Source: Amycolatopsis cihanbeyliensis
GTDB lineage: Bacteria > Actinomycetota > Actinomycetes > Mycobacteriales > Pseudonocardiaceae
Assembly: GCF_006715045.1 (NCBI RefSeq)
Contig: NZ_VFML01000001.1
Span: 1,518,501 to 1,582,500, forward strand
Length of the DNA: 64,000 nucleotides
Direction of reading: 5' to 3'
Part shown: in pieces, positions 1-64,000 of the stretch
How positions within the stretch are numbered: the first letter of the stretch is position 1
Layout: the number at the start of each line of letters is the position of its first letter
The notes under the pieces: model-generated
The model's database searches: none
The model's input: only the letters and a program-made list of their open reading frames with translations
Told to the model about the DNA's origin: nothing
Made by a program: the position numbers and the translations under genes

Positions 1-811
1 ATAGCAGCGGCAGCCGGGCGGCAACGTCACCCCCATCGCGATACCACCGCAGCAGTGTGCGGATCGCGAAGCTATGCCGTAAATCATGCGGCCGCGGCTG
101 GCGAGCTTGCGACTGGCCAGCCAGTCCGGCCCGGCGGATGAGTTTGGCGAAGGTCTGTCCGACGTTGTAGTTCAGCAGCCGAGTGCCGGCGGTGGAGACC
201 AGCAGCGCATCACTGACTGGACGGCCAATGATCTGGTCACGGGTGCGGCGATAGGCCAGCAACGCGGTCGTGGTGCTGGTGTGTAGGGGAATCTGCCGGG
301 ACTTGTCGAACTTGGCATGCCGGATCAGCAGCAGCCCGGCTGTCGGGTCGAAGTCGGTGTCGTCGAGCGCGAGGACCTCGCCCAGGCGCATCCCGGTCAC
401 CGCGAGCAGTCCGATCAGGGTGCGCATCGTCGCCCGACGCAGCGGACTCGACAGCTGTTCGGCTTGGGCAAGCAGGGCTACGATGTCGGCATCGGAATAC
501 AGGTAAGGAACCGCGCGAGGAACCGGTCCTGGCACCAGCCCGGACGGCGGGACCTCGACAGCCGGATCAAGGGTGTGCAGGTAGGTCGCGAAACCGCGCA
601 CCGCCTGCATCCGCATCCGTAGCCAACTCGTGCTCGGTTCTGCCGGCAGGTGTACCCAGTCCAGCGTGTCGGCCAGCGTGATGGTGTGCTTGTCCTGCTC
701 GTCGAGCCAGTCGAGGAACTGGGCGAGGAGTTTGCCGTCGCGTTCGAGCTTGTAACCCAGTGAGCGCCGCAGCGCCAGATACTCGGCCAGCGCCTGGTGC
801 AGCCCGGTCAT
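1..811 (-). CDS. Tyrosine recombinase/integrase, second of a tandem pair (3' end outside window)
   Basis: The frame stays open from an ATG at 811 to the window edge. That ATG overlaps the TGA stop of the upstream recombinase in an ATGA arrangement, so the two are probably translationally coupled. The N-terminus (MTGLHQALAEYLALRRSLGY) is the SAM-like core-binding domain of phage-type integrases. Further along, a segment reading TGMRLGEVLAL carries the first catalytic arginine. The HxxR...H...Y part would lie near or beyond the edge, so catalytic completeness cannot be judged. Overlapping tyrosine recombinases are the mark of RIT (recombinase in trio) elements; a third gene would be expected outside the window. 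The exact element type is inferred. Confidence 0.8.
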   Translation of the reverse strand, partial: MTGLHQALAEYLALRRSLGYKLERDGKLLAQFLDWLDEQDKHTITLADTLDWVHLPAEPSTSWLRMRMQAVRGFATYLHTLDPAVEVPPSGLVPGPVPRAVPYLYSDADIVALLAQAEQLSSPLRRATMRTLIGLLAVTGMRLGEVLALDDTDFDPTAGLLLIRHAKFDKSRQIPLHTSTTTALLAYRRTRDQIIGRPVSDALLVSTAGTRLLNYNVGQTFAKLIRRAGLAGQSQARQPRPHDLRHSFAIRTLLRWYRDGGDVAARLPLL

Positions 812-2019
812 GACACACCCCCGGTGGGCCAGGGCCGGGCCAGGGTGCGTAGCGCAGCAACATCGACGGTCGCATACGCCGCCGTGGTCACCGACCCGCG
901 GTGTCGAAGAACCTGGCCGATCTCGGCCAGCGAGGCACCCGCGGCGAGCATCGAGGTGGCCGCGCTGTGCCGCAACCGATGCGCATACACGGTTCCCACG
1001 CCGGCCCGATGTGCGGCAGCGGCGACTGCCTGGGTCACCCCACCAGCCGTGAGCCCGTGGTGCGGAGCCTTGATTCGGATGAACACGCTGCGGTCCAAGG
1101 CACCCGCCGGTCTGCCGTGGCACAAATAGTCCACAAGTGCCTGGCCCACGTCGTCCGGTAACGGTAGCCGGTCGCTGCGGGGTCCCTTGCCGGTCACAGT
1201 GATTTCCCCGCACTGCCAATCAACGTCGTCCAGTCCCAGCCCAGCGACCTCACCGCTGCGCAGTCCCAGCCGCGACAGCAGTATCAGCATCGCGAAATCC
1301 CGACGCCCAGTGACGCAATCGCGGTCGCACGAGGCCAGCAATTCATTCACCTGCGCTGGTGGCAACGCTCGCGGTACTGCCGGATAGCCAGTGGCGATCT
1401 TGGGAACGGCTTCCACCAGCGAGGTGGCTAGCAACCCCTGCACATGCCAATATCGCAGCAACGAGCGCAGCGCACTCGCCTGCCGCTGCACCGTCTTGGG
1501 CGCCAACCACCGCGAGGAGGCAACCATGAACGCGGTGACATCTGCCGCCCTCAGCACGCTGAGTTCCCCGGCCCCGGCCCGCACGTGCGCCTCGATGAAC
1601 GGGCGCACCGACTCGACATAGCCGACCACTACCTTCGGCCGCAGGTCACGGTCCTCGATCAAGTAGTCGCGATACTGCTGCAGCAATCGTGCAGCCGCCG
1701 TCTGCGGTGTCGGTGACTCCATCACGGGCACTGATCCGAGGCCCCGCAGGTATTCCAGCAGCGGCGTCAGCGCCTTCACCGTACGCAGGTTGCGATGCCC
1801 CGTCCTCCGGCGGACCTCGACGTATTGCCCCAGCGCCTCCGGCGTCAGATCCACGGCTTCCAGCCGCTGCGACATCATCCAGCGACTCAGGTGCGCGACC
1901 AACCCAAGCTGATGTGCAGCAGCGTTGACCGCGTATCCCCGCCTCACCAACTCCCGGGCGAACCCGTCGGCATACGGCTCCAGCGGCCCCACAACTTCCG
2001 AGTGCAGCACGTGCACCAT
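808..2019 (-). CDS. Tyrosine recombinase, first gene of a RIT-like tandem
   Basis: This 403-residue integrase has an N-terminal SAM-like DNA-binding part (about residues 100-190) and a C-terminal catalytic domain. The visible catalytic motifs are the first arginine in LGLRSGEVAGL, the HRLRH box, and RHRGSVTTAAYA with the nucleophilic tyrosine. The ATG at 2019 follows a good ribosome site (GGAGAGGAG). The gene overlaps the next recombinase by four bases. Upstream at 2155-2188 is a perfect palindrome that abuts a cut IS256 gene, so this is probably the outer gene of an element inserted there. Family-level function (site-specific recombination) is secure; element mobility is inferred. Confidence 0.9.
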   Translation of the reverse strand: MVHVLHSEVVGPLEPYADGFARELVRRGYAVNAAAHQLGLVAHLSRWMMSQRLEAVDLTPEALGQYVEVRRRTGHRNLRTVKALTPLLEYLRGLGSVPVMESPTPQTAAARLLQQYRDYLIEDRDLRPKVVVGYVESVRPFIEAHVRAGAGELSVLRAADVTAFMVASSRWLAPKTVQRQASALRSLLRYWHVQGLLATSLVEAVPKIATGYPAVPRALPPAQVNELLASCDRDCVTGRRDFAMLILLSRLGLRSGEVAGLGLDDVDWQCGEITVTGKGPRSDRLPLPDDVGQALVDYLCHGRPAGALDRSVFIRIKAPHHGLTAGGVTQAVAAAAHRAGVGTVYAHRLRHSAATSMLAAGASLAEIGQVLRHRGSVTTAAYATVDVAALRTLARPWPTGGVS

Positions 2020-2154
2020 GACGCTCTCCTCTCCATACGATGGAAAGGTCCAGCGTCGCTCAACGAGCCAGGATTATGCCGACATCGCCAGCGCGGGCAC
2101 CACCCACGGCAACCGCTCCCGACCGGATATCGGAATAACCCCGGAGTCGGGATA

Positions 2155-2188
2155 ATGGACCTTATGCCGATATCGGCATAAGGTCCAT
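2155..2188. repeat. 34-bp perfect palindrome at the edge of the RIT-like element
   Basis: The sequence is its own exact reverse complement over 34 bases, with centre CCGATATCGG. It lies between the recombinase gene and the point where an IS256 transposase reading frame resumes at 2189. Shorter versions of the motif (TTATGCCGA and GGATATCGGAATAA) occur just inside at about 2073-2085 and 2125-2140. This fits a recombinase-binding terminal repeat or crossover site, which is inference. Confidence 0.6.
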
Positions 2189-2644
2189 CTGATCAGGAAT
2201 TCGTTCCGGATCGCATCGAAGCGTGATTGGGACGCGCTGAAGAAGGATCTCAAGCCGATCTACGCGGCCGCGACCGTGACGGCTGCGGAGGTGGCGTTGG
2301 ACGAGTTGGAGGAGAAGTGGGGTAAACAGTATTCGGCGATGATCAGACTGTGGCGCAACGCGTGGGAGGAGTTCACACCGTTTCTGGACTATGACCCGGA
2401 AATTAGGCGTGTGTTGTGCTCCACCAACGCGATCGAGTCGCTGAACGCGCGGTATCGTAGGGCCGTGCGGGCACGAGGTCACTTCCCGACCGAGCAAGCC
2501 GCGCTGAAGTGTCTGTACCTGGTCACCCGCTCGCTCGACCCGACCGGCAAGGGCCAGGCGAGGTGGACGATGCGGTGGAAGCCGGCGCTCAACGCGTTCG
2601 CGACCACGTTCGGTGACCGCTGGCCGAGCGCACAGAAGTACTAA
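2189..2644 (+). pseudogene. IS256-family transposase, C-terminal fragment
   Basis: The open frame starts abruptly with LIRNSFRIASKRDW, an internal IS256 motif, and runs to a TAA at 2644. STNAIESLNARYRRAVRARG is the conserved C-terminal DDE region with its glutamate. The N-terminal two thirds are missing because the palindrome at 2155-2188 interrupts the frame. The piece cannot encode an active transposase. Confidence 0.85.
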
Positions 2645-2681
2645 CCAGCAACGCCGAACCCACCGATTCCGTTACAGACCC
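2189..2681 (+). mobile_element. IS256-family remnant (3' end with right terminal repeat)
   Basis: The remnant holds the last third of an IS256 transposase (2189-2644) followed by a terminal sequence. On the minus strand that end starts GGGTCTGTAACGGAATCGG, which resembles other IS256-family ends. The left side is cut at the palindrome of the RIT-like element. The right side abuts an IS5-family copy whose own terminal repeat is missing. Confidence 0.6.
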
Positions 2682-3455
2682 AACTCGGGTGAGGCGTTTG
2701 CTGATGGTGTGGATCATGGCCCAGCGGACGATGGCTTCGTGGTGTTCGGGGAGGCGTTCGTAGTCGCGGACGCAGCGTCGGTGCTGGTTGATCCAGGCCA
2801 GGCTGCGTTCCACGACCCATCTGCGGTGAAGCTCGACGAATCCGATTTGACCTGCGAGTTTGGCGACGATCTCGATGCTGATGCCGAACAGGGTTCTCGC
2901 CCAGTCGATCAGGGTGCCGGTGTAGCCGGAATCGGCCCACAGGTGCCGCACGCTGGGGCAGAGGTAGCGCGGCCTGGCCAGGAGGTTCCGGGCGGCGGTG
3001 TGGTCCTGGACGTCGGCGCTGGTGACCAGCACACAGATCAACAGGCCGACGGTGTCTACGGCGATGTGCCGTTTGCGGCCGTTGATCTTCTTGCCCGCGT
3101 CGAACCCGCGGCTGCCGGATGCGACGGTGTCGGCGGCTTTGACCGAGGCCGAGTCGATCATCCTGGCGTTTGGCGCGGCCCGGCGGCCTTCGGTCAGCCG
3201 GGCCCGGTCGCGTAGCGCATCGAGTAGATGTTGGGTCGCATCGTGGTGTTCCCACGCGGCGAAGTGCTTGTACACCGTGGACCATGGCGGGAAATCAGCC
3301 GGTAGAGCCCGCCATGTGATGCCGTTGTCGACCACGTACAGGATCGCGTCGACGATCTCGCGCCGACAGTGCTTCGCACGGCGACCACCCCTGCCGCCCA
3401 GCCAACCCGGCTTCGGCAACAATGGTTCGATCGTAGCCCACTGAGCGTCGGTCAT
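2641..3455 (-). CDS. IS5-family transposase (copy 1)
   Basis: The family start MTDAQWATIEPLLPKPGW lies at 3455. The protein shows an N-terminal DUF4096-like part, the DDE D in MIDSASVKA, a second D in LWADSGYTG, and the glutamate in VVERSLAWINQHRR. The normal C-terminus (WAMIHTISKRLTR) is present. The frame then runs through the missing terminal repeat into the IS256 remnant, adding about 35 foreign residues before the stop at 2641. Catalytic motifs are intact, so the enzyme may still work, but one terminal repeat is lost. Confidence 0.85.
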
Positions 3456-3672
3456 GTCCGACGGATAACGCCGTGACCTGAGCGAAGGGCGGTGCGTGGT
3501 GGCCAACAGACAGCACTGTCGACCCCGCGCGAAGGGGACCGACGAACTCGGGCACGATGGCACCCGGGACTCCTCGGTAGGACGGTTGACTAGACACCAC
3601 CCGATCTACCAGGAGTCCCTTCTCACCTCCGCAGCGACCCCAGCCGACCAAGATCAGTTCAAGAACAGGCTC
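2682..3672 (-). mobile_element. IS5-family element, copy 1 (one end truncated)
   Basis: The right end carries a terminal repeat that reads GAGCCTGTTCTTGAACT on the minus strand, identical to the end of copy 2 at 6672. The left end stops at 2682 against the IS256 right repeat and lacks about 15 terminal bases that copy 2 keeps. An IS1182-type element starts two bases after the right end. Copies 1 and 2 are in opposite orientation. Confidence 0.75.
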
Positions 3673-3673
3673 T

Positions 3674-5508
3674 GGGCTTGACTCTGTCGGGGATCTCGGT
3701 GGTTGCTGTTAGCTGACGGCTCGCCAGGAGCGTTGGCGTGGGATGTTCTGCTGGTCGAGGTAGTCCTGGAAGGCTGTTGGTGGTCGTGGGGCCGCAGGGT
3801 CGCCGGGAGGCTGCCTGCTGAGGCGTTCGATGTTGACGGCGATGGCGGTGAGTACGTGTTGCAGGTGGGTTTTGGCTTGTCCTCGGTAGCGGCAGCGGCG
3901 CATGTCGTGGCCGTGGACGAATTCGCAGAGGGTGCCCTCGATGCCGGAGCGGACGGCGTAGTGCTTGTGCCAGGCTGGTTCCTGCCGTTCGGCGCCGCTG
4001 TGCAGCTGTAGTTCGAGCAGCTCTCTCGGGGGAAGCCCACGTTGCGCGCGGAGTCGCGGGAGGTGGTGCACTGGCCCGGACCGGGCAGGGTTGGCACTGG
4101 CTCCTGGTGAAACGGGCCACGATCAGCGGCCGAGGTCGGCGAGGATGTGGGGTAGGGGCAGTGCCAGCCCTGGCCCTGCGGGCAGGTGACCTGTTGGCGG
4201 TCGAAGTCGATGTGGAAGTCGTCGCGGGCGAAGCCCTCGCCCGGCGGTGCTGGTGAGTGGGGTTGCCCGGCAGTGGCCCGACGACGGTGATCCGGTGTTC
4301 GCGTTCGGCCCGCTCCACGTGGACCAGGGAGGTGTAGCCGCCGTCCACCAGGTGCCGGTCCGGCCGTAAGCCCCGATGTTCCAGTCTGGTATGGACGTCG
4401 GGCAGCACCTCGGCGTCCGAGCTGGTGGCCGGCATGGTGGTCACGTCCGTGATCACGTTGGGCCTGTCACCGGAGCAGGTCTCGGTCACGTGCGCGAGGA
4501 ACCCCTGCCAGCGGGTGACCTCCCCCCGACGTGCGTAGCGGGTCGCCGAATCGTAGGGCGAGACGATCCGCCTCGCCGAGGGCGGCAGGCCGCTGCACTC
4601 GGCGTCGCGCCACCGCAGGCGGCCCATGGCATCCCAGTGATAGTTCTGCACCAGCACCTGCCGCAGGGTCTGCACCCGGGGCCCGTCCAGCAGGCCGGGG
4701 TGATGACGGCTCAGAGGTTCGAGCAGGTGACGGGCGTCCGCCCCGGTGGTGTTGATCCTGGTCTTGGGCCGAGTTGGGTTCTTGCCCAAACGCACCGGTC
4801 GGCCGTAGCGGCGGCCCCAGTGCTCGTCGACCAGGCCGTCGAGCGCGTGGTCGACGGTGCGGGCGAGTTCCTCCAGGGCCGCGCGCAACGGCCTCGGTGA
4901 CCAACTCCAGGCGGGTCAGGTCGCGCACAGCGGCCAGGACGTGAGTGGAGTCAGCGCGCTGGGTGGTGCGCTTGCGGACCAGTCCGGCCTCCTTCAACCG
5001 GGCCAAGGCGACATCCAGGAGGCGGTCCGCCCGGCCGGCCCGCAGCAGACGGTCGCGGAAGTCGCCGAGCACGCTGTGGTGAAAGCCGGGGTCGTCCGAC
5101 TCCAGGCCGAGCGCGTACTTGAAGTCGATACGACAACGTACGGCCTCGGCGGCGTCGCGGTCGGACAAGCCCAACAGGAACTGCGACACGCTCACCGTGG
5201 CCGATTGGGCGGGCGAGAGCCCAGGACGCCCGTCGCGCGAGTAGCAGTCGGCGAAGTCCTCGTCCCCCCACAGACCGCCTAGACGATCACGTACCCACAT
5301 CGCCGTCGTACCACCGGGGTTACTGGCCCGAGCCACCCGCGCGGTGAGCTCCGGGACCTCCACCACGGACCGCGTACCAACCGGTAAGGACATCTGACCA
5401 CCTCGGACAGCGTTACGACTTCACTAACCCCGAAAGCCTCATTGTTACCCACCGGTCACCCTCCACGACCACACCGACCGCCCCAAGATTCCCGACAGAG
5501 TCAGGCTT
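3674..5508 (-). mobile_element. IS1182-type element, degenerate, with terminal inverted repeats
   Basis: About 23-bp imperfect inverted repeats bound the element: GGGCTTGACTCTGTCGGGG at 3674 and, read from the other side, AAGCCTGACTCTGTCGGGA ending at 5508. The element lies immediately next to IS5 copy 1. Its transposase is frameshifted. Confidence 0.75.
3709..5393 (-). pseudogene. IS1182-family transposase, frameshifted in at least two places
   Basis: The N-terminal part (from 5393, MSLPVGTRSVVEVPELTARV, with the DUF772-like DGRPGLSPAQ block) runs to about 4890. The reading then shifts to a second frame through the DDE core (for example [20 protein letters not shown] and [10 protein letters not shown]) to about 4260. 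It resumes in a third frame for the C-terminus, which ends at 3709 with the typical [20 protein letters not shown] block. All parts of the family are recognisable but no single frame spans them, so the gene is inactive. Confidence 0.8.
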
Positions 5509-5752
5509 AGACTTGCAGGACATGCCTAGTCGGACTTCGTGATTTTAGGCGTGGCAGTGTACGTAAGCACGGGAAGGTAGACGGCGCGCACGCTTGTCAG
5601 CCCGGCGATGTACTTGAGCACCATACGAGGACGAACACCGCCACCTCAGGCCAACTGGTCCCGTCACCTGGAGTTGCAGCGAGGCGCGAGATCCTGAGGC
5701 CTCTTCGATCCCATGCACCGCGGCACAGGAGCCACCCGCGTCTCAGCAGGGG

Positions 5753-6658
5753 CTATGCGGCGAGCCGCCTCAAGGCCGCCTGCGCCGGCGGCCCCCACGT
5801 GGGCTTCCCACCCGGCAACCCCTTGTCGCCGTTGTCGCCGATGACCAGGCAAGCCAGCGCCTTGATGAGTGCCCAACCCATGGCACGCTGCAAGGTGGCC
5901 GCGTCGGCCGAGCCATAGGCCCGATGGAAGCGATCCATCGCTGCGTCGGGCAGAAGAAGCCAGCCGCCGGCAAGGTCACAGGCTGGGTCCCCGGCGCACA
6001 TATCGCCGAAGTCGATGACGCCGCAGAAAGTGCCGTCGACGGTGAGGACGTTGGCCGGGTGCAGGTCGCCGTGAAGCCACACCGCCGGTCCGGTCCATTC
6101 TGGAGCAGCCAGTGCGTCCCTCCACACCCTGCGGACGGCGTCCGGCTCGGGGACCAACCCGCGATCGACGGCCTGCTCCAGCGCGTAGGCAAAGCCAACA
6201 GCGTTGTCAGCCAGGGGACCGCCCCGTCGATGTCGCCCAGCTGGCGCATCGGCGGGTGCCGGGCGGTGTAGGGCGGTGAGGAAGGACGCCAAGGTGTCAG
6301 CCGCCTCGTCGCCACGCGTCGCTGGGGCTCGGTCGGCAGGCTCTCCCGAGACCCACGTCGTGACAATCCAGGGTTGCGGGAAGGTCTCGGAGGGCTGGCC
6401 TAGGCGCTGCGGCAAGGGCGTCTGCAGCGGCAGACCTGACGCCACTTCCGGGACCAGTGTGTACTCCTTGAGCAAGAGCTCGCTCGCGTCGTCGGTAGCC
6501 CATGGCAGGCGCACTGCGAGGTCGTCGCCGAGCCGCCACATCTGGTTGTCCCAGCCGCTCGCACCGAACGTCACCGGCAGATCGGCCAAGTCCGGATGCT
6601 GTTCGCGAAGCAGCGTCACCACCAAATCTGTAGTGATCTCATCTGGAGTATGCATCAT
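5753..6658 (-). CDS. Aminoglycoside phosphotransferase-family kinase
   Basis: This 301-residue protein belongs to the APH/choline-kinase fold. The catalytic loop reads HGDLHPANV with the Brenner aspartate, followed by GVIDFGDMCAGDPACDLA, which contains the magnesium-binding aspartate. The N-lobe carries a nucleotide-binding region around residues 25-60. Family members phosphorylate aminoglycosides, macrolides or other small hydroxyl compounds; the substrate here cannot be read from sequence. It lies alone between an IS1182-type element and IS5 copy 2, enclosed by the inverted IS5 pair, so it looks like carried cargo, possibly a resistance gene. No promoter was recognised in 5509-5752, and the ATG at 6658 sits 14 bases from the IS5 end. 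Confidence 0.85.
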   Translation of the reverse strand: MMHTPDEITTDLVVTLLREQHPDLADLPVTFGASGWDNQMWRLGDDLAVRLPWATDDASELLLKEYTLVPEVASGLPLQTPLPQRLGQPSETFPQPWIVTTWVSGEPADRAPATRGDEAADTLASFLTALHRPAPADAPAGRHRRGGPLADNAVGFAYALEQAVDRGLVPEPDAVRRVWRDALAAPEWTGPAVWLHGDLHPANVLTVDGTFCGVIDFGDMCAGDPACDLAGGWLLLPDAAMDRFHRAYGSADAATLQRAMGWALIKALACLVIGDNGDKGLPGGKPTWGPPAQAALRRLAA

Positions 6659-6671
6659 CGGGCAAGTCTAA

Positions 6672-7539
6672 GAGCCTGTTCTTGAACTGATCTTGTCGGC
6701 TGGGCCACTGCGGAGGTGAGAAGGGACTCCTGGTAGATCGGGTGGTGTCTAGTCAACCGTCCTACCGAGGAGTCCCGGGTGCCATCGTGCCCGAGTTCGT
6801 CGACCCCCTTCGCGCGGGGTCGACAGTGCTGTCTGTTGGCCACCACGCACCGCCCTTCGCTCAGGTCACGGCGTTATCCGTCGGACATGACCGACGCTCA
6901 GTGGGCTACGATCGAACCATTGTTGCCGAAGCCGGGTTGGCTGGGCGGCAGGGGTGGTCGCCGTGCGAAGCACTGTCGGCGCGAGATCGTCGACGCGATC
7001 CTGTACGTGGTCGACAACGGCATCACATGGCGGGCTCTACCGGCTGATTTCCCGCCATGGTCCACGGTGTACAAGCACTTCGCCGCGTGGGAACACCACG
7101 ATGCGACCCAACATCTACTCGATGCGCTACGCGACCGGGCCCGGCTGACCGAAGGCCGCCGGGCCGCGCCAAACGCCAGGATGATCGACTCGGCCTCGGT
7201 CAAAGCCGCCGACACCGTCGCATCCGGCAGCCGCGGGTTCGACGCGGGCAAGAAGATCAACGGCCGCAAACGGCACATCGCCGTAGACACCGTCGGCCTG
7301 TTGATCTGTGTGCTGGTCACCAGCGCCGACGTCCAGGACCACACCGCCGCCCGGAACCTCCTGGCCAGGCCGCGCTACCTCTGCCCCAGCGTGCGGCACC
7401 TGTGGGCCGATTCCGGCTACACCGGCACCCTGATCGACTGGGCGAGAACCCATCTGCGGTGAAGCACGACGAATCCGTCCGCTGGGCCATGATCCACACC
7501 ATCAGCAAACGCCTCAACTGAGTTCAGGAACAGGTTCTC
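6672..7539 (+). mobile_element. IS5-family element, copy 2 (both ends present, rearranged inside)
   Basis: Both terminal repeats are visible: GAGCCTGTTCTTGAACT at 6672 and its partner AGTTCAGGAACAGGTTCTC ending at 7539. Compared with copy 1, the 3' coding part has a deletion and a short inverted segment near 7449-7478. No clear target duplication is seen. Confidence 0.8.
6887..7462 (+). pseudogene. IS5-family transposase, copy 2, truncated by deletion and inversion
   Basis: The protein is nearly identical to copy 1 from MTDAQWATIEPLLP through SGYTGTLIDWART. It then reads a foreign two-residue tail and stops at 7462. About 30 bases that follow (ATCTGCGGTGAAGC...) match copy 1 in the reverse direction, and the normal 3' end resumes at about 7479. 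The catalytic glutamate region is lost, so the enzyme should be inactive. Confidence 0.85.
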
Positions 7540-7767
7540 AGTCGATACGATTCGTGATCGAGGCGGTTCCTGGCGAGGCGGTGGGAAGTCCCCGTACCGT
7601 GGTTGTCCTCGGGCCCTCCGCCAACGCAGCCAAGGTCCACTCTGGCGCGAGTACCGCGACCAGGGACTTGCAGGGCAGGGCCTAGGCAGTAGGGCGCACG
7701 GACTTGAACTGTTGCGCGAAGAGTGACCCACCATCGCACGAAATCGGTCGATGAGCGGGATAAGCAA

Positions 7768-8094
7768 ATGAAAGGCAACTCGGTATCGACAATGAACGAT
7801 GAAAACGCGAATATTCGCCTTGCCGAAATTCGACAGAGGCTCGATGGAATCGACCGCCGGATTGCCGAGAGCGTCGGCGACCGGTTCGAGGCAGTCAGGC
7901 AGGTCGGTGAATTGAAGCGCGCGACTGGCATCCCCATGATGCAGAAGGGTCGAGTGGACGCCGTCGTCTCCCGGGCTACCCAGTTCGAGGCCGACTACAA
8001 CATTCCAGCAGGGACGCTAACTGCCATCTTTTCGACGCTCGTCGCGGAGGCCTGTCGACTCGAGGACGGGATCATCGGCCAGGATTCCGAGTAG
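7768..8094 (+). CDS. papB: AroQ-type chorismate mutase, likely 4-amino-4-deoxychorismate mutase
   Basis: This short all-helical AroQ protein (about 108 residues) shows the expected basic active-site residues in IRQRLDGIDRRI, DRFEAVRQVGELKR and KGRVDAVV. It lies directly upstream of a papA and a papC homologue in one transcription unit, as in pristinamycin and chloramphenicol loci. Family knowledge therefore predicts Claisen rearrangement of 4-amino-4-deoxychorismate to 4-amino-4-deoxyprephenate. In-frame starts are possible at 7768 and 7792; the GCGGGA before 7768 favours that one. It is 19 bases upstream of papA. A housekeeping chorismate mutase role is less likely from context. Confidence 0.85.
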   Translation: MKGNSVSTMNDENANIRLAEIRQRLDGIDRRIAESVGDRFEAVRQVGELKRATGIPMMQKGRVDAVVSRATQFEADYNIPAGTLTAIFSTLVAEACRLEDGIIGQDSE

Positions 8095-8113
8095 CTTCCA
8101 TGGGGGAAAGATT

Positions 8114-10192
8114 GTGAAGACGCTCATCGTCGACAACTACGACTCATTCACGTACAATCTGGCACATTTGGTCGGACAGGTACGGGGTGTCGATCCCATC
8201 GTCGTCCAGAACAATGTTTCCTGGGCGTCCATCCCGTGGAGCGAAGTCGACAACGTCGTGATCTCGCCTGGGCCGGGGAAACCCAACCGCCCGGAGGACT
8301 TCGGGATCTGCGCGGAAATCATCGCCCGGTGCGAGCTCCCGATCCTCGGTGTCTGTCTGGGGCACCAGGGAATCTGCAAGTTCGCGGGGGCAAGAGTCGC
8401 CCCCGCTCCCGTGCCGATGCATGGGAGCGGGTCCCTCATTCAGCACGACGGGGTGGGGTTGTTCGCGGGGATCCCCAGCCCCTTTATTGCTATTCGCTAT
8501 CACTCTCTCGCAGCCGATGATATCCCCGACACTCTCAGGGTCACCGCGACGTCCGAGGACGGTGTTGTGATGGCCGTCGAGCACGTATCTCGACCCATCT
8601 GGGGCGTGCAGTTCCACCCGGAATCGATCTGTACGGAGTACGGTCGAGAGATCATCGTGAACTTCTGTCGGCTGACGGAGTCGTGGGCCGACCGGCCTCG
8701 CGTAGAAGCCAACTCCGGCCCCCGCTTTACCATCAATCTCCGGCGAGTTCCGAAGATGCCCGATCCCGACACGATCTTCTCCGAGCTGTTCACGGAGTCC
8801 ACGTACAGCTTCTGGCTGGACAGCGGAGGGCCCGCAACCGATCACCGGGCCAGGTTCAGCATCCTCGGCGACGCGGCAGGCCCCCTCGCCGAGGTAGTTG
8901 AGTACGACGTCGAGAAGTCCGAGCTAACGAGCCTTCGCCATGGACGGCGGCACGTGCTCAAGACATCAATCTTTGAGTACCTCGCGGACCGGTGCGCGGA
9001 GGTTGCGCCAGCAAGCTCCCATGGCCTCGACTTGGAGTTCGAGCTCGGGTTCGTGGGCTTCCTCGGGTATGAGATGAAGGCGGAGACGGGCGGCTCGTTG
9101 ACCCACCGGAACGCCATACCCGATGCGGCCTTCGTCTTTGCGGACCGAGCGGTCGTCCACGACGCTCGCGACGGGTCCGGCTGGCTGCTCGCCCTGAGCT
9201 GTGACGGGGCGCCGGACGCCAGCCCCGGGGCCGTCGCGCGATGGCTCGACCAGACAGCCGATCGGTTGCAGCGCATGACGCCGCGCGTTCGTTCCGATGC
9301 GCTACCCGACGAGGGCCTGAACGGTGTGGGCAGAGTGGAGATGCGGCACGACTACCGCGCGTATCTGTCGAGGATCGAACGCACCCTGGAACTCATCCGC
9401 TCCGGTGAGACGTACGAGCTGTGCCTAACCAACGAAGGCTCAGTGACGACGGACGCCGATCCCGTGACCCTCTACGAAGAGACCCGCCGGCTGAACCCAG
9501 CGCCTTTTGGGGCACTCCTCCGCTTCGGGACTCTGTCAGTGCTGAGTGCGTCGCCCGAACGCTTCATGTCCGTCACAGGCGACGGGAGCGTGGAGTCGCG
9601 ACCGATCAAGGGGACGCGGCCGCGCAGCGAGGACCCGGTGGAGGACGAGCGAATTCGCGCGAGGCTCCAGGCGAGCAAGAAAGACCGGGCAGAAAACCTG
9701 ATGATTGTCGACCTAGTCCGAAACGACCTCTCGCGGGTGTGCGAGGTCGGATCGGTCCACGTCCCCGCTCTGTTCGATGTCGAGACGTTCGCGACGGTGC
9801 ATCAGCTCGTGTCGACAGTGGCTGGACAGCTGAGCCCAGGGATGACGGCGATTGACGCCGTCCGCGCAGCGTTCCCCGGCGGTTCGATGACCGGCGCCCC
9901 GAAGCTCCGGACGATGGAGCTGATCGACGAGCTTGAGGGTGGGCCGCGGGGGGTCTACTCTGGCGCCCTCGGGTGGTTCTCCTTGACGGGTGCCTGCGAT
10001 CTGAGCATCGTCATCAGGACAATCACCATGAACGGCCCAGACGCCACGTTCGGAACCGGCGGAGCTATCCTCGCGCTGTCCGACCCCGAAGAGGAGTGGG
10101 AAGAAACGCGGGTGAAGTCAACGGTGATGTGTTCGGTCCTCGAGAGTTTGGCGCGTCACCGGTGCAGCACGCCAGAGCCAGCGCCGCGGTGA
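8114..10192 (+). CDS. papA: 4-amino-4-deoxychorismate synthase, fused glutaminase and synthase (PapA)
   Basis: This 692-residue fusion has an N-terminal class I glutamine amidotransferase (about 1-190, nucleophile in ILGVCLGHQG, histidine/glutamate in VQFHPES) and a C-terminal chorismate-binding domain (about 210-680). In the latter, RPIKGTRPR carries the lysine typical of aminodeoxychorismate synthases, where anthranilate synthases have alanine. PGGSMTGAPK and the C-terminal GTGGAI motif are also present. The reaction is chorismate plus glutamine to 4-amino-4-deoxychorismate. The GTG start follows a strong GGGGGAAAG ribosome site. The stop overlaps papC. It commits the locus to para-amino aromatic building blocks. 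Confidence 0.93.
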   Translation: MKTLIVDNYDSFTYNLAHLVGQVRGVDPIVVQNNVSWASIPWSEVDNVVISPGPGKPNRPEDFGICAEIIARCELPILGVCLGHQGICKFAGARVAPAPVPMHGSGSLIQHDGVGLFAGIPSPFIAIRYHSLAADDIPDTLRVTATSEDGVVMAVEHVSRPIWGVQFHPESICTEYGREIIVNFCRLTESWADRPRVEANSGPRFTINLRRVPKMPDPDTIFSELFTESTYSFWLDSGGPATDHRARFSILGDAAGPLAEVVEYDVEKSELTSLRHGRRHVLKTSIFEYLADRCAEVAPASSHGLDLEFELGFVGFLGYEMKAETGGSLTHRNAIPDAAFVFADRAVVHDARDGSGWLLALSCDGAPDASPGAVARWLDQTADRLQRMTPRVRSDALPDEGLNGVGRVEMRHDYRAYLSRIERTLELIRSGETYELCLTNEGSVTTDADPVTLYEETRRLNPAPFGALLRFGTLSVLSASPERFMSVTGDGSVESRPIKGTRPRSEDPVEDERIRARLQASKKDRAENLMIVDLVRNDLSRVCEVGSVHVPALFDVETFATVHQLVSTVAGQLSPGMTAIDAVRAAFPGGSMTGAPKLRTMELIDELEGGPRGVYSGALGWFSLTGACDLSIVIRTITMNGPDATFGTGGAILALSDPEEEWEETRVKSTVMCSVLESLARHRCSTPEPAPR

Positions 10193-11106
10193 CGCCTACA
10201 ATGAGTGGCGCGGACGCCATTTTCGACCACGTGGTAGTCCTTGGCGGCGGGGCTGTCGGGATGCTCGTCGTGGAGACGTTGCGGGGTCGATCGTCGCGAA
10301 CGACGGTGGTTGACCTGGATCCGGCGTTCGGCGTCTCGCCGGGCGACGGGCTAGAATGCGTGGTCGCGGACGTCACCTCTCAAGACGATCTGCCCGCTTG
10401 GGTGGCGCCCCTGCGCGAGGCGTCGGTCATCGTACTCAGCCTGCCGGAGACCGTCGTCAAGACGGTGTTGCTCACCCTTGCGACACATGCCTCCAAGCGC
10501 GCCCTCGTCGTCGAGACCTGCTCGGTGAAAGCAGACGTGGCGGCGGCGCTAGGGACCTTCTGGAGCGGTCGACCCGCCCTCGGGATCAACCCGCTGTTCC
10601 GGCCGTCACTCGGGATCGACGGTCGACGCGTCGCCATTGTCTCATACGAGCGTGGAGGACACGCCGAGTCGGTCGAGGAGGCATTGTCCTCGAAGGGGGC
10701 GCTGCTCGTCCGGCTCGGCGCGGCGGAACACGACCGGCTCGCCGCCATCACCCAGGCGCTTGCCCACGCCTCCTTACTCGTCTTCGGCGTGGCCGTGGCT
10801 GAGTGCCGCACCGAGGTGTCCGTCGACGACCTCATGGGCATGGCGCCACCACCGTTCCGCGCTCTGCTATCCCTATCCGCGCGTGTGGCTGCCGGCGACG
10901 TCGCGGTTTACCGAGCGATCCAGGATGCCCCGGGGGGGCATCGGATACGTACCCTAATGACGAATGCGTTGGCCGATCTTGACCGGGCGGTGAGTACCGA
11001 CGCGGGCTTCGAAGGTCTCCAGACGAAGATCCGGGACGCGATCGGACCGACTCTCGTCGCCGAGCTCGTCGACACATCCGACGCGCTGCTGTCCGGGCTG
11101 AGGTGA
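10189..11106 (+). CDS. papC: Prephenate dehydrogenase-like enzyme (PapC), 4-amino-4-deoxyprephenate dehydrogenase
   Basis: The protein opens with a Rossmann dinucleotide motif (HVVVLGGGAVGMLVVETL) and continues as a TyrA-type dehydrogenase. SVKADVAAALGTF and GINPLFRPSLG occupy the places of the family's substrate-binding loop. With papB and papA upstream, it should oxidatively decarboxylate 4-amino-4-deoxyprephenate to 4-aminophenylpyruvate using NAD+. The GTG at 10189 overlaps the papA stop (GTGA), supporting translational coupling; an ATG at 10201 is an alternative. It ends 66 bases from a convergent hydrolase gene. Confidence 0.88.
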   Translation: MTPTMSGADAIFDHVVVLGGGAVGMLVVETLRGRSSRTTVVDLDPAFGVSPGDGLECVVADVTSQDDLPAWVAPLREASVIVLSLPETVVKTVLLTLATHASKRALVVETCSVKADVAAALGTFWSGRPALGINPLFRPSLGIDGRRVAIVSYERGGHAESVEEALSSKGALLVRLGAAEHDRLAAITQALAHASLLVFGVAVAECRTEVSVDDLMGMAPPPFRALLSLSARVAAGDVAVYRAIQDAPGGHRIRTLMTNALADLDRAVSTDAGFEGLQTKIRDAIGPTLVAELVDTSDALLSGLR

Positions 11107-11172
11107 GTCGTGCCCAGTCATTTCTTTCGACCGCTCCCGCCGAGTGACCCAGCCACATGGACGCGACAACGG

Positions 11173-12387
11173 TCAGTCATCGATCGCCTGGTAGGCAGCC
11201 GTCCAGAAGTCCCGGAAGATTGAAGTCGGCATCCACCCGGTGTCGGTCTGGCGGATTAACATCGTCGTCATGTCCTCGTTCGGGTCGTTGAACCATATCG
11301 TGCCGTACTTGCCGTACCACCCGTAGCTGCCGATCGAGGGACCGAGGTACCTGCGCTGGCTTGTAATCCCTACGGCGTAACCCCAGCCGAAGCCCTCGTC
11401 GAAGCCCGGCGGCAAGACGAACGTCGAGGCTGCCTTCTGTGCTGCTGTCAGGTGGTCTGTCGTCATGAGCGACACCGCTGGCCGGGAGAGGATCCGTTCG
11501 CCGCGATGGGTGCCGCCGCCTAGTAGAGCGGAGGTGAAGGCAAGGAAGTCGTTGGGTGTGGTGACGAGCCCGCTGGCGGCCTCTTTGAACGGAAACCTGG
11601 GTACCCAGACGTCGTTGAGATCGCCTTCGACAGTCCGCACGCCCGTGGCCTCGTCGACCGCGTACGCGGTCGCTAGCCGACTCACATGCTCACGCCGGGC
11701 TACGAACGTGGTGTCCTTCATGCCGAGTGGCTCGAAGATCCGCTCGCGCGCGAGGTCCTCGAGAGGCATGCCCGCCGCGCGGCTGACGAGGACGCCTAGC
11801 ACGATAGCAGGGGTGTAATACATCCAGCGTTCACCCGGTTGGTACACGAGCGGCAGGGCGCCGAGACGACGGACATACTCCTCCGAAGATGGCCCGGGAC
11901 TCCCGGGGTCGTCCCAGAGTTCCAGGGCGCGGAGCGCATCGGAGATCGGGACCTTTCCCGGCTCTGCCGGGATCGTGCCAGTTCCGAGGCGGCAGGTGAG
12001 CAGGTCGTGCAAAGTGATCGGACGGTTCGCCGGAACCGTGTCGTCCAGCGCCCCCTCGGGATCGACGAGCACGGTCATGTTCGTAAGCTCCGGGAGGAAC
12101 GCGTCGACCGGATCGGTCAGGCGCAGCGTGCATTCCTCGACGAGGGTCATCGCACAGGCGGCGACGACAGACTTCGTCCACGAGGCGACACGGCAAATCG
12201 TGTCAGCCGCCATCGGTATTCTCGACCCGGCGCCCTCGTGCGCAAGGTGGCCCGCGGCCTCGATGTGGACCTCGCCCCGGCGGGCGATAACGGCGATGAC
12301 ACCGGGCTCGTGGCTGACGTCGAGGTGTCGCTCAAGCACCTCCCGAACGCGGGTAAGCCGTTTCGAGGACAAACCACCTGCGGCCAC
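11173..12387 (-). CDS. Serine beta-lactamase-fold hydrolase/esterase
   Basis: This protein of about 404 residues belongs to the class C beta-lactamase/EstB/transpeptidase fold. The SxxK motif is SWTK (about residue 70), the YxN-position reads MYYTP, and late sequence includes a glycine-rich GFGWGYAVG strand. There is no signal peptide, so it probably acts in the cytoplasm as an esterase, amidase or acyltransferase. Its GTG start lies four bases after AGGAGG and 25 bases from the upstream molybdenum hydroxylase gene, so it ends the operon that begins with the FkbM gene. A tailoring or release role is inferred; the substrate is unknown. Confidence 0.8.
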   Translation of the reverse strand: MAAGGLSSKRLTRVREVLERHLDVSHEPGVIAVIARRGEVHIEAAGHLAHEGAGSRIPMAADTICRVASWTKSVVAACAMTLVEECTLRLTDPVDAFLPELTNMTVLVDPEGALDDTVPANRPITLHDLLTCRLGTGTIPAEPGKVPISDALRALELWDDPGSPGPSSEEYVRRLGALPLVYQPGERWMYYTPAIVLGVLVSRAAGMPLEDLARERIFEPLGMKDTTFVARREHVSRLATAYAVDEATGVRTVEGDLNDVWVPRFPFKEAASGLVTTPNDFLAFTSALLGGGTHRGERILSRPAVSLMTTDHLTAAQKAASTFVLPPGFDEGFGWGYAVGITSQRRYLGPSIGSYGWYGKYGTIWFNDPNEDMTTMLIRQTDTGWMPTSIFRDFWTAAYQAIDD

Positions 12388-12412
12388 ATTTCCTCCTCAT
12401 TGTCGACGGTCC

Positions 12413-14722
12413 TCACGCTATCGGCTTCTCGGATGGGATCCGTTGCGGCTGGCGCTCGTCGGTAGCCTCGGCGATTGCCGCCAGGACGCGGCCCGGCGTC
12501 AGAGGCATATCGATATGTCGCACGCCGAGGTGGGCGATGGCGTCGATGACCGCGTTCTGAACCGCCGGGGTGGAACCGATCGTTCCCGCCTCGCCGATCC
12601 CCTTGACGCCCAGCGGATTCGCATCCGTACGAGTTTCGCTCGACTTCAGCTCGAAGTCGGGCAGGTCGGCTGCTGTGATGGGCGCACAGTCCTGGAGCGT
12701 CCGGGTCAGTGGGATGCCGCTTCCGTCGTGGCGCACCTCCTCGAATAAGGCCTGGGCGATTCCCTGTGCAATTCCGCCGTGACGCTGCCCTTCGGTGAGG
12801 ATCGGATTGAGCACGGGACCGGCGTCGTCAAGGGCAATATGGCGAAGCACCGTGGTCCTCCCTGTCTCCGTGTCGACCTCCACGACCGAGAGATGAGCGC
12901 CGAACGGGAACGTCGGCTGCTGCGAGACGAACTCGATGTCCGCGGTGATCGTCCCAGTCGAGGTCTGTTGGACGACTTGAGCCCAGCTCAGTGGCCGGTC
13001 GGGGTGTCGTGTGCGGTACCAAGTGCCGGAACCTGTGTCGAGGACGACATCGGCTACAGGGCACCCCAGGAGGTCTGCCGCGTACTCGCAGGCTTGAGCC
13101 CGGACCGTCGTGGCTGCTTCGTGGACGGCGGAACCGCCGAGCTGGAGGGAACGGCTCGAGTAGGTGCCGACACCCCGAGGGATAAGGTCGGTATCCCCGT
13201 GGACGACGGTGACCCTATCCATCGGTATACCGAGCTTGTCCTCCACCAGCATCGCCCAGGCGGTATGGTGTCCCTGGCCCTGTGTGGAGCTGCCCGTTAG
13301 CACGGTGGCGCGTCCCGCCCGGTCGACGGTCACCGAGCCGGTCTCACCGCCGCCACCAGTCATCTCCACGTATACGGAGATGCCGATGCCCAACACACTG
13401 ACGCACCCACTGTCCCTTCGGGCTGCCTGCTCGGCCCGGAGACGGCGGTAGTCGGCGGCGGCGAGGACTGTGTCTAAGGCAGACTCGTAGTCGCCGGAGT
13501 CGTAGCGAGCCCCCGTCCCAGTGCGGAACGGGAACGAGCTCGCTGCGATCAGATTGCAGCCTCGGACGTCGGCCGGGTCCATGCCGATCTCCGCGGCGAA
13601 CAGGTCGACCGCTCGTTCGATGGCTGCCGTCGCTTCCGGTCGGCCAGCTCCTCGATACTTGTTGACTGGCGTGGCGTTCGTGACGACGATCCGGAAACCG
13701 GATTGGACGTGCGGGATGTCGTAGACGCCAGGGGCCATCGTGCAGGTCACCGGAGTGAGGGAGCTCGTCCGCGGGTATGCACCCGCATCCTGGACGACGT
13801 CGAGGCGATAGGCCGTAATGGTACCGTCCCGTCTGCCACCGATTCTAACGCGGTGGAGCTGTGCACGTCCCTGGGTCATGGCGACGAGGTTCTCGGAGCG
13901 GGTCTCAGCCCAACGCACCGCGGTCCTCGACCGCCACGCGGCCCAGGCGACAAGGATCGAGTCCCGGTCGATGCCGATCTTCGCGCCGAAGCCCCCTCCG
14001 ACATCGGGGACAATCACACGAATGCCATCCGGCGGCATACCGAGAGACTCGGCCAGCGAGGTTCGGCTGCGCTGGGCGTTCTGGCTGCTGTGCCAGACCG
14101 TGAGCGTCGTCCCGTCGAACGCGGCGGCGGTGGCGCGGCACTCTATCGGGATGCAAGGAACGCGCTGATTCGCGATCTCTTGTTCGACGACAACCTCGGC
14201 GTCGGCAAAGACACCGTCGTCGTAGGTGTCACGGTTATACTCGTCGACGACATTAGTTCCCGCGTCCTCGAACAGGAGGGTCTTGTCGAGTAGTGCCTGG
14301 GCGGGGCCTACGACAGCGGGAAGCCGCTCATAGCTCACCGTCACGAGCTGTGCGGCGTCCTGGCCCTCACTGAGGGTGTAGCTGAGTACGATGGCGATCG
14401 GTTCGCCGACGAACCGGATCGTCCTCCTAACGAGAAGCGCTTCGGTGAAGGCATCGCCGACCGTGTCCGACCGTCGGTACGGCTTCGGTGGCGGAAGGTC
14501 GGTCAGGTCCTCGGCGGTGTAGACGGCCGCCACGCCGGGATGGGCCAGAGCGCGGGAGACGTCGACATTCGTGAGCACTGCGTGCGCGACCTCGGCTCGT
14601 ACGAAGGTCACGTGCACGGCTTCCGTGAGCTCCGGATTCCGCAAGTCGTCGACGTAGGTGCCGCCGGAGGTCAGCAGCCGGCGGTCCTCCACCCTCCGCA
14701 CCCTGGTGCCGAAGACACTCAC
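12413..14722 (-). CDS. Molybdenum hydroxylase large subunit (xanthine dehydrogenase/CoxL family)
   Basis: This protein of about 769 residues spans the full molybdopterin-binding large subunit. The start GTG (SVFGTRVRRVEDRRLL follows) at 14722 matches family N-termini. The active-site loop reads KYRGAGRPEA, as in aldehyde and xanthine oxidising members, not the AYRCSFR loop of CO dehydrogenase. The conserved glutamate appears in KGIGEAGTIGS near the C-terminus. Such subunits hydroxylate aldehydes or N-heterocycles with water-derived oxygen. The small 2Fe-2S subunit is in the same operon, but no FAD (CoxM) subunit is seen in the window. Oxidation of an arylacetaldehyde or heterocycle is inferred. 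Confidence 0.9.
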   Translation of the reverse strand: MSVFGTRVRRVEDRRLLTSGGTYVDDLRNPELTEAVHVTFVRAEVAHAVLTNVDVSRALAHPGVAAVYTAEDLTDLPPPKPYRRSDTVGDAFTEALLVRRTIRFVGEPIAIVLSYTLSEGQDAAQLVTVSYERLPAVVGPAQALLDKTLLFEDAGTNVVDEYNRDTYDDGVFADAEVVVEQEIANQRVPCIPIECRATAAAFDGTTLTVWHSSQNAQRSRTSLAESLGMPPDGIRVIVPDVGGGFGAKIGIDRDSILVAWAAWRSRTAVRWAETRSENLVAMTQGRAQLHRVRIGGRRDGTITAYRLDVVQDAGAYPRTSSLTPVTCTMAPGVYDIPHVQSGFRIVVTNATPVNKYRGAGRPEATAAIERAVDLFAAEIGMDPADVRGCNLIAASSFPFRTGTGARYDSGDYESALDTVLAAADYRRLRAEQAARRDSGCVSVLGIGISVYVEMTGGGGETGSVTVDRAGRATVLTGSSTQGQGHHTAWAMLVEDKLGIPMDRVTVVHGDTDLIPRGVGTYSSRSLQLGGSAVHEAATTVRAQACEYAADLLGCPVADVVLDTGSGTWYRTRHPDRPLSWAQVVQQTSTGTITADIEFVSQQPTFPFGAHLSVVEVDTETGRTTVLRHIALDDAGPVLNPILTEGQRHGGIAQGIAQALFEEVRHDGSGIPLTRTLQDCAPITAADLPDFELKSSETRTDANPLGVKGIGEAGTIGSTPAVQNAVIDAIAHLGVRHIDMPLTPGRVLAAIAEATDERQPQRIPSEKPIA

Positions 14723-14762
14723 GGAACAACCAGGTCGCCGTTGGACCGGACGTGCACGCGGA

Positions 14763-15566
14763 TCACCGGGCGTCCGATGATGCGTACACCGGCGCAGCGT
14801 TCGGGCTCCTCGTGGCACGTAAGCAGCGGCAGGCCATCGGCAGCTCGATCGTCTGGTTTCCAGTGAGACCCAGCTCGTCGCGCACGTAGCCGGTGACCTG
14901 CTCGTCCACGGCGCGCCGGGCCTTTGCGGACAGCGCAATCGCGCTGGCGTCGGTGCCGAGGTGCCCCACGAGCTCCTCTGCGGTGACGGTCATGAGCCAC
15001 GTCATGTGCCGCTCGTGGAGGGGTCCGAAGGAGGACCCGGTGGGGGGGTCCATGACGTCGTTGCGCGCGGCCTGCCGAGCGCCACCCCGCCCACTCTCAC
15101 CGGCACGCACTCCACGGGTGAAGTAGTCGAGGTCGGCAACCCAAGGAACGGACAGGTCCCGGTAGTTCCAAATGACGCCAAAAGTGCCATTGGTCCGGAG
15201 GACACGCGCGATCTCTGGAATGGCGCGCTCCGGGTCGATCCAGTGCCATGCCATCGCAATGAGAAGCCCGTCGGCGCTGCCGTTGGGCAGCGGTATGGAT
15301 TCGGCCGTTCCGGGAAGCATCTGCACGCCGGGGCAGTTTCGAGCGAACAGCTTACGCATCCGCGGGTCGGGCTCGACGGCGACGACGCACCCGACGCGGC
15401 CCACGAGGTCCCGAGTCAACGCACCGGTACCTGCGGCGAGGTCGACCACGGTGTCGACGTCGTCCGGGAGCAGCCAGTCCATGGCGGCGGCGGGCACACC
15501 GGGGCGATAGCGGCTGTAGCTTTCCGCGATTTCGCCGAAGGACAGTGCCCGCGTTGCGTCTACCAT
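14763..15566 (-). CDS. Class I SAM-dependent methyltransferase
   Basis: This 267-residue protein has the Rossmann SAM motif I in VVDLAAGTGALTRDL, the acidic motif II in VVAVEPDPRMRKL, and LPGTAESIPLPNGSADGL as motif III. It belongs to the Methyltransf_11/25 group of small-molecule methylases, and the methyl acceptor is not predictable. It lies 24 bases after the MazG-like gene and 40 bases before the large subunit gene, on the same strand, so it should be co-transcribed with both. Confidence 0.85.
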   Translation of the reverse strand: MVDATRALSFGEIAESYSRYRPGVPAAAMDWLLPDDVDTVVDLAAGTGALTRDLVGRVGCVVAVEPDPRMRKLFARNCPGVQMLPGTAESIPLPNGSADGLLIAMAWHWIDPERAIPEIARVLRTNGTFGVIWNYRDLSVPWVADLDYFTRGVRAGESGRGGARQAARNDVMDPPTGSSFGPLHERHMTWLMTVTAEELVGHLGTDASAIALSAKARRAVDEQVTGYVRDELGLTGNQTIELPMACRCLRATRSPNAAPVYASSDAR

Positions 15567-15590
15567 GCGACCCTTTCCTCGCCCGTCTCT

Positions 15591-15854
15591 TCAGTCCGGA
15601 CGTGCAGAGTTCTTCTCAATCTTCGCCGTGACCTCGTGCTCGAGATCGAGCCCGAGCATCTCGGCGATACTCGCGACGTAAAGTACGGTATCTGCGAGTT
15701 CTTCTCCCAGACGGTCCTGCCCTTTCCGCCAGGAGGTGAAGGTGGCGGCCGCCTTCACCTGAAGCATGCAAACTTCCAGCGGTACGTCGGTGGTATTGTA
15801 ACCCTTCCGCACCTTGTTGTCCCAAGTCAATTGCTGCAGGGAACTCAATTCCAT
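15591..15854 (-). CDS. MazG-like nucleotide pyrophosphohydrolase
   Basis: This small protein (about 87 residues) has the all-alpha NTP-pyrophosphatase pattern: an early helix around LEVCMLQVKAAATF, then EELADTVLYVASIAEMLGLD, which contains the metal-binding ExxD helix, and a basic tail. Family members cleave NTPs to NMP and pyrophosphate. A start at 15854 (MELSSLQQL) fits the family; an in-frame codon at 15872 is possible. Its place in a biosynthetic operon, with a GTP cyclohydrolase II-like gene 11 kb away, suggests handling of a nucleotide precursor, but housecleaning is equally possible. Confidence 0.75.
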   Translation of the reverse strand: MELSSLQQLTWDNKVRKGYNTTDVPLEVCMLQVKAAATFTSWRKGQDRLGEELADTVLYVASIAEMLGLDLEHEVTAKIEKNSARPD

Positions 15855-15918
15855 GTTTCCTCCAAAGATCATTCGCCGCTGGCGTCCGTCCGCTCCGATG
15901 ACTGAGGGGTTGGCCCCA

Positions 15919-16449
15919 TCAGGGTCTCAACCTTCCCGGGAGTAATGGCGCAACCGACACCCGACCTTGTTCCGTTAATTGGGCCGCGTCGCAGCCTGGC
16001 GCCGCCGCAAGCACCGCCGCGACGACATTTTGATAACCCGTGCAGCGGCAGAGGTTTCCCTTCAGGGCGTTCCGGACCTCTTGGGCACTGGGATCGCGGT
16101 TGCGCCGCAGGAGGTCACGCGCCGCCATCACCATTCCGGAGGTGCAGTAGCCACATTGGAGCGCATGGTGCTCGTGAAACGACTGCTGGAGCGGGTGCAG
16201 CTCTCCTTTTCTTACGAGTCCCTGTGCGGTAGTCACCTCCCGCTGGTGCGCCTGGACCGCAAGGACCAAACAGCTCTTGACACTCGCACCGTCGAGATCG
16301 ACGGTGCATGACCCGCAGTCACCAGTGTCGCAGCCAATCTTCGTTCCGGTTAAGTTCAGACGGTCCCGCAGATAAAGAACGAGGAGCAGCTGGGGTTCAA
16401 CCTCGCCCTCGTGGGTGGTCCCGTCCACGGTCACTGAGATGTGGTTCAT
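15919..16449 (-). CDS. Molybdenum hydroxylase 2Fe-2S small subunit (CoxS family)
   Basis: This protein of about 176 residues shows both [2Fe-2S] clusters: the plant-type loop GCDTGDCGSCTV with a downstream cysteine, and the four-helix domain with LQCGYCTSGM and LCRCTGYQ. It passes electrons from the molybdenum centre of the partner large subunit encoded in the same operon. The start MNHISVTVDG at 16449 matches the family; a GTG at 16479 overlaps the FkbM stop and is an alternative. A two-subunit arrangement without FAD protein is known for quinoline/isoquinoline oxidoreductase-type enzymes, so the acceptor may not be NAD. Confidence 0.9.
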   Translation of the reverse strand: MNHISVTVDGTTHEGEVEPQLLLVLYLRDRLNLTGTKIGCDTGDCGSCTVDLDGASVKSCLVLAVQAHQREVTTAQGLVRKGELHPLQQSFHEHHALQCGYCTSGMVMAARDLLRRNRDPSAQEVRNALKGNLCRCTGYQNVVAAVLAAAPGCDAAQLTEQGRVSVAPLLPGRLRP

Positions 16450-16475
16450 GAGCCCCGTTCTTGAAGATTGAAATG

Positions 16476-17255
16476 TCACGTCGACTGCGTCACGCCGTCG
16501 CTGGTCGACGACCGAAAGATGCCGTCGACCAGGAGCATCTGACCGGTCGTCTCGTCGCCACTGTGGTTCTGCTCCAACGCAACTGGGGAGAAGCCTCGCT
16601 CTGTCAGGAAGTTCAGCATCTCGGTCAGGGTCGGCGCCTCGTGGTGTATCGCGACCAGCGGGAGTTCGAGTTCGAGTAGCGCGATGCGGTCAAGAACCGG
16701 CCCTGCGCCCTTTAGGACGGACAGCTCAGCGCCCTCCACGTCAAGCTTGAGAAACACTCGGCTGCCCTCGCAGCCAAGCTCCTCCCAGAGCGACCGTAGT
16801 GATCGAGCGAAGACCTGCTCGGTGCCGGCGTTGACGTCGTCCGGCCACATGTGAAAGTGGAGGCTGGTTCGACGAAAGACCGACGACCCGAGCGAAGTAC
16901 GGGTCAGGTTCAGGGCGACGTAGCCGTCCTCGGGGCCTAGCGCCTCTTGGCGGCAGTGCCAGTCGTCGTCCCTTCGAGCCACGTCGGAGAGCAGTGCGAA
17001 CGTCTCCGACGCCGGTTCGAAGGAGATGATCGTCCCGTGGAAGCCGCACTCGCGAATCCACTTCGCGTACTGACCGCTGTTCGCCCCGCCATCTATAACG
17101 ATGTCGATGTCCTGAAGCAGTACGCGTCGTCGTTCTTGCGGCGTCATCATGTTGCTTGTGTGCGGCGGGAGGTCCCGCACATCGCCTGGCGCTGGGCGAA
17201 CCACGAGGTCCTCGCTTTCGGGATAGGGCTCGGTGGTTGGTCGGCCGCATGTCAT
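16476..17255 (-). CDS. FkbM-family SAM-dependent methyltransferase
   Basis: This 259-residue protein carries the FkbM features: DIVIDGGANSGQYAKWI (SAM-binding), IISFEPASETFALL, and VFLKLDVEGAELSVLKGA. Members usually O-methylate sugars, polyketides or other small molecules. It is the first gene of the minus-strand operon that runs to the serine hydrolase and is separated from the upstream gene by 0.9 kb. The ATG at 17255 was taken; MMTPQ at 17150 is an alternative with a more typical family length. The substrate is unknown. Confidence 0.85.
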   Translation of the reverse strand: MTCGRPTTEPYPESEDLVVRPAPGDVRDLPPHTSNMMTPQERRRVLLQDIDIVIDGGANSGQYAKWIRECGFHGTIISFEPASETFALLSDVARRDDDWHCRQEALGPEDGYVALNLTRTSLGSSVFRRTSLHFHMWPDDVNAGTEQVFARSLRSLWEELGCEGSRVFLKLDVEGAELSVLKGAGPVLDRIALLELELPLVAIHHEAPTLTEMLNFLTERGFSPVALEQNHSGDETTGQMLLVDGIFRSSTSDGVTQST

Positions 17256-17549
17256 CGTACTCGGGGAACTTTCATCCCGGTTCGGTGCCGGTATGCGTGC
17301 TCGCGTATGCGCAGCCGAATGGTGCTGAATGAGCGGACCGCGTATGATTCCATATCAAACCATACTCGGCGGGAGTAGGACGGGCAACGTACTGCTCACC
17401 TGGCGCACGTCCGGGAAGGACCGCAACCCGCCGGATTCCCGTATCCGTTTACGAGTTCGACAGTGGGACATGCAAACGTGTCACATCGAACCGACTCGAG
17501 ATTTCTCGCGAAGGCGGAACTCTGCTTGGTTCACGTGAAGGCTGTTGCC

Positions 17550-17712
17550 TCGTATCGGTTGCAGGTCGCGCCGATTCTCATCACGAGCCGATGGCAGTCG
17601 TGACTACATGGCGGTGGGCGATCCCAGCCGCTTTCGGAGCGACCGTGACTGTCGTCGACTTCCTCCTCGCCGCTCGAGATGGCGTGTCTGGGCCATGGCT
17701 TTCTAACTCACC
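17550..17712 (+). repeat. Inverted repeat, arm A (partner at 25392-25560)
   Basis: About 150 bases match the reverse complement of 25392-25560 with scattered mismatches. Shared stretches include GCCGATGGCAGTCGTGACTA and AGCCGCTTTCGGAGCGACCG. In both arms the same frame encodes a related peptide that starts MAVVTT and continues AAFGATVTVVD. The arms enclose the ATP-grasp, ThDP, quinone reductase, heme oxygenase and VOC genes. Confidence 0.8.
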
Positions 17713-17971
17713 CTGGCGACACCTCATTAACCTGGGCTGCAATCGCCGGCGTCGCCCTCCCGTCCTAAGTCATGACGATCGCCGCGCAGAATGTGCCTAC
17801 GTCGCGATTATTAGTTCGTTCGGCTATCAAGGACCATAGCGAAGCTCGATGGGTGTCCGGTCTCGGTAGCGTCCTCGCGGCACCGCGCCTCACTGGAGGC
17901 GCATGTGGAGACCCATCGGCGGTGGTGTCATCGTAGGCATTCGGCGTCGTGTATCTGGAAATTGCTGCAGG

Positions 17972-17997
17972 GACTACGCTGCAGGTGCAGCGTAGTC
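17972..17997 (-). terminator. Hairpin, likely terminator of the ATP-grasp operon
   Basis: An 11-bp perfect stem (GACTACGCTGC with GCAGCGTAGTC) closes a 4-base loop. It lies downstream of the last minus-strand gene of the VOC-to-ATP-grasp operon. There is no long T-run, which is common in actinomycetes. Confidence 0.55.
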
Positions 17998-18180
17998 GGC
18001 GAGCGTGGCGAGAATAAGATCGTGCAGCCGTGCTTCCTTGTCGAATTCGTGGTAACGTTCGGCCAACGACTGCAACGCACGGGGCGGAATCTATCGAAGA
18101 TAGCATACCGTCGCCTTGTGGCTCTATTCACGTTGCGATTAGCTTCATATCAGCCAGTCTATCCAGATCTTCCCACAATT

Positions 18181-18675
18181 CTAGCGAATGCATTCGCGAC
18201 CACCGTCTTCAAGGTAGTAATTGCTTGGATACAACACTTGGCCGCCGTGTCCTTCGCAATCTCGATTTGACGAATCATTTCCACGGTGCCATCCGCGGAT
18301 TGCGGTAGCGCGGTCGCCGTCCCGAGGCAACATCGCGCGAGCAGCGGACTCAGCATCGGGCGGGTCGTCCTTGCTATGCAGGTAGCGTAGACGACGGCCG
18401 GGACGGTTCACCGTGCTCACGACGCGCCTCACATGACTGTCACGGAATTCAACCATATAGGCCGGACACCAATGCCCGAGAGCACCCAGTGATCCATCCT
18501 CGAAACCGTCGACACCAGCGCGATTGATAGCAGGCGGGACGTCAACCGTCGAACCAGTCGAAACCGCTGCTGGGATAGCCATCGCGAGGCCGTCTGCAGC
18601 CCTCGCGAGAAATGTCGTGATCAGACCCTCGGCATTTCCTAGGAATAAGAAACGGTTCCTCAACGCGCGGGCCAT
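18181..18675 (-). CDS. Hypothetical protein of 164 residues, overlapping the ATP-grasp gene
   Basis: This open frame starts with an ATG 16 bases inside the end of the ATP-grasp gene, as in translationally coupled pairs, and ends about 180 bases before the hairpin at 17972. The N-terminal 60 residues are fairly hydrophobic (FLFLGNAEGLITTFLARAADG) and the rest is polar, ending in an Asn/Gly/Asp-rich tail. No known family was recognised. It could be a small partner of the ATP-grasp enzyme or a decayed gene; position is the only support. Confidence 0.35.
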   Translation of the reverse strand: MARALRNRFLFLGNAEGLITTFLARAADGLAMAIPAAVSTGSTVDVPPAINRAGVDGFEDGSLGALGHWCPAYMVEFRDSHVRRVVSTVNRPGRRLRYLHSKDDPPDAESAARAMLPRDGDRATAIRGWHRGNDSSNRDCEGHGGQVLYPSNYYLEDGGRECIR

Positions 18676-19991
18676 ACAGCGCAGTTCAGCAGGACCGATG
18701 GCACGGACCGCGTCAGCACCTCAGCCCCGGGCAGGCCCACCGTATCGTACCGGACTTGGCAACCGCTGGCGACGCCGCCGACCAGCACGGGTCCGAACAC
18801 CGAGGGAGCCATGATCCTGCTGGCCTCTCCACCGTCCGAATCAGCGACCTCAACCGGCACCCCTAGCGAGTGCACACGTTCTTGGACGACCCACGTCCCC
18901 GCTGCGACCGCGTTCTCCACCAGCACGTTCCACACGGTCGCGTCGGTGCTCGACCCGAAGTGCACGTTGTTGCCCTGGCTGCCGTCCGAACGCTTGAGCA
19001 CGAAGCGGTCCCGCTGGGCCTGCACCAGATCCACTAGAGAACGACGTCGGCTCTTGTAGAGCACTGGCCCGTCGTACACCTCACGCGTCCAGGGTACATA
19101 CCGCTCGACGAACTCCGCGTCGGCTGGCTCCAGCCACTCAGGCCCCGTTGACAGCCGCGCCAAGGCCCGCTTGTTGCTGACGTGCTCTGCGCTGTATGGC
19201 GACACCACGATCCGCCCGGGGTCCAGCAGACTCACCGCTGGAGCGAGGTCGCGCCCAGCATCCAGCAAATCCTGCGCGACGAACTCATGCAAGACAAGCG
19301 GTGCCGGAGCGTGCCCGCCCGCGAGGCTATCGGTGTAGTCCTCGATCCCGATCAACTCGGCCTCGAAGCCAGCACGACGCAGATCGTCGACCCCGAGCTC
19401 GTAGTACCAGGAGTCATTCTTGATGTCCCTCGTGCACCCAACGAGGTCCATCACCTTGGGCTTATCGAACTGCGTCGCGGTTGCCGCGAGCATTGCCGAT
19501 CGGTCGCGCAGTGGCGATCGGATGCGGAGATCGGGTGATATGCGGTCCCGCCAGAACTCGTTTAGCAGGTGGACATAGCCCGTGCCGCCGACGGCGCTGC
19601 TGACGTTCATTTCGATGAACTGCCATCCGTCTGTAGTGAGGATGGCGTCGGGTCGCGCGAGGATCGTCGCGCAGGCCGACTCCAGAGAAGGGTCCTGGTA
19701 CAGCGGCACGAGGCGGTCGTCGAGACCGAGATCGTCGTGGCGGGCCCTCGGATTCTCACTTATCTCGAAGACTGTACGACGGAGAAGGCGCAGTAGTCGC
19801 TCGCTAGCGCGGTCCAGGTCGTTTCCCAGCTCCGCAGACAATGTGACCGGGCCGGTCGGAAGGTAGGGCTCCGAGTGGAGGCCGATCTTGTCGAAGTAGC
19901 GTCGCATGTCCGCTACGAGTCGGCGATTTTCCGTCACCGGATGAGAGTAACTACACCCCTGGGCCTGTGCCGAGACCTTCGTCGCCAACAT
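18660..19991 (-). CDS. ATP-grasp-fold ligase of the circularly permuted / glutathionylspermidine-synthase-like type
   Basis: This protein of about 443 residues has ATP-grasp features: an N-terminal acidic/asparagine motif (WQFIEMNVSSAVGGTGY), a lysine strand RFVLKRSDGSQGNNV that resembles the ATP-binding loop, and a late WVVQERV strand. Such enzymes join a carboxylate to an amine or thiol through an acyl-phosphate. The ATG at 19991 overlaps the ThDP gene by 41 bases; a second ATG at 19907 is possible. Tight coupling to the ThDP enzyme suggests consecutive steps. Its substrates are not predictable, and the exact subfamily is uncertain. Confidence 0.65.
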   Translation of the reverse strand: MLATKVSAQAQGCSYSHPVTENRRLVADMRRYFDKIGLHSEPYLPTGPVTLSAELGNDLDRASERLLRLLRRTVFEISENPRARHDDLGLDDRLVPLYQDPSLESACATILARPDAILTTDGWQFIEMNVSSAVGGTGYVHLLNEFWRDRISPDLRIRSPLRDRSAMLAATATQFDKPKVMDLVGCTRDIKNDSWYYELGVDDLRRAGFEAELIGIEDYTDSLAGGHAPAPLVLHEFVAQDLLDAGRDLAPAVSLLDPGRIVVSPYSAEHVSNKRALARLSTGPEWLEPADAEFVERYVPWTREVYDGPVLYKSRRRSLVDLVQAQRDRFVLKRSDGSQGNNVHFGSSTDATVWNVLVENAVAAGTWVVQERVHSLGVPVEVADSDGGEASRIMAPSVFGPVLVGGVASGCQVRYDTVGLPGAEVLTRSVPSVLLNCAVWPAR

Positions 19992-21591
19992 CTGTCGCAA
20001 TTTCGTCGAGTGACGAAGCAGTGGGACGATTCCGAAACGAGGCCACGGCAGGAACGATCGCCTCGATGAGTGAGGGTCCCGGTTCGGCCAAGCTCCGACG
20101 AAGCTGCTGTGCGAGGTCCTCCGCGGTCGCGACCTTCTCTGCCGGAACACCCATGCCACGGGCCAACGACACAAAGTCGAGGCCCGGGAGCTCGAGCAGC
20201 TTCTTGCTGCGCTCGTTGACTGACGGCCCTCGCCGTTCGAGCTCCATCTTCAGAATGGCGTAGGATGAATTGTTGAAGATGACCGTCGTGACGTTGAGAC
20301 CCTCGCGGGCCTGCGTCCACAGCGCCTGGAGGGTGTACATGGCGCTGCCGTCCGCTTGAAGGTTAAGCACGGGCCGGTCTGGGCAGGCAACTGCAGCCCC
20401 AAGCGCAACGGGCATCCCTTGCCCGATCGCACCACCGGTCAGAGTGAGCCAGTCGTGGGGAGGACAATGGGCCGTCTCCTGGGCCAGCCACCAGCCGGAC
20501 GTGACCGCCTCGTCCGAGACAATCGCCCCCTCAGGTAATAGGGCGCCCACGACGGCGGCGGCCTTCCGGGCGGTCAGCTCGCCGGAGGGCATCCCGGGGC
20601 GGGTGAGCCCGACGAGGACCGGGTTGACGCCTGGCGCAAGAACGTCTGCGACCTCTTGGAGAGCTGCGACCGTTGCACCCAACTCGACCACCGCCGTGCC
20701 GAGCGGCACCAGGGAACTGGGCTGTCTTGGAGAAGCGAAGAATGACACCGGCGCACGCGCCCCTGCCAGCACGAGGACCCGAGTCCCCGCCAGCTGCTCG
20801 GCCGCCGTCACCTCGACGAGACGCTCGACCTCGGGGATTCCGGCCCCACGCTCTTGCCGGGCTGGGGAACTCTCCGCCAGGATCCGCGCGCCGGTGGCCG
20901 TCGCGAGCCGGCTCGCCGCCTCCCGGCCGCGTCGCTTCAGCAGATCCCCGCCGAGGAGCACGGTGACGTGCGGGGCGTGTCGTCGCAGCAACAGCGCGAC
21001 CTCCTCCACACGCCCACGGTCCGGCTCGGGCATCGACACTGGCGAGACGGCTGCGGCGCGGCCTCCCACACCCCAGCCCATATCGGCGGGAAGGATCAGA
21101 GTCGCGACGCTGCCAGTGCCGTTCCGCACCGACCCCGTGGCAGCTACGGCGTCGGCGGCATCCCGCCCAGCTTCGCCGACGCTTGTGGTGCGACGGACCC
21201 ATCGGGACACCGTACTGGCCAGCGCATCGATGTCGGATTCCAGTGGGGCGTCGAAGACCTTATGGTGGGTCGCGTGGTCGCCGACAATGTTGAGAATCGG
21301 GGTCCCGGCCCGTCGGGCGTTGTGCAAGTTTGCGACTCCGTTACCCAGACCCGGCCCCAGGTGGAGCAAGGTACAGGCTGGCCTGTCCACCATGCGGCCG
21401 TACCCGTCGGCCGCACCCGTCGCGCCGCCCTCGAAGAGACAGAGAACCGCCCGCATGTCAAGTTGCACGCCGAGCTCGGACACGAAATGCATCTCCGAGG
21501 TCCCGGGATTCGTGAAGCAAGCCTCCACCCCCCGGTGGCGGAGAGTGTCGAGCACTGCACGCGCGCCGGTTGTCTCATTCATCGGTTGCAT
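19951..21591 (-). CDS. Thiamine diphosphate-dependent enzyme, acetolactate synthase / 2-oxoacid decarboxylase family
   Basis: This 546-residue protein contains all three domains of the family. The N-terminal Pyr domain has the catalytic glutamate in CLFEGGATGAADGYGRM. A central domain follows at about 190-330. The C-terminal PP domain has GGAIGQGMPVALGAA and LQADGSAMYTLQALW with TVIFNNSSYAIL, the ThDP/magnesium motif. Members decarboxylate or carboligate 2-oxoacids; benzoylformate- and phenylpyruvate-decarboxylase-like enzymes belong here. Because papBAC yields 4-aminophenylpyruvate, decarboxylation to 4-aminophenylacetaldehyde is a natural hypothesis. It lies 34 bases after the quinone reductase gene and overlaps the ATP-grasp gene. 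Confidence 0.85.
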   Translation of the reverse strand: MQPMNETTGARAVLDTLRHRGVEACFTNPGTSEMHFVSELGVQLDMRAVLCLFEGGATGAADGYGRMVDRPACTLLHLGPGLGNGVANLHNARRAGTPILNIVGDHATHHKVFDAPLESDIDALASTVSRWVRRTTSVGEAGRDAADAVAATGSVRNGTGSVATLILPADMGWGVGGRAAAVSPVSMPEPDRGRVEEVALLLRRHAPHVTVLLGGDLLKRRGREAASRLATATGARILAESSPARQERGAGIPEVERLVEVTAAEQLAGTRVLVLAGARAPVSFFASPRQPSSLVPLGTAVVELGATVAALQEVADVLAPGVNPVLVGLTRPGMPSGELTARKAAAVVGALLPEGAIVSDEAVTSGWWLAQETAHCPPHDWLTLTGGAIGQGMPVALGAAVACPDRPVLNLQADGSAMYTLQALWTQAREGLNVTTVIFNNSSYAILKMELERRGPSVNERSKKLLELPGLDFVSLARGMGVPAEKVATAEDLAQQLRRSLAEPGPSLIEAIVPAVASFRNRPTASSLDEIATDVGDEGLGTGPGV

Positions 21592-21625
21592 TGGGTCGGA
21601 GCACCTTCAATGGAGGCCTGGACGA

Positions 21626-22591
21626 TCAGGGAATGAGCAGAAGTTTGCCGCTGGAGGCGCGACCTTCGAGGTCCTGGTGAGCCCGGCACGCATCGGCGAG
21701 TGGGTAACGGCCCCCGATGCACACCCGAATCTCGTTCGAACTCACCCAGCCAAGCACACTTGTCGCCCGCCACAGCAGCTCCTCCCTGTCGTGTAGGTAA
21801 GCCGGGATCAGCGTGGGTCGGGTAATGAAGAGGCCCTTGGCTCGCAGGCGCATCGGGTCGACGGGCGGTACCGGCCCGCTGGCTGCGCCGTACAGCACCA
21901 GCAGCCCGCGAGTCCTCAAACTGCGAAGGCTCCCGTCGACTGTGGCCCGTCCTACGCCGTCGTACACCACCGGCACGCCATCACCGTTCGTGAGCTCGCG
22001 AACGGTCCGGTCGAAGCCCTCGTACGGGATCACCTCGTCGGCACCGGCCTCGCGAGCGAGCCGTTCCTTCTCTGGGGTGGATACCGTCCCGATCACCCGG
22101 CCGCCGCGCATCTTGACCATCTGCACCAGGAGTAGCCCCGTACCCCCTGCGGCCGCATGGACTAACACGCTGTCGCCCGGTCGCACCACGTAAGTGGAGT
22201 GTGTCAGGTAGTGGGCAGTCATCCCCTGGAGCAGACTCGCGGCGGCCGTGTCCATCGCCATCCCCTGAGGGACGCAGACGGCGCGGTCAGCGGGGATCAC
22301 CGCGAGCGTGCTGTAAGAGCCGAGGACACCGCTGGCCCACGCGACGGTGTCACCCGACGAGACACCGTTGACGCCCGTGCCGCAAGCCCGGACCGTGCCC
22401 GCGCCCTCGCGTCCCGGTACGAAGGGCACGGGGACGTCGTACGTCCCCTTCCGCTGGTACACGTCGATGAAGTTGACCCCACTGGCCGCGACCTCGACTA
22501 GCAGCTCTCCTGCGCCGACAATCGGGTCGGGAAGTTCACGGTAGTTCATAACCCCCGGATCGCCCGGCCGATCGACCACGATCGAGAACAT
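21626..22591 (-). CDS. Zinc-independent quinone oxidoreductase (MDR family)
   Basis: This protein of about 321 residues belongs to the QOR-type medium-chain reductases: GREGAGTVRACGTGVNG early, VLVHAAAGGTGLLLVQMVK as the NADPH-binding Rossmann motif, and VVYDGVGRATVDGSL later. The catalytic-zinc cysteine/histidine set is absent, as in quinone or enone reductases. The ATG at 22591 has a good ribosome site (AGAGGA); an upstream ATG at 22636 does not. It may reduce a quinone or an enone in the pathway. Confidence 0.85.
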   Translation of the reverse strand: MFSIVVDRPGDPGVMNYRELPDPIVGAGELLVEVAASGVNFIDVYQRKGTYDVPVPFVPGREGAGTVRACGTGVNGVSSGDTVAWASGVLGSYSTLAVIPADRAVCVPQGMAMDTAAASLLQGMTAHYLTHSTYVVRPGDSVLVHAAAGGTGLLLVQMVKMRGGRVIGTVSTPEKERLAREAGADEVIPYEGFDRTVRELTNGDGVPVVYDGVGRATVDGSLRSLRTRGLLVLYGAASGPVPPVDPMRLRAKGLFITRPTLIPAYLHDREELLWRATSVLGWVSSNEIRVCIGGRYPLADACRAHQDLEGRASSGKLLLIP

Positions 22592-22682
22592 CAGTTCCTC
22601 TCTGACGCGGGACCATCCGTCGGACGTGTCCGTCATCTGTTTCTCTGCATGAAGTTCAGAGCCGGGCCCGGACGGTGCCGAG

Positions 22683-23651
22683 TCACTCGGACGCGGACAG
22701 ACACTTGGCCGAATTGCCCAGTGTCGCCGCGTGTGCGACGTCTGCGATCACCTGCCCGAATCGATCCTCGCACTCGACGGCCGAGGGGCGGACTGACTCG
22801 CCGACACTGCATGCGATGTTCCTACCGTGCGGGTACAGACCATGCCGTGCAACATCAATCAACGCTGGACGGATTCTGTGGAGGAGCTGTGCGATCAGCG
22901 CGTCGACGTCAATGGTTGACCGCAGCGTCATGAAGAAGTTGTCGTACAGCAGCGCGGTCCGCGGCGATAGACCCACCGGGGACTCCTCAGCCGCGTGCTG
23001 CAACAATGAACGCCCGTCGGGGACCAACCAAGCAGCCACATCGTCATGGACCTCCCGGTTTATCTTTATCGCCTGCGCGACGTCCGCAGCGCGCGTCTCC
23101 ACCGAGTCGGCTACTGCACCGCTGCGGAAGAATCTGCGCACAGGCGCGTAGTCAGGCGCCCACTTTCCGCTGAAACCAGGGTGCTGATCGTACATCCGCG
23201 GCCGGATCAACGAGTGGTAGATTTCCCGCGGACACGACGCCGTGTAGACGAGCATCGCGCTGTACCCGTCGATGTACGTCTGGAGCACGGTCGCCTCTCC
23301 GTCGTCGAGGCAATGCAACGACCTGCCGTTCAACAAGTTTCCCATAAATCGCCAAATGAGGAATGTGATCTGATGACCGGTGATCCACCGGAACCAGAAG
23401 AGCCCCTCGGCCGAGGGCCCGGCGTCAGCCGACACGAGTCCGGGACCGCCCTTAGACAAGATCCGGACCTGCGATAATGCAAAATGCGGGTCGCAATCTG
23501 GGAGGACCGGAGGCGGTTTCGGGAACACTGCGGCCGCGTGGCCTGCAGGAGGCAGGACCAGAAACTCCAGGCCGTAGGGAAAGTCGCCGAACTCCCAGCG
23601 AATGGCGCCAAGGTCCGACTTGGCCGCCCTGACCGTACCGCCGGGATTCAT
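22683..23651 (-). CDS. Putative histidine-ligated heme aromatic oxygenase (LmbB2/SfmD-like tyrosine hydroxylase)
   Basis: This 322-residue protein is not securely assigned. The segment FRWITGHQITFLIWRFMGN resembles the HQxxxLW helix of tryptophan dioxygenase and its relatives. HPGFSGKWAPDYAPVRRFF matches what I recall of the bacterial tyrosine 3-hydroxylase group (LmbB2, SfmD). It overlaps the upstream VOC gene by four bases (ATGA). In lincomycin, hormaomycin and pyrrolobenzodiazepine loci such a hydroxylase works with a ring-cleaving VOC dioxygenase, which supports the call. Substrate here could be tyrosine or 4-aminophenylalanine. The proximal heme histidine was not identified. Confidence 0.5.
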   Translation of the reverse strand: MNPGGTVRAAKSDLGAIRWEFGDFPYGLEFLVLPPAGHAAAVFPKPPPVLPDCDPHFALSQVRILSKGGPGLVSADAGPSAEGLFWFRWITGHQITFLIWRFMGNLLNGRSLHCLDDGEATVLQTYIDGYSAMLVYTASCPREIYHSLIRPRMYDQHPGFSGKWAPDYAPVRRFFRSGAVADSVETRAADVAQAIKINREVHDDVAAWLVPDGRSLLQHAAEESPVGLSPRTALLYDNFFMTLRSTIDVDALIAQLLHRIRPALIDVARHGLYPHGRNIACSVGESVRPSAVECEDRFGQVIADVAHAATLGNSAKCLSASE

Positions 23652-24115
23652 CGAGTGCCCTCCGGCATGTAGCTGATCTCGTACTCGAGGCCATTGACAT
23701 CGTAGACGTACAGACTCTGCACACCCTCGTCGTCCACGACGATCTCCGTCGGTTGCTCAGTAGATGCGAATGAGAACCTCCCCGATTCGTAGAGTTCGAT
23801 CCACTTGCTCCGCATCTCGCCGAGCTCCTCCGGCGACGACACCGACACGCACACATGCTGGAAGATGAATCCATTCGGATCCGGCTGCATCTCGCTGTGG
23901 CCTGCTCGATCGAACAGGTGGATACGCACGTCACCAGCTGAAATCTCTACCAACCGACGAATACCGGGAAGCCGACGCTGGGTGAGCTCGGAGAAGTGGT
24001 CGAGCTGCCACTCTTTTTGGGCGCCGAAGAACTCGAGGTACCACTCCAGGCAGTTGTCTATATCTGTGGTCTGGACTCCGAGGTGATGAAGTTTCATTCC
24101 TGCTGAACGAGGCAT
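23648..24115 (-). CDS. VOC-fold metalloprotein, possible extradiol dioxygenase (LmbB1-like)
   Basis: This 155-residue single-chain vicinal oxygen chelate protein has candidate metal ligands at the usual places: histidine in MKLHHLGVQTTD, histidine in FIFQHVCVSVSS, and glutamate in NGLEYEISYMP. The start at 24115 has a good GGAAAGGA site. It overlaps the putative aromatic hydroxylase by four bases, so both should be made together. In 4-alkylproline pathways the matching enzyme opens L-DOPA at the 2,3 bond. Epimerase, lyase or resistance functions are also known in this fold, so the reaction is inferred from context. Confidence 0.65.
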   Translation of the reverse strand: MPRSAGMKLHHLGVQTTDIDNCLEWYLEFFGAQKEWQLDHFSELTQRRLPGIRRLVEISAGDVRIHLFDRAGHSEMQPDPNGFIFQHVCVSVSSPEELGEMRSKWIELYESGRFSFASTEQPTEIVVDDEGVQSLYVYDVNGLEYEISYMPEGTR

Positions 24116-24297
24116 CGAGCAATCCTTTCCAGGGTCTTCTCAGTCGTGTGTTAGCAGCAACGCAGAAGGCCCATCGACTTCGCGCGAACTCATAATCGCG
24201 ACCTAGGTACATTCAGCGCGGCGATCGTCATGACTTACGACGGGAGGGCGATGCCGGCGATTGCAGCCACGGTTAAATGAGGTGCCGCCAGGCGGGC

Positions 24298-25389
24298 GGT
24301 GTCAAGTGGTGGGTGCACCACCGGCTTCTATTAGTAGTTTGTTGAATACTTCGGTGGGGTTGTAGCCGTCTAGTGTTCCTCGGGGTCGATCGTTGAGCCT
24401 GTCCGCGATCGCGTCGAGTTCGGTGTGGGTGCAGACCGAGGGGTCGGTTCCTTTGGCGAAGTATTGGCGCAGGAGTCCGTTGGCGTTCTCGTTGGCGCCA
24501 CGTTGCCATGGTGAGTATGGATCGCAGAAATAGACGATGATTCCGGTTTTCACTGAGAATCTCGCGTGCGCGGCCATCTCTTTACCTTGGTCCCAGGTGA
24601 CGATGGTGCGCATGAGCTCGGGGAGGGTTTCCATTTTTCGGGCGAGTAGGCCCGCGACACGGTCGGCTGTGCGATCGTAGGGATTGCGCACGAGTATGAC
24701 GTAACGGCTTGCGCGTTCGACTAGCGTTGCGATCTGAGATTTGTTGCCTTGCCCAGGATAAGGTCACGCTCCCACGCTCCAGGGATAGCTCTGTCGGCGA
24801 CCTCGGCCGGACGCTCGCTGACGTTGACCATGTCCTTGACGGTACCCTTGGCCACCGCGGGCCGGGCGCGAAGAACCCGACTCATACGGCCTTGACGCAG
24901 GACGATCCGCAGCTGAGTCCTCAACTCTCCACGTCCCTGGAGATACAGCAACTGGTACATCGTCTCATCCGACACCCACATAGTGTCATCGTCCGGGACG
25001 TCCTTACGCAAGCGGATACTGATCTGTCGCGGGGGACCATTCCTTCTTCAATCCGTCATTCACCACGTCATGAAACGCCGTGTTCAACTCCAGTAATCGC
25101 GGCTTGGGTCGCGAACGACACACATTTGCCCGATCCTGCGCCTCAATCGCACGATAACACTCTCGCCCCACCATTCCGCTCGACCTCCCGCGAGATCACG
25201 GAATGATTCCTGCCTGGAGAACACCCAATAGTACGACATGACCGACCCCTCACCAACTCTCGAGAAATCACCTCCCGATCATGAGCACACAACTCAACAC
25301 CACCCACGAAAAAGCAAACCTCCCCAATCCAATGAACACCTAAGAAACGACATTCTATCAGTCCCTGCTCCACTCAACCCTATGACACC
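24298..25389 (-). mobile_element. IS30-family element, complete ends but degenerate transposase
   Basis: The ends read GGTGTCAAGTGGTGGGTGC at 24298 and, from the other side, GGTGTCATAGGGTTGAGTGG ending at 25389, giving a 1092-bp element of normal IS30 size. It interrupts the region between the VOC and Rieske genes. Its right end abuts arm B of the inverted repeat. The first 75 bases are repeated almost exactly at 33018-33092. Confidence 0.8.
24302..25373 (-). pseudogene. IS30-family transposase, frameshifted
   Basis: Three frames together make up the protein. An N-terminal part (from 25373) has the helix-turn-helix REVISRELVRGRSCRTIG and ISREVERNGG. A middle part lies at 24721-25011 (MWVSDETMYQLLYLQGRGEL). 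The C-terminal DDE part lies at 24302-24691, with IVTWDQGKEMAAHARFS, YFCDPYSPWQRGANENANG and RPRGTLDGYNPTEVF. Frame breaks make it inactive. Confidence 0.85.
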
Positions 25390-25391
25390 AA

Positions 25392-25560
25392 GGCGAGTTC
25401 AGAAAACCATGGTCCAGACAGGCCATCTCGAGCGTCGACGAAGACGTCGACGACAGTCACGGTCGCTCCGAAAGCGGCTGGGGTCGCCCACTGCGGTGTA
25501 GTCACGACTGCCATCGGCCCAATGATGAGAGTCGGCGCGGCGTGCAACTCCTTCAGACCG
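25392..25560 (-). repeat. Inverted repeat, arm B (partner at 17550-17712)
   Basis: This arm is the reverse complement of arm A with scattered differences, lying directly against the IS30 right end. Its minus-strand frame encodes a short related peptide (MAVVTTPQWATPAAFGATV...) that ends at the IS30 junction. No known gene family was recognised in the peptide. The rest of 25561-25748 holds nothing identifiable. Confidence 0.8.
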
Positions 25561-25748
25561 AATTAGCTAGCACGGCAGTGTCCGGCGTCGGCCAGGTGAG
25601 GGCGAGCGAGGCGCATAATGTGATCAGGCCGCAGGCTGCGTCGGCCTGACTGGCACCAACCACGTACAACCCGTCGAGGACCGCCGCGAAGCGCGCGTGT
25701 TATCCTACCATGCTCGTCATCTCCGGATGACGCAGTGATTGCGATCTG

Positions 25749-26105
25749 TTACGAAGGAGCAGTACCCGGGGGCAGATTCGGCGCTTCCTCAGACAGTGTT
25801 ACCCAGACCTCACTGTTGACGACCTTGGCCTTGTGTACTCGCACAGGCAGTGCTGCAGGTGGAGCGTCAACCATTCCGGTGCGCAGATCAAATCGGGACA
25901 TGTGCAACGGACACTCCACGATGCAGTCATCGACCCACCCGTCCGACAACGCGGCATCCTGATGGGTGCAACTGTCGTCGAGCACGTGCACCGCCCCATC
26001 CACGGTAAGGAAGACCGCAAGGGGTGGTGCCACCGACGTGACCCTGTAGCCCTTGTCCGTAGAAAGGTCGGATATTTCACAGACCTTGATCGGATCGCCA
26101 GCCAT
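25749..26105 (-). CDS. Rieske-type [2Fe-2S] ferredoxin
   Basis: This protein of about 118 residues has the two Rieske ligand pairs: CTHQDAAL (CxH) and CPLHMSRFDL (CxxH), with the usual spacing. The start at 26105 (MAGDPIKVCEISD) follows AGGAGAAAG. It resembles NirD/bphA3-type Rieske ferredoxins that feed electrons to oxygenases. It is the last gene of the P450, aminotransferase, GTP cyclohydrolase group and may supply an oxygenase in the locus. No ferredoxin reductase is seen. Confidence 0.9.
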   Translation of the reverse strand: MAGDPIKVCEISDLSTDKGYRVTSVAPPLAVFLTVDGAVHVLDDSCTHQDAALSDGWVDDCIVECPLHMSRFDLRTGMVDAPPAALPVRVHKAKVVNSEVWVTLSEEAPNLPPGTAPS

Positions 26106-26251
26106 ATTCTTTCTCCTCATGAATTGAGTCGGCGAGCCCCAGCACGATCGCCGGGCCCCGGCGGCCGACTAATGCATCTCGTGCCGCCCCGCCCCCAAAC
26201 GACTGCTCTGACGGGCCGTTCACGTCGACCGAGGCATCGAACGGGATCACC

Positions 26252-26836
26252 CTAGAGTTTGATCGAGTGGCCCTGGTGCTGAACCTTGTCTCGATAGGTC
26301 TTTTGCAGAAACAGATTCCGTGGAACAATCGTCAGGTTCATGGTGCCGGATACTACTACGCCGCGCTCCGTCAATCCGCTGATCTTATCGGGATTGTTGG
26401 ACATCAGCGTGATCGAGCCCAAGTTGAAGAACTTGAGAATCTCAGCCGCTCGCTCGAACGACCGGCCATCCCGCTTGAATCCCAGCTCTGCATAAGCCTC
26501 GGTCTGTGCAGCTCCCTTCGCCCGGAGGGTCGCGGTGAGCAGCTCAGCCATGCGGCCGTTGCCCTTCCCATCCTGGTCTAGCCAGACAATGATGCCGGTG
26601 CCAGCCTGCTCGACCTTCTCCTGCGCCATGGCCATCTGTTCTCGACAGTCGCATTCGCTACCGTTGAAGAAATGCGCGGCTGTGCAGTGCGAGTGAACCC
26701 TGCAGAGCACGTCTTCTCTGCCCGAAATCTCCCCTTTGACGATCGCGATCGATTCACTCTGACCATCGTAAAATAAGTACTCAGTGAAAGCGCCGAAATG
26801 GGTGTGTAACGGTCCCTGCGCTAATTGAACTATCAC
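26252..26836 (-). CDS. Divergent GTP cyclohydrolase II (RibA-like)
   Basis: This 194-residue protein aligns along the whole of RibA. Zinc cysteines are conserved (RVHSHC and SECDC), as are D and R of the later loop (KRDGRSF) and LMSNNPDKI. The active-site loop QEGRNIG of RibA reads QDGKGNGR here, and the position of the catalytic tyrosine (E. coli Tyr105) holds alanine by manual alignment. A change at that tyrosine in one Streptomyces coelicolor paralogue is known to stop the reaction at the formamidopyrimidine. This is therefore probably a specialised enzyme, not riboflavin housekeeping. GTG start at 26836. Confidence 0.82.
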   Translation of the reverse strand: MIVQLAQGPLHTHFGAFTEYLFYDGQSESIAIVKGEISGREDVLCRVHSHCTAAHFFNGSECDCREQMAMAQEKVEQAGTGIIVWLDQDGKGNGRMAELLTATLRAKGAAQTEAYAELGFKRDGRSFERAAEILKFFNLGSITLMSNNPDKISGLTERGVVVSGTMNLTIVPRNLFLQKTYRDKVQHQGHSIKL

Positions 26837-26897
26837 TTCGTTCCAATCCGTTTCGGAAACGCACCATCGGCGCCGATACGCTCGTACCGAGCCTGTC

Positions 26898-27929
26898 CTA
26901 CCGGCTCAAATCGAACCGATGAGAACGCGACATGATCGCCGAATACGAGTCATCTGCTTCTGGGAAACGCTCCGTCACCAAAGAGTACTGCTTCTCCACC
27001 CGGCTCCACGCGCTAGACACTTTCCCGTCAAGCTCGTAGTCGCTGGAGCCCAGTCGCAACAGGGCCACTCTACGGATGCCGAGCGCGGTAGACGTCGTGA
27101 ACATATTCAGGCGCTCTCCCCGTGCAAGCGCGTCGGCCACCTCCGAAATACAGACGTCTCGTTGGACCACCCGCTCGCCCATCGCTGCCAGCAAGTCCAG
27201 GACGGTCCTGCGGGTGACACCGGGCAAAATCGAGCCAAGCTTCGGCGTGACGAGCTGCCCGCCTAGACATAAGAAGACGTTCATGGTCGTGCATTCCTGA
27301 AGGTGACCGTCGCCGTCAACCCACAGAATCGTATCGTATCCCGCCTCGCGGGCGTTCTGCGTCGCTAGCGCTGCGCTTGTGTAGTTGCCGGCGGTCTTGA
27401 CACTCGCGAACATCGGAATAGTTCGCGGCATGCTCTGCTCGACGAGGACACTCAAGCTCTCTAGCGCGAGATCGAACCCCTTCACGAGGACAGCGAAGAC
27501 GTACTTGCGAATCTGTTGCGGCATAATATCGCCACCGGCCGCAAATACGACAGGTCTGAGGTAAAGACGTGTCACGCAGCCGTCCCAATTGGCCCGCACT
27601 GCTTGTTCGATGGCCTCTATGAACACATCGAACGCCGGACACGGCAGTGCAAGCGCTGTGCATGAGTTCTTCAACCTCTTGTAGTGGTCGTGTGCCCTGA
27701 AGACAAGGAAGGTATGAGTCGCGACATAGGCGCGCATCCCTTCGAAGACCGAAAATCCGAACTGAATCCCGTCCGCACTAAACTCGGCCAAGCCACCCAC
27801 ATCGTTCGATGTCAGCGTGGGCCTCTCGTACCAGGTGTTGTCGCCGACGCATAGGGACACCGCGACCGACGGTAGCCACGAGTGTTCGACCCCCCACCCC
27901 GTGCTGGCCTTTTCATTCTGAAATGACAT
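26898..27929 (-). CDS. Class IV PLP aminotransferase (branched-chain aminotransferase type)
   Basis: This protein of about 343 residues is a fold type IV aminotransferase. FGFSVFEGMRAYVATHTFLVF matches the family N-terminal domain, VKTAGNYTSAALATQNAREAG contains the PLP lysine, and CTTMNVFLCL the later signature. With 4-aminophenylpyruvate made by papBAC, it could form 4-aminophenylalanine, or act on another 2-oxoacid. An ATG at 27929 lies next to the P450 stop; a GTG at 27953 inside the P450 is an alternative. It lies 61 bases before the GTP cyclohydrolase gene. Confidence 0.85.
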   Translation of the reverse strand: MSFQNEKASTGWGVEHSWLPSVAVSLCVGDNTWYERPTLTSNDVGGLAEFSADGIQFGFSVFEGMRAYVATHTFLVFRAHDHYKRLKNSCTALALPCPAFDVFIEAIEQAVRANWDGCVTRLYLRPVVFAAGGDIMPQQIRKYVFAVLVKGFDLALESLSVLVEQSMPRTIPMFASVKTAGNYTSAALATQNAREAGYDTILWVDGDGHLQECTTMNVFLCLGGQLVTPKLGSILPGVTRRTVLDLLAAMGERVVQRDVCISEVADALARGERLNMFTTSTALGIRRVALLRLGSSDYELDGKVSSAWSRVEKQYSLVTERFPEADDSYSAIMSRSHRFDLSR

Positions 27930-27931
27930 GG

Positions 27932-29416
27932 CTAGGAAAGAAGGACAGGACAAGAGCCCGCGGTCGCGGCACTGCGCACCGCGCTGGGATCGATCACGAC
28001 CGTGAGCTGAGAGTGCGAGAGGTTGTTGAAGTGGACGTCCTTATCTGTGGTGTTGGTGATCTGGGCTTCCGGGTAAGCCGTGATAAACTGCTTGACAAAG
28101 TTCCTGGCTACAGCTATGCCTAGATTGCGACCAGGGCAGCTGCGCCGCCCCTTGCCGAACGGCATCATGTACGGCTCGGGCTCCTCCGCCTCTGGCAAGA
28201 ATCGCTCGGGTTTGAAGGCGTCTCCGTACTTAGCGTGAAGCGCGTGAATGTTGGGCATCACTCGAGTACCCTTCTTTAACCGGTACTTCCGTCCCTCGAC
28301 GTCCATGTCGAAGTCTTCGACGACCTTGTTGTTGATGACCGATCCAGGGGGGCTAAGGCGAAGTGATTCGCTAACACACGCTTCGATCAACTGATCCCTC
28401 CGCTGGCCACTTCTCGACACGATCGCCTCCCGCCACTCCGCGTTCCGCGGAAGGAGCACATACCACAAGGTGGCTAGGATGGTGTTCTGGACCGTGTCCA
28501 AGCCTGCGATGGAAGCCGTCAGAAGGTCATCCCGCGTGATCTCGATAGGTATAGCAAGCTTCCCATTGCCCGCGGCGACCTGCTCCCACACCGTCTCCGG
28601 TTCTGGAGTTCCTTGCAACACGTCAGCCAGGTGCTCGTGCAGCTTCTTGCAATTGTATTGCAGACGCCTCGCTTCGCGGGTGATCGGCCAGGTCGCTATC
28701 GGGAAGTGGACTCGGTTCCAGAATCGGTTTGAGTAGAACCGTAGGCGCGTGAACGTCTCGTTCAACGCGAACATGAATGGAACATCCGACACTTCGCCAT
28801 CGCGGTCCTTGTACGAAACGATCCGCCTCCCCGCGTCCTTTCCCCAGACGAACTCGCCCATGACCTCACGGGTGTAGTCACCCACAATACGCTTCAGATC
28901 GAGTGGAGCGTCCCTAATGAACTCGCTACAAAAATCAGCTGCTCGCCGATTAGAGATCACAGAGATCCGTTCTAGGTCCAAACCCTTCCCGAGGTTTCGC
29001 TTCCGGCCGCCGAAGTGATCTGTGGTGATCTTCTGGAACGTAATTGCCGACGGCGACAGCTGCCCAAACGAGTATAGTGCGGGAGTATCCCGGTCGATGT
29101 GCTTTCCGGTGATCGTCGGGCTGACAAGGATCTCCGCCGTCTGCCTGTTCATACCATATAACTGGATATCGAACCCGCGAATACTGCCAACGAGGTCTGT
29201 TGCCGGCTGGTCTAGGTACAGGTAGTCCCGCGTCTTGTTCCGCTCAAGGAGCTCCGACACATCCGTCTCGGAGCCAATGAACGGGTAGGTCTTACTGAAT
29301 ACGACACCCTGCTTCTCGTATGACCTGCGGTCGAGCACCGTTCGCATCACCCTCGCGGCGTACACAGCTGAGGCGACACCAACAACTGCCATCGGTACGG
29401 ACAGGAAAGGACCCAT
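27932..29416 (-). CDS. Cytochrome P450 with an N-terminal membrane anchor
   Basis: This 494-residue P450 shows FGKGRRSCPGRNLG (heme cysteine), ESLRLSP (ExxR) and IAGLDTVQNT (I-helix). Unlike most bacterial P450s it begins with a hydrophobic helix (LSVPMAVVGVASAVYAARVM) followed by basic residues, and it is about 90 residues longer than its neighbour at 45230. The layout recalls membrane-bound eukaryote-like P450s. The start follows GGGGAA. It leads the group P450, aminotransferase, GTP cyclohydrolase II-like and Rieske. Substrate unknown. Confidence 0.88.
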   Translation of the reverse strand: MGPFLSVPMAVVGVASAVYAARVMRTVLDRRSYEKQGVVFSKTYPFIGSETDVSELLERNKTRDYLYLDQPATDLVGSIRGFDIQLYGMNRQTAEILVSPTITGKHIDRDTPALYSFGQLSPSAITFQKITTDHFGGRKRNLGKGLDLERISVISNRRAADFCSEFIRDAPLDLKRIVGDYTREVMGEFVWGKDAGRRIVSYKDRDGEVSDVPFMFALNETFTRLRFYSNRFWNRVHFPIATWPITREARRLQYNCKKLHEHLADVLQGTPEPETVWEQVAAGNGKLAIPIEITRDDLLTASIAGLDTVQNTILATLWYVLLPRNAEWREAIVSRSGQRRDQLIEACVSESLRLSPPGSVINNKVVEDFDMDVEGRKYRLKKGTRVMPNIHALHAKYGDAFKPERFLPEAEEPEPYMMPFGKGRRSCPGRNLGIAVARNFVKQFITAYPEAQITNTTDKDVHFNNLSHSQLTVVIDPSAVRSAATAGSCPVLLS

Positions 29417-29711
29417 GACTTATTCCCCAATATCTTAGGCCGCCCCCGGGGCGGCCGGGGGTGGCCCCGCCAGCGACTTGGGCAGCCTCACGTGGTGGGA
29501 GAGCGGAATTTCACTTGACTCTGTCCTACTCTACCGCGAGACGGCACGCACGATCCCCACCCCCAAGGGTCGTTTCGCGACGAACGCCGCCCGTGTCACC
29601 GCTGCGGCACGGTCAGATGACGACTCACTATAACCTGACTCGGTCACGGTTGGGGACTGATCGGCGGGGTGGTTCGCTGACCTGGTGGTTCGTCGTGTGG
29701 GTGGGTGGAAT
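29417..29711. other. Leader region of the P450 operon
   Basis: No gene is seen in these 295 bases. A GC-rich inverted repeat (GGCCGCCCC, one base, GGGGCGGCC) lies at 29438-29456, just 5' of the P450 start. It could be a leader hairpin. The right side runs into a transposase remnant. Confidence 0.4.
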
Positions 29712-30780
29712 CTACGCACTAAACCCGGGTCTGAGCTTGTTCTTTAACCTGTGCCGTGTTGATGAACGGCCATGGTGAGGTCGCGTTTGGCGGGTCTTTC
29801 CCACGTCGTGGCGTACGGCTGGCCTGGGGTTCTTGGAGCCAGGTGGGCGTCCGGGGCCTGGCTTGCCGGGTTTCGGTGCCCTGGCCGGCAGGGTGATCGT
29901 CGGGCGGATGTTCCGGAAGCCACGTCTGACCCGAGAGGGCGTGAGTCGGCCAGGGGCGGCGGGCTTGTCCCACGGAGGGCGCAGATCCTCGACGAGGGTA
30001 CGCGCGAGGCGGAGTTGGGTGTGGGCGGCGATCACGGTCCAGATCCAGCGGTCGGCGGCCTCGGGGGTACGAATCTTCGGCCGGTTCCAGCCCAGGGTCT
30101 GCTTGATCAGACGGAACGTGTGCTCAAGATCGAACCTGCGGAGGTAGGACCGCCATCAGCGCTCCACGTCCTGGCAGGTGGCGCCGGTGGTCGAGGACCA
30201 CAGCCACACCGGGTGCGGGTTGCGGTCGCCGGGCAGGTGGTCGACCTGCAGACGCAGCAGTGTGCCCTCGATGACCGGGAGTTCACCCTCGTGGTCCGGC
30301 CAGCAGGCGCGGTGCGTGAGCCGGGGATGAAGCCGATCCCAACTGTGGGCTCGCGCGGTGCCGTAGCGCGCGGTGTCCGTGGTCGTGGTGTGCTGAGGTT
30401 CGGGCCAGGTGGCGGGTTTGGCCAGGGCGAACTCAGGCCCGTGCTTGGGTGGTCGGCCGTTGGCGCCGGGCAACCGGGGTGGCTTGGGCAGTCGCAGCAC
30501 CCGGTCCGCGCGGATCCGGCCGAGGACCTCGACGGGCAGATCGGCCAGCACGAAGGCAAGCCGGGTGACGTCGTAGCCATTGTCCATCACGATCAGGATC
30601 TTCGGTCGCCATCGGTCCAGTGCCCGGCCGCGACCAGCCGTGCACATCGGTTCCGCCCACGACGACGTCGAGCCGGAGTTGCTCAGGACCGTTGCCCGTC
30701 AGCGGCTCGCGGCCGCGCAGGGGGGAGCTGGACCTCGGCTTGGACGCGCCGCCCGACGCGGGCGGGCCGTTGCCGATCAC
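29712..30780 (-). pseudogene. DDE transposase remnant (NF041680-like), N-terminus missing, frameshifted
   Basis: Fragments in several frames fit one transposase. One has LIVMDNGYDVTRLAFVLADL, PVIEGTLLRLQVDHLPGDRN and VWLWSSTTGATCQ. Another continues with VIAAHTQLRLARTLVEDLR and ends GRPPGSKNPRPAVRHDVGKT. The usual N-terminus is missing. A matching N-terminal piece of the same family occurs at about 40573-40770 on the plus strand. Family naming is from memory. Confidence 0.65.
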
Positions 30781-31440
30781 CGCGTCGTCGATTTGTGGGA
30801 CGCGCTCTCACTGGCTTATGAGGTGCTCGGGTTCGAGGCCGCGGCAGCCGGGGATGAGGTGTTCCGGCAGTTGGTGTTGGCACGGATCATCGAGCCGACC
30901 AGCAAGCTGGACTCGCTGCGGGTGCTGAAAGGGGCCGGTATCACGCCGGTTTCCTACCGGACTCTCAAGCGGCGCCTGCCCACGTATGCCAAGGACGAGT
31001 GGCGGGAGAGCCTGGCGGCCCTATGCGCCCCTCATGTCGGTCTGGGCTGGCGACGTTGCTGCTCTACGACGTGAGGACGCTGTACTTCGAGACCGATACT
31101 GGGGACGGGTTCCGCGAGTCCAGGTTGTCCAAGGAACGTCGTCTGGAATTCCAGATCACCGTCGGGCTGCTCACCGACGTGGCCGGGTTTCCGTTGATGA
31201 TCAACGCGTTTGAGGGCAACAAGGCTGAAACCACGACCATGCTGCCGACGATCAAGGCGTTCATGGTCGCTCATCGGCTCACCGATGTGGTCATCGTCGC
31301 AGACGCCGGGATGATCTCCGAGAGCAACATGAAGGCGATCGAGACCCAAGGCATGTCGTTCATCCTCGGCATGCGCATCCCCGAGATCCCCTACGTCGTC
31401 GCGGAGTGCGCAAGGCCCACCCGGACACCGAAATCGCCGA
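30690..31440 (+). pseudogene. IS1634-family transposase remnant
   Basis: Two plus-strand frames fit an IS1634-type transposase: LWDALSLAYEVLGF, FRQLVLARIIEPTSKLDSLR and YRTLKRRLPTY first, then after a frameshift near 31050 VRTLYFETDTGDGFR, LSKERRLEFQITVGLL, INAFEGNKAETTTM and VIVADAGMISESNMK. The C-terminus is missing; the frame breaks near 31400 and homology fades before the ligase gene at 31539. Confidence 0.75.
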
Positions 31441-31538
31441 CGGGCAGGTGTTCGTCCAACCCTGGCCAGCCGGCATTCAGGCGGTGGCCTGCAGTAGCCG
31501 GCTGGCGCCCGGGCCGACGACGTCGAACGAGGAGACGT

Positions 31539-32837
31539 CTACAACTCAAGCTGGTTGAGGAGCGAGGACGCCTCAGGCGTACCCGCGGTGATGACCCGAC
31601 GGCCCCTTTTCATATCCCCACGCTCCAAACTTCCCTGCGGGATGGTCGCCGCCCGGACCGCGATCCCGAGACGCGCGGCAAGCGCGGCCTCGACCTCGTA
31701 CCGGGCCTCACGGTCCATGCCAGCCGACTCGCATGCGACGACTGCGCGAGAACCGTGCTCGGACAGTACGACGATGAATTCGCCCGACAGATGCGGCGAC
31801 GCAAAGACGACCTCCTCGATGTCGCGGGGGAAAATGTTGACGCCGTTGATGATCACCATGTCGTCCAGTCGTCCCTGGATCCGACTGATGCGTGCAAAAG
31901 TCCTCCTGCACGGGCACAGATGATGCGACACCGACGCCAAATCTCCTGTGCGGTACCGAAGGACTGGCTTCGCCTCCTTCGACAGCGTGGTTAGGACAAC
32001 TTCCCCGGTCACCCCGTCCGCGCATTCCTTCCCGGTGGTCGGATCGATGACCTCTAGGAGGAAATGGTCCTCATTGACGTGCAGGCCGGCTCTCTCACGA
32101 CATTCTCCGGCGACACCGGGGCCGGTCACCTCGGACAAGCCGTACAAGTCGAAGGCGCACAATCCGAGACCGGTCTCCAACGCCCCGCGCATCTCCTCGC
32201 TGAATGTCTCGGCACCGAAGACCCCTACGCAGAGGTTCATGGACTCGCGCGGATCCATCCCTGTGACTTTTAGGTACTCGAGAATCCGGGACGCATAGGT
32301 CGGGGTGCACGCCAGCGTGTCGATTTGCATGTCGCGCATGAGCCGCACCAGCCGGGCCATCGGGCCGAGTCCGAGCGGGACAACTGAGGCTCCAACGCAC
32401 CCCAACCCGTAGTGGTAACCGAGCCCACCAGTGAACAGGCCATAGCCATAGGCATTTGCGACGATGCTCTTCTCGCTGATCCCCGCCGATACTAGGAGCC
32501 GCGCACACAGTGCACCCCAGGTCTTGATGTCTCGTCGGGTGTACGGGATTAGCGTCTCGCGCCCGCCCGTTCCGCTTGAACCGTGCCACTCGACGATCTC
32601 GTCGACCAGGGTTTCTGCAACCTGGTACCTGTCAACGACGTCGTCCTTGGTCGTGAAGGGTAAGCGTTTCAGTGTGTTCAGATCGACATCCTCACCGGAT
32701 GTGAGGCCGAGGCTTCTGAGTCGCGGACGGTCATTTGGCGATACCAAGAGTCGATCTATCAGATTTCGCAGTCTGCTCAGCTGTAGATTTCGAAGACGCT
32801 CGCGGTTGAGAGTCTCCATCATTTCGTCGAACACCAT
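31539..32837 (-). CDS. Phenylacetate-CoA ligase-like adenylate-forming enzyme (PaaK family)
   Basis: This protein of about 432 residues follows the PaaK pattern: a short N-terminal helical part with LRNLIDRLL, SSGTGGRETLIPYTRRD as the P-loop, DLYGLSEVTGPGVAGEC, VLRYRTGDLASV, and a C-terminal domain with GRLDDMVIINGVNIFPRDIEE. Family members activate arylacetates or other aryl acids to CoA thioesters. The ATG at 32837 follows GGGGGA. IS remnants separate it from the P450 operon. If the ThDP enzyme and molybdenum hydroxylase make an arylacetate, this would be the activating step. Confidence 0.85.
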   Translation of the reverse strand: MVFDEMMETLNRERLRNLQLSRLRNLIDRLLVSPNDRPRLRSLGLTSGEDVDLNTLKRLPFTTKDDVVDRYQVAETLVDEIVEWHGSSGTGGRETLIPYTRRDIKTWGALCARLLVSAGISEKSIVANAYGYGLFTGGLGYHYGLGCVGASVVPLGLGPMARLVRLMRDMQIDTLACTPTYASRILEYLKVTGMDPRESMNLCVGVFGAETFSEEMRGALETGLGLCAFDLYGLSEVTGPGVAGECRERAGLHVNEDHFLLEVIDPTTGKECADGVTGEVVLTTLSKEAKPVLRYRTGDLASVSHHLCPCRRTFARISRIQGRLDDMVIINGVNIFPRDIEEVVFASPHLSGEFIVVLSEHGSRAVVACESAGMDREARYEVEAALAARLGIAVRAATIPQGSLERGDMKRGRRVITAGTPEASSLLNQLEL

Positions 32838-33017
32838 TCCCCCTTCGACCGACGAGGCAGAGTACCGAAACCGACCATATGTCCCCGCCACCATACCCGG
32901 GGGCGGATCCTCATTGTGCGAACACCTCGTTGCAGGACGGTCCACGGGCGTCTCTTGTGGCAGGCCCTAGCTGATTGATTCTTTATGGGTTCAGTGGTAC
33001 TAGGCGATGAGGGCGCG

Positions 33018-33092
33018 GTGTCAAGTGGTGGGTGCACCACCGGCTTCTATTAGTAGTTTGTTGAATACTTCGGTGGGTTTGTAGCCGTCTAG
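33018..33092 (-). mobile_element. IS30 end fragment, split by later insertions
   Basis: These 75 bases repeat 24298-24372 almost exactly, starting GGTGTCAAGTGGTGGGTGC. The match breaks at CTAG (33089-33092), where an IS1380 element begins. It resumes for 17 bases (TGTTTCTCGGGGTCGAT) at 35828-35844, after the IS1380 and IS481 elements. Confidence 0.85.
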
Positions 33093-34766
33093 CCCGGATC
33101 TTGCGTGGGCTGATGGGTTGGTCTGGGCTGGTTCGGGATTGGTGTTTTGGGCGGTTGCTGTGTGGTGAGGGCATGATCGGGTGGCCCGTTCAGCGGGCTG
33201 CTGCCGGGTTCCACAGGCCCGGGGATGGTTGGTCCTTGTCTCGTAGGGTCGGGTTGCCGCTGGTCAACCGGGATGCAGGCGAGTCAGCGCCGTGATGATC
33301 AATTCGGTCCAGGGCCAGTGCGTGGTGAGCTGGAGCCGCGTCCGGCGGGCATGGCGGGCCAGCCGCGCGGCGACGGAGAACAGTCGCAGGCGAAGCCGTT
33401 TGGGCTCCCAGCGGCGCGCTTCGTGAGCTGTCAGGGCGAGCATCTGCGTCCACGCGATCAGCTCGGTGGCCAGGCACACGATCTCGATCCAGATCCGGTT
33501 GGCGTCGAAGCCGTGCAGGGGCAGGTTGGCCAGGCCGGTGTTCTTGGCAGTGCGGATGCGGTCCTCGCAGCGGGCGCGGCGGCGGTGCCGTAGTTCCAGA
33601 TCCGCCAGCTGACCACGGCGGGTGTTGGTGCCGAACGCGGTCAGCCGCAGGCCGTCGCGGTCGGTGAACCGGAGCTGAGCGCCGGGGTGCGGGCGTTCCT
33701 TCCTGACGATCACGCGCATGCCCGGCGGCCAGTCGGTCAGGTCGAGCAGTCCGGTCAGCTCGGCCACCCAGGCCCCGTCCCGGACCTGTCCGTCGGCGTC
33801 GTAGGCGGGTGTCCACACGTGCGCGGGGATGAGGTCGGCCGCGGCGGCGGTGGTCTCGGTCAGGCCGAACCCGACCGAGTATTGCAGCCGCCGTTGGTGG
33901 CAGTACCGCACGAAGTCGTGGGTGCCGCCGCCGGAATCGGTGCGCACCAACACCTTCTGGCCCACCCGATACCCCGGCCGGAAGGGGAGTTGGTCCAGCG
34001 CTGCGGCCAGTACCCGCCTGTGGTCGGCAGCGGTGTTGGAACCGGCGTTACCCGGCCGCAGCAGGATCGCCAAGGGTTCGCCGGTGCCGGCGGCGCCGTG
34101 ATCGGCCCACGAGCCCAGCGGGTGGAAGCCGTAGCCCTTCTTGAACGTCGGCGCGGCGTGTTCCTTGTCCGAGTGCGCGTCCAGCAAGGTCGCGTCCAGA
34201 TCGATGATCAGCGGATGGTCGGCGTCGATGCCGTGACCCGGGGAGTGTTCGCCAGCACGATCCCAGGCCACCGCCCGTGCTGACGCGCGTGCCGAACGGA
34301 GGGCCGCCAGCGCTTTCGACGCATCGGCGGCCAGCGCGGTGACCATTCGTGACACCGTCGGATCCGAGGCGACGACACCGAACACCCCTGGCTCGGCACG
34401 CAGCATTCCGACATCGGCCAGGCAATCCCCGCCCAACGCCGCGGTGACGGCCAAGTCCAGCACGATCTTGCCTGGATCATGCACCGCGGCCGGTTTGCGC
34501 CACGGCGCCAACACCTCAGACATCCCGCCGGTCAGCCCCACCGCCTCAGCGGTACGCAGCAACAACACCGCCCCGGCCTGCGACACGACACCCGAACCAG
34601 ACCCGTCCGCGACCAGCCTCGGGTAGGGCGAACTATGCTTACTCACCTGAATGGTGCTCCTGAACTGCGACCGATACGACCTTCGACAAGCCGTATTATC
34701 GCAGCTCAGAGCACCATTCTCTGTTAATGGCACACTCCGAACCCGCACTGCCATGAAAGCCCCGGG
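33093..34766 (-). mobile_element. IS1380-family element with CTAG target duplication
   Basis: The ends read CCCGGATCTTGCGTGG at 33093 and, from the other side, CCCGGGGCTTTCATGG ending at 34766. CTAG flanks both sides (33089-33092 and 34767-34770). It is inserted into the IS30 fragment. Confidence 0.85.
33264..34646 (-). CDS. IS1380-family transposase
   Basis: This 460-residue, apparently intact transposase has the family features: a DDE first aspartate in LIIDLDATLLDAHSDKE, KKGYGFHPLGSW, VRTDSGGGTHDFVRYC with the second aspartate, and a later RCEDRIRTAKNTGLANLP containing the glutamate. The GTG at 34646 follows AGGAG and gives a family-like N-terminus (SKHSSPYPRL). The element looks competent for transposition. 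Confidence 0.9.
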   Translation of the reverse strand: MSKHSSPYPRLVADGSGSGVVSQAGAVLLLRTAEAVGLTGGMSEVLAPWRKPAAVHDPGKIVLDLAVTAALGGDCLADVGMLRAEPGVFGVVASDPTVSRMVTALAADASKALAALRSARASARAVAWDRAGEHSPGHGIDADHPLIIDLDATLLDAHSDKEHAAPTFKKGYGFHPLGSWADHGAAGTGEPLAILLRPGNAGSNTAADHRRVLAAALDQLPFRPGYRVGQKVLVRTDSGGGTHDFVRYCHQRRLQYSVGFGLTETTAAAADLIPAHVWTPAYDADGQVRDGAWVAELTGLLDLTDWPPGMRVIVRKERPHPGAQLRFTDRDGLRLTAFGTNTRRGQLADLELRHRRRARCEDRIRTAKNTGLANLPLHGFDANRIWIEIVCLATELIAWTQMLALTAHEARRWEPKRLRLRLFSVAARLARHARRTRLQLTTHWPWTELIITALTRLHPG

Positions 34767-34770
34767 CTAG

Positions 34771-35823
34771 TTGTTGTGGGTCGTGACGTTGGTGACGGCT
34801 GAGAGGGCCTGAGACTGGGGACGGGTCTTTCGGCGGCAGGATGAGAAGTACGACCAACTCGTCCGCCGAGCAGAAAGACCCGTCCGTATCTCACAGTAAC
34901 GCCCCGTTGACTGTCGAAGGCCGTCACCGCCTTGTCGAGCGCTGCAAGACCCGACCGATCGCCCACGTCGCGGCGGAGATGGGGATCTCGCGGCAGTGTG
35001 CCTCCCGGTGGGTCAACCGCCACCGCAAGTACGGGGACGCGGGCCTGGTGGACCGCCCGAGCGTCCCGAACCGGCAGCCCACCGCCACGCCTGCCGAGGT
35101 TGTGGTCCGGATCGAGCGGCTGCGCCGGGACCGAAAGTGGTCGGCGCGCCGCATCGCCCAGGAGCTGGCCGGCGAGGGCATGGCCATCTCGGTGCGCACA
35201 GTCGGCCGTCACCTGGCTCAGCTGGGCCTCAACCGCCGCCGGTTCCTGGACCCGACTGGCGCGAGCAACCGCGTGCCTCGACGCATCACCGCCCGCTGGC
35301 CCGGCCACATGGTCCATCTCGACGTCAAGAAGGTCGGCGCCATCCCCGACGGCGGTGGGTGGCGCGCCCACGGCAGGGGCAGCGAGCAAGCTAAACAGGT
35401 CGAACGAGCCAAGGATGCCGGAGCCCGCACCGGCTACACCTACCTGCACTCCGCAGTCGACGGCTACTCCCGCCCGGCCTACACCGAAGCCCTGCCCAAC
35501 GAGAAAGCCTCTACCGCGATCGGCTTCACCCACCGAGCCAGAGCGTTCTTCGCCCGCCACTTCGCCACCGTCCTACACGGAGCACGCCACCAACGGATCA
35601 CCCCATACACGCCCCGCCACAACGGCAAGGTCGAGCGCTACAACCGCATCCTCGGCGAGGAATTCCTCTACGCCCGGACCTGGACCAGCGAACAGCAACG
35701 CACCACAGCCCTCAACGTCTGGAACCTGCACTACAACTACCATCGACCACACACTGCCGCCGGAAACCAGCCACCAGCCTCCCGGCTCCACACCGGCGTC
35801 ACCAACGTCATGGCCTCATACAA
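34771..35823 (+). mobile_element. IS481-family element with CTAG target duplication
   Basis: The left end is TTGTTGTGGGTCGTGACG and the right end, read inward, TTGTATGAGGCCATGACG; both continue TTGGTGACG. CTAG flanks the element at 34767-34770 and 35824-35827. It shares the left CTAG with the IS1380 element. Confidence 0.85.
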
Positions 35824-35827
35824 CTAG
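34841..35827 (+). CDS. IS481-family transposase with an internal deletion
   Basis: This 328-residue protein has N-terminal helix-turn-helix motifs (THVAAEMG-like region IAHVAAEMGISRQCASRWV) and an rve integrase core with HLDVKK, AVDGYSR and NGKVERYN. Between FFARHF and ATVLHGARHQ the block that normally holds the second catalytic aspartate (DNG motif) appears to be missing, so the enzyme may be inactive. The TAG stop (35825-35827) is supplied by the CTAG target duplication, outside the element. Confidence 0.8.
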   Translation: MRSTTNSSAEQKDPSVSHSNAPLTVEGRHRLVERCKTRPIAHVAAEMGISRQCASRWVNRHRKYGDAGLVDRPSVPNRQPTATPAEVVVRIERLRRDRKWSARRIAQELAGEGMAISVRTVGRHLAQLGLNRRRFLDPTGASNRVPRRITARWPGHMVHLDVKKVGAIPDGGGWRAHGRGSEQAKQVERAKDAGARTGYTYLHSAVDGYSRPAYTEALPNEKASTAIGFTHRARAFFARHFATVLHGARHQRITPYTPRHNGKVERYNRILGEEFLYARTWTSEQQRTTALNVWNLHYNYHRPHTAAGNQPPASRLHTGVTNVMASYN

Positions 35828-35844
35828 TGTTTCTCGGGGTCGAT

Positions 35845-36177
35845 GGGACTGTCCGTGACACCAAGGCGAGCTTGGCCTGGGCATTGGTCTTCCAGTTGTG
35901 TCAGATCGCGGTGGCGAGGGCGAGTAGGCGCTGGGCGACGCGAGTGAACACATCTGTTGGCGTGCGCCCGCCGTGGCCTCCCAGGTTGAGTTGCTCTTTG
36001 ACGGTGTCGTAGACCGCTTCGATGCACTGGCGCATACCCGCGAGGTTGCCGTAGCGGCGTTTCTTGGCGTCCTTGCGGTAGGGGTGTATCAGGAGCACGC
36101 CGATCTGGTCGGCAACGAAACGTTCCATCTGTTTGCCGGACGAGTCATTGTCGGCCGGCACCATCTCCTTACGCATC
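35845..36177 (-). pseudogene. IS982-family transposase, C-terminal remnant with in-frame stop
   Basis: The fragment reads YGNLAGMRQCIEAVYDTVKE and then GGHGGRTPTDVFTRVAQRLL, the IS982 C-terminal signature. The usual tryptophan after LATAI is a TGA stop here, followed by HNWKTNAQAKLALVS in the same frame. The N-terminal part is missing. The stretch 36178-36290 holds nothing recognisable. Confidence 0.75.
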
Positions 36178-36290
36178 GCGCTGAGCTCGTGGGCATGACC
36201 GAAGAGCTCTTCGGAGACTTCCGTTCCGGCGGCTTGGGCTTTGCTGGTACGCGATACCTACCGTCCGATCCGGCATACTTGAGGGACTCT

Positions 36291-36332
36291 CGGGCTGTGC
36301 AACTGCGGCAACGGCAGCAGTTGCACAGCCCG
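36291..36332. terminator. Long perfect hairpin downstream of a regulator gene
   Basis: A 16-bp perfect stem (CGGGCTGTGCAACTGC with GCAGTTGCACAGCCCG) encloses a 10-base loop. It lies 41 bases after the stop of the minus-strand StrR-like gene and fits an intrinsic terminator, though no T-run is present. Confidence 0.65.
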
Positions 36333-36372
36333 ACAAGCCGACGTCACGAAGCTGACAGGGGGGTGGTGTCGC

Positions 36373-37302
36373 TCAAATAGCGTCGTCACGCCGTGCAAGC
36401 GTCTCGGCGAACCACGACCACCGCTCGGCACATCCTCGCGCGGTCTGCGCGAGGACATCGATTGCATACGTGGGAACCCCTTCCACCAGGACGCTCCAAT
36501 CCGCATCAGAAAGCAAATGAGCCTCAAGGAGACGCAAAACCTTGCGACCGTTCTCCGACAGCCGCATGGACGGGTCGCGCATCAAAACGCCAAGCACCTT
36601 TCGAAACTCCTCTCGTGAGAGCTCAGGCGCCTGGGGTGTAGGAGCTGACGGTCGGAACCGCCTGCGTGCACCGCGCTCAGAGGGCGTGGCAGGTGATTCA
36701 CCGCGGCTCAATCTCGCTCGGACATCACGGGCCGTTCCCGCTGAGATACCCGCCTCCCTGGCGACCTCCCGGAGACTCGCTCCAGGTCGCTCGGCGAACA
36801 GCTGGGCGGCGGTGTTCCTGCCCTCGGTGGTGCTAAGCGGACGAACCCGGCCATCCTTGCCGACCCGTACGTTCGCCTCCAGCTCACCCTCCGTGCTCTT
36901 GCGAAGCTCGCTGACTCGCTTCGCCGATATCCCGATCAGCTCGGCAATCGTGCGATCCGACCAGTCCGGAAACTCAGCCAGGATACGACCCGCTGCACCG
37001 ATTCGATCCTCTTGCGACAGCGGTAACCCGTGCTTCGCATTCAATTTAACGGCCTGCACCAAGGCATCACGCTCAGTGCCGTCAAATAATTCGATCTCGA
37101 TCAGTTCTTCACCGCGGAGGATCGCCGCTCGTACTCGATGCAGCCCATCCATGACTCGCATCGTCGCTCGATGTACCGTAATTGGCGGCAGCCGGAGTTC
37201 CGACTCCGCCAACAATCTGACATGTTCAACGTCGATACCCATCGATCGTAATGAATATCCAAGGTCCAAATCGGATATCTTGACTTGCCTACACTCGCGC
37301 AT
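36373..37302 (-). CDS. StrR/NovG-like ParB-fold transcriptional regulator
   Basis: This protein of about 309 residues has the ParB-like N-terminal block (LPPITVHRATMRVMDGLHRV, AILRGEELIEIELFDG, NAKHGLPLSQEDR), followed by a helix-turn-helix region (WSDRTIAELIGISAKRVSEL) and a second HTH-like repeat (GASLREVAREAGISAGTARD). This is the architecture of pathway-specific activators such as StrR and NovG. The ATG at 37302 was taken; a GTG at 37371 is possible. It is divergent from the ABC transporter operon and probably controls genes in this region. A second copy lies at 41194. Confidence 0.85.
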   Translation of the reverse strand: MRECRQVKISDLDLGYSLRSMGIDVEHVRLLAESELRLPPITVHRATMRVMDGLHRVRAAILRGEELIEIELFDGTERDALVQAVKLNAKHGLPLSQEDRIGAAGRILAEFPDWSDRTIAELIGISAKRVSELRKSTEGELEANVRVGKDGRVRPLSTTEGRNTAAQLFAERPGASLREVAREAGISAGTARDVRARLSRGESPATPSERGARRRFRPSAPTPQAPELSREEFRKVLGVLMRDPSMRLSENGRKVLRLLEAHLLSDADWSVLVEGVPTYAIDVLAQTARGCAERWSWFAETLARRDDAI

Positions 37303-37435
37303 GGCCGGCCTTGTCTCGCCGACGAGCTTGCTGACTTGCGAATACACAGGACGAGCTGCCTCCCCTATCACGCCGTACTACAAACCCCTTTGGGGCGACA
37401 GTTTACAATCACAGCGAGAGACGAACAAGCAAGAT

Positions 37436-37458
37436 AGCGTGACTGGCTTGCTCACGCT
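37436..37458. promoter_or_regulatory. Inverted repeat between regulator and exporter, possible operator
   Basis: AGCGTGA, nine bases, then TCACGCT lies in the 0.4-kb divergent region between the StrR-like gene and the exporter operon. The arms are perfect but short. No match to the known StrR consensus was found. Confidence 0.4.
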
Positions 37459-37710
37459 TTGCGTCCATCACTATTTGCGTATGGGAGGGTTCCAATGGAT
37501 CGAACGCGCACCATGGCCCGAGATCGCACGACATCCCGACGTCTTCCCTGCCGAGCGCTAACGATGGTATGAACACCGTTATCGAGTCGAACGACCGACA
37601 GATTCACTCGGACCGACCGGCGAGGCCGAACCGCTCACGGGCGGAGGGATTTTGGAGGTATCCACCATGGAACGTAAGCCTCGGAGCGCAGAATTCGGGA
37701 AGTGCCAACC

Positions 37711-38652
37711 ATGAGTGTCCGCGCCCGTCACCTGACGAGGAAGTATCGGCGAGGCAAAGGATGGCGCCCTAATGGCGATGTGGTCACCGCGCTCGACAGC
37801 CTATCGCTAGACGTCCCCAGCGGTGAAGTACACGGATTGCTCGGGCCGAACGGCTCCGGCAAGACGACGCTGTGCCGAATTCTTTCGACGGTCCTGACAC
37901 CGACGTCGGGCACCGCGCACGTCCTCGGATACAACGTCGTGACCGAGGCTGCCGACGTCAGGGCACGACTCGGCATCGTCTTCGGTGGCGAGCGTGGACT
38001 TTACTGGAAACTCACCGGACGCCAGAACCTGCAATACTGGGCTGCGCTGTACAAGGTCCCCTCCGCCGTCGCTCGGCAACGCGCTCAGAAACTGCTCGAC
38101 CGCGTCGGTCTCGGCACCGAGGCCAACGATCTGGTCGAAACCTATTCCCGCGGGATGAAACAGCGGCTACATCTGGCACGAGGCCTCATCGGCCGACCGA
38201 AACTCGTAGTCTTCGACGAGCCGACCATCGGCATGGACCCGGTCGCCGCTCACGACTTCCGGGAGCTCATCACCGAACTGCGTACCGAAGGATGCACCGT
38301 CCTTCTGACCACACACGACATGGCCGAAGCCGAAGCGGTGTGCGACCGCGTGACGCTGATCGGCGGAGGCCGCGTCCTCGCCACCGAAACACCGCGAGGG
38401 TTGGCTCGGCTCTCGGCCGGTCATCATTGGGTTGAAGCTGACGACATCGACATCGACGTGGCGCATTTGCCCGGCGTTGTCGAAGTTGTTCGACAGGGCG
38501 CGGTCACACGAGTCAAGACGGACAGCGAGGGCGCGGCACGAGGCGTTCTCGACTTCTTGCTCGGACGCGGGGTACGCACCGTACGCATCGTGCCACCGAC
38601 CCTCGCCGACGTCTATTTAGATCTCTTCGGCGCACGTGGAATGGAAGTCTAG
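37711..38652 (+). CDS. ABC transporter ATP-binding protein (DrrA/NodI-like)
   Basis: This protein of about 313 residues has Walker A LLGPNGSGKTTL, the signature YSRGMKQRLHLA, Walker B LVVFDEPTIGMDP and a TTHD switch histidine. An extra C-terminal domain of about 90 residues is typical of DrrA-type exporters. The ATG at 37711 follows GGGAAG. Two ABC-2 permeases follow directly. Such systems export antibiotics or lipids; placement between two pathway-type regulators suggests product export or self-resistance. Confidence 0.92.
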   Translation: MSVRARHLTRKYRRGKGWRPNGDVVTALDSLSLDVPSGEVHGLLGPNGSGKTTLCRILSTVLTPTSGTAHVLGYNVVTEAADVRARLGIVFGGERGLYWKLTGRQNLQYWAALYKVPSAVARQRAQKLLDRVGLGTEANDLVETYSRGMKQRLHLARGLIGRPKLVVFDEPTIGMDPVAAHDFRELITELRTEGCTVLLTTHDMAEAEAVCDRVTLIGGGRVLATETPRGLARLSAGHHWVEADDIDIDVAHLPGVVEVVRQGAVTRVKTDSEGAARGVLDFLLGRGVRTVRIVPPTLADVYLDLFGARGMEV

Positions 38653-38655
38653 CCT

Positions 38656-39423
38656 GTGACGAGTTTTCTCGCCGGAATGAGAATCCAGTTTCGGCTCGTC
38701 CGACGTCAGCCCGACGCCCTCTTGACTCTGTGCGCCCTCCCCTTCACTGCAGTCATCCTGTTGTCCATCGTGATTGATGCCAAGCGTCCAGATCTGGTAC
38801 TCAATGCTGTCCTGGCTCCGGCCTTGATCGGCCTATGGGTATTCTCGATCAGCTTCGTCACCGATCTGATCGACGACGAACGACGGCTCGGCACTTGGGA
38901 GCAGGCAATGGCCGCGCCGGCCGCGCTGCATTCGGTCCTCGCCGGAAAGGTAAGTACTGCGATCGTCCTGGGCGTCCTGCCCCTAGGTGAAACCTGGCTC
39001 CTGGCGAAAGCGTTCTTCGGTGTGACGATCACGCTACAGCACCCCTGGGTGTTCCTTCTCACATGGCTCGTTTCACTCGGCGCGATGGCGGGAACGAGCC
39101 TGGTTCTCGTGGCCGCTTTGCTGTTGAGCCGCAACGGATCAGTTTACGGCAACTTCCTGACCTTCCCTATATACCTTTTATCCGGCGTCATGGTCCCCGT
39201 CTCCTATCTACCCGAGTTCGTACGACCGATTTCCTCTGTGGTCTTTCTCTCGTGGTCAGCTGATCTGATGCGAGACGCTTTCGGGAACGCCACACCAGCC
39301 AATGTGATCTGGCGGCTCGCGGCTATTGTGGGGCTGGGTACTGCCGCCGCTGTAGGAGGTCGGTTCCTGCTTGGTGCCGTTCTACGCCGCGGAAAGGAGA
39401 CTGGAACGATGACCTATGCGTGA
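38656..39423 (+). CDS. ABC-2 type permease, subunit 1
   Basis: This 255-residue membrane protein has about six hydrophobic segments, for example ALLTLCALPFTAVILLSIVI, VFLLTWLVSLGAMAG and WRLAAIVGLGTAAAVGG, and the ABC-2 conserved part LLSGVMVPVSYLPEFVRP. The GTG start lies four bases after the ATPase stop. The end overlaps the second permease by eight bases, so the two should form a heterodimeric channel. Confidence 0.88.
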   Translation: MTSFLAGMRIQFRLVRRQPDALLTLCALPFTAVILLSIVIDAKRPDLVLNAVLAPALIGLWVFSISFVTDLIDDERRLGTWEQAMAAPAALHSVLAGKVSTAIVLGVLPLGETWLLAKAFFGVTITLQHPWVFLLTWLVSLGAMAGTSLVLVAALLLSRNGSVYGNFLTFPIYLLSGVMVPVSYLPEFVRPISSVVFLSWSADLMRDAFGNATPANVIWRLAAIVGLGTAAAVGGRFLLGAVLRRGKETGTMTYA

Positions 39424-40210
39424 CGAACTCAGGGTCCTGTCGCAAGCCGCAGTCGCCACTTGGGCCGAGTTCACCGCATTCTACACCTGGCGAACGTGGA
39501 CCGTCACCTGGCTCGGTCGGCTATTGCTGCAGGTGTGCTTCTATGCAGTTATCGGCCGAATGCTGCAGTCACCACAAAGGCTCGAATTTCTGCTGATCGG
39601 CAACTCTGTCGCCATCGTGGCCATCGACGCGTGCGTCGTCATTATTCTCACTATTCTCGAGCGCCGCACCGGAACCCTCGGTCTGATGGTGGCAGCACCG
39701 TCCACGCACGTGACCGTCTACCTCGGCAGAGGTCTTATGCACCTGATTTCAGGGATTGTTGCCGCGGTCATCGCACTCGGCTGCCTTACGCCGCTCTTCG
39801 GCCTATCACTGCCTTGGCCGCGAAGCCTGGTGATTCCCTGTCTTGTCGCTGTGACAGGCTTCGCGTGCTACGCGTACGGAACCTGCATTGCGGCGATGGT
39901 CATGCGATTCCCATCAGCGCGCTGGATCGCCCTGAATCTGAGCTACCTGGTACTGATGACCTTCTGTGGCGTAAACGTACCTGTCTCGTTCTGGCCGGAC
40001 TGGGTGCAGAAGATCACCTCGGCCCTGCCACTCACCCACGGCCTGGACGCGATCAGACTACTCATCACGGACGGTGATGCGTTTCAAGTGGTCGCGCAGA
40101 CGGCCTTGGAACTGCTTGTGGCGATCGGCTGGCTCGTCGCAGCTGGGATTGGCTTCCATCTCCTGGTCATTCGAGAACGGAAGGCTGGCACCCTCGAGCT
40201 CAACGCTTGA
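39416..40210 (+). CDS. ABC-2 type permease, subunit 2
   Basis: This 264-residue membrane protein of ABC-2 (NodJ/DrrB-like) type has several hydrophobic spans, including IVAAVIALGCLTPLFGLSL and LVAIGWLVAAGIGFHLLVI, and the family motif FCGVNVPVSFWPDWVQKI. It overlaps permease 1 by eight bases and ends the exporter operon. The close similarity of the conserved motif to that of permease 1 suggests an old duplication. Confidence 0.88.
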   Translation: MRDELRVLSQAAVATWAEFTAFYTWRTWTVTWLGRLLLQVCFYAVIGRMLQSPQRLEFLLIGNSVAIVAIDACVVIILTILERRTGTLGLMVAAPSTHVTVYLGRGLMHLISGIVAAVIALGCLTPLFGLSLPWPRSLVIPCLVAVTGFACYAYGTCIAAMVMRFPSARWIALNLSYLVLMTFCGVNVPVSFWPDWVQKITSALPLTHGLDAIRLLITDGDAFQVVAQTALELLVAIGWLVAAGIGFHLLVIRERKAGTLELNA

Positions 40211-40570
40211 CCGCTGTCAACGGTGCCGCATAGCCATTTGGCAATGGTGAGACCGTGTCCACCGGCTACGCCCAGCCCGCGGCGCGAACGGCGACTGGGT
40301 TGAAGTGGCGAGCCAGCCTCTGACAGGCTTCGACCAGCCGGGCAACCAGGGGATGCCCGTCATCGATCTGGATGTCCACGAGTGCCTTCAGGCCGACCAG
40401 GCCGCCACTGGCACGGCGAAACCACGTGGTCATCGATCAGCACGTACAGTGCGATCAAGACGGTATCGAGGTCTGTCTTCACAAACCGACATCGATGCCT
40501 TCCACCTTTCAGCTTGGTGTTTTAAGGACCTGGCTGGCAGCGTGCACCCCAGGTGATCATGGGTGCAGCC
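40211..40570. other. Intergenic stretch after the exporter
   Basis: Nothing recognisable is seen in these 360 bases. No hairpin was found after the exporter stop. The right end runs into transposase remnants. Confidence 0.4.
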
Positions 40571-40572
40571 CT

Positions 40573-40770
40573 TGGTCGATGATTCCTCTTGCGACAGATG
40601 AAGATCGATTCAAGGACTGCATGGTCAATGTGTATGATGTCGATCGGGGGCGGGTGCTCGGGGAGCTGAACCGATTCCGGCAGGAGTTCTACGGCTGCCT
40701 GGCCGCGCGAGCGGTTGGGTTGTTCGAGTTGGCGGATGCGGTGTTGTGCACCGAGGGGCCGCTTCCCGAC
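40573..40770 (+). pseudogene. N-terminal fragment of an NF041680-like DDE transposase
   Basis: The translated piece reads DRFKDCMVNVYDVDRGRVLG and then FRQEFYGCLAARAVGLFELA, the usual N-terminus of the transposase whose remaining part lies at 29712-30780 in the other orientation. It is cut at about 40770 by an IS630-type fragment. Confidence 0.6.
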
Positions 40771-41100
40771 CGGCAAGCTCTACCTGGTCTGCGACAACTA
40801 CGGATCTCACAGCAAAGCCGAAGTCACCACCTGGTGCCTGGCCAACGACATCGAGTTGGTATTCACCCCGTCCAACACGGGTCGTGGTTGAACTGGGTCG
40901 AGTGCGAGTTCACCGCGATCGCTACTTCGCCCTCGACGGCAGCGACTACCCCAGCCACGAAACCCAGGAGGCCGCGATCGCCCGCTACATCCGCTGGCGC
41001 AACAAGCACGCGCAACCCAAACGACGCTTCGCCATCGGATCCAAATCCGCCAACCCGATTACCTCCCTCTATCAGCTTGACGCGGCACTGCACCTCTACG
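40771..41100 (+). pseudogene. IS630-family transposase, C-terminal remnant, frameshifted
   Basis: Across two frames the sequence encodes KLYLVCDNYGSHSKAEVTTW, NDIELVFTPS, LNWVECEFTAI, then RYFALDGSDYPSHETQEAAI and YIRWRNKHAQPKRRFAIGS. This is the DDE C-terminus of actinobacterial IS630 transposases. The N-terminus is missing and the frame is broken near 40900. Confidence 0.7.
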
Positions 41101-41193
41101 GCGTGATCGTCTCGGACTACGACGACCATCCGAACTGTCAAGCGGCCGGAAGCACCCATCACGCCCAATGCAGCCGGTGTCTCCGGAGCGCGT

Positions 41194-42216
41194 CTATGCC
41201 GACGTGCGTTGCCGCTGATTGATCTGCTCGGCGAACTCTTGCCACATATTGATGTTTTCCTTGACCAGTGCCGCAACCGCATCGACACGGTGCTGCGGCA
41301 CGCCGGCAACGAGCCGCCGCCGCATGTCGGCGTTCAGTGCGGATGGTTCAAGCATTCGAAGCAGGATGCGGCCAGACTCGGTGAAGCGAACAGACGGATC
41401 CGCACGCAGACTCCGCAGGACCGAGGCGGGATCGCTCCCGGATTCACCACGAACCGGCGCACCGACCCCACACCGCACGGCGGCCCTCCCGGCTTCCGCG
41501 CCTTCTGGTCGCTTCGCGGCGTTGCGCTGCCGCGGCACGACAGGATCGTCGCCGCGACGCATCCGGTTGCGAACGTCTCGCACCGTACTGGTCGAGACAC
41601 CAGCCTCGGCACTGACCTCGCGTAACGACGCACCGGGCTTCCTCGTCAGCAACTCGCTCGCGCGCCTACGCCCCTCGGAACTGTCCAGCGGCCGGAAGCA
41701 CCCATCCCTTCCGATCCGGCTGGTGTGTGACTGCGGAAATTCCGCGGTCACACACCGCCGGATCACCCCTACCGTCTTATCCGACAGCCCAACAGCGCGG
41801 GCGATCGCCCGATCCGACCATTCCGGGTGTGTGTTGACGATCCGCTCGGCTGCTGCCCTCCGATCAGCCCTCGACAGCGGCAGGCCGTGCGCGATGTTCG
41901 CCTTGACTGCCAGAACGAACGCGTCGTCCACGCTCCCATCAACGAACCGTACTTCGATGTCCTCGTCCCCGCGCAGCACGGCCGCACGCAAGCGGTGCAT
42001 GCCATCGACCACCCGCATGGTGGGACGGTGCACCAGGATCGGGGGCAGTGCGCCGCATGCCGCCAAGGCGCGAATGTGCTCGTCACTTTCACCGGCTTGA
42101 CGAGGGGAATCCGCTCGACACAACAAACCGACGCGCACCTGAGCCACCAGTGCGTCGCTCTGCTCCCCCTCGACTGAGATCGACCCCATGTCGATACCCT
42201 CAATCTCCCCTGACAC
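41194..42216 (-). CDS. StrR/NovG-like ParB-fold transcriptional regulator, second copy
   Basis: This protein of about 340 residues has the same layout as the gene at 36373: LPPILVHRPTMRVVDGMHRL, VLRGDEDIEVRFVDGS, NIAHGLPLSRADRR, the HTH WSDRAIARAVGLSDKTVGVI, and a second HTH GASLREVSAEAGVSTSTVRD. The GTG at 42216 has a strong site (AGGAGGAAA). Its ParB-like block is nearer to the StrR consensus than the first copy. Together they flank the exporter; they could be two layers of control or control two adjoining clusters. Confidence 0.87.
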   Translation of the reverse strand: MSGEIEGIDMGSISVEGEQSDALVAQVRVGLLCRADSPRQAGESDEHIRALAACGALPPILVHRPTMRVVDGMHRLRAAVLRGDEDIEVRFVDGSVDDAFVLAVKANIAHGLPLSRADRRAAAERIVNTHPEWSDRAIARAVGLSDKTVGVIRRCVTAEFPQSHTSRIGRDGCFRPLDSSEGRRRASELLTRKPGASLREVSAEAGVSTSTVRDVRNRMRRGDDPVVPRQRNAAKRPEGAEAGRAAVRCGVGAPVRGESGSDPASVLRSLRADPSVRFTESGRILLRMLEPSALNADMRRRLVAGVPQHRVDAVAALVKENINMWQEFAEQINQRQRTSA

Positions 42217-42423
42217 CTGTCGTTTCCTCCTCGCGACAGCCCCGGCCATCCATTAGGCAGTACGACGACCCCACTACAGGTCGCCCGCCGACGAGCAGGA
42301 ACGAGGTACGCCTGTCGCCGACCGAGAATAACTAATCAGGAGAAGCAGCCAGGCGCCCCTTCCAGTCCCCGTTTCGGGTGCCGCGCCCTCCGATCGTGGA
42401 CGACATCCTGGGTCGACGCGCGG

Positions 42424-42618
42424 TCACCCGCCCGGCCGCGCCTGAAGATTTACCGCTACTCGACCAACCGCCAAGTCGCTGTTGAGTTCAAAAACTTCCT
42501 GGTGATCGCCACTAATGATCCGCAACCAGGTACCCTCAACGACTACACCGTTCACCGTGACGCGAGCATCAACGACACACTCGCGGGCCGTGCGGCGACG
42601 CCCCGTCGTAGCTGCCAA
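42424..42618 (-). CDS. Small hypothetical protein
   Basis: This 64-residue frame with a TTG start encodes an arginine-rich head and a beta-rich body (VTVNGVVVEGTWLRIISGDH, then VGRVAVNLQARPG). No known family was recognised. It lies alone between the second StrR-like gene and the XRE regulator. The rest of 42217-42909 shows no other gene. Confidence 0.3.
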   Translation of the reverse strand: MAATTGRRRTARECVVDARVTVNGVVVEGTWLRIISGDHQEVFELNSDLAVGRVAVNLQARPGG

Positions 42619-42909
42619 GAAAGTCGGACATGGTCATTCTGCACTGGACACCAGGGGACGGTAGCACCCTCTCTGGTTAGAACGATTGCCATTTTTGGCG
42701 TCTACGTTGCCCACACCGGGCGTCACACGTGGCGCCGCCTGATTATGCAGGGGCACCGATAGCAGGTGACCGATGCCACTGATGTCGACGCCTTGCTCGG
42801 TTGACCAAGTGACAGCCCCAAGCACTCTCCCCAGCGTTGTTCGGATGTATCGTCACTGCGTGTCTCCTCTCGTAAGCTTCAAGACGAGGATAGACACGGA
42901 CCAGTAAGT

Positions 42910-42949
42910 CGTGCAACATACATCACAAATGTGTGCCATATGTTGCACG
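42910..42949. promoter_or_regulatory. Likely operator of the XRE regulator
   Basis: Perfect 11-base arms CGTGCAACATA and TATGTTGCACG are separated by 18 bases, with a smaller CACA...TGTG symmetry inside. The site ends 25 bases before the ATG at 42975 of a helix-turn-helix gene, which fits autoregulation. Confidence 0.65.
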
Positions 42950-42974
42950 GTTGGAACACCCCGGGGGTGCATAC

Positions 42975-43424
42975 ATGCCAGCACAAGAAGTTCATCAAGC
43001 GATCGCCGAGCGTCTCCGGCATGTCTTGGAAAATCACCCGGATGGCCCCTTTACAATGCAAGGATTGGCAGATTTGTCCGGCTTGGCGAAGCGGTCGTTG
43101 TATCGGATTCAACAGGGTGCGAATGTAACGCTGGACAGTCTGATCAAGATCTCGACCAGTCTGGGTATCGATCGGGTGGCCTATTTCCTTGACGAGGAGG
43201 TGTTTCGCCAGGTCAATGCCGAACTGGCGATGCTCAAGGAACTGCGGCAGCGCAACATCACCAGTGTTCGGTTTCGGGAGGCATCCGCCATGGCCCTCGC
43301 CAGCGCGACCGACTACTCCGAGTTGACGGAGCTACTCACCCACATCGCACAGGACGTGCAGAGGGCCCGGAGCAAGGTCCAGCCCGCGACTGCCAGCGAC
43401 CACGACGCTCCTGAGCGGTCGTGA
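42975..43424 (+). CDS. XRE-family helix-turn-helix regulator
   Basis: This protein of about 149 residues has an N-terminal HTH: FTMQGLADLSGLAKRSLYRI followed by VTLDSLIKISTSLGIDRVAY. The C-terminal half is charged and helical. The ATG at 42975 avoids reading through the operator-like repeat; an upstream ATG at 42933 lies inside it. It overlaps the ImmA/IrrE gene by four bases, the usual regulator plus peptidase pair, in which the peptidase may cleave or relieve the regulator. Confidence 0.85.
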   Translation: MPAQEVHQAIAERLRHVLENHPDGPFTMQGLADLSGLAKRSLYRIQQGANVTLDSLIKISTSLGIDRVAYFLDEEVFRQVNAELAMLKELRQRNITSVRFREASAMALASATDYSELTELLTHIAQDVQRARSKVQPATASDHDAPERS

Positions 43425-43981
43425 CCATCATGCGGCGGATTCCTCCAGAGAATGCGGTTGCTCACACCGGCCGGCGACCACAGAGTTTGCGACGATGCAA
43501 GCGCCTGGTGCGTGACCTTCACCTTCCAGCTAGGCGCACTCTGACCCTCGACGCAACGATCGAACACCTAAGCCAACGGCGTGGGCGGCCGATCCACCTG
43601 CTCCCCCACGAGTTACCGCCCCAGTTCAACGGACTGTGGATTTCCTCGGATACCGATGACTACATCGTGTTCGAACAACGATTGACGCCGGTTCATCAAC
43701 ACCAGGTGATCCTGCACGAACTCGGGCACATCGTCTGCGATCACAACTCGCCTGTAATCAACGCAAAATCCTCCTGGCCTTTTCTTCCATCGCTGAACCC
43801 GGCCTTCGTCCAGCGTGTTCTCGGCCGGGAACACGCTGACACGCTGGCCGAGCAGGAAGCGGAGTTCGTCGGTTCGCTGCTCGGGCGGCGGACTGTGTCC
43901 TGGACGCTGAACCCGTCCTTTACAGTACCGTCGGAAACGCAGGATATCGCCGCGCGCTTGTCCACCCTATTGGAACAGTGA
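43421..43981 (+). CDS. ImmA/IrrE-type metallopeptidase
   Basis: This 186-residue protein has the zinc motif HELGH inside HQHQVILHELGHIVCDH and a downstream glutamate-rich helix EQEAEFVGSLLGRR that supplies the third ligand. In this family the peptidase usually acts on the adjoining XRE repressor in response to a signal. The gene overlaps the regulator and is 16 bases before a membrane protein, suggesting one operon. Confidence 0.87.
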   Translation: MTIMRRIPPENAVAHTGRRPQSLRRCKRLVRDLHLPARRTLTLDATIEHLSQRRGRPIHLLPHELPPQFNGLWISSDTDDYIVFEQRLTPVHQHQVILHELGHIVCDHNSPVINAKSSWPFLPSLNPAFVQRVLGREHADTLAEQEAEFVGSLLGRRTVSWTLNPSFTVPSETQDIAARLSTLLEQ

Positions 43982-43997
43982 TCCGGAGTGGTTGTTT

Positions 43998-45233
43998 ATG
44001 ACGAGCATCGTGTATCCGGTATGCGCGGCGGTCGCTGTCGTCGCGATGCTCTACCGCCTGCGGGTTCTGCGCCGCGAGCGCTCTGCTGCCCAGTGGGGGT
44101 TGGCCGGTATCTACTTCTTCACCGCATGCGTGTGGGCGGTAATGCTGCCGGGGTTCTGGCAACCCTTCAGCGACGTTTTCGGCCTGCCCAACGTGTCAGG
44201 GCTGATAGCCCAACTGGCCGTCATTCTCGTGGTGGCCTGCCAGCAGATTGTACTACTTCACCTCAGCTACAACGCCACCACGGCCCAGCGCAAAGCCGTG
44301 CCCCGGTTGTGCGCGCTGTGCCTAGCCTTGCTGATAATGATCGTGCTGTTTATTCGAGCGGCGGAAGGCATGGGGCAACACCCGACCGACTTCGCCGTAA
44401 CCAAGGCCGCAGTCAATCCCTGGTATCTCACTGTGTACCTGACCGCCTACGCCGTGGGCCAGATCGACGTTGCCCGCTTGTGCTGGCGCTACCGCGCTAT
44501 CGCGCCCACGGTGTGGCTGCGGCGCGGCCTGATGGTTCTCGTGGCGAGCGTCGGCATCCTCGTGATCTACCTCGCCGGCCGCTTCGCCGATATCATCGCG
44601 GGCTTGATGGGCTACACCGGGCACGCGTGGGAACCAATCGTGGTGATCGCCGTCGGCTCGGGCAGCATCGTTCAACTTACCGCGTGGATCCTTCCGGATG
44701 TCGGGCCTCGCCTGTCCGAGGCGTGGGCGTGGCTGGACCGGCGCCGCGCCTATCGACAGTTGCTGCCTCTGCACGACGAGCTGACCCGGCATGTGCCTCA
44801 AGTGGTCCTCCACGTCGGCGGGGCACCGACCCGCAACGACGGCGCGCCGGCGATCTACCGCCATCGCAACGTCGACCGCCGCACTCGGCTCTACCGCTTG
44901 ATCGTAGAGATTCGGGACGCCCAATGGGCCCTACGCGTCTGGATGGCCCCCGTCGTACGCGAAGCCGCCACCCAGCATGCTGTGGCGGCCGGTCTACGCG
45001 GTGACCAGGCGGCCGCTGCGATCGAAGCGGCCCAGTTGCGCGCCGCGCTGCACGCCAAGACCACCCACCAGCAACCGAGCACCCACGTCAGCAGCCCGAA
45101 GACGGTCGAACCGGAAGATCTTGTCGCCGAGTTGGCCTTCCAACGCAAACTCGCTCGTCACTTCCAGCCCTCGGCCATCGTGGTCGCAGCGCTGGCCACC
45201 CTCACCCCGACCGCCGACGTGGAGCCCGCATGA
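43998..45233 (+). CDS. MAB_1171c-family multi-pass membrane protein
   Basis: This protein of about 411 residues has seven hydrophobic segments in the first 230 residues (for example IVYPVCAAVAVVAMLY, AVILVVACQQIVLLHLSY, LVASVGILVIYLAG), then a long cytoplasmic tail with RRRAYRQLLPLHDELTRHVP. This layout is that of the MAB_1171c-type putative transporters often found next to XRE/ImmA pairs in actinomycetes. The ATG at 43998 follows GGAG. It overlaps the downstream P450 by four bases. Function in the family is not established. Confidence 0.75.
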   Translation: MTSIVYPVCAAVAVVAMLYRLRVLRRERSAAQWGLAGIYFFTACVWAVMLPGFWQPFSDVFGLPNVSGLIAQLAVILVVACQQIVLLHLSYNATTAQRKAVPRLCALCLALLIMIVLFIRAAEGMGQHPTDFAVTKAAVNPWYLTVYLTAYAVGQIDVARLCWRYRAIAPTVWLRRGLMVLVASVGILVIYLAGRFADIIAGLMGYTGHAWEPIVVIAVGSGSIVQLTAWILPDVGPRLSEAWAWLDRRRAYRQLLPLHDELTRHVPQVVLHVGGAPTRNDGAPAIYRHRNVDRRTRLYRLIVEIRDAQWALRVWMAPVVREAATQHAVAAGLRGDQAAAAIEAAQLRAALHAKTTHQQPSTHVSSPKTVEPEDLVAELAFQRKLARHFQPSAIVVAALATLTPTADVEPA

Positions 45234-46426
45234 CACCACCACCCAACACCACGACACCCTCGACAGTGTTCGACACCGCCTACTTCACCAACCCGTACGC
45301 CACATTCGCGCGCCTGCGCCAGGCCGGCTCGGTACACCGAGTGCTCACCCCAGACGGTCTGCCGATCTGGCTGATCACAGGTGACGCCGAAGTGCGGGCC
45401 GCCCTCCTCGACGCACGTCTCGCGCTGAACAAGGCCCACGCCCACGGTGGCTACGCCGGGTTCTCCCTCCCGCCGACCCTGGATGCCAACCTGCTCAACC
45501 GCGACGGCGCCGACCACGCCCGCTTGCGTCGCCTGGCCGCCGTAGCGTTCACCCCACGCCGGATCGACGGAATCCGTGACCGCCTCGACGAGGTGGTCAC
45601 CGAACTGGCCGACCGCCTCGCCGAGCGGGGCACGGGGGACCTGGTCGCCGACTACGCAGCATCCATCCCCCTACGCACCATGGGCCACCTGTTAGGCGTG
45701 CCAGCCAACGACCAAGCCCGCTTCGCCCAATGGACCCGCACCATGCTCGCCCCCGACCACCCGGAGCAGGTCAGTGACGCGGTGGCCGCGATCCACCGGT
45801 TTCTGCTCGACCTCATCGCCGACCGCCGCGCCCAGCCCGGCCACGACCTGCTCTCCGGATGGATCACCGCCAGGGACGAAGGCGACCGGCTCGACGAAAA
45901 CGAGCTCGTCTCCCTGACCTTCCTGATTCTGTGGGCCGGGATCGAGAACGTCACACACCTGATCAGCCACGGCACCCTCCAGCTGCTGCGCCATCCCGAG
46001 CAGATAACTCGGCTGCGCGCCGATCCGGGCCTGCTCCCCGTAGCTGTTGAGGAGCTGCTGCGCTACGCCCACGCCGACATGATGGCAATCCGCCGTTTCG
46101 CCACCGAAGATCTCCATATCCACGGCACCCGAATCCCCGCAGGAGACACAGTGATGCTCGCCCTGGCCTCAGCCAACCGGGACCCAGCCCGACACCACGA
46201 CCCCGATCGGCTCGACCTCGACCGCAACCCCAACACCCACCTGTCCTTCGGGCTCGGCCCGCACTACTGCCTCGGTGCAGCCCTGGCAAGGCAACAGCTG
46301 CAACTGGCCTTCGACACCCTGCTGCGACGCTTCCCACGGCTCACCCTCGCCACCGACATCACCGCGCTGCGATGGCGACCGTCATTCCGCTCCCACAGCC
46401 TGCTCGCCCTACCCGTCACCGTATAG
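45230..46426 (+). CDS. Cytochrome P450 (soluble bacterial type)
   Basis: This 398-residue P450 has the heme motif FGLGPHYCLGAALARQQ, the ExxR motif in VEELLRYAHADM and an I-helix in ILWAGIENVTHLISHG. Length and lack of an anchor are those of soluble CYP105/107-type enzymes. The ATG overlaps the membrane protein stop (ATGA), so it is the fourth gene of the XRE, ImmA, MAB_1171c operon. The substrate is unknown; no ferredoxin is next to it. Confidence 0.92.
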   Translation: MTPPPNTTTPSTVFDTAYFTNPYATFARLRQAGSVHRVLTPDGLPIWLITGDAEVRAALLDARLALNKAHAHGGYAGFSLPPTLDANLLNRDGADHARLRRLAAVAFTPRRIDGIRDRLDEVVTELADRLAERGTGDLVADYAASIPLRTMGHLLGVPANDQARFAQWTRTMLAPDHPEQVSDAVAAIHRFLLDLIADRRAQPGHDLLSGWITARDEGDRLDENELVSLTFLILWAGIENVTHLISHGTLQLLRHPEQITRLRADPGLLPVAVEELLRYAHADMMAIRRFATEDLHIHGTRIPAGDTVMLALASANRDPARHHDPDRLDLDRNPNTHLSFGLGPHYCLGAALARQQLQLAFDTLLRRFPRLTLATDITALRWRPSFRSHSLLALPVTV

Positions 46427-46987
46427 AGCCCCACAACACCAACGCACGACACGATGCCACGCCCGGCACGACACGCCGCTCGCACAGTCTCGACCCCCTC
46501 GGCCATCTCCAGGGACAGGTCACGGCAGGTGCTCAATCTTCAGCAGAGGGGTCGCGTGCATCCGCCAGCGAAGCGCGATTCGAGACCACGAGCCCCTGAC
46601 ACTACTCTCCGTTACCAATCATCGGATCCGCCGATATCCCTCGCGCCGGATCTTCGCATGAGCAGGTTCACCGACACCGGCAAGCCGCTGACCAGGGTTC
46701 GACCCCGCAGTCACCCGGCCTGGCTGCTCCTGGGCCGCTCAAACCTAACCGTTGCGGAAAGCCGCAGCTCACGGCACACACGGCTTCGTACGGACGCTGT
46801 ACGAACCGCACCGGGGATTTGAACCTGCGACGAGCGTCGGCCTGGACTGCCCATCGGGCACCGAATGGATCGCCCCGAAGCCCATTCCCTCGTCTGCCCA
46901 GCGGTGCACCACTGTTGACACAGTAGTGGTCGCTGGTCCGAGCGCCCGTATCGTGCGCTGCCTGTTCTCCCAGGTCAATCTTGCACT
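46427..46987. other. Gene-free stretch before the integrative-element remnant
   Basis: No gene is supported here. A short segment at about 46808-46830 looks like a tRNA T-arm on the minus strand (GGTTCAAATCCCCGG), but its stem does not pair, so it is not called as a tRNA or attachment site. Confidence 0.4.
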
Positions 46988-47254
46988 TCACGCCCCGGTG
47001 GCCCTCCGGTGTGGCGTACCGACCTGCCCCGGCTGGCTTATCCTGATCATCGATACCAGCAGCCGGGACCGCGCGGCCCCAATCCGGAGTCGTCGACGCA
47101 ACGTCTCGGCAGAGATCGGTCGACGGCGCTCCGCCCAGTGGCGCGCGTCCTCCTGTCGCGCCCGCTCCACCAAATCATCCTCGACCCGAAGCGAGCTTGA
47201 TACTCTCCCCGTCGCATCCGGATCTTCGCCATCAATCGAACCGTTCGCCATTCG
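46988..47254 (-). CDS. Small putative helix-turn-helix protein
   Basis: This frame encodes a charged protein (88 residues from MANGSIDGED) ending with RPISAETLRRRLRIGAARSR, a pattern common in small DNA-binding proteins of actinomycete plasmids and integrative elements. The open frame extends upstream to 47419, so the start is uncertain. The position next to an integrase and a DUF2637 gene supports an element-borne gene. Specific function unknown. Confidence 0.4.
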   Translation of the reverse strand, partial: RMANGSIDGEDPDATGRVSSSLRVEDDLVERARQEDARHWAERRRPISAETLRRRLRIGAARSRLLVSMIRISQPGQVGTPHRRATGA

Positions 47255-47701
47255 ATCGTGTTCCGGTTGCCGGACTGGTGTCGCATCGCCGCCGGGGCTG
47301 GTCGTCTCCAAACATGACACCTCGGAGGCCGTCGCCCTGCTTGCCCGGCTTGTGGCTGACAAGGCATCCAGCAGCCCGGGGCCCGCCTCGGCCCAACCGA
47401 TCAACAGCAACGGGCCCACCGCATCGAAGGCTGCCGGTGGTCATCGCCGACTCCCCCGATTCCGGCGATCCATCACCAACGGCACCCGCGCCGCGATGAC
47501 CAGCGGCCTCCCGCTCAGACGTGTGCTACCTGAGCGAGCCGCCCGAGTCCGCTGGACGGACCCCGAATCCGTGTGCGTCCTGCGCGAGTCGCACCGGGGG
47601 CACCAAAAGGCCAGGTCACAGGCGCGGCGGGTGGGCCTGTCGACCGTGACGCCGGGCGGGTCCATGGTTTATCCATGGAGAACGTCCGGGGGAGGTCTGG
47701 A

Positions 47702-48970
47702 GTGCCTCGTCCGCCGCTGCCCCTCGGCACGTGGGGTGAGATCCGTACGCTGCAGGTCCCGGCCGTGCTCGACGACACCGGGGCGCTGGTGAGAAAGGCC
47801 CGATGGCGGGCCTTCACCCAGTACCGTGGCCGCGATGGCCGTACCCGCCAGGTCGAGCGAAGCGGGACCAGCCATACCGCGGCCCTCCGCCGTCTCCGTG
47901 AACACCTGCGATCCCTGACCGCCGCCAGCGGCAGTCCAGAACTGTCGGCCTCGTCCCGCCTCGCCGAGGCTGCCGACCTCTGGATCGAACGGGTGATCAG
48001 CCGGCGGGAACCCACTACCTACGACCGCTACCGGGGCCGCCTGGACAACCACATCCTGCCCACCCTCGGGGACCTGCTCCTGCGCGAGTGCACGATCGGC
48101 CGTCTCGAACACTACTTCGACAACCTGGCCCTTACCCTGGCTCCGAACACCCTCCGGGGCATCCGCAGCGTGCTCTCCGGGATCCTGCAGCTCGCCGTTC
48201 GCCACCAAGCCCTGGACCACAACCCCGTCCGGGACATCGAGCCCATCGAAGGCGGCAACACCCGCCCCAAGCTCACCTTCACCGCCACCGACCTGAGCGA
48301 CTTCCTCACCCGGCTCGACGCCGATCCCGGCGCCCGCCGAGCCGACCTTCCCGACCTCGTTCGCTTCCTGTTCGGTACCGGCGTCCGGATCAGCGAGGCC
48401 CTCGCGCTGCGCTGGTGTGACCTCAACCTCACCACCATCACGGTCACCCGCGACGGTCAGGCCATCCCGCCGTGGTCGGTGTGGATCAGTGCCCACCTCG
48501 TCGTCGTCACCGGCAGAGGAATCCTCCGCCGCCCAGGCCAGGCCAACCGGACCAAGAAATCCGACCGGATCCTCGGCCTGCCCTCATACCTCACCACCGT
48601 GCTCATGGCCCGTCACCCCGCCGACGCACGTCCCGACGATCCCGTCTTCCCTTCTGCCACGCTCGGCTGGCGCCACCCCTGCAACGTGCAGCGCTCCGTC
48701 CGTCGCCTACGCGAACGTGCCGGGTATCCCACCTTCACCACCCACGTCGGTCGGCGCACCGTCGCAACCGTTCTCGACCACGCGGGGCAAACCGCACGCC
48801 AGATCGCCGACCAACTCGGCCACGCCAAGGTCTCCACCACCCAGAACGACTACCTCGGCCGTCACCTGGCCAACCCCCTCGCCCCCGCACTTCTTGACCA
48901 CCCCACAGCACCCGCTCCGGTGTCCCTCGGCGCCACCGCTGCCCCGGCGCAGACCGTGAACTCGTACTGA
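47702..48970 (+). CDS. Tyrosine integrase of an integrative element
   Basis: This protein of about 422 residues has an N-terminal Arm-DNA and SAM-like part (REPTTYDRYRGRLDNHILPT) and a catalytic domain with GTGVRISEALALRW, THVGRRTVATVLDHAG and LGHAKVSTTQNDYL, giving the R...HxxR...H...Y set. The GTG at 47702 follows GGGGGAGG; an in-frame ATG at 47675 is possible. It belongs to the integrases of actinomycete integrative and conjugative elements. No excisionase or clear attachment site was found nearby. Confidence 0.88.
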   Translation: MPRPPLPLGTWGEIRTLQVPAVLDDTGALVRKARWRAFTQYRGRDGRTRQVERSGTSHTAALRRLREHLRSLTAASGSPELSASSRLAEAADLWIERVISRREPTTYDRYRGRLDNHILPTLGDLLLRECTIGRLEHYFDNLALTLAPNTLRGIRSVLSGILQLAVRHQALDHNPVRDIEPIEGGNTRPKLTFTATDLSDFLTRLDADPGARRADLPDLVRFLFGTGVRISEALALRWCDLNLTTITVTRDGQAIPPWSVWISAHLVVVTGRGILRRPGQANRTKKSDRILGLPSYLTTVLMARHPADARPDDPVFPSATLGWRHPCNVQRSVRRLRERAGYPTFTTHVGRRTVATVLDHAGQTARQIADQLGHAKVSTTQNDYLGRHLANPLAPALLDHPTAPAPVSLGATAAPAQTVNSY

Positions 48971-48982
48971 AAGAAGCGCATC

Positions 48983-50326
48983 GTGCCCGATCCCAGATTC
49001 TCCGTAGCATCCGCGCCGCACCCGGCGTTACCCGCCGCGGTCAGGACCAGTCCACGACCGACCCGCGCCGAATTGCGCATCGCCGAGCGCGCCGCCCGCC
49101 TGGACCTCACCGAAAGGCGCCGACAAATCGACGAGCGCGCCCGGCAACGTGCGGAAGCCATCGCGCAACGTCGCCAGCGGCAACGCGCCACCCGACGCGC
49201 ACAACGCCGGAAACGACGCCGCCAGACGATCACAACGGCCGTCTCGGTCCTCCGCAGAGCCCTGGTACATCTCGGAGTGAATGTGATCGCAGTACCGATC
49301 GTTGCGGCCACAGCCTCGGCATGGTGGTTCCAGTACAACGCGATGCGCGCGGCCGGACTCGCCGTTCTGCTGGCCTGCACGGTGGCGACGTCGCTGGAGT
49401 CCCTGGGCCTGGCCTTCGCCGGTCTCGCCCACAAGGCACGCGCCGTCCAGGACTCCGCAGCGCCCTACCGAATCGGAATGTGGGCCATCGTCTTCATGGC
49501 CGCCGCTGTGAACTACCGACACGGCTCATCCGCCTGGTCCCAGCCCGGGCTGACCGGTGTCGTTTTCGCGTCCCTATCTGTCGGATCGGTCGCCGGCTGG
49601 GAACTGCGCGAACGGCAGGCCTACCGCCAGCGCATCGCCACCCGCCTGCCTGCCCGACGACCGCAGTTCGGTCCTGCCCACTGGCTACGTTTCCCGCTGC
49701 GCACCTGGCGAGCGTTGTCAACCGCCATCCGCGATGGCATTACCGACCCCGTCACCGCCTTGTCGATCGCCGACGCTGACCGGCGACAGCGCCGCTTCGT
49801 CCAGGACACCCGCCGAGCTTTCGACCGGAAGGCCCTCGATCGCATCACCCAGCGCCTCGCCAACGCCGAACACCCCCACGACATCCACGCCCAACCGGCC
49901 ACCACGCTCCACCAATACCCAGTCCCTCAAGCCCACGGCCGACTACAAGTTGCCGACGACGAACAAGGCCGATGTTTCCGGCCCCAACACCGTCACCGCG
50001 GTTCGTCGCGGCCGACCCGACGGACAACGCCCACTCCCAACCCGGCTGGCGACAACTCCAACCACCAGCACAGCGCCCCGGCAAAGCCGGATCAGACACG
50101 AAATCGCCGTCGACAAGCACACACAGCCGCCGCGCCGCCCAACAACACCGCCGTAGACATCAGCGACCTTCTCCCCCTCGCTCAGCAGATCGCCGTCAAA
50201 CTCGGCCCACAACTCTCCCGCGACCGCCCCCTCGACCGCATCCGCCAACACGGCCACTCCATCGGCGGACGTCGCCGCGACGCCATCTACAACGCCGTCC
50301 GACCTCCACATCAAGTCCGCCCATAA
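48983..50326 (+). CDS. DUF2637 membrane protein (plasmid spread/transfer-associated)
   Basis: This 447-residue protein has an Arg/Ala-rich coiled N-terminus (about 25-80), three to four hydrophobic spans (HLGVNVIAVPIVAATASAWW, AGLAVLLACTVATSLESLGL, IGMWAIVFMAAAVNYRHG, GVVFASLSVGSVAGWELR), a disordered Pro/His-rich part, and a C-terminal helix-turn-helix-like block (LSRDRPLDRIRQHGHSIGGR). This is the layout of DUF2637 proteins on actinomycete plasmids. It starts 12 bases after the integrase. Its 3' end overlaps the edge of a FolE fragment. Confidence 0.8.
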   Translation: MPDPRFSVASAPHPALPAAVRTSPRPTRAELRIAERAARLDLTERRRQIDERARQRAEAIAQRRQRQRATRRAQRRKRRRQTITTAVSVLRRALVHLGVNVIAVPIVAATASAWWFQYNAMRAAGLAVLLACTVATSLESLGLAFAGLAHKARAVQDSAAPYRIGMWAIVFMAAAVNYRHGSSAWSQPGLTGVVFASLSVGSVAGWELRERQAYRQRIATRLPARRPQFGPAHWLRFPLRTWRALSTAIRDGITDPVTALSIADADRRQRRFVQDTRRAFDRKALDRITQRLANAEHPHDIHAQPATTLHQYPVPQAHGRLQVADDEQGRCFRPQHRHRGSSRPTRRTTPTPNPAGDNSNHQHSAPAKPDQTRNRRRQAHTAAAPPNNTAVDISDLLPLAQQIAVKLGPQLSRDRPLDRIRQHGHSIGGRRRDAIYNAVRPPHQVRP

Positions 50327-50520
50327 GGCCAATACGGCCGCGCCCTCGACCTTGAAATGAGCGTCCAGCGCCTCGGCAACCTGCCAGGTCAGCCGCTCCT
50401 GCACCTCCAATCGGCGGGCGCAGGGGCCGAGCAGGCGCGACAGCCTGAACAGCCCCACCACCGGGACACCCGCGATCGGGAGGCATGCGACGGTGCCGGT
50501 GAAGGTCCTCATGTGGATAC
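50315..50520 (-). pseudogene. GTP cyclohydrolase I (FolE)-like fragment
   Basis: The minus-strand frame encodes MRTFTGTVACLPIAGVPVVG, then LFRLSRLLGPCARRLEVQER and LTWQVAEAL. This parallels the FolE stretch with FTGTVHVAYLP, VIGLSKINRIV, RRPQVQERLT and QIxxAL. The zinc-binding N-terminal part and the C-terminal end are missing, cut by the region left of the IS256 element and by the DUF2637 gene. It is not functional as it stands. Confidence 0.55.
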
Positions 50521-50609
50521 TCGCGGCAGCTCGTGAACTCCACCCTGGGCACCGCGATCATGCCCTCGGCCCACTCCACCGAAACGTGCCCGCCGACAGG
50601 GACTGTAAT

Positions 50610-52013
50610 GGGACTGTCCGTGATCTTGTGGGTGGTGGGTGATCTTGACCATGCTGGAGCGGTCGCTCCGGCTGGGAAGGATCTAGGTTGACAAGCGAAG
50701 ACAGGGTGGTCGGCTCGGCCGCTGACGGGAACTCCTCTGGTGATGATCTTGATGTGCGGGTTGCCCGGGAGTTGATCGACAAGGCTCGTGCGGATGGCGT
50801 GTCGCTGGTCGGCCCGAACGGGCTGTTGCGGCAGGTGACGAAGACGGTGCTGGAGTCGGCGCTGAACGCCGAGCTCGATGATCATCTGGGTTATGCGAAG
50901 GGCGATGTTGCCGGGAAGTTCGGGGGGAACGAGCGGAACGGTTCGTCGTCGAAAACGGTACGGACCGATGTGGGTGATGTGCGGATCGACGTGCCCCGGG
51001 ACCGGCAGGGGACGTTCACTCCGCAGATCGTACCGAAGTACGCTCGCCGGGTCGAGGGGTTCGATGATGCGGTCATTTCCCTGTACGCTAAGGGGTTAAC
51101 GACCGGCGAGATTCAGGCACACCTGGCCGATATTTATGATGCTCGGGTGTCGCGTGAGCTGATCTCGAAGATCACCGATAAGGTGGTTGACGATCTGAAT
51201 TCGTGGCAAGCCCGGCCGCTGGATCGCGTGTATCCCGTTGTGCTGATCGATGCTATTCATGTCAAGATTCGTGATGGGGCGGTGGCGAACCGGCCGATCT
51301 ATATCGCGGTGGGGATCACTCTGGCTGGTGAGCGGGATGTGCTGGGCATGTGGGTCGGCACCGGCGGCGAAGGCGCCAAGGGCTGGCTGAACCACTTGTC
51401 TGACTTGAAGAACCGTGGTGTCGAGGATGTCCTGATCGTCGCCTGTGACGGCCTGAAGGGGCTCCCCGAGGCGATCGCCGCGTTGTGGCCCCAGGCGGAG
51501 GTCCAGTTGTGTGTGGTGCACCTGGTGCGGGCGAGCCTGCGTTACGCCTCGAAGAAGTACTGGTCGGCGATCACGAAACGGCTCAAGCTGATCTACACCG
51601 CGCCCACCGCGGAGGCCGCCGAAGTCGAGTTCGTCGAATTCTGCGCCGAGTGGGAGGAACGCTATCCAGCGATGGTCCGGTTGTGGCGTAACAGTTGGGA
51701 ACAGTTCACACCGTTCCTTGCCCATCCGCCCGAGTTGCGGAGGCTGGTGTACACCACGAATGCGATTGAGAGCCTGAACGCCCGGTTTCGGCAAGCCACG
51801 CGGCGGCGCGGTCATTTCCCGAATGATCAGGCTGCGCTCAAAGTGCTCTATCTCGTGATCAATAATCCGCTCAAGAACCGTTCCAATATCACTGGAAAGG
51901 TAGTAGGCTGGAAGCAGGCGTTGAACGCGCTCGCCATGCACTACGGCGACCGGCTCGACGTGCAGCAGTGACAGGGTGATCACATCACCACCCACAAGAT
52001 CGCTGACACTCCC
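50610..52013 (+). mobile_element. Complete IS256-family element with 8-bp target duplication
   Basis: Both ends contain GATCTTGTGGGTGGTG about 14 bases in (GGGACTGTCCGTGATC on the left, GGGAGTGTCAGCGATC on the right read inward). ACTGTAAT directly flanks both sides (50602-50609 and 52014-52021), the 8-bp duplication typical of IS256. The rejoined target (GGGACTGTAATTTCGTTGG) itself looks like an IS256-type end. Confidence 0.9.
50688..51971 (+). CDS. IS256-family transposase, intact
   Basis: This 427-residue transposase contains the family blocks: YPVVLIDAIHVKIRDGAVAN (first aspartate), VLIVACDGLKGLPEAIAALW (second aspartate), and YTTNAIESLNARFRQATRRR (glutamate). The TTG start follows GGGAAGG. 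Nothing is missing, and the element ends and target duplication are perfect, so this copy may be recent and active. Confidence 0.93.
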   Translation: MTSEDRVVGSAADGNSSGDDLDVRVARELIDKARADGVSLVGPNGLLRQVTKTVLESALNAELDDHLGYAKGDVAGKFGGNERNGSSSKTVRTDVGDVRIDVPRDRQGTFTPQIVPKYARRVEGFDDAVISLYAKGLTTGEIQAHLADIYDARVSRELISKITDKVVDDLNSWQARPLDRVYPVVLIDAIHVKIRDGAVANRPIYIAVGITLAGERDVLGMWVGTGGEGAKGWLNHLSDLKNRGVEDVLIVACDGLKGLPEAIAALWPQAEVQLCVVHLVRASLRYASKKYWSAITKRLKLIYTAPTAEAAEVEFVEFCAEWEERYPAMVRLWRNSWEQFTPFLAHPPELRRLVYTTNAIESLNARFRQATRRRGHFPNDQAALKVLYLVINNPLKNRSNITGKVVGWKQALNALAMHYGDRLDVQQ

Positions 52014-52043
52014 ACTGTAATTTCGTTGGTGTAACTCCTGAGA

Positions 52044-52072
52044 GGGACTGTCGCCGTTACGGAGACAGTCCC
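52044..52072. terminator. Hairpin after the O-methyltransferase operon
   Basis: A 9-bp perfect stem (GGGACTGTC with GACAGTCCC) encloses an 11-base loop, 49 bases beyond the stop of the last gene of the minus-strand operon. It could equally be part of an old IS end. Confidence 0.5.
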
Positions 52073-52120
52073 GCACCTTCTTCTCTCCCGGGCCAGGATC
52101 CGAATCACTCCGTATGAAAC

Positions 52121-53122
52121 TCAGGCCTTGTGTCCGATGACTAAATGCTTGTCACTGTTAGACTTATACGCTTCGCATTGGGTGAATCCTGCCTCTTTGA
52201 GGAGTGTGGTGTATTCGTGTGCTGTGCGGTGGCGCCCCCGGGTCTCCAGATGCATGGTCAGGTTCATTGCCGAGGTTGCGAGGGGTCCTTGCTTTGACTC
52301 GTTGAAGAGCCTGTCCATCACGAGCACCCGCCCGTGGTCGTGGCACGCCCGGTGTGCCTTGCGCAGGAGCTGGACACACGTGTTGTCGGGCCAGTCCGAG
52401 AGGATGTACCCGAAAGCGATGCAGTCGCCTTGGGGCAACTCGTCGGTCAAGAAGTCGCCCGGGGCGAAGGTGAGTCGGTCCCCGAGCCCACGGGCGGTGC
52501 GGGTTTCCTCGAGGTACGGTTCGACTTCGGGAAGATCGAACACGGTTGCCCGGAGCGCGGGCGAGTGCTGGAGCGCGGCGACCGCGAACGGCCCGCTGGC
52601 GCCGCCAACGTCGATCAAGCGGGTGGTGGTGGCTAGTCGGGCGAGGGCAGCAAGTTCTGTGGACGGGGCAAAACTGAGGTCCCACATAGCCTTCAGGAAG
52701 CGGCTGGTGGCCTCCTCGTCTCGATAGAGGGAGTTGAACGGCTGGCGGTCGGGTCCGTCCACCGAGTCCTTGCCGTGCTGGAGATAGGAGTCGAGGAGGG
52801 CCATCCTGCTCGCTGTCTCCTGGACGAGATGGGCAAGGAACCCGCCGATGTAGCGGTCGCTGTCCGGGTCGACGAAGGGCCGGACGGCGTCCGGGAGGCT
52901 GTATCGGCCCTCGGGTGTGCGCTGGACGATCTCGAATGCGGTCAAGACCAGCAGCATCCGTTCCGTGGTTTCCGGGTCGATATGGAGGTCTTCGGCGATG
53001 TCGGCTGCGACTGCAGGTCCGTTCGCGATCAGGTGGGTGCATACCTGGTAGCGGTCGGCCAGGTGCAGGACCGGCGTTGAGATCACGCCGAACATGACCT
53101 TCTCCAAGTTGCCCGGCAGCAT
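52121..53122 (-). CDS. O-methyltransferase, plant-COMT/hydroxyneurosporene type
   Basis: This 333-residue protein has an N-terminal winged-helix dimerisation part (AADIAEDLHIDPETTERMLL) and a C-terminal SAM domain with RLIDVGGASGPFAVAAL, VFDLPEVEPYLEE, and GYILSDWPDNTCVQLLRKAH. The last carries the usual motif but has SDW where the catalytic histidine HDW normally sits, so the active-site base may differ or the protein may not be a simple methylase. It is the last gene of the operon that starts at 59701 and follows the hydrolase by 69 bases. Confidence 0.88.
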   Translation of the reverse strand: MLPGNLEKVMFGVISTPVLHLADRYQVCTHLIANGPAVAADIAEDLHIDPETTERMLLVLTAFEIVQRTPEGRYSLPDAVRPFVDPDSDRYIGGFLAHLVQETASRMALLDSYLQHGKDSVDGPDRQPFNSLYRDEEATSRFLKAMWDLSFAPSTELAALARLATTTRLIDVGGASGPFAVAALQHSPALRATVFDLPEVEPYLEETRTARGLGDRLTFAPGDFLTDELPQGDCIAFGYILSDWPDNTCVQLLRKAHRACHDHGRVLVMDRLFNESKQGPLATSAMNLTMHLETRGRHRTAHEYTTLLKEAGFTQCEAYKSNSDKHLVIGHKA

Positions 53123-53191
53123 GGTGGCTCTCCCTGTCGTTGTGGGGTATCCGGCCTGTGCAGCCCTTGCCTGCGATGGCCCGGGCGTGCG

Positions 53192-53944
53192 TCAGCCGCC
53201 ATCCATGGCTGCTGCCTGCTCTATGAGCGCGGCGAGGGCCTGTGGATGGGTGACGTGTGCGAGGTGGTCGGCACCGTCGATGGATGCGTGGCGGCCGGCG
53301 GGGATCAGGTTCGCGAGGTGAAGCGCGGTCTGTCGGTGGTGTTTCAGTGACCGGCTTCCCGACGCGGTGATCACGGGTGTGGTGAGCGTGGTCGGGTCGA
53401 TGGAGGGCAGGCTGAGGGTGGGGTCGGTCATCTCCCGGATCAGGGCTGTGCCGGCCGCTTCTAGTTCCTCGTCCGTCTGTCCCGTGGTGGGGCGACCGAC
53501 GACGGCCTCATGGAGGGCTCTGGCCGCGGCAGCCGGGCCCCGGGCTGACGCGTCTTCGACCAACTGCTCCCAGGGGGCGGTGCGGGGCCACCATGGCAGC
53601 GAGCAGACGGGTGGTTCGAAGACGACGGCTGCCCTGCTGAGGCGGGGGTGTTGAGCCGCTGCGATGAGTGCCACGAGTGCGCCGTAGCTGTGTCCTGCCA
53701 CGATGGGCTTCGGCAATCTGGAGGCTGCGGAGATGAGATCGGTGACGTGGTCGGCCAGTTTGGTCTGCGGGTCCGCGAGGGTGCGGGAGGTGCCCCATCC
53801 GCGCCGGTCGTACCCGGCGACGGTCCATCCGGGCAGGTGCGCTGCGACTCGCTGGAAGCTTGCGCTGTGGTCCATCGTCCCGTGGACGAACAGGACCGTC
53901 TCGGGCTGTGTTCCCCTTCTCGTGCGCAGTAGTGGACGGATCAC
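53192..53944 (-). CDS. Alpha/beta hydrolase, possible thioesterase-like release enzyme
   Basis: This 250-residue hydrolase has the oxyanion HG in VLFVHGTMDHSAS, the nucleophile elbow AGHSYGALVAL, and the histidine in GADHLAHVTHPQAL. No signal peptide is seen. It overlaps the P450-adenylation-carrier gene by four bases, which suggests matched production; NikP2 in nikkomycin biosynthesis is a hydrolase that frees a beta-hydroxy amino acid from its carrier protein. The same role here is inferred. Confidence 0.85.
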   Translation of the reverse strand: MIRPLLRTRRGTQPETVLFVHGTMDHSASFQRVAAHLPGWTVAGYDRRGWGTSRTLADPQTKLADHVTDLISAASRLPKPIVAGHSYGALVALIAAAQHPRLSRAAVVFEPPVCSLPWWPRTAPWEQLVEDASARGPAAAARALHEAVVGRPTTGQTDEELEAAGTALIREMTDPTLSLPSIDPTTLTTPVITASGSRSLKHHRQTALHLANLIPAGRHASIDGADHLAHVTHPQALAALIEQAAAMDGG

Positions 53945-56900
53945 GATGGTGTCCCGTCGGCGAGGAGCAGGGGGGCGATCTGCTCGGGAGTGGGGGCGGT
54001 GATCAGAGCGGCGGTGTCCACGGGTGTGCCGGTCAGTGATTCCAGACGTGCCAGGAATGCGGCTATGGTGATGGAGTCGCCGCCTGCGGCGAAGAAGTCG
54101 GAGTCCGCCTGGACCTGGCGCAGCGGGATGTCCAGGACCTGAGCGAAGTGTTCGGCGATTTCCCAGGTAAGGCGGGAGAGATGTCTTGCATGGGCGTCGG
54201 GTGGGGGCACGGGCCCGGAGTGGTGAGAGGGCTGGGCAGCGGGCGCGTTGGTGGGCGTGCGGCGGTGGTCGGCTTTACCGTTCGTGGTGCGCGGGAGTTC
54301 GGTGACAGCAGTGAACACGGCGGGCAGCATGGCGCTGTGCAGACGGGAGGCCAGGTAGGTGCGAATCGGTGTCTCGTCGAGCTGGGGGCCGGCGGGGACA
54401 ACCAGGGTTCCGATGCGGCCGTCCTGTTGGTATGCGGCGCAGGCGGCGACACCGGGGGCGGACTCCAGGACGCGCTCGAGCTCGTCGAGTTCGACGCGTT
54501 GGCCGTGGATCTTGACCTGGCGGTCGTCCCGGCCGATGTAGTCGAGTGTGCCGTCCGGGCGCTGGCAGCAGATGTCACCGGTTCGGTAGAGCAGGCTCGC
54601 CTTGTCGGTGGTGGTGTGGGGGTTGCGGATGAAGCGTTCTTCCATGAGGTCCGGCTGATTCAGGTATCTTCCGACTCCGACACCGCCGAGCCACAGTTCC
54701 CCTTGCTGCCCGGGTGGGACGCGACGCAGGCGGTGGTCCAGGACATAGGCCAGCTTGTTGGCGACCGGCCTACCAATCGGCGGGCGGTCCTCGCCCGGGG
54801 AGCATTCGTGCCAGGTTGCCAGGACGGCGGTCTCGGCCGGACCGTACAGGTTGAGCAGGCGTCGTCCCGGTGCCGCCCACCGGCGCGCCCATGTGGCCGG
54901 CAGCCGCTCGCCCGCGGCAGCGGCGATGCGCAGTTCGGGTAGGGGCTGGTCCGAGGGGAGGGCCATCCAGACGGACGGGGTGAGGATTGCCGTGGTGATC
55001 CGCTGGGATGCGAGCAGCCGGACCAGCGGCGGCCCGACGGTGAGCTGGTCGGCAGGCGCGACGATCAAAGTGGCGCCGGACAGGAGTGCGGCGGTGAGGT
55101 CGGCGATGCAGCCGTCGAAGTTCGGTGACAGGAACTGCAGGACCCGGTCGCCGGGTTCGAGGCGGAAGATCTGGTGCTGCGCCAGGTGGAGATTGACCGT
55201 GGCCTCGTGGCTGATCGCGATGGCCTTCGGGGCGCCGGTGCTGCCGCTGGTGAAGACGAGGTAGGCGACGTCGCCGGGCGAGGCTCCGGTCAGCGGGGCG
55301 TCCGGGTGGGAGGCTTTCGCTCCTACGTCGATCGTCTGGGTGCCGAACACCGAGGCGGGGAGGCTGCCGTCGGTCACGACGAGGTGCGTCTTCGCCTCGT
55401 CGAGCATGGTTCTCAAGCGCTCTCGGGGGCAGGACACGTCCGCCAGCAGGAACGCGGCACCGGCCTTGGCAACCGCCAGCACAGCGAGGACGAACTCGAC
55501 GGAACGTTCCATGACGATGCCGACCACCGTGCCCGGCTGGGCGCCTTGGTGCCGCAGTCGATGGGCCAGGGCGTTGGCCCAGTGGTCGAGTTCGCGGTAG
55601 CTGATGACGCCGTCCGGTCCTTCTACCGCCAGTGCGTCAGGGGTCAGCAGGGCTTGCCGTTCGAACACCTCGTGCCAGCAGGCTGCGGACGTGGTGATGG
55701 ACGGAGGCAGGGCAGGGTCGCGGTAACCGGTGCTGGTGTCGGTTTCGGCCGGTTGCAGGTCGGCGCTGGCTTCGGGGGTCGCCGCGGCATCGACACGGAT
55801 GCGTGCGTGTTCGAGGCAGCGGGTGTTCCCGTGCAGACCCCAGGACAGCGCTTCCGGTTCCGGTTCCGGTGCATAGGCCGGGTACTTGGCCAAAAAGCCC
55901 TGGATCGTGAAACCGGCGAGGCGTTCGGCGTAGCCCGCGCCGGGGCAGGCGTGGCGTCCGCTGCCGAAGCCGAGGTGTTTCGGGCCGTCTCGGGTCAGGT
56001 CCAGGGTGCGGGGTGCGGTGAAGGTCCGGGGGTCGAGGTTGGCGGCGGCCAGGTGGACCAGGACGCTCTCGCCTGCCGCGATCAACGTTCCCTGGACAGT
56101 CACGTCGGTGGTGGCTTTTCGCGCGACGTACTGGCTAGACCCGTTGATCCGCATGAACTCTGCGACGGCCGGTGGGATGAGCTCGGGTGTCTCCCGCAGC
56201 TGCTTCTGCAGGACCGGGTCGTCGTGCAGGGTCAGCAGAGCCGAGGTGACGAGGTGGGTCAGGGTCTGGTAGCCGCCGCCCACCAGGACGATGCAGTTCG
56301 CCGCAACAGCGAACAGCTCTCCGTCTGTTGGCTCCCGGCCGAGCAGCGGGGCGGTCAGGGAGCTGATCACGTCGCCGCCGGGAGCGCGCAGTCGGCTTCT
56401 CGCTTCATTCTGCAGCACGGCGAGGGCATCGCCTAGAACCGCGTCCACCTCTGGGTCCGGAGTGGCCGGCAGTGCGGACAGGCTTCCCAGCAGCCGTTCG
56501 TAAGCCTCGGCCCACCGGGTGAGTTCTGCTTCCCTTCCCTCCATGCCCAGCAACTGCGCCACCAGCGCGCAGGGCAGCTTCGCTGCGAAGTCTCCCACCA
56601 GGTCGAAGACACCCTTGGAGGGCAGGTCGTCGAGCGCACGGGCGGCTATCTGCCGCAGGTCGTTCTCGCGGCTCCTCACGCGGGTGCCGGAGACCTGCTC
56701 GGCCAGGGCTGTGCGGATGGCCTTGTGCTGTGGCGGATCCATGAAGAGCATCTGCTCGTGCACCATGGTGCTCAAGTTGGCGGACGTGTGAAGACCCAGC
56801 TCCTGAAACGTGCCCTGGTCGTGCTCGCGCACGGAGGAAAATGTTCGGTGGTTGCGCAGGATCTCGACAGCCTCAGCGTAGCCGGAGCACACCCACATTG

Positions 56901-57045
56901 CCCCGACCTCGTCGAAGAACAGGGGCCCGAGATCGGCGATGGCGTCGATGTAGACGGATGGATCCGCGATGATTTCGGGAGTTCTGAGTAAGTGGATTCC
57001 ATGCCTGGCACGGTCGTATCCGGCTGGGCGCTCATGCGGTCGCAT
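53941..57045 (-). CDS. Fusion protein: cytochrome P450 - NRPS adenylation domain - peptidyl carrier protein
   Basis: The 1034-residue chain holds three domains in one frame. The P450 (about 1-415) has LGFGSGRHACPGAGY (heme), EFMR (ExxR) and GGGYQTLTH (I-helix). The A domain (about 460-915) has VFTSGSTGAPKAI, NLYGPAETAV, LYRTGD and TTNGKADHRR. The carrier (about 955-1025) has FFAAGGDSITIAA with the phosphopantetheine serine. There is no condensation domain. A manual specificity code, roughly D-G-A-I-A-A-L-V-L-K, gives no assignment. In novobiocin (NovH/NovI) and nikkomycin (NikP1/NikQ) separate proteins load and beta-hydroxylate an amino acid; here all are fused. The start follows AAGGAG. Confidence 0.93.
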   Translation of the reverse strand: MRPHERPAGYDRARHGIHLLRTPEIIADPSVYIDAIADLGPLFFDEVGAMWVCSGYAEAVEILRNHRTFSSVREHDQGTFQELGLHTSANLSTMVHEQMLFMDPPQHKAIRTALAEQVSGTRVRSRENDLRQIAARALDDLPSKGVFDLVGDFAAKLPCALVAQLLGMEGREAELTRWAEAYERLLGSLSALPATPDPEVDAVLGDALAVLQNEARSRLRAPGGDVISSLTAPLLGREPTDGELFAVAANCIVLVGGGYQTLTHLVTSALLTLHDDPVLQKQLRETPELIPPAVAEFMRINGSSQYVARKATTDVTVQGTLIAAGESVLVHLAAANLDPRTFTAPRTLDLTRDGPKHLGFGSGRHACPGAGYAERLAGFTIQGFLAKYPAYAPEPEPEALSWGLHGNTRCLEHARIRVDAAATPEASADLQPAETDTSTGYRDPALPPSITTSAACWHEVFERQALLTPDALAVEGPDGVISYRELDHWANALAHRLRHQGAQPGTVVGIVMERSVEFVLAVLAVAKAGAAFLLADVSCPRERLRTMLDEAKTHLVVTDGSLPASVFGTQTIDVGAKASHPDAPLTGASPGDVAYLVFTSGSTGAPKAIAISHEATVNLHLAQHQIFRLEPGDRVLQFLSPNFDGCIADLTAALLSGATLIVAPADQLTVGPPLVRLLASQRITTAILTPSVWMALPSDQPLPELRIAAAAGERLPATWARRWAAPGRRLLNLYGPAETAVLATWHECSPGEDRPPIGRPVANKLAYVLDHRLRRVPPGQQGELWLGGVGVGRYLNQPDLMEERFIRNPHTTTDKASLLYRTGDICCQRPDGTLDYIGRDDRQVKIHGQRVELDELERVLESAPGVAACAAYQQDGRIGTLVVPAGPQLDETPIRTYLASRLHSAMLPAVFTAVTELPRTTNGKADHRRTPTNAPAAQPSHHSGPVPPPDAHARHLSRLTWEIAEHFAQVLDIPLRQVQADSDFFAAGGDSITIAAFLARLESLTGTPVDTAALITAPTPEQIAPLLLADGTPS

Positions 57046-57121
57046 GGGAACTCCTTAAGTAGGGGCCACGGCTTGAAGACTCTGCCGCTCCGGGAAACAG
57101 CTTTGGTGCCCACGTCCGTAG

Positions 57122-59701
57122 TCAGCTGAGGTGGCCGACGACGACGCCGTTGGCGCCGGCCGCTTCGATGGGCATCACCTCCACGCGGGCGAAGCCTGCC
57201 TCCTGCAGCCAGCCGCGGTACTCTGCGGCCGAGTAGTTCTTGCCGCCCTCCGTCTCCACCAGCATGTTCATCCCCATCAAGGCCGCAGCCGGTGGGCCGG
57301 TCCGCTCGTCGTTGAGCAGGAGCTCGCAGATCAGCACGGCACCGCCCGGGGGAAGAGCGGCTCGGCACTTACGCAGCAGTGTCCGGCAGGTCTCCTCGTC
57401 CCAGTCGTGAAGAATCATGCTCAGGATGATGGCGTCGTAGCCGCGGGGCAGCTCGGGGTCGCAGATGAAGTCACCGGCGACCACATCGACGGCACCGTCC
57501 ATATTGGCGGCGGTGATCTTCTGGCGCGCCAGATCGCCCACGTGCGGCAGTTCGAAGACCGTCGCGCTCAAGTGACCGAAGCGACGGCACAACTCGATGG
57601 GAAAGGCGCCGGCGCCGCCACCCACGTCCAACAGCCGCGTGTGCCGGGTGAGGTCATAGACCGTGGCGAGCGCGCGCGCCGTGAAGGTGGAGATGCAGTA
57701 CATGCAGTCCCAAAACAGCTGCAGCGTCTCCGGGTCCCCGGTGTCGAACAGCGACTCCTGCGTGCCCGGGGTCCAGGTGAGGGGACGGTTTGTCCGAAGC
57801 GCCTCGACAATGGACTGCCAGGCAGGATACTCCCGGCGGTCCAGGTAGCGGACGAACCCGCCGAAATAGTAGGGCGCCCCCTTGACCAGGAACTCCTCCG
57901 AGAGTTCCGAATTCCGGTACCGGGCACCGGACTTGTTCAGCAGGCCCAACGATGCGCAGCCAGCCAGGAGCAGGTCGGCCGGGCGGTGGGCGATCCCCAG
58001 TTCGGCTGACACCTCCTCCATGGTCAGTTCACGTCCTCCGGCCAACAGATCGAACAGGCCGATTTCGATAGCACCCGCATAGGTCTTGAAGCTCCAGAAC
58101 CCCGTGGCGAGCTGCATGAGAGGGGTAGGCAGCAGCGGTGAGATGTCTTCGCGCGATTGCGGCATGGAAAACTCCTGAGAGGCACGACGATCGACCACGA
58201 GGGAAGGGAAGGACGAGTTGCCTCGCTCGTCCCCTGCGGGTTCTGCGGGGTGTCGCGCGACCTCGCCGAAAAGCGGTTCGCTCGACAGCGGCCGGAACCG
58301 GGACTGGAAGAAGCGCAGCGTCTCAGGCTCGTGGGTGAACTCCACGCCCGACCGCAGCTCCCCTCGCTGCCCGTACAGTCGTATGACGCTGTCGGCTACG
58401 ACATCCATATGGCTCTGGGTGTAGGCGCGGCGCGGGATGGTGAGCCGGACCAATTCGAGAGGTGGATACCGGTTCTCGCCCGTGACCGGATCCCGCCCGG
58501 CCGACACCGCTCCCCGCTCCGTGCACCTGATCCCGGCGTCGAGGTAGAGCGCGCAGGTCAGCGTCTGCGCGGGAAACTGCTCGCGGGGCACCCCCGGCAG
58601 GAATGCGGTCGCGTTGAGGAACACGGCGTGCCCGCCCACCGGGCGTACGATCGGCGCGCCCGCTGCGGCGATCCGGTCCGCTAGATAGGCCACCTGCTGG
58701 ACGCGGGTGCGGATGCTGTCCTCCTGGACGGACTCCTCGATGCCCTGGGCCGTCGCCTCCAGGTCACGGCCGGCCATCCCGCCGTAGGTGTGCAGTCCCT
58801 CGTAGACAACGACCAGATTGCGTGCCCGCTCGGCGAGTGCTGGATCGCGCACAGCAAGCCAACCGCCGATATTGGCGAAGCTGTCCTTCTTCGCCGACAT
58901 TGTGGCGCCGTCGGTCAGCTCACACATCTCCCGCAGGACGGCTGCCACCGAGTGCTCGGTCCAGCCCGGCTCGCGCTGCTTGATGAACCAGGCGTTCTCC
59001 ACCGCTCTCGCCGCGTCAAGGATGATCGGGATCCCGTGGCGGCAGGTGAGTTCACGGACCTCCGCGAGGTTGGCCATGCTGATGGGCTGGCCTCCGGCCA
59101 TGTTCACCGTCGCGGCCAGCGAAACGTATGGAATCTGCTCGGCCCCCACCTCGTCGATGAGCCGCTCCAGCTTGGCGAGGTCAACATTCCCTTTGAACGG
59201 CAAGTCCACATCCGGGTCATGGGCCGTGTCGATGACGATGTCGTGGAAAACCCCGCCGTTGAGCTCCTGGTGCTCGCGTGTGGTGGTGAAGTACATGTTG
59301 CCCGGGACGTGATGGCCCGGTCGGATGAGACAGCGCGAGAGTATGTGCTCCGCTGCCCGCCCCTGGTGAGCGGGTATCACATGCGGGTAGCCGTAGTAGT
59401 CACGCACCGCCGCCTCGAAGCGGTGGAAGCTCCGCGAGCCCGCGTACGACTCGTCACCGAGCATCACCGCAGCCCACTGCCGGTCCGACATCGCGCCGGT
59501 CCCCGAGTCGGTGTAAAGGTCGATGTACACCAGCTCTGCCGGCAGCAGGCCCACGTTGTAGCCGGCCGCCGACAGAGCTGCTCTGCGCTCCTCGGCGCTT
59601 GTGAGACGAATGGACTCGATGCTCTTGATCCGCCAGGGCTCCGCGGGATGGCGCACATCAGCTGAGGAATCCATGGACCCTGGGTAACCTGACACGCTCA
59701 T
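57122..59701 (-). CDS. Fusion protein: tyrosine phenol-lyase-like PLP enzyme - O-methyltransferase
   Basis: The 859-residue frame joins a beta-eliminating lyase (about 1-475) to an O-methyltransferase (about 513-859). The lyase has MSAKKDSFANIGGWL with the PLP lysine (about 272), MYFTTTREHQELNGG, and IRCTERGAVSAGR. The last matches the tyrosine phenol-lyase loop, where tryptophanase differs. The methyltransferase has RLLDVGGGAGAFPIEL and ILSMILHDWDEETCRT with the catalytic histidine. A roughly 37-residue linker contains no stop, but an ATG at 58165 has its own CAGGAG site, so a separate methyltransferase may also be made. The lead ATG follows GGAAGGAAG. Confidence 0.9.
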   Translation of the reverse strand: MSVSGYPGSMDSSADVRHPAEPWRIKSIESIRLTSAEERRAALSAAGYNVGLLPAELVYIDLYTDSGTGAMSDRQWAAVMLGDESYAGSRSFHRFEAAVRDYYGYPHVIPAHQGRAAEHILSRCLIRPGHHVPGNMYFTTTREHQELNGGVFHDIVIDTAHDPDVDLPFKGNVDLAKLERLIDEVGAEQIPYVSLAATVNMAGGQPISMANLAEVRELTCRHGIPIILDAARAVENAWFIKQREPGWTEHSVAAVLREMCELTDGATMSAKKDSFANIGGWLAVRDPALAERARNLVVVYEGLHTYGGMAGRDLEATAQGIEESVQEDSIRTRVQQVAYLADRIAAAGAPIVRPVGGHAVFLNATAFLPGVPREQFPAQTLTCALYLDAGIRCTERGAVSAGRDPVTGENRYPPLELVRLTIPRRAYTQSHMDVVADSVIRLYGQRGELRSGVEFTHEPETLRFFQSRFRPLSSEPLFGEVARHPAEPAGDERGNSSFPSLVVDRRASQEFSMPQSREDISPLLPTPLMQLATGFWSFKTYAGAIEIGLFDLLAGGRELTMEEVSAELGIAHRPADLLLAGCASLGLLNKSGARYRNSELSEEFLVKGAPYYFGGFVRYLDRREYPAWQSIVEALRTNRPLTWTPGTQESLFDTGDPETLQLFWDCMYCISTFTARALATVYDLTRHTRLLDVGGGAGAFPIELCRRFGHLSATVFELPHVGDLARQKITAANMDGAVDVVAGDFICDPELPRGYDAIILSMILHDWDEETCRTLLRKCRAALPPGGAVLICELLLNDERTGPPAAALMGMNMLVETEGGKNYSAAEYRGWLQEAGFARVEVMPIEAAGANGVVVGHLS

Positions 59702-60413
59702 GGGAGCTTCCTTCCATCAGCTCGAGAGCTGGCCCGCCGCCGACGACCGCCATGCCGCCGGTGTCACGTACCGGCTCCCGGCACACAAGTACGTCGTATC
59801 CCAGATACTTTCTTCCACGTCGCACCGTGAAGCCTCATCATGAACTCGTTCCATACGGCGCTGGTCGCTTTGCCGGGCCACACCGTCGCAAGCTCCTGCC
59901 ACCGGAACCGGCCAGCCGTTCACGCTTTCACGACCCGGATCCGGTCGGCGTTGCCGGCACCAGTGCGCCGCCCGATCGCAAGTAGCGCGCGACGTGTCGA
60001 TCGTCGGGTCGGCCCGCGCAGGTCGAACGCGAACGACAGCCGTCCCGACATCACCGGCCGGGAGAACGAGCCGGTCATCCCGTAGTAGTTGAGCTGGCGG
60101 GCGTCGCCGCCCACCATCGCCCAGCAGTCGCTGCCGCCCGGCAAGCGGCATAAGGAAACATCAAACGCTTGTCCCGGAAAGGAAAGGTCCCTCAACCCTA
60201 GCCACCCCCAGCCGCTCAGGCCACTGGCAAGCATCATCGACCCCACCACACCCCTTCACCTACCGAAGACGGAGTAACCAGTTTTTAGTCCAGGCTTCCT
60301 CAAGCCGTTCCGTCATTCCCCGCACCCAACGAGCCTAAACCCCGAACGCACGAGGCTGACCAGTCCGAAGGCTGGAAACACTCGAACAGCTCACACTGAC
60401 AATGATCAACTGT
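59702..60413. other. Upstream region of the lyase operon
   Basis: No gene is supported in these 712 bases. A minus-strand frame at 59920-60249 (about 109 residues) has protein-like composition near its end (YYGMTGSFSRPVMSGRLSFA) but no recognised family. The operon promoter should lie near 59710-59800. Confidence 0.4.
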
Positions 60414-60860
60414 CTACATTCCGTAACTAACTCGCACGTTCAGCGGACGGACCCGTTCCATTGCCCGGTTCTCGTGCGAGCGCTTGTAGGCGCCCTCCAG
60501 GTGCAGTCGGTACGGTTGGCGCGTTTCTTGCAGGATCGCGGCACTGTCCTTTTTGGTCGGACCCTTGCGGGCGACCTCAACCAAGCGCACGTTGTGCTTA
60601 CGGAGCAACGGAAGGATGTGCCGCTCGGCGAGCTTGCCGGTGGTGCTCCATTCATCCCCGGTCTGTGTGACGAAAACGACCAGGTTGGAGTAGTCGCGTG
60701 CGGTCGTGTCAGGTCGGGCGGCGGGGTCGGTGAGCATCCGGTATATCGCGGCGGTTGACTCTGCTCCCATGCCGTACGACCACGCATACGGCATCAGCTC
60801 GGTGTAGCGGATCGGGTTGGTGTCGACGTGAGTGGAGGCGTCGGGTGCACTCCTCTCCAT
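60414..60860 (-). CDS. PP-loop (PAPS reductase-like) ATPase, truncated
   Basis: This piece has MPYAWSYGMGAESTAAIYRM, a variant of the SGGxxS PP-loop, and VVFVTQTGDEWSTTGKLAER, typical of the adenine nucleotide alpha-hydrolase/PAPS reductase-like group. Full-length relatives are about twice as long; this one stops shortly after QPYRLHLEGAYK, so the C-terminal half is missing. It lies 160 bases downstream of a hypothetical gene with which relatives may be paired. Reaction unknown; it may be a pseudogene. Confidence 0.6.
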   Translation of the reverse strand: MERSAPDASTHVDTNPIRYTELMPYAWSYGMGAESTAAIYRMLTDPAARPDTTARDYSNLVVFVTQTGDEWSTTGKLAERHILPLLRKHNVRLVEVARKGPTKKDSAAILQETRQPYRLHLEGAYKRSHENRAMERVRPLNVRVSYGM

Positions 60861-61019
60861 TCCACCCTCCGTGCGTTGTTGTTCTGCGGATGGGTATTCG
60901 TGCGGCGGAGGGATGGCGACAGCACCAAAGTCGGCGGCCGGGCCCATTCGCCGAGAGACGATCAGCGGGGCCCGGCTACTCGTGGCACGGTTTCGCTGGC
61001 ACGCTCGGGACCGGCTGTT

Positions 61020-61571
61020 TCATGCTCCGGCGTACTTGCATTGGACGATGTCGCCGTCGTGGCGACCGTCGCAGGTGATCTCGCCGAGCTTGCGGTTCTT
61101 GACGGCCAGCTTGCGCCGTGCGATCACTTCGATGTCGTCGATGGTCGGCCCTTCCAGCGCTTCGTGATGCTGGCGGCTGTCATCGTCGAGTGGATTGCCG
61201 GGGAACGCAGTGGCCCAAATGCGGAAGCACAGGCCCGCGACAGGTGACCGCAGCGGGGCACGCAGACTGAGATCGCTGCACAGGCAGCACGCTTCCGCCG
61301 CGGTGCCCGGCCGCGTGTCCGCGTCGTTCACCAGGCGCTCCAGGAGTTCGCGGCAGTGCGACCGGTAGACGAACTCGGTGGCCATGAGTCTGTGCGTCGC
61401 CGCGAGAAGCGGAACGCTGTGGTAGAGGAGGTCGCGTTCAGACGAATGCCGCCTCATAGCCTCACGAATCTCGTCTTCTGCCCAGTCAAGTCGCTGAAAG
61501 ACTCCTTTCAGTAAGCTGGCTACCTCATACAGGATGTACAGTGGAGAGTAGTTCTCGGTTGTTTTGGGCAT
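61020..61571 (-). CDS. Hypothetical protein, partner of the PP-loop gene
   Basis: This 183-residue, mostly helical protein has no recognised domain. It contains a cysteine pair (EACCLCSDLSL) and a charged C-terminus (IARRKLAVKNRKLGEITCDG). The ATG at 61571 has a clear GGAAAGGG site, and base usage looks coding, so it is probably real. It is upstream of and co-directional with the truncated PP-loop gene. Confidence 0.6.
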   Translation of the reverse strand: MPKTTENYSPLYILYEVASLLKGVFQRLDWAEDEIREAMRRHSSERDLLYHSVPLLAATHRLMATEFVYRSHCRELLERLVNDADTRPGTAAEACCLCSDLSLRAPLRSPVAGLCFRIWATAFPGNPLDDDSRQHHEALEGPTIDDIEVIARRKLAVKNRKLGEITCDGRHDGDIVQCKYAGA

Positions 61572-61587
61572 GGCTGATCCCTTTCCT

Positions 61588-62019
61588 TTATCGTGAATTG
61601 CGGTGGCACTTCGGGCGGCGTGTGCCGCGCCGCCGGAGCCGACCTAGTAGTCGAGCTCGGCTTGCGCGCCGACCGGCTCCCTGCGACCGAATGAGTAGGC
61701 GATGTTGCACATCGCGCTCGTCCGCACGCTGGCCAAGATGCGCCGCATCCGCGACGTCTTGGCTGTCGTCAGCCGCGCCGATGACGTGCTTGCCCATGCC
61801 ACCCGGCCAAGGACCCGCCTTGCACCACGCCGCGGAAACTGGCCGGCGCAGTGCCGAGCCGACCCACTCCCACAAAGCACAGCCAGCACGGGGCCGCCTG
61901 CCAGGCCGCGGCCACCTACCTCGCCCGGGCGGTAACGCTCACGTGCCTGGCACGAGAGGTTCGACCGGATCGCCGAGCTCGCCGGAAGCGATACTGACGC
62001 CGGACACACCGCACACGCA
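61588..62019. other. Degraded stretch without a clear gene
   Basis: Short frames in both directions overlap and none shows a recognisable family. The composition suggests decayed coding DNA upstream of the glycohydrolase remnant. Confidence 0.35.
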
Positions 62020-62265
62020 CTCGGCAACGACGCTTCGGCACCGAAATCGGTCCCGACCGCGCTGACGGCGTTCCTGACCCACCCCGGTGACGCCGCCCAG
62101 ACCATCCGCTACGCCGTTCGGGCCGGAAGAGACACCGACACCATCATCGCCATGGCCTGTGTCCTCCCCGGGCCAGCAACGGCACGACCACCCTGCCCAA
62201 CACCTGGATCGCGCGTCTCGAGGCCACCGACCGGCTGCTCCACAACCAGGGTCGAGGTCGGGACG
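62020..62265 (+). pseudogene. ADP-ribosylglycohydrolase, C-terminal remnant
   Basis: One frame reads ALTAFLTHPGDAAQTIRYAV and RAGRDTDTIIAMACVLPG, which matches the metal-binding GGDTDT end of ADP-ribosylglycohydrolases. After a frameshift near 62170 the continuation is NTWIARLEATDRLLH, also family-like. The N-terminal domain is missing and the frame is broken. Confidence 0.65.
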
Positions 62266-62276
62266 GCACTGCTCGG

Positions 62277-63125
62277 TCAGTGGCTGTGTGGTCTGGCTAC
62301 GGCATCGGCACGGCGTTCGAGGAGGATGGTGTCGTGCCAGGTGCCGTTGCGTTGGGCGATGCGTTCGCGGACGCCGACGGTGCGGTAGCCGGCGCTGCGG
62401 TGCAGGGCGAGGCCGGCGCGGTTCTCGGTGAGCACCGAGGTTTGCAGAGTCCAGAACCCGGCGCAGTCGGCCTCGACGACCTGCTGGCGGATGAGTGCCT
62501 TACCGACGCCACGGCCACGGTGGTCGGCGGCGACGTAGACCGAGCTGTCGGCGACGCCGGAATAGCAGGCGCGGGTGGACGCGGGGCTCAACGTTGCCCA
62601 GCCGACGATCTCGCCATCGATCTCGGCGACCCAGCGTTGTCCTGGCAGCCACTGGGCGTCCAGGGTGGCGCGGCTGGGCACGGTGGTGTCGAAGGTGGCG
62701 ATCCCGGTGGCGATGCCCTCGCCGTAGATCCGCCGCACGGCCGGCCAATCCTCGGCGCGCAACGCTCGGATGCGGACGTCGGCCGGGGTGTCTTCCGGGC
62801 AGCACGGCCGTGGTGCGAGTAGGCCCATCACCGCGTCGGCGGCGTGCGGCAGCCCGGCGCAGCAGTTCTCGTTGATCGAGACCCGGGTGGTGGTGCCGTC
62901 CTTGTGCAGGTGCAGGAAGCCCACGTCGGCGAGCTTGCGGACGTGGTGCGAGCAGGTGGACTGGCTGATGCCGAGCTGCTCGGTGAGCGCGCCGACGGTG
63001 ATGTTGCCGGGGGCGGTGGCCACCGCGTGCAGCAGTCGCACCCGGGTCGGCTCGGCCAGGCACGCGAACCACCCGGCGTAGGTGGCGGCCTCGGGCTCGG
63101 CCAGGAGCGGCGCGGTGATCGTCAT
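62277..63125 (-). CDS. ArsR-type repressor fused to a GNAT acetyltransferase (ArsN1-like)
   Basis: The protein of about 282 residues joins a winged-helix ArsR domain (about 1-95) with ITVGALTEQLGISQSTCSHH as recognition helices to a GNAT domain (about 115-275) of the phosphinothricin acetyltransferase/ArsN1 group (VYVAADHRGRGVGKALIRQQ, the acetyl-CoA loop). Vicinal cysteines (NENCCAG, RPCCPED) may bind arsenite. The ATG at 63125 fits; an upstream frame exists. ArsN1 enzymes acetylate organoarsenicals such as arsinothricin. It faces a flavoprotein gene across three operator-like sites, so it probably represses both. Confidence 0.88.
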   Translation of the reverse strand: MTITAPLLAEPEAATYAGWFACLAEPTRVRLLHAVATAPGNITVGALTEQLGISQSTCSHHVRKLADVGFLHLHKDGTTTRVSINENCCAGLPHAADAVMGLLAPRPCCPEDTPADVRIRALRAEDWPAVRRIYGEGIATGIATFDTTVPSRATLDAQWLPGQRWVAEIDGEIVGWATLSPASTRACYSGVADSSVYVAADHRGRGVGKALIRQQVVEADCAGFWTLQTSVLTENRAGLALHRSAGYRTVGVRERIAQRNGTWHDTILLERRADAVARPHSH

Positions 63126-63134
63126 GCCCTCATT

Positions 63135-63209
63135 ATCGACCGGACTCGATGGTTGCGTCAATCGAACTCCATCGATACATTCACCTTAACTCTATCGTTC
63201 GTGATCGAT
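63135..63209. promoter_or_regulatory. Three ArsR-type operators in the divergent promoter
   Basis: Three 16-base sites share the form ATCGW-N6-TCGAT: 63135-63150, 63161-63176 and 63194-63209. The form is close to the ATCAA-N6-TTGAT sites known for actinobacterial ArsR/SmtB repressors. They fill the 98-bp gap between the ArsR-GNAT and flavoprotein genes. Confidence 0.75.
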
Positions 63210-63223
63210 GAAAGGTGGTAGTG

Positions 63224-64000
63224 ATGGGTGAATTGCCTGTGGCGGTGGTGGGCGCGGGCCCGGTGGGGCTGGCCGCGGCGGCCGAACTGGTCGAGCGCGG
63301 GATCGAGCCGGTGGTACTGGAGCGCGGTGACGGGGCGGGAGCGGCAGTGGCCGAGTGGGGCCATGTCCGGTTGTTCTCGCCCTGGTCGGAGCTGATTGCC
63401 CCGGCCGCCGCTCGATTGCTCGCCGACACCGGGTGGGAGCGACCGTCCGGTGCGGTGTACCCGACCGGGGCCGAGTGGGCCGACTCGTACCTGCGTCCGC
63501 TCGCGGCGGCACTGGGTGAACGGGTGTGGTGCGGTGCGGAGGTTGTCGGGGTGGCGCGGCGTGGCCGGGATCGGGTGGTGGACGCGGGCCGGGACACTGA
63601 GCCACTGACAGTCCACATTAGACGTTCCGATGGTGGTGTGGAGCTGCTGGCGGCGCGGGCGTTGATCGACGCGTCGGGTACCTGGGGGAGCCCGAATCCG
63701 CTTGGTGCCGATGGTTTGCCCGCACCGGGTGAGCGGGTGGCCGGCGAACGGGTGACCTACCGGGTCCCGGACCTGACCGTCGAACAGACGCGTGAGCGGC
63801 ACGCAGGTAGGCACGTGGTGGTGGCCGGGAGCGGGCATTCGGCGCTGACGGCGCTGGTCGGGCTCGCCGGGCTCGCGGGCAGCGGGACGCGGGTGAGCTG
63901 GGTGCTGCGCCGAGGCGCGGTCGGTGACGCGTTCGGCGGCGGGGAGGCCGACCAGCTCCCGGCGCGGGGGGCGCTGGGGCTGCGGGCGAAGCAGGCCGTG
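63224..64000 (+). CDS. FAD-dependent oxidoreductase/monooxygenase, ArsO-like (3' end outside window)
   Basis: The visible 259 residues start with the dinucleotide motif VAVVGAGPVGLAAAAELVER and include a second nucleotide motif HVVVAGSGHSALTALVGLAG at about 205. This gives the two-dinucleotide-binding-site plan of flavin monooxygenases and thioredoxin-reductase-like proteins. The ATG at 63224 follows AAAGGTGG. Its divergence from an ArsR fusion gene with shared operators points to the ArsO flavoproteins of actinomycete arsenic islands. The reaction in arsenic metabolism is not firmly known. Confidence 0.85.
   Translation, partial: MGELPVAVVGAGPVGLAAAAELVERGIEPVVLERGDGAGAAVAEWGHVRLFSPWSELIAPAAARLLADTGWERPSGAVYPTGAEWADSYLRPLAAALGERVWCGAEVVGVARRGRDRVVDAGRDTEPLTVHIRRSDGGVELLAARALIDASGTWGSPNPLGADGLPAPGERVAGERVTYRVPDLTVEQTRERHAGRHVVVAGSGHSALTALVGLAGLAGSGTRVSWVLRRGAVGDAFGGGEADQLPARGALGLRAKQAV

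What the first reader, a model, noticed from the sequence alone, without database searches (positions are those of the whole stretch)
7768..32837. Undescribed-looking pathway from a papBAC supply of 4-aminophenylpyruvate
papB, papA (with PIKGT, the aminodeoxychorismate signature) and papC are textbook. What follows is not the usual chloramphenicol, pristinamycin or obafluorin set: molybdenum hydroxylase subunits, a ThDP decarboxylase-type enzyme, an ATP-grasp ligase, a putative heme hydroxylase plus VOC protein, a divergent GTP cyclohydrolase II, a Rieske protein, an anchored P450 and an aryl-CoA ligase. I do not recognise a known cluster with this content.
Basis: partly seen in the sequence, partly recalled or inferred. 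Interest (0 to 1): 0.85.

Follow-up and report, generated by a model that had tools for sequence, protein, structure and literature searches.

The report
Capuramycin-type antibiotic cluster with papBAC
The papBAC genes sit inside a gene cluster for a capuramycin-type antibiotic (a nucleoside that blocks bacterial cell-wall synthesis), apparently to supply a new aromatic-amine tail; the other unusual genes look like pieces of different pathways brought in beside it by mobile DNA.

Summary
It lies in a capuramycin-type nucleoside (MraY-inhibitor) cluster that starts upstream of the window. Between genome positions about 1,500,650 and 1,551,445 there is a counterpart for each of the 16 genes shared by the three described capuramycin clusters (capM apparently frameshifted). 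The window holds capP, W, J, S, I, an Fe-S subunit and K; capA, C-H and cap15 lie just left of it. A sister cluster on a Streptomyces sp. NBC_00467 plasmid carries the same papBAC, ligase, ThDP enzyme and carrier protein (59-82% identity). Best reading: papBAC supplies a 4-aminophenyl tail, joined by CapS/CapW-type ATP-independent amidation, in place of the PABA-plus-ketosynthase route proposed for A-102395. The 18-29 kb block (TyrH/L-DOPA dioxygenase; P450-aminotransferase-GCHII-like-Rieske) has no match in the sister cluster, is bounded by IS remnants, and its halves occur elsewhere without papBAC, so one pathway over 7.7-33 kb is not supported. I found no description of the GCHII-like cassette, conserved in five other actinobacterial loci. 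Product, activity and expression are untested.

The parts
5753..6658 (-). APH-family kinase, capP/cpr17 counterpart (capuramycin 3''-phosphotransferase, self-resistance)
   Evidence: Pfam APH; 77% to the L009 copy; flanked by two 99% identical inverted IS copies
7723..8094 (+). papB, 4-amino-4-deoxychorismate mutase type
   Evidence: Pfam CM_2; 80% to L009
8114..10192 (+). papA, fused aminodeoxychorismate synthase
   Evidence: 82% to L009; next best plasmid record 51%
10177..11106 (+). papC, 4-amino-4-deoxyprephenate dehydrogenase type (ORF opens at 9973; the homologous part starts near 10177)
   Evidence: Pfam PDH_N; 73% to L009
11173..12387 (-). capW/cpr51 counterpart, beta-lactamase-fold transacylase
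   Evidence: Pfam Beta-lactamase; 76% to L009, 71% to L119, 60% to L010
12413..14731 (-). capJ/cpr28 counterpart, 'CO dehydrogenase' molybdopterin subunit (start placed by homology)
   Evidence: Pfam MoCoBD_1/2; 83% to L009
14763..15566 (-). capS/cpr27 counterpart, carboxyl methyltransferase
   Evidence: Pfam Methyltransf_11; 78% to L009
15591..15872 (-). capI/cpr26 counterpart, MazG-like (Table 1: putative pyrophosphatase)
   Evidence: Pfam MazG-like, 26.8 bits against a cut-off of 27; 84% to L009
15919..16479 (-). capL/capM-type [2Fe-2S] subunit
   Evidence: Pfam Fer2_2; 84% to L009
16476..17255 (-). capK/cpr29 counterpart, FkbM O-methyltransferase
   Evidence: Pfam FkbM; 72% to S. griseus D1MWT6 and 68% to the Amycolatopsis sp. 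SANK 60206 protein, both named Putative O-methyltransferase
17558..17818 (.). IS remnant, inverted match (88-91%) to two pieces of 24185-25548
18660..20009 (-). block B1: possible ATP-grasp-like ligase (weak)
   Evidence: below-cut-off ATP-grasp matches in 4 of 4 scanned homologs
19951..21591 (-). block B1: ThDP enzyme of the PRK07586 / benzoylformate decarboxylase group
21626..22636 (-). block B1: quinone oxidoreductase-type dehydrogenase
   Evidence: Pfam ADH_zinc_N; NCBIfam NADPH:quinone reductase group, below cut-off
22683..23651 (-). block B1: heme tyrosine hydroxylase family (LmbB2/TyrH)
   Evidence: His93 and His202 align with His88 and His196 of the S. sclerotialus protein P0233; the role of those His is recalled
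23648..24115 (-). block B1: L-DOPA extradiol dioxygenase family (VOC, LmbB1 type)
24185..25548 (.). IS remnants, including an integrase-core (rve) fragment, by eye IS30-like
   Evidence: Pfam rve below cut-off
25749..26120 (-). block B2: Rieske ferredoxin
   Evidence: 85% to L012
26252..26836 (-). block B2: GTP cyclohydrolase II-like; three Zn Cys and Arg128 kept, Tyr105 replaced by Ala
26898..27953 (-). block B2: class IV aminotransferase (BCAT-like)
   Evidence: 78% to L012
27932..29416 (-). block B2: P450 with an N-terminal hydrophobic segment (by eye)
   Evidence: 80% to L012
31539..32945 (-). PaaK-like aryl-acid ligase belonging to the papBAC module
   Evidence: 77% to the L009 copy that lies next to capK; only 1 of 310 plasmid records above 60%

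Best explanation
The interval is the right-hand part of a capuramycin-type nucleoside-antibiotic cluster of an unnamed actinomycete (probably a Streptomyces relative), spanning about G000:C1:1,500,650-1,551,445 and broken up by insertion sequences. Core (homology to described enzymes; activity here inferred): the capA counterpart oxidises UMP to uridine-5'-aldehyde, capH adds the glycyl unit from threonine, cap15 makes the uridine carboxamide, the capC/E/F/G and CO-dehydrogenase-type genes are thought to supply and attach the unsaturated uronate, capK O-methylates, and capP phosphorylates the product for self-protection. Tail (inferred): PapA, PapB and PapC make 4-aminophenylpyruvate; the upstream ThDP enzyme and carrier protein and the PaaK-like ligase convert and activate it; CapS methylates the uronate carboxyl and CapW exchanges the methyl ester for the aromatic amine without ATP. 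The 18-29 kb block is probably not part of this product: it looks like two transplanted pieces, TyrH/L-DOPA dioxygenase with a ThDP enzyme, a quinone oxidoreductase and a possible ATP-grasp ligase, and a P450-aminotransferase-GCHII-like-Rieske cassette. The stated confidence is for the capuramycin-type identity with a papBAC-fed arylamine tail; the individual tail steps are less certain (about 0.5).
For: A counterpart for each of the 16 genes that PMC6384614 Table 1 lists for all three described clusters, assigned by family, order and described role; the cap15 counterpart is SelA-related and the capH counterpart SHMT-related, as the review describes. capH, capE and cap15 counterparts lie at 1,513,168, 1,508,459 and 1,510,821, directly left of the window. 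The window capK counterpart is 68% identical to a protein of Amycolatopsis sp. SANK 60206, the A-102395 producer, and 72% to one of S. griseus. Sister cluster L009 has papBAC-capW-capJ-capS-capI-FeS-capK-ligase in one run, plus the same ThDP enzyme (77%) and carrier (59%). dN/dS against L009 is 0.15-0.40 for 21 of 21 genes compared, with no internal stop in the 21 copies here. A third cluster (G243) has the cap core with an ADC synthase 50% identical to papA but no papB or papC hit at 1e-8 in 57 kb. None of the nine block B genes matches L009 at E<=1e-2; IS remnants flank the block.
Against: capM (G000:C1:1,500,653-1,501,468) is only 47-49% identical and its match runs in two frames, so it may be broken; the 49.6 kb of L009 also show no capM hit. 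Of the exporter pair of L009, one survives only as a fragment (111 of 621 residues, 50%) and the other has no hit at 1e-60 in the genome (150 of 186 candidates scored). The L009 condensation-domain protein has no close homolog here: the best-scoring of 11 hits is 27% over part of the protein. IS elements split the cluster into four segments, so it may be silent. No sequence shows which amine CapW uses. Only capK was compared with proteins from named producers; the capG counterpart has no Pfam match, and which of the two dioxygenases is capA and which capD is inferred.
Confidence: 0.8

Rival explanations
1. One integrated new pathway: block B acts on papBAC-derived 4-aminophenylalanine (class IV aminotransferase makes it, TyrH hydroxylates it, the VOC dioxygenase opens the o-aminophenol ring) to give an unusual tail.
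For: The nine block B genes are open and point the same way between capK and the ligase. TyrH is divergent (72% to one metagenome protein, next 54%), which allows a changed substrate.
Against: No block B match in L009. The P450-AT-GCHII-Rieske cassette occurs in 5 of the 8 GCHII loci examined (of 64 found), without papA, papB or papC hits in those 5. VOC-TyrH pairs occur in 6 of 6 fetched loci beside other gene sets, without papB or papC; 2 of the 6 (L125, L128) show a 28% match to the amidotransferase part of papA only. IS remnants bound both halves.
Confidence: 0.12
2. The capuramycin-type cluster is a relic (compatible with its identity, rival to its function): IS insertions, a damaged capM and loss of the exporter have silenced it, and nothing is made.
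For: IS copies split the cluster; exporter remnant; capM match in two frames; no exporter partner found in the genome.
Against: 20 of 21 genes compared with L009 have dN/dS at or below 0.34 (papC 0.40) and none of the 21 has an internal stop. L009 also shows no capM hit. Recent damage would not yet show in dN/dS.
Confidence: 0.35
3. Block B1 is a fragment of a 4-alkylproline (pyrrolobenzodiazepine or lincosamide) pathway.
For: VOC is next to TyrH in 6 of 6 fetched loci. Their recurring neighbours include NRPS, a gamma-GT homolog and a UvrA-like gene (each in 5 of 6) and a luciferase-like gene (3 of 6) (names by eye from sequence).
Against: I compared 11 representatives of 9 of the 11 recurring families with the window and three flanks: only VOC and TyrH find a specific match; the other hits (one in the window, two in L141) are partial matches of 28-58% over 38-104 residues, and the two upstream stretches have none.
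Confidence: 0.2

Closest known systems
A-102395 cluster, Amycolatopsis sp. SANK 60206 (capuramycin type; cpr genes, KP995196)
   Same: Shared core (cpr17-31, cpr51); an ADC synthase (Cpr38) feeding an arylamine tail thought to be joined by Cpr27/Cpr51 (PMC6384614: Table 1, section 5 part 1, section 8; PMC8037709: passages)
   Different: Its tail is proposed to go through PABA (Cpr12), ketosynthase/CLF, ketoreductase and a luciferase-like monooxygenase. Here papB and papC sit beside papA, with a ThDP enzyme, carrier and PaaK-like ligase.
A-500359 / A-503083 clusters (capuramycin)
   Same: CapA, C-M, P, S, W and Cap15 core (PMC6384614 Table 1)
   Different: Their tail is aminocaprolactam made from lysine by the CapU NRPS; no ADC synthase is mentioned in what I read
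Chloramphenicol and dnacin B1 papABC modules
   Same: Three-gene route from chorismate to 4-aminophenylpyruvate (dnacin: PMC7570522 abstract and passages; chloramphenicol recalled)
   Different: Joined to NRPS scaffolds; no nucleoside core
LmbB2/LmbB1 (lincomycin) and pyrrolobenzodiazepine homologs
   Same: Heme tyrosine hydroxylase plus L-DOPA extradiol dioxygenase, adjacent
   Different: Of 9 recurring neighbour families tested, only this pair is here
GTP cyclohydrolase II (RibA)
   Same: Zn cysteines 54/65/67 and Arg128 kept in 21 of 21 aligned relatives
   Different: Tyr105 is Ala and Tyr88 is Trp in 21 of 21; stand-alone and linked to P450, aminotransferase and Rieske genes

Membership tests
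Capuramycin-type nucleoside cluster | UMP dioxygenase (capA/cpr19), transaldolase (capH/cpr25) and PLP monooxygenase-decarboxylase (cap15/cpr23) | tested here: met
   counterparts 76%, 83% and 83% to L009 copies, at G000:C1:1,505,591, 1,513,168 and 1,510,821; SHMT and SelA relatives as described; activity untested
Capuramycin-type nucleoside cluster | Sugar genes capC, capE, capF, glycosyltransferase capG, dioxygenase capD | tested here: met
   counterparts 78%, 83%, 80%, 79% and 81% to L009 copies; capG assigned by order only (no Pfam match)
Capuramycin-type nucleoside cluster | Carboxyl methyltransferase capS plus transacylase capW | tested here: met
   window 14763-15566 and 11173-12387
Capuramycin-type nucleoside cluster | O-methyltransferase capK related to producers' proteins | tested here: met
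   68% to Amycolatopsis sp. SANK 60206, 72% to S. griseus D1MWT6 (strain not shown)
Capuramycin-type nucleoside cluster | Three CO-dehydrogenase-type subunits capJ, capL, capM | tested here: inconclusive
   capJ and the Fe-S subunit open; flavoprotein subunit 47-49% and in two frames
Capuramycin-type nucleoside cluster | Phosphotransferase capP and pyrophosphatase capI | tested here: met
   77% and 84% to L009
Capuramycin-type nucleoside cluster | Product: uridine-5'-carboxamide with 4,5-dehydro-mannuronate; MraY inhibition | not testable with these tools
   needs culture and assay
A-102395 subtype | ADC synthase for an arylamine | tested here: met
   papA
A-102395 subtype | Ketosynthase/CLF extension of PABA and luciferase-like monooxygenase | tested here: inconclusive
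   none among the window ORFs scanned with Pfam; L140 was scanned only in part
papABC (4-aminophenylalanine) module | ADC synthase, mutase and dehydrogenase adjacent | tested here: met
   window 7723-11106
4-alkylproline pathway (LmbB1/B2 type) | Tyrosine hydroxylase and L-DOPA dioxygenase pair | tested here: met
4-alkylproline pathway (LmbB1/B2 type) | Gamma-GT homolog and other recurring neighbours | tested here: not met
   of 11 representatives of 9 families only the pair itself finds a specific match in the window
GTP cyclohydrolase II (riboflavin) | Catalytic residues of E. coli RibA | tested here: not met
   Tyr105 is Ala in 21 of 21; Cys54/65/67 and Arg128 kept; importance of Tyr105 is recalled

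The most novel reading that the evidence does not exclude
Two lineages of one capuramycin family swapped the PABA-plus-ketosynthase supply for papBAC; in this strain the papBAC product is further diverted by block B. TyrH hydroxylates 4-aminophenylalanine ortho to the amine, and the L-DOPA-dioxygenase relative cleaves the resulting o-aminophenol to a picolinate-type amino acid. The cassette with the Tyr105-lacking GTP cyclohydrolase II-like enzyme builds a second, undescribed unit, giving a capuramycin with a new heteroaromatic tail.
Probability: 0.1. Interest if true: 0.8.

Novelty: new variant of a known kind. Interest (0 to 1): 0.5.

Why it matters
Capuramycins inhibit MraY (translocase I) and have anti-tuberculosis activity, and the tail changes both MraY inhibition and antibacterial activity (PMC6384614, passages). 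A papBAC-fed cluster would be a second biosynthetic route to an arylamine tail and a source of new acyl acceptors for CapW-type ATP-independent amidation. The conserved P450-aminotransferase-GCHII-like-Rieske cassette (with a BtpA-family gene upstream in 4 of 5 other loci) is a testable candidate for new GTP-derived chemistry.

Tried and rejected
Gene calling by longest ORF with third-position GC is approximate; papC and capJ starts were moved inward by homology. A structure prediction of the ATP-grasp-like protein from one sequence gave mean pLDDT 34.8 and was discarded. Searching plasmids for TyrH and for the ATP-grasp-like protein found nothing; the P450 gave 12 records, the 8 listed being partial matches at 25-31%. 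The P450 was not found in the other 79 genus genomes at 1e-40. For the GCHII-like protein, only 2 of the 389 other family genomes matched at 1e-40, at 43% and 45%.

Literature: searches for the cassette, for papABC with capuramycin and for capuramycin alone gave no matching paper among the rows listed (25 of 487; 5 of 5; 30 of 218; 8 of 9; 15 of 4,312; 40 of 67; 12 of 6,757; 8 of 19). Unlisted rows were not seen, and the library lacks most subscription journals, including the 2015 A-102395 paper. Passages only were read in PMC6395733 (a citation), PMC3509567 (no named catalytic Tyr), PMC10366380 (Arg128 and the Zn cysteines) and PMC7570522; the LmbB2 paper PMC3851162 has no occurrence of my substrate terms.

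I first thought of other nucleoside families for L009, dropped once capK hit the capuramycin producers. I first took Trp85 as the lost catalytic Tyr of the GCHII-like protein; one search shows that it aligns with Tyr88, while Tyr105 aligns with Ala102. The '1 TGA' reported for cap15 is not an internal stop: the ORF is an open 375 codons. The capM check was built out of frame and is void. I considered that the molybdenum hydroxylase might act on the papBAC product; rejected because the same subunits occur in L010 and L119 without papB or papC hits in the stretches fetched. The capW search scored at most four candidates per genome, so its counts are lower bounds.

Full report
Observation. papB, papA and papC have family-level matches, as do the molybdopterin and Fe-S subunits, ThDP enzyme, aminotransferase, P450, Rieske protein and PaaK-like ligase. 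The 'heme hydroxylase' belongs to the heme-dependent tyrosine hydroxylase family (7kqr, 2.6e-63). The VOC protein is an L-DOPA extradiol dioxygenase relative (6on1, 5.8e-58). The ATP-grasp label is weakly supported.

Identification of the papBAC module. A plasmid of Streptomyces sp. NBC_00467 (L009, 49.6 kb fetched) carries the same run papB-papA-papC, serine hydrolase, Mo-hydroxylase, methyltransferase, MazG-like, Fe-S, FkbM and ligase at 73-84% protein identity. In the plasmid collection this is the only record with papA above 60% (856 records matched) and the only one with the ligase above 60% (310 matched). In L009 the ligase stands next to FkbM; in the window 14 kb separate them. Homologs of the FkbM protein include 'Putative O-methyltransferase' entries from Streptomyces griseus (D1MWT6, 72%) and from Amycolatopsis sp. 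SANK 60206 (68%), the strain that makes A-102395. A review of capuramycin biosynthesis (PMC6384614; I read its outline, Table 1, section 5 part 1, section 8 and passages) lists, as shared by the three described clusters, these kinds of genes: capP kinase, capW transacylase of the beta-lactamase fold, capJ/L/M 'CO dehydrogenase', capS carboxyl methyltransferase, capI pyrophosphatase and capK O-methyltransferase.

The missing core is next door. Counterparts of capA, C, D, E, F, 15, G and H are present in L009 and in L119 (G243) but not in the window. A search of the window's own genome placed capH, capE and cap15 at G000:C1:1,513,168, 1,508,459 and 1,510,821, within about 10 kb left of the window. 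The fetched stretch L140 holds the whole series capA-capC-capD-capE-capF-cap15-capG-capH at 76-83% to L009, plus a ThDP enzyme (77%) and a carrier protein (59-61%) that L009 also has. Counting a flavoprotein subunit at 1,500,653 (47-49%; match in two frames), each of the 16 shared capuramycin genes has a counterpart, assigned by family, order and described role; only capK was compared with proteins of named producers. Across 21 genes compared with L009, dN/dS is 0.15-0.40 and none of the 21 copies here has an internal stop. Against function: the probable capM damage, an exporter reduced to a fragment, and no close homolog of the L009 condensation-domain protein.

What papBAC probably does. In A-102395 the arylamine is proposed to come from an ADC synthase (Cpr38), a PABA-forming aminotransferase, ketosynthase extension and a luciferase-like monooxygenase, giving 3-(4-aminophenyl)-2,3-dihydroxypropanoate; a carboxyl methyltransferase and a transacylase are thought to attach the tail (PMC8037709, passages). 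The G243 cluster also has an ADC synthase, 50% identical to papA, with no papB or papC hit at 1e-8 in the 57 kb fetched; its neighbours look by eye like carrier, adenylation, condensation and luciferase-like genes (not scanned with Pfam). In the window and L009, papB and papC stand beside papA, so 4-aminophenylpyruvate, already with the C6-C3 skeleton, would be made directly. I infer that the ThDP enzyme, carrier and PaaK-like ligase process it and that CapS/CapW join its aromatic amine to the uronate. No step of this is shown.

The 18-29 kb block. None of its nine genes has a match in the fetched L009 stretch at E<=1e-2. IS remnants lie on both sides: 17558-17818 matches two pieces of 24185-25548 in inverted orientation, and 24296-24373 recurs at 33015-33092; two 99% identical inverted IS copies also flank capP. 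The scan with the GCHII-like family gave 64 loci. I examined 8 of them, and 5 (Nonomuraea, Nocardiopsaceae, two Herbidospora, Planotetraspora) have P450-aminotransferase-GCHII-like-Rieske in that order, without papA, papB or papC hits. A BtpA-family gene lies upstream in 4 of these 5, counting the locus that supplied the query, and was not found in the window or its three flanks. The GCHII-like protein keeps the zinc cysteines and Arg128 but has Ala for Tyr105 in 21 of 21 aligned relatives, its own sequence included. TyrH matched in 27 of 390 genomes at 1e-30 including the own one. I fetched 6 of the 26 others, and all 6 have VOC next to TyrH, in neighbourhoods that by eye resemble pyrrolobenzodiazepine clusters; none has papB or papC hits, and 2 show a 28% match to the amidotransferase part of papA. 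Of 9 recurring neighbour families tested, only the pair itself is in the window.

Distribution. capW homologs at 1e-90 occur in 38 of 390 family genomes, a lower bound. I fetched neighbourhoods of 4 of the 37 others, and 1 (G243) has the cap core. The capK search listed 39 other proteins at 48% identity or more; I saw the context of three relatives (L009, L010, L119), each with the cap core, so such clusters may not be rare.

Verdict. A capuramycin-type cluster with a papBAC-fed tail is a new variant of a known kind. The most open question left is the GCHII-like cassette.

Noticed in passing
window 52121-59701 (-): A separate small biosynthetic group: a P450-adenylation-carrier fusion (1034 aa), a beta-eliminating lyase fused to an O-methyltransferase (859 aa), another O-methyltransferase and an alpha/beta hydrolase.
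   Followed up: no
window 25749-29416 and L012-L016: Conserved P450-aminotransferase-GCHII-like-Rieske cassette, with BtpA upstream in 4 of 5 other loci; a BenE-type transporter (Pfam in L012) and, in Nonomuraea, extra trpB/trpA-like genes nearby (trp labels by eye).
   Followed up: partly
L140 15084-16232 (G000:C1:1,514,584-1,515,732): Amidinotransferase (best PDB SxtG and inosamine-phosphate amidinotransferase) beside capH; no hit in L009 or L119 at 1e-6.
   Followed up: partly
window 47573-50326 and 808-2019: Phage-type integrases, one with a DUF2637 protein next to it, suggesting integrated mobile elements around the cluster.
   Followed up: no
L139 2297-4157: Tandem repeat of roughly 72 bases per unit in the upstream stretch, seen in the self-comparison.
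   Followed up: no
L017-L075: GCHII-like relatives (45-56%) in Bacteroidota, Anaerolineae and other phyla, 59 of the 64 loci; contexts of only 3 of these 59 were looked at.
   Followed up: partly
window 43992-46426 (+): MAB_1171c/DUF6545-family protein followed by a cytochrome P450.
   Followed up: no
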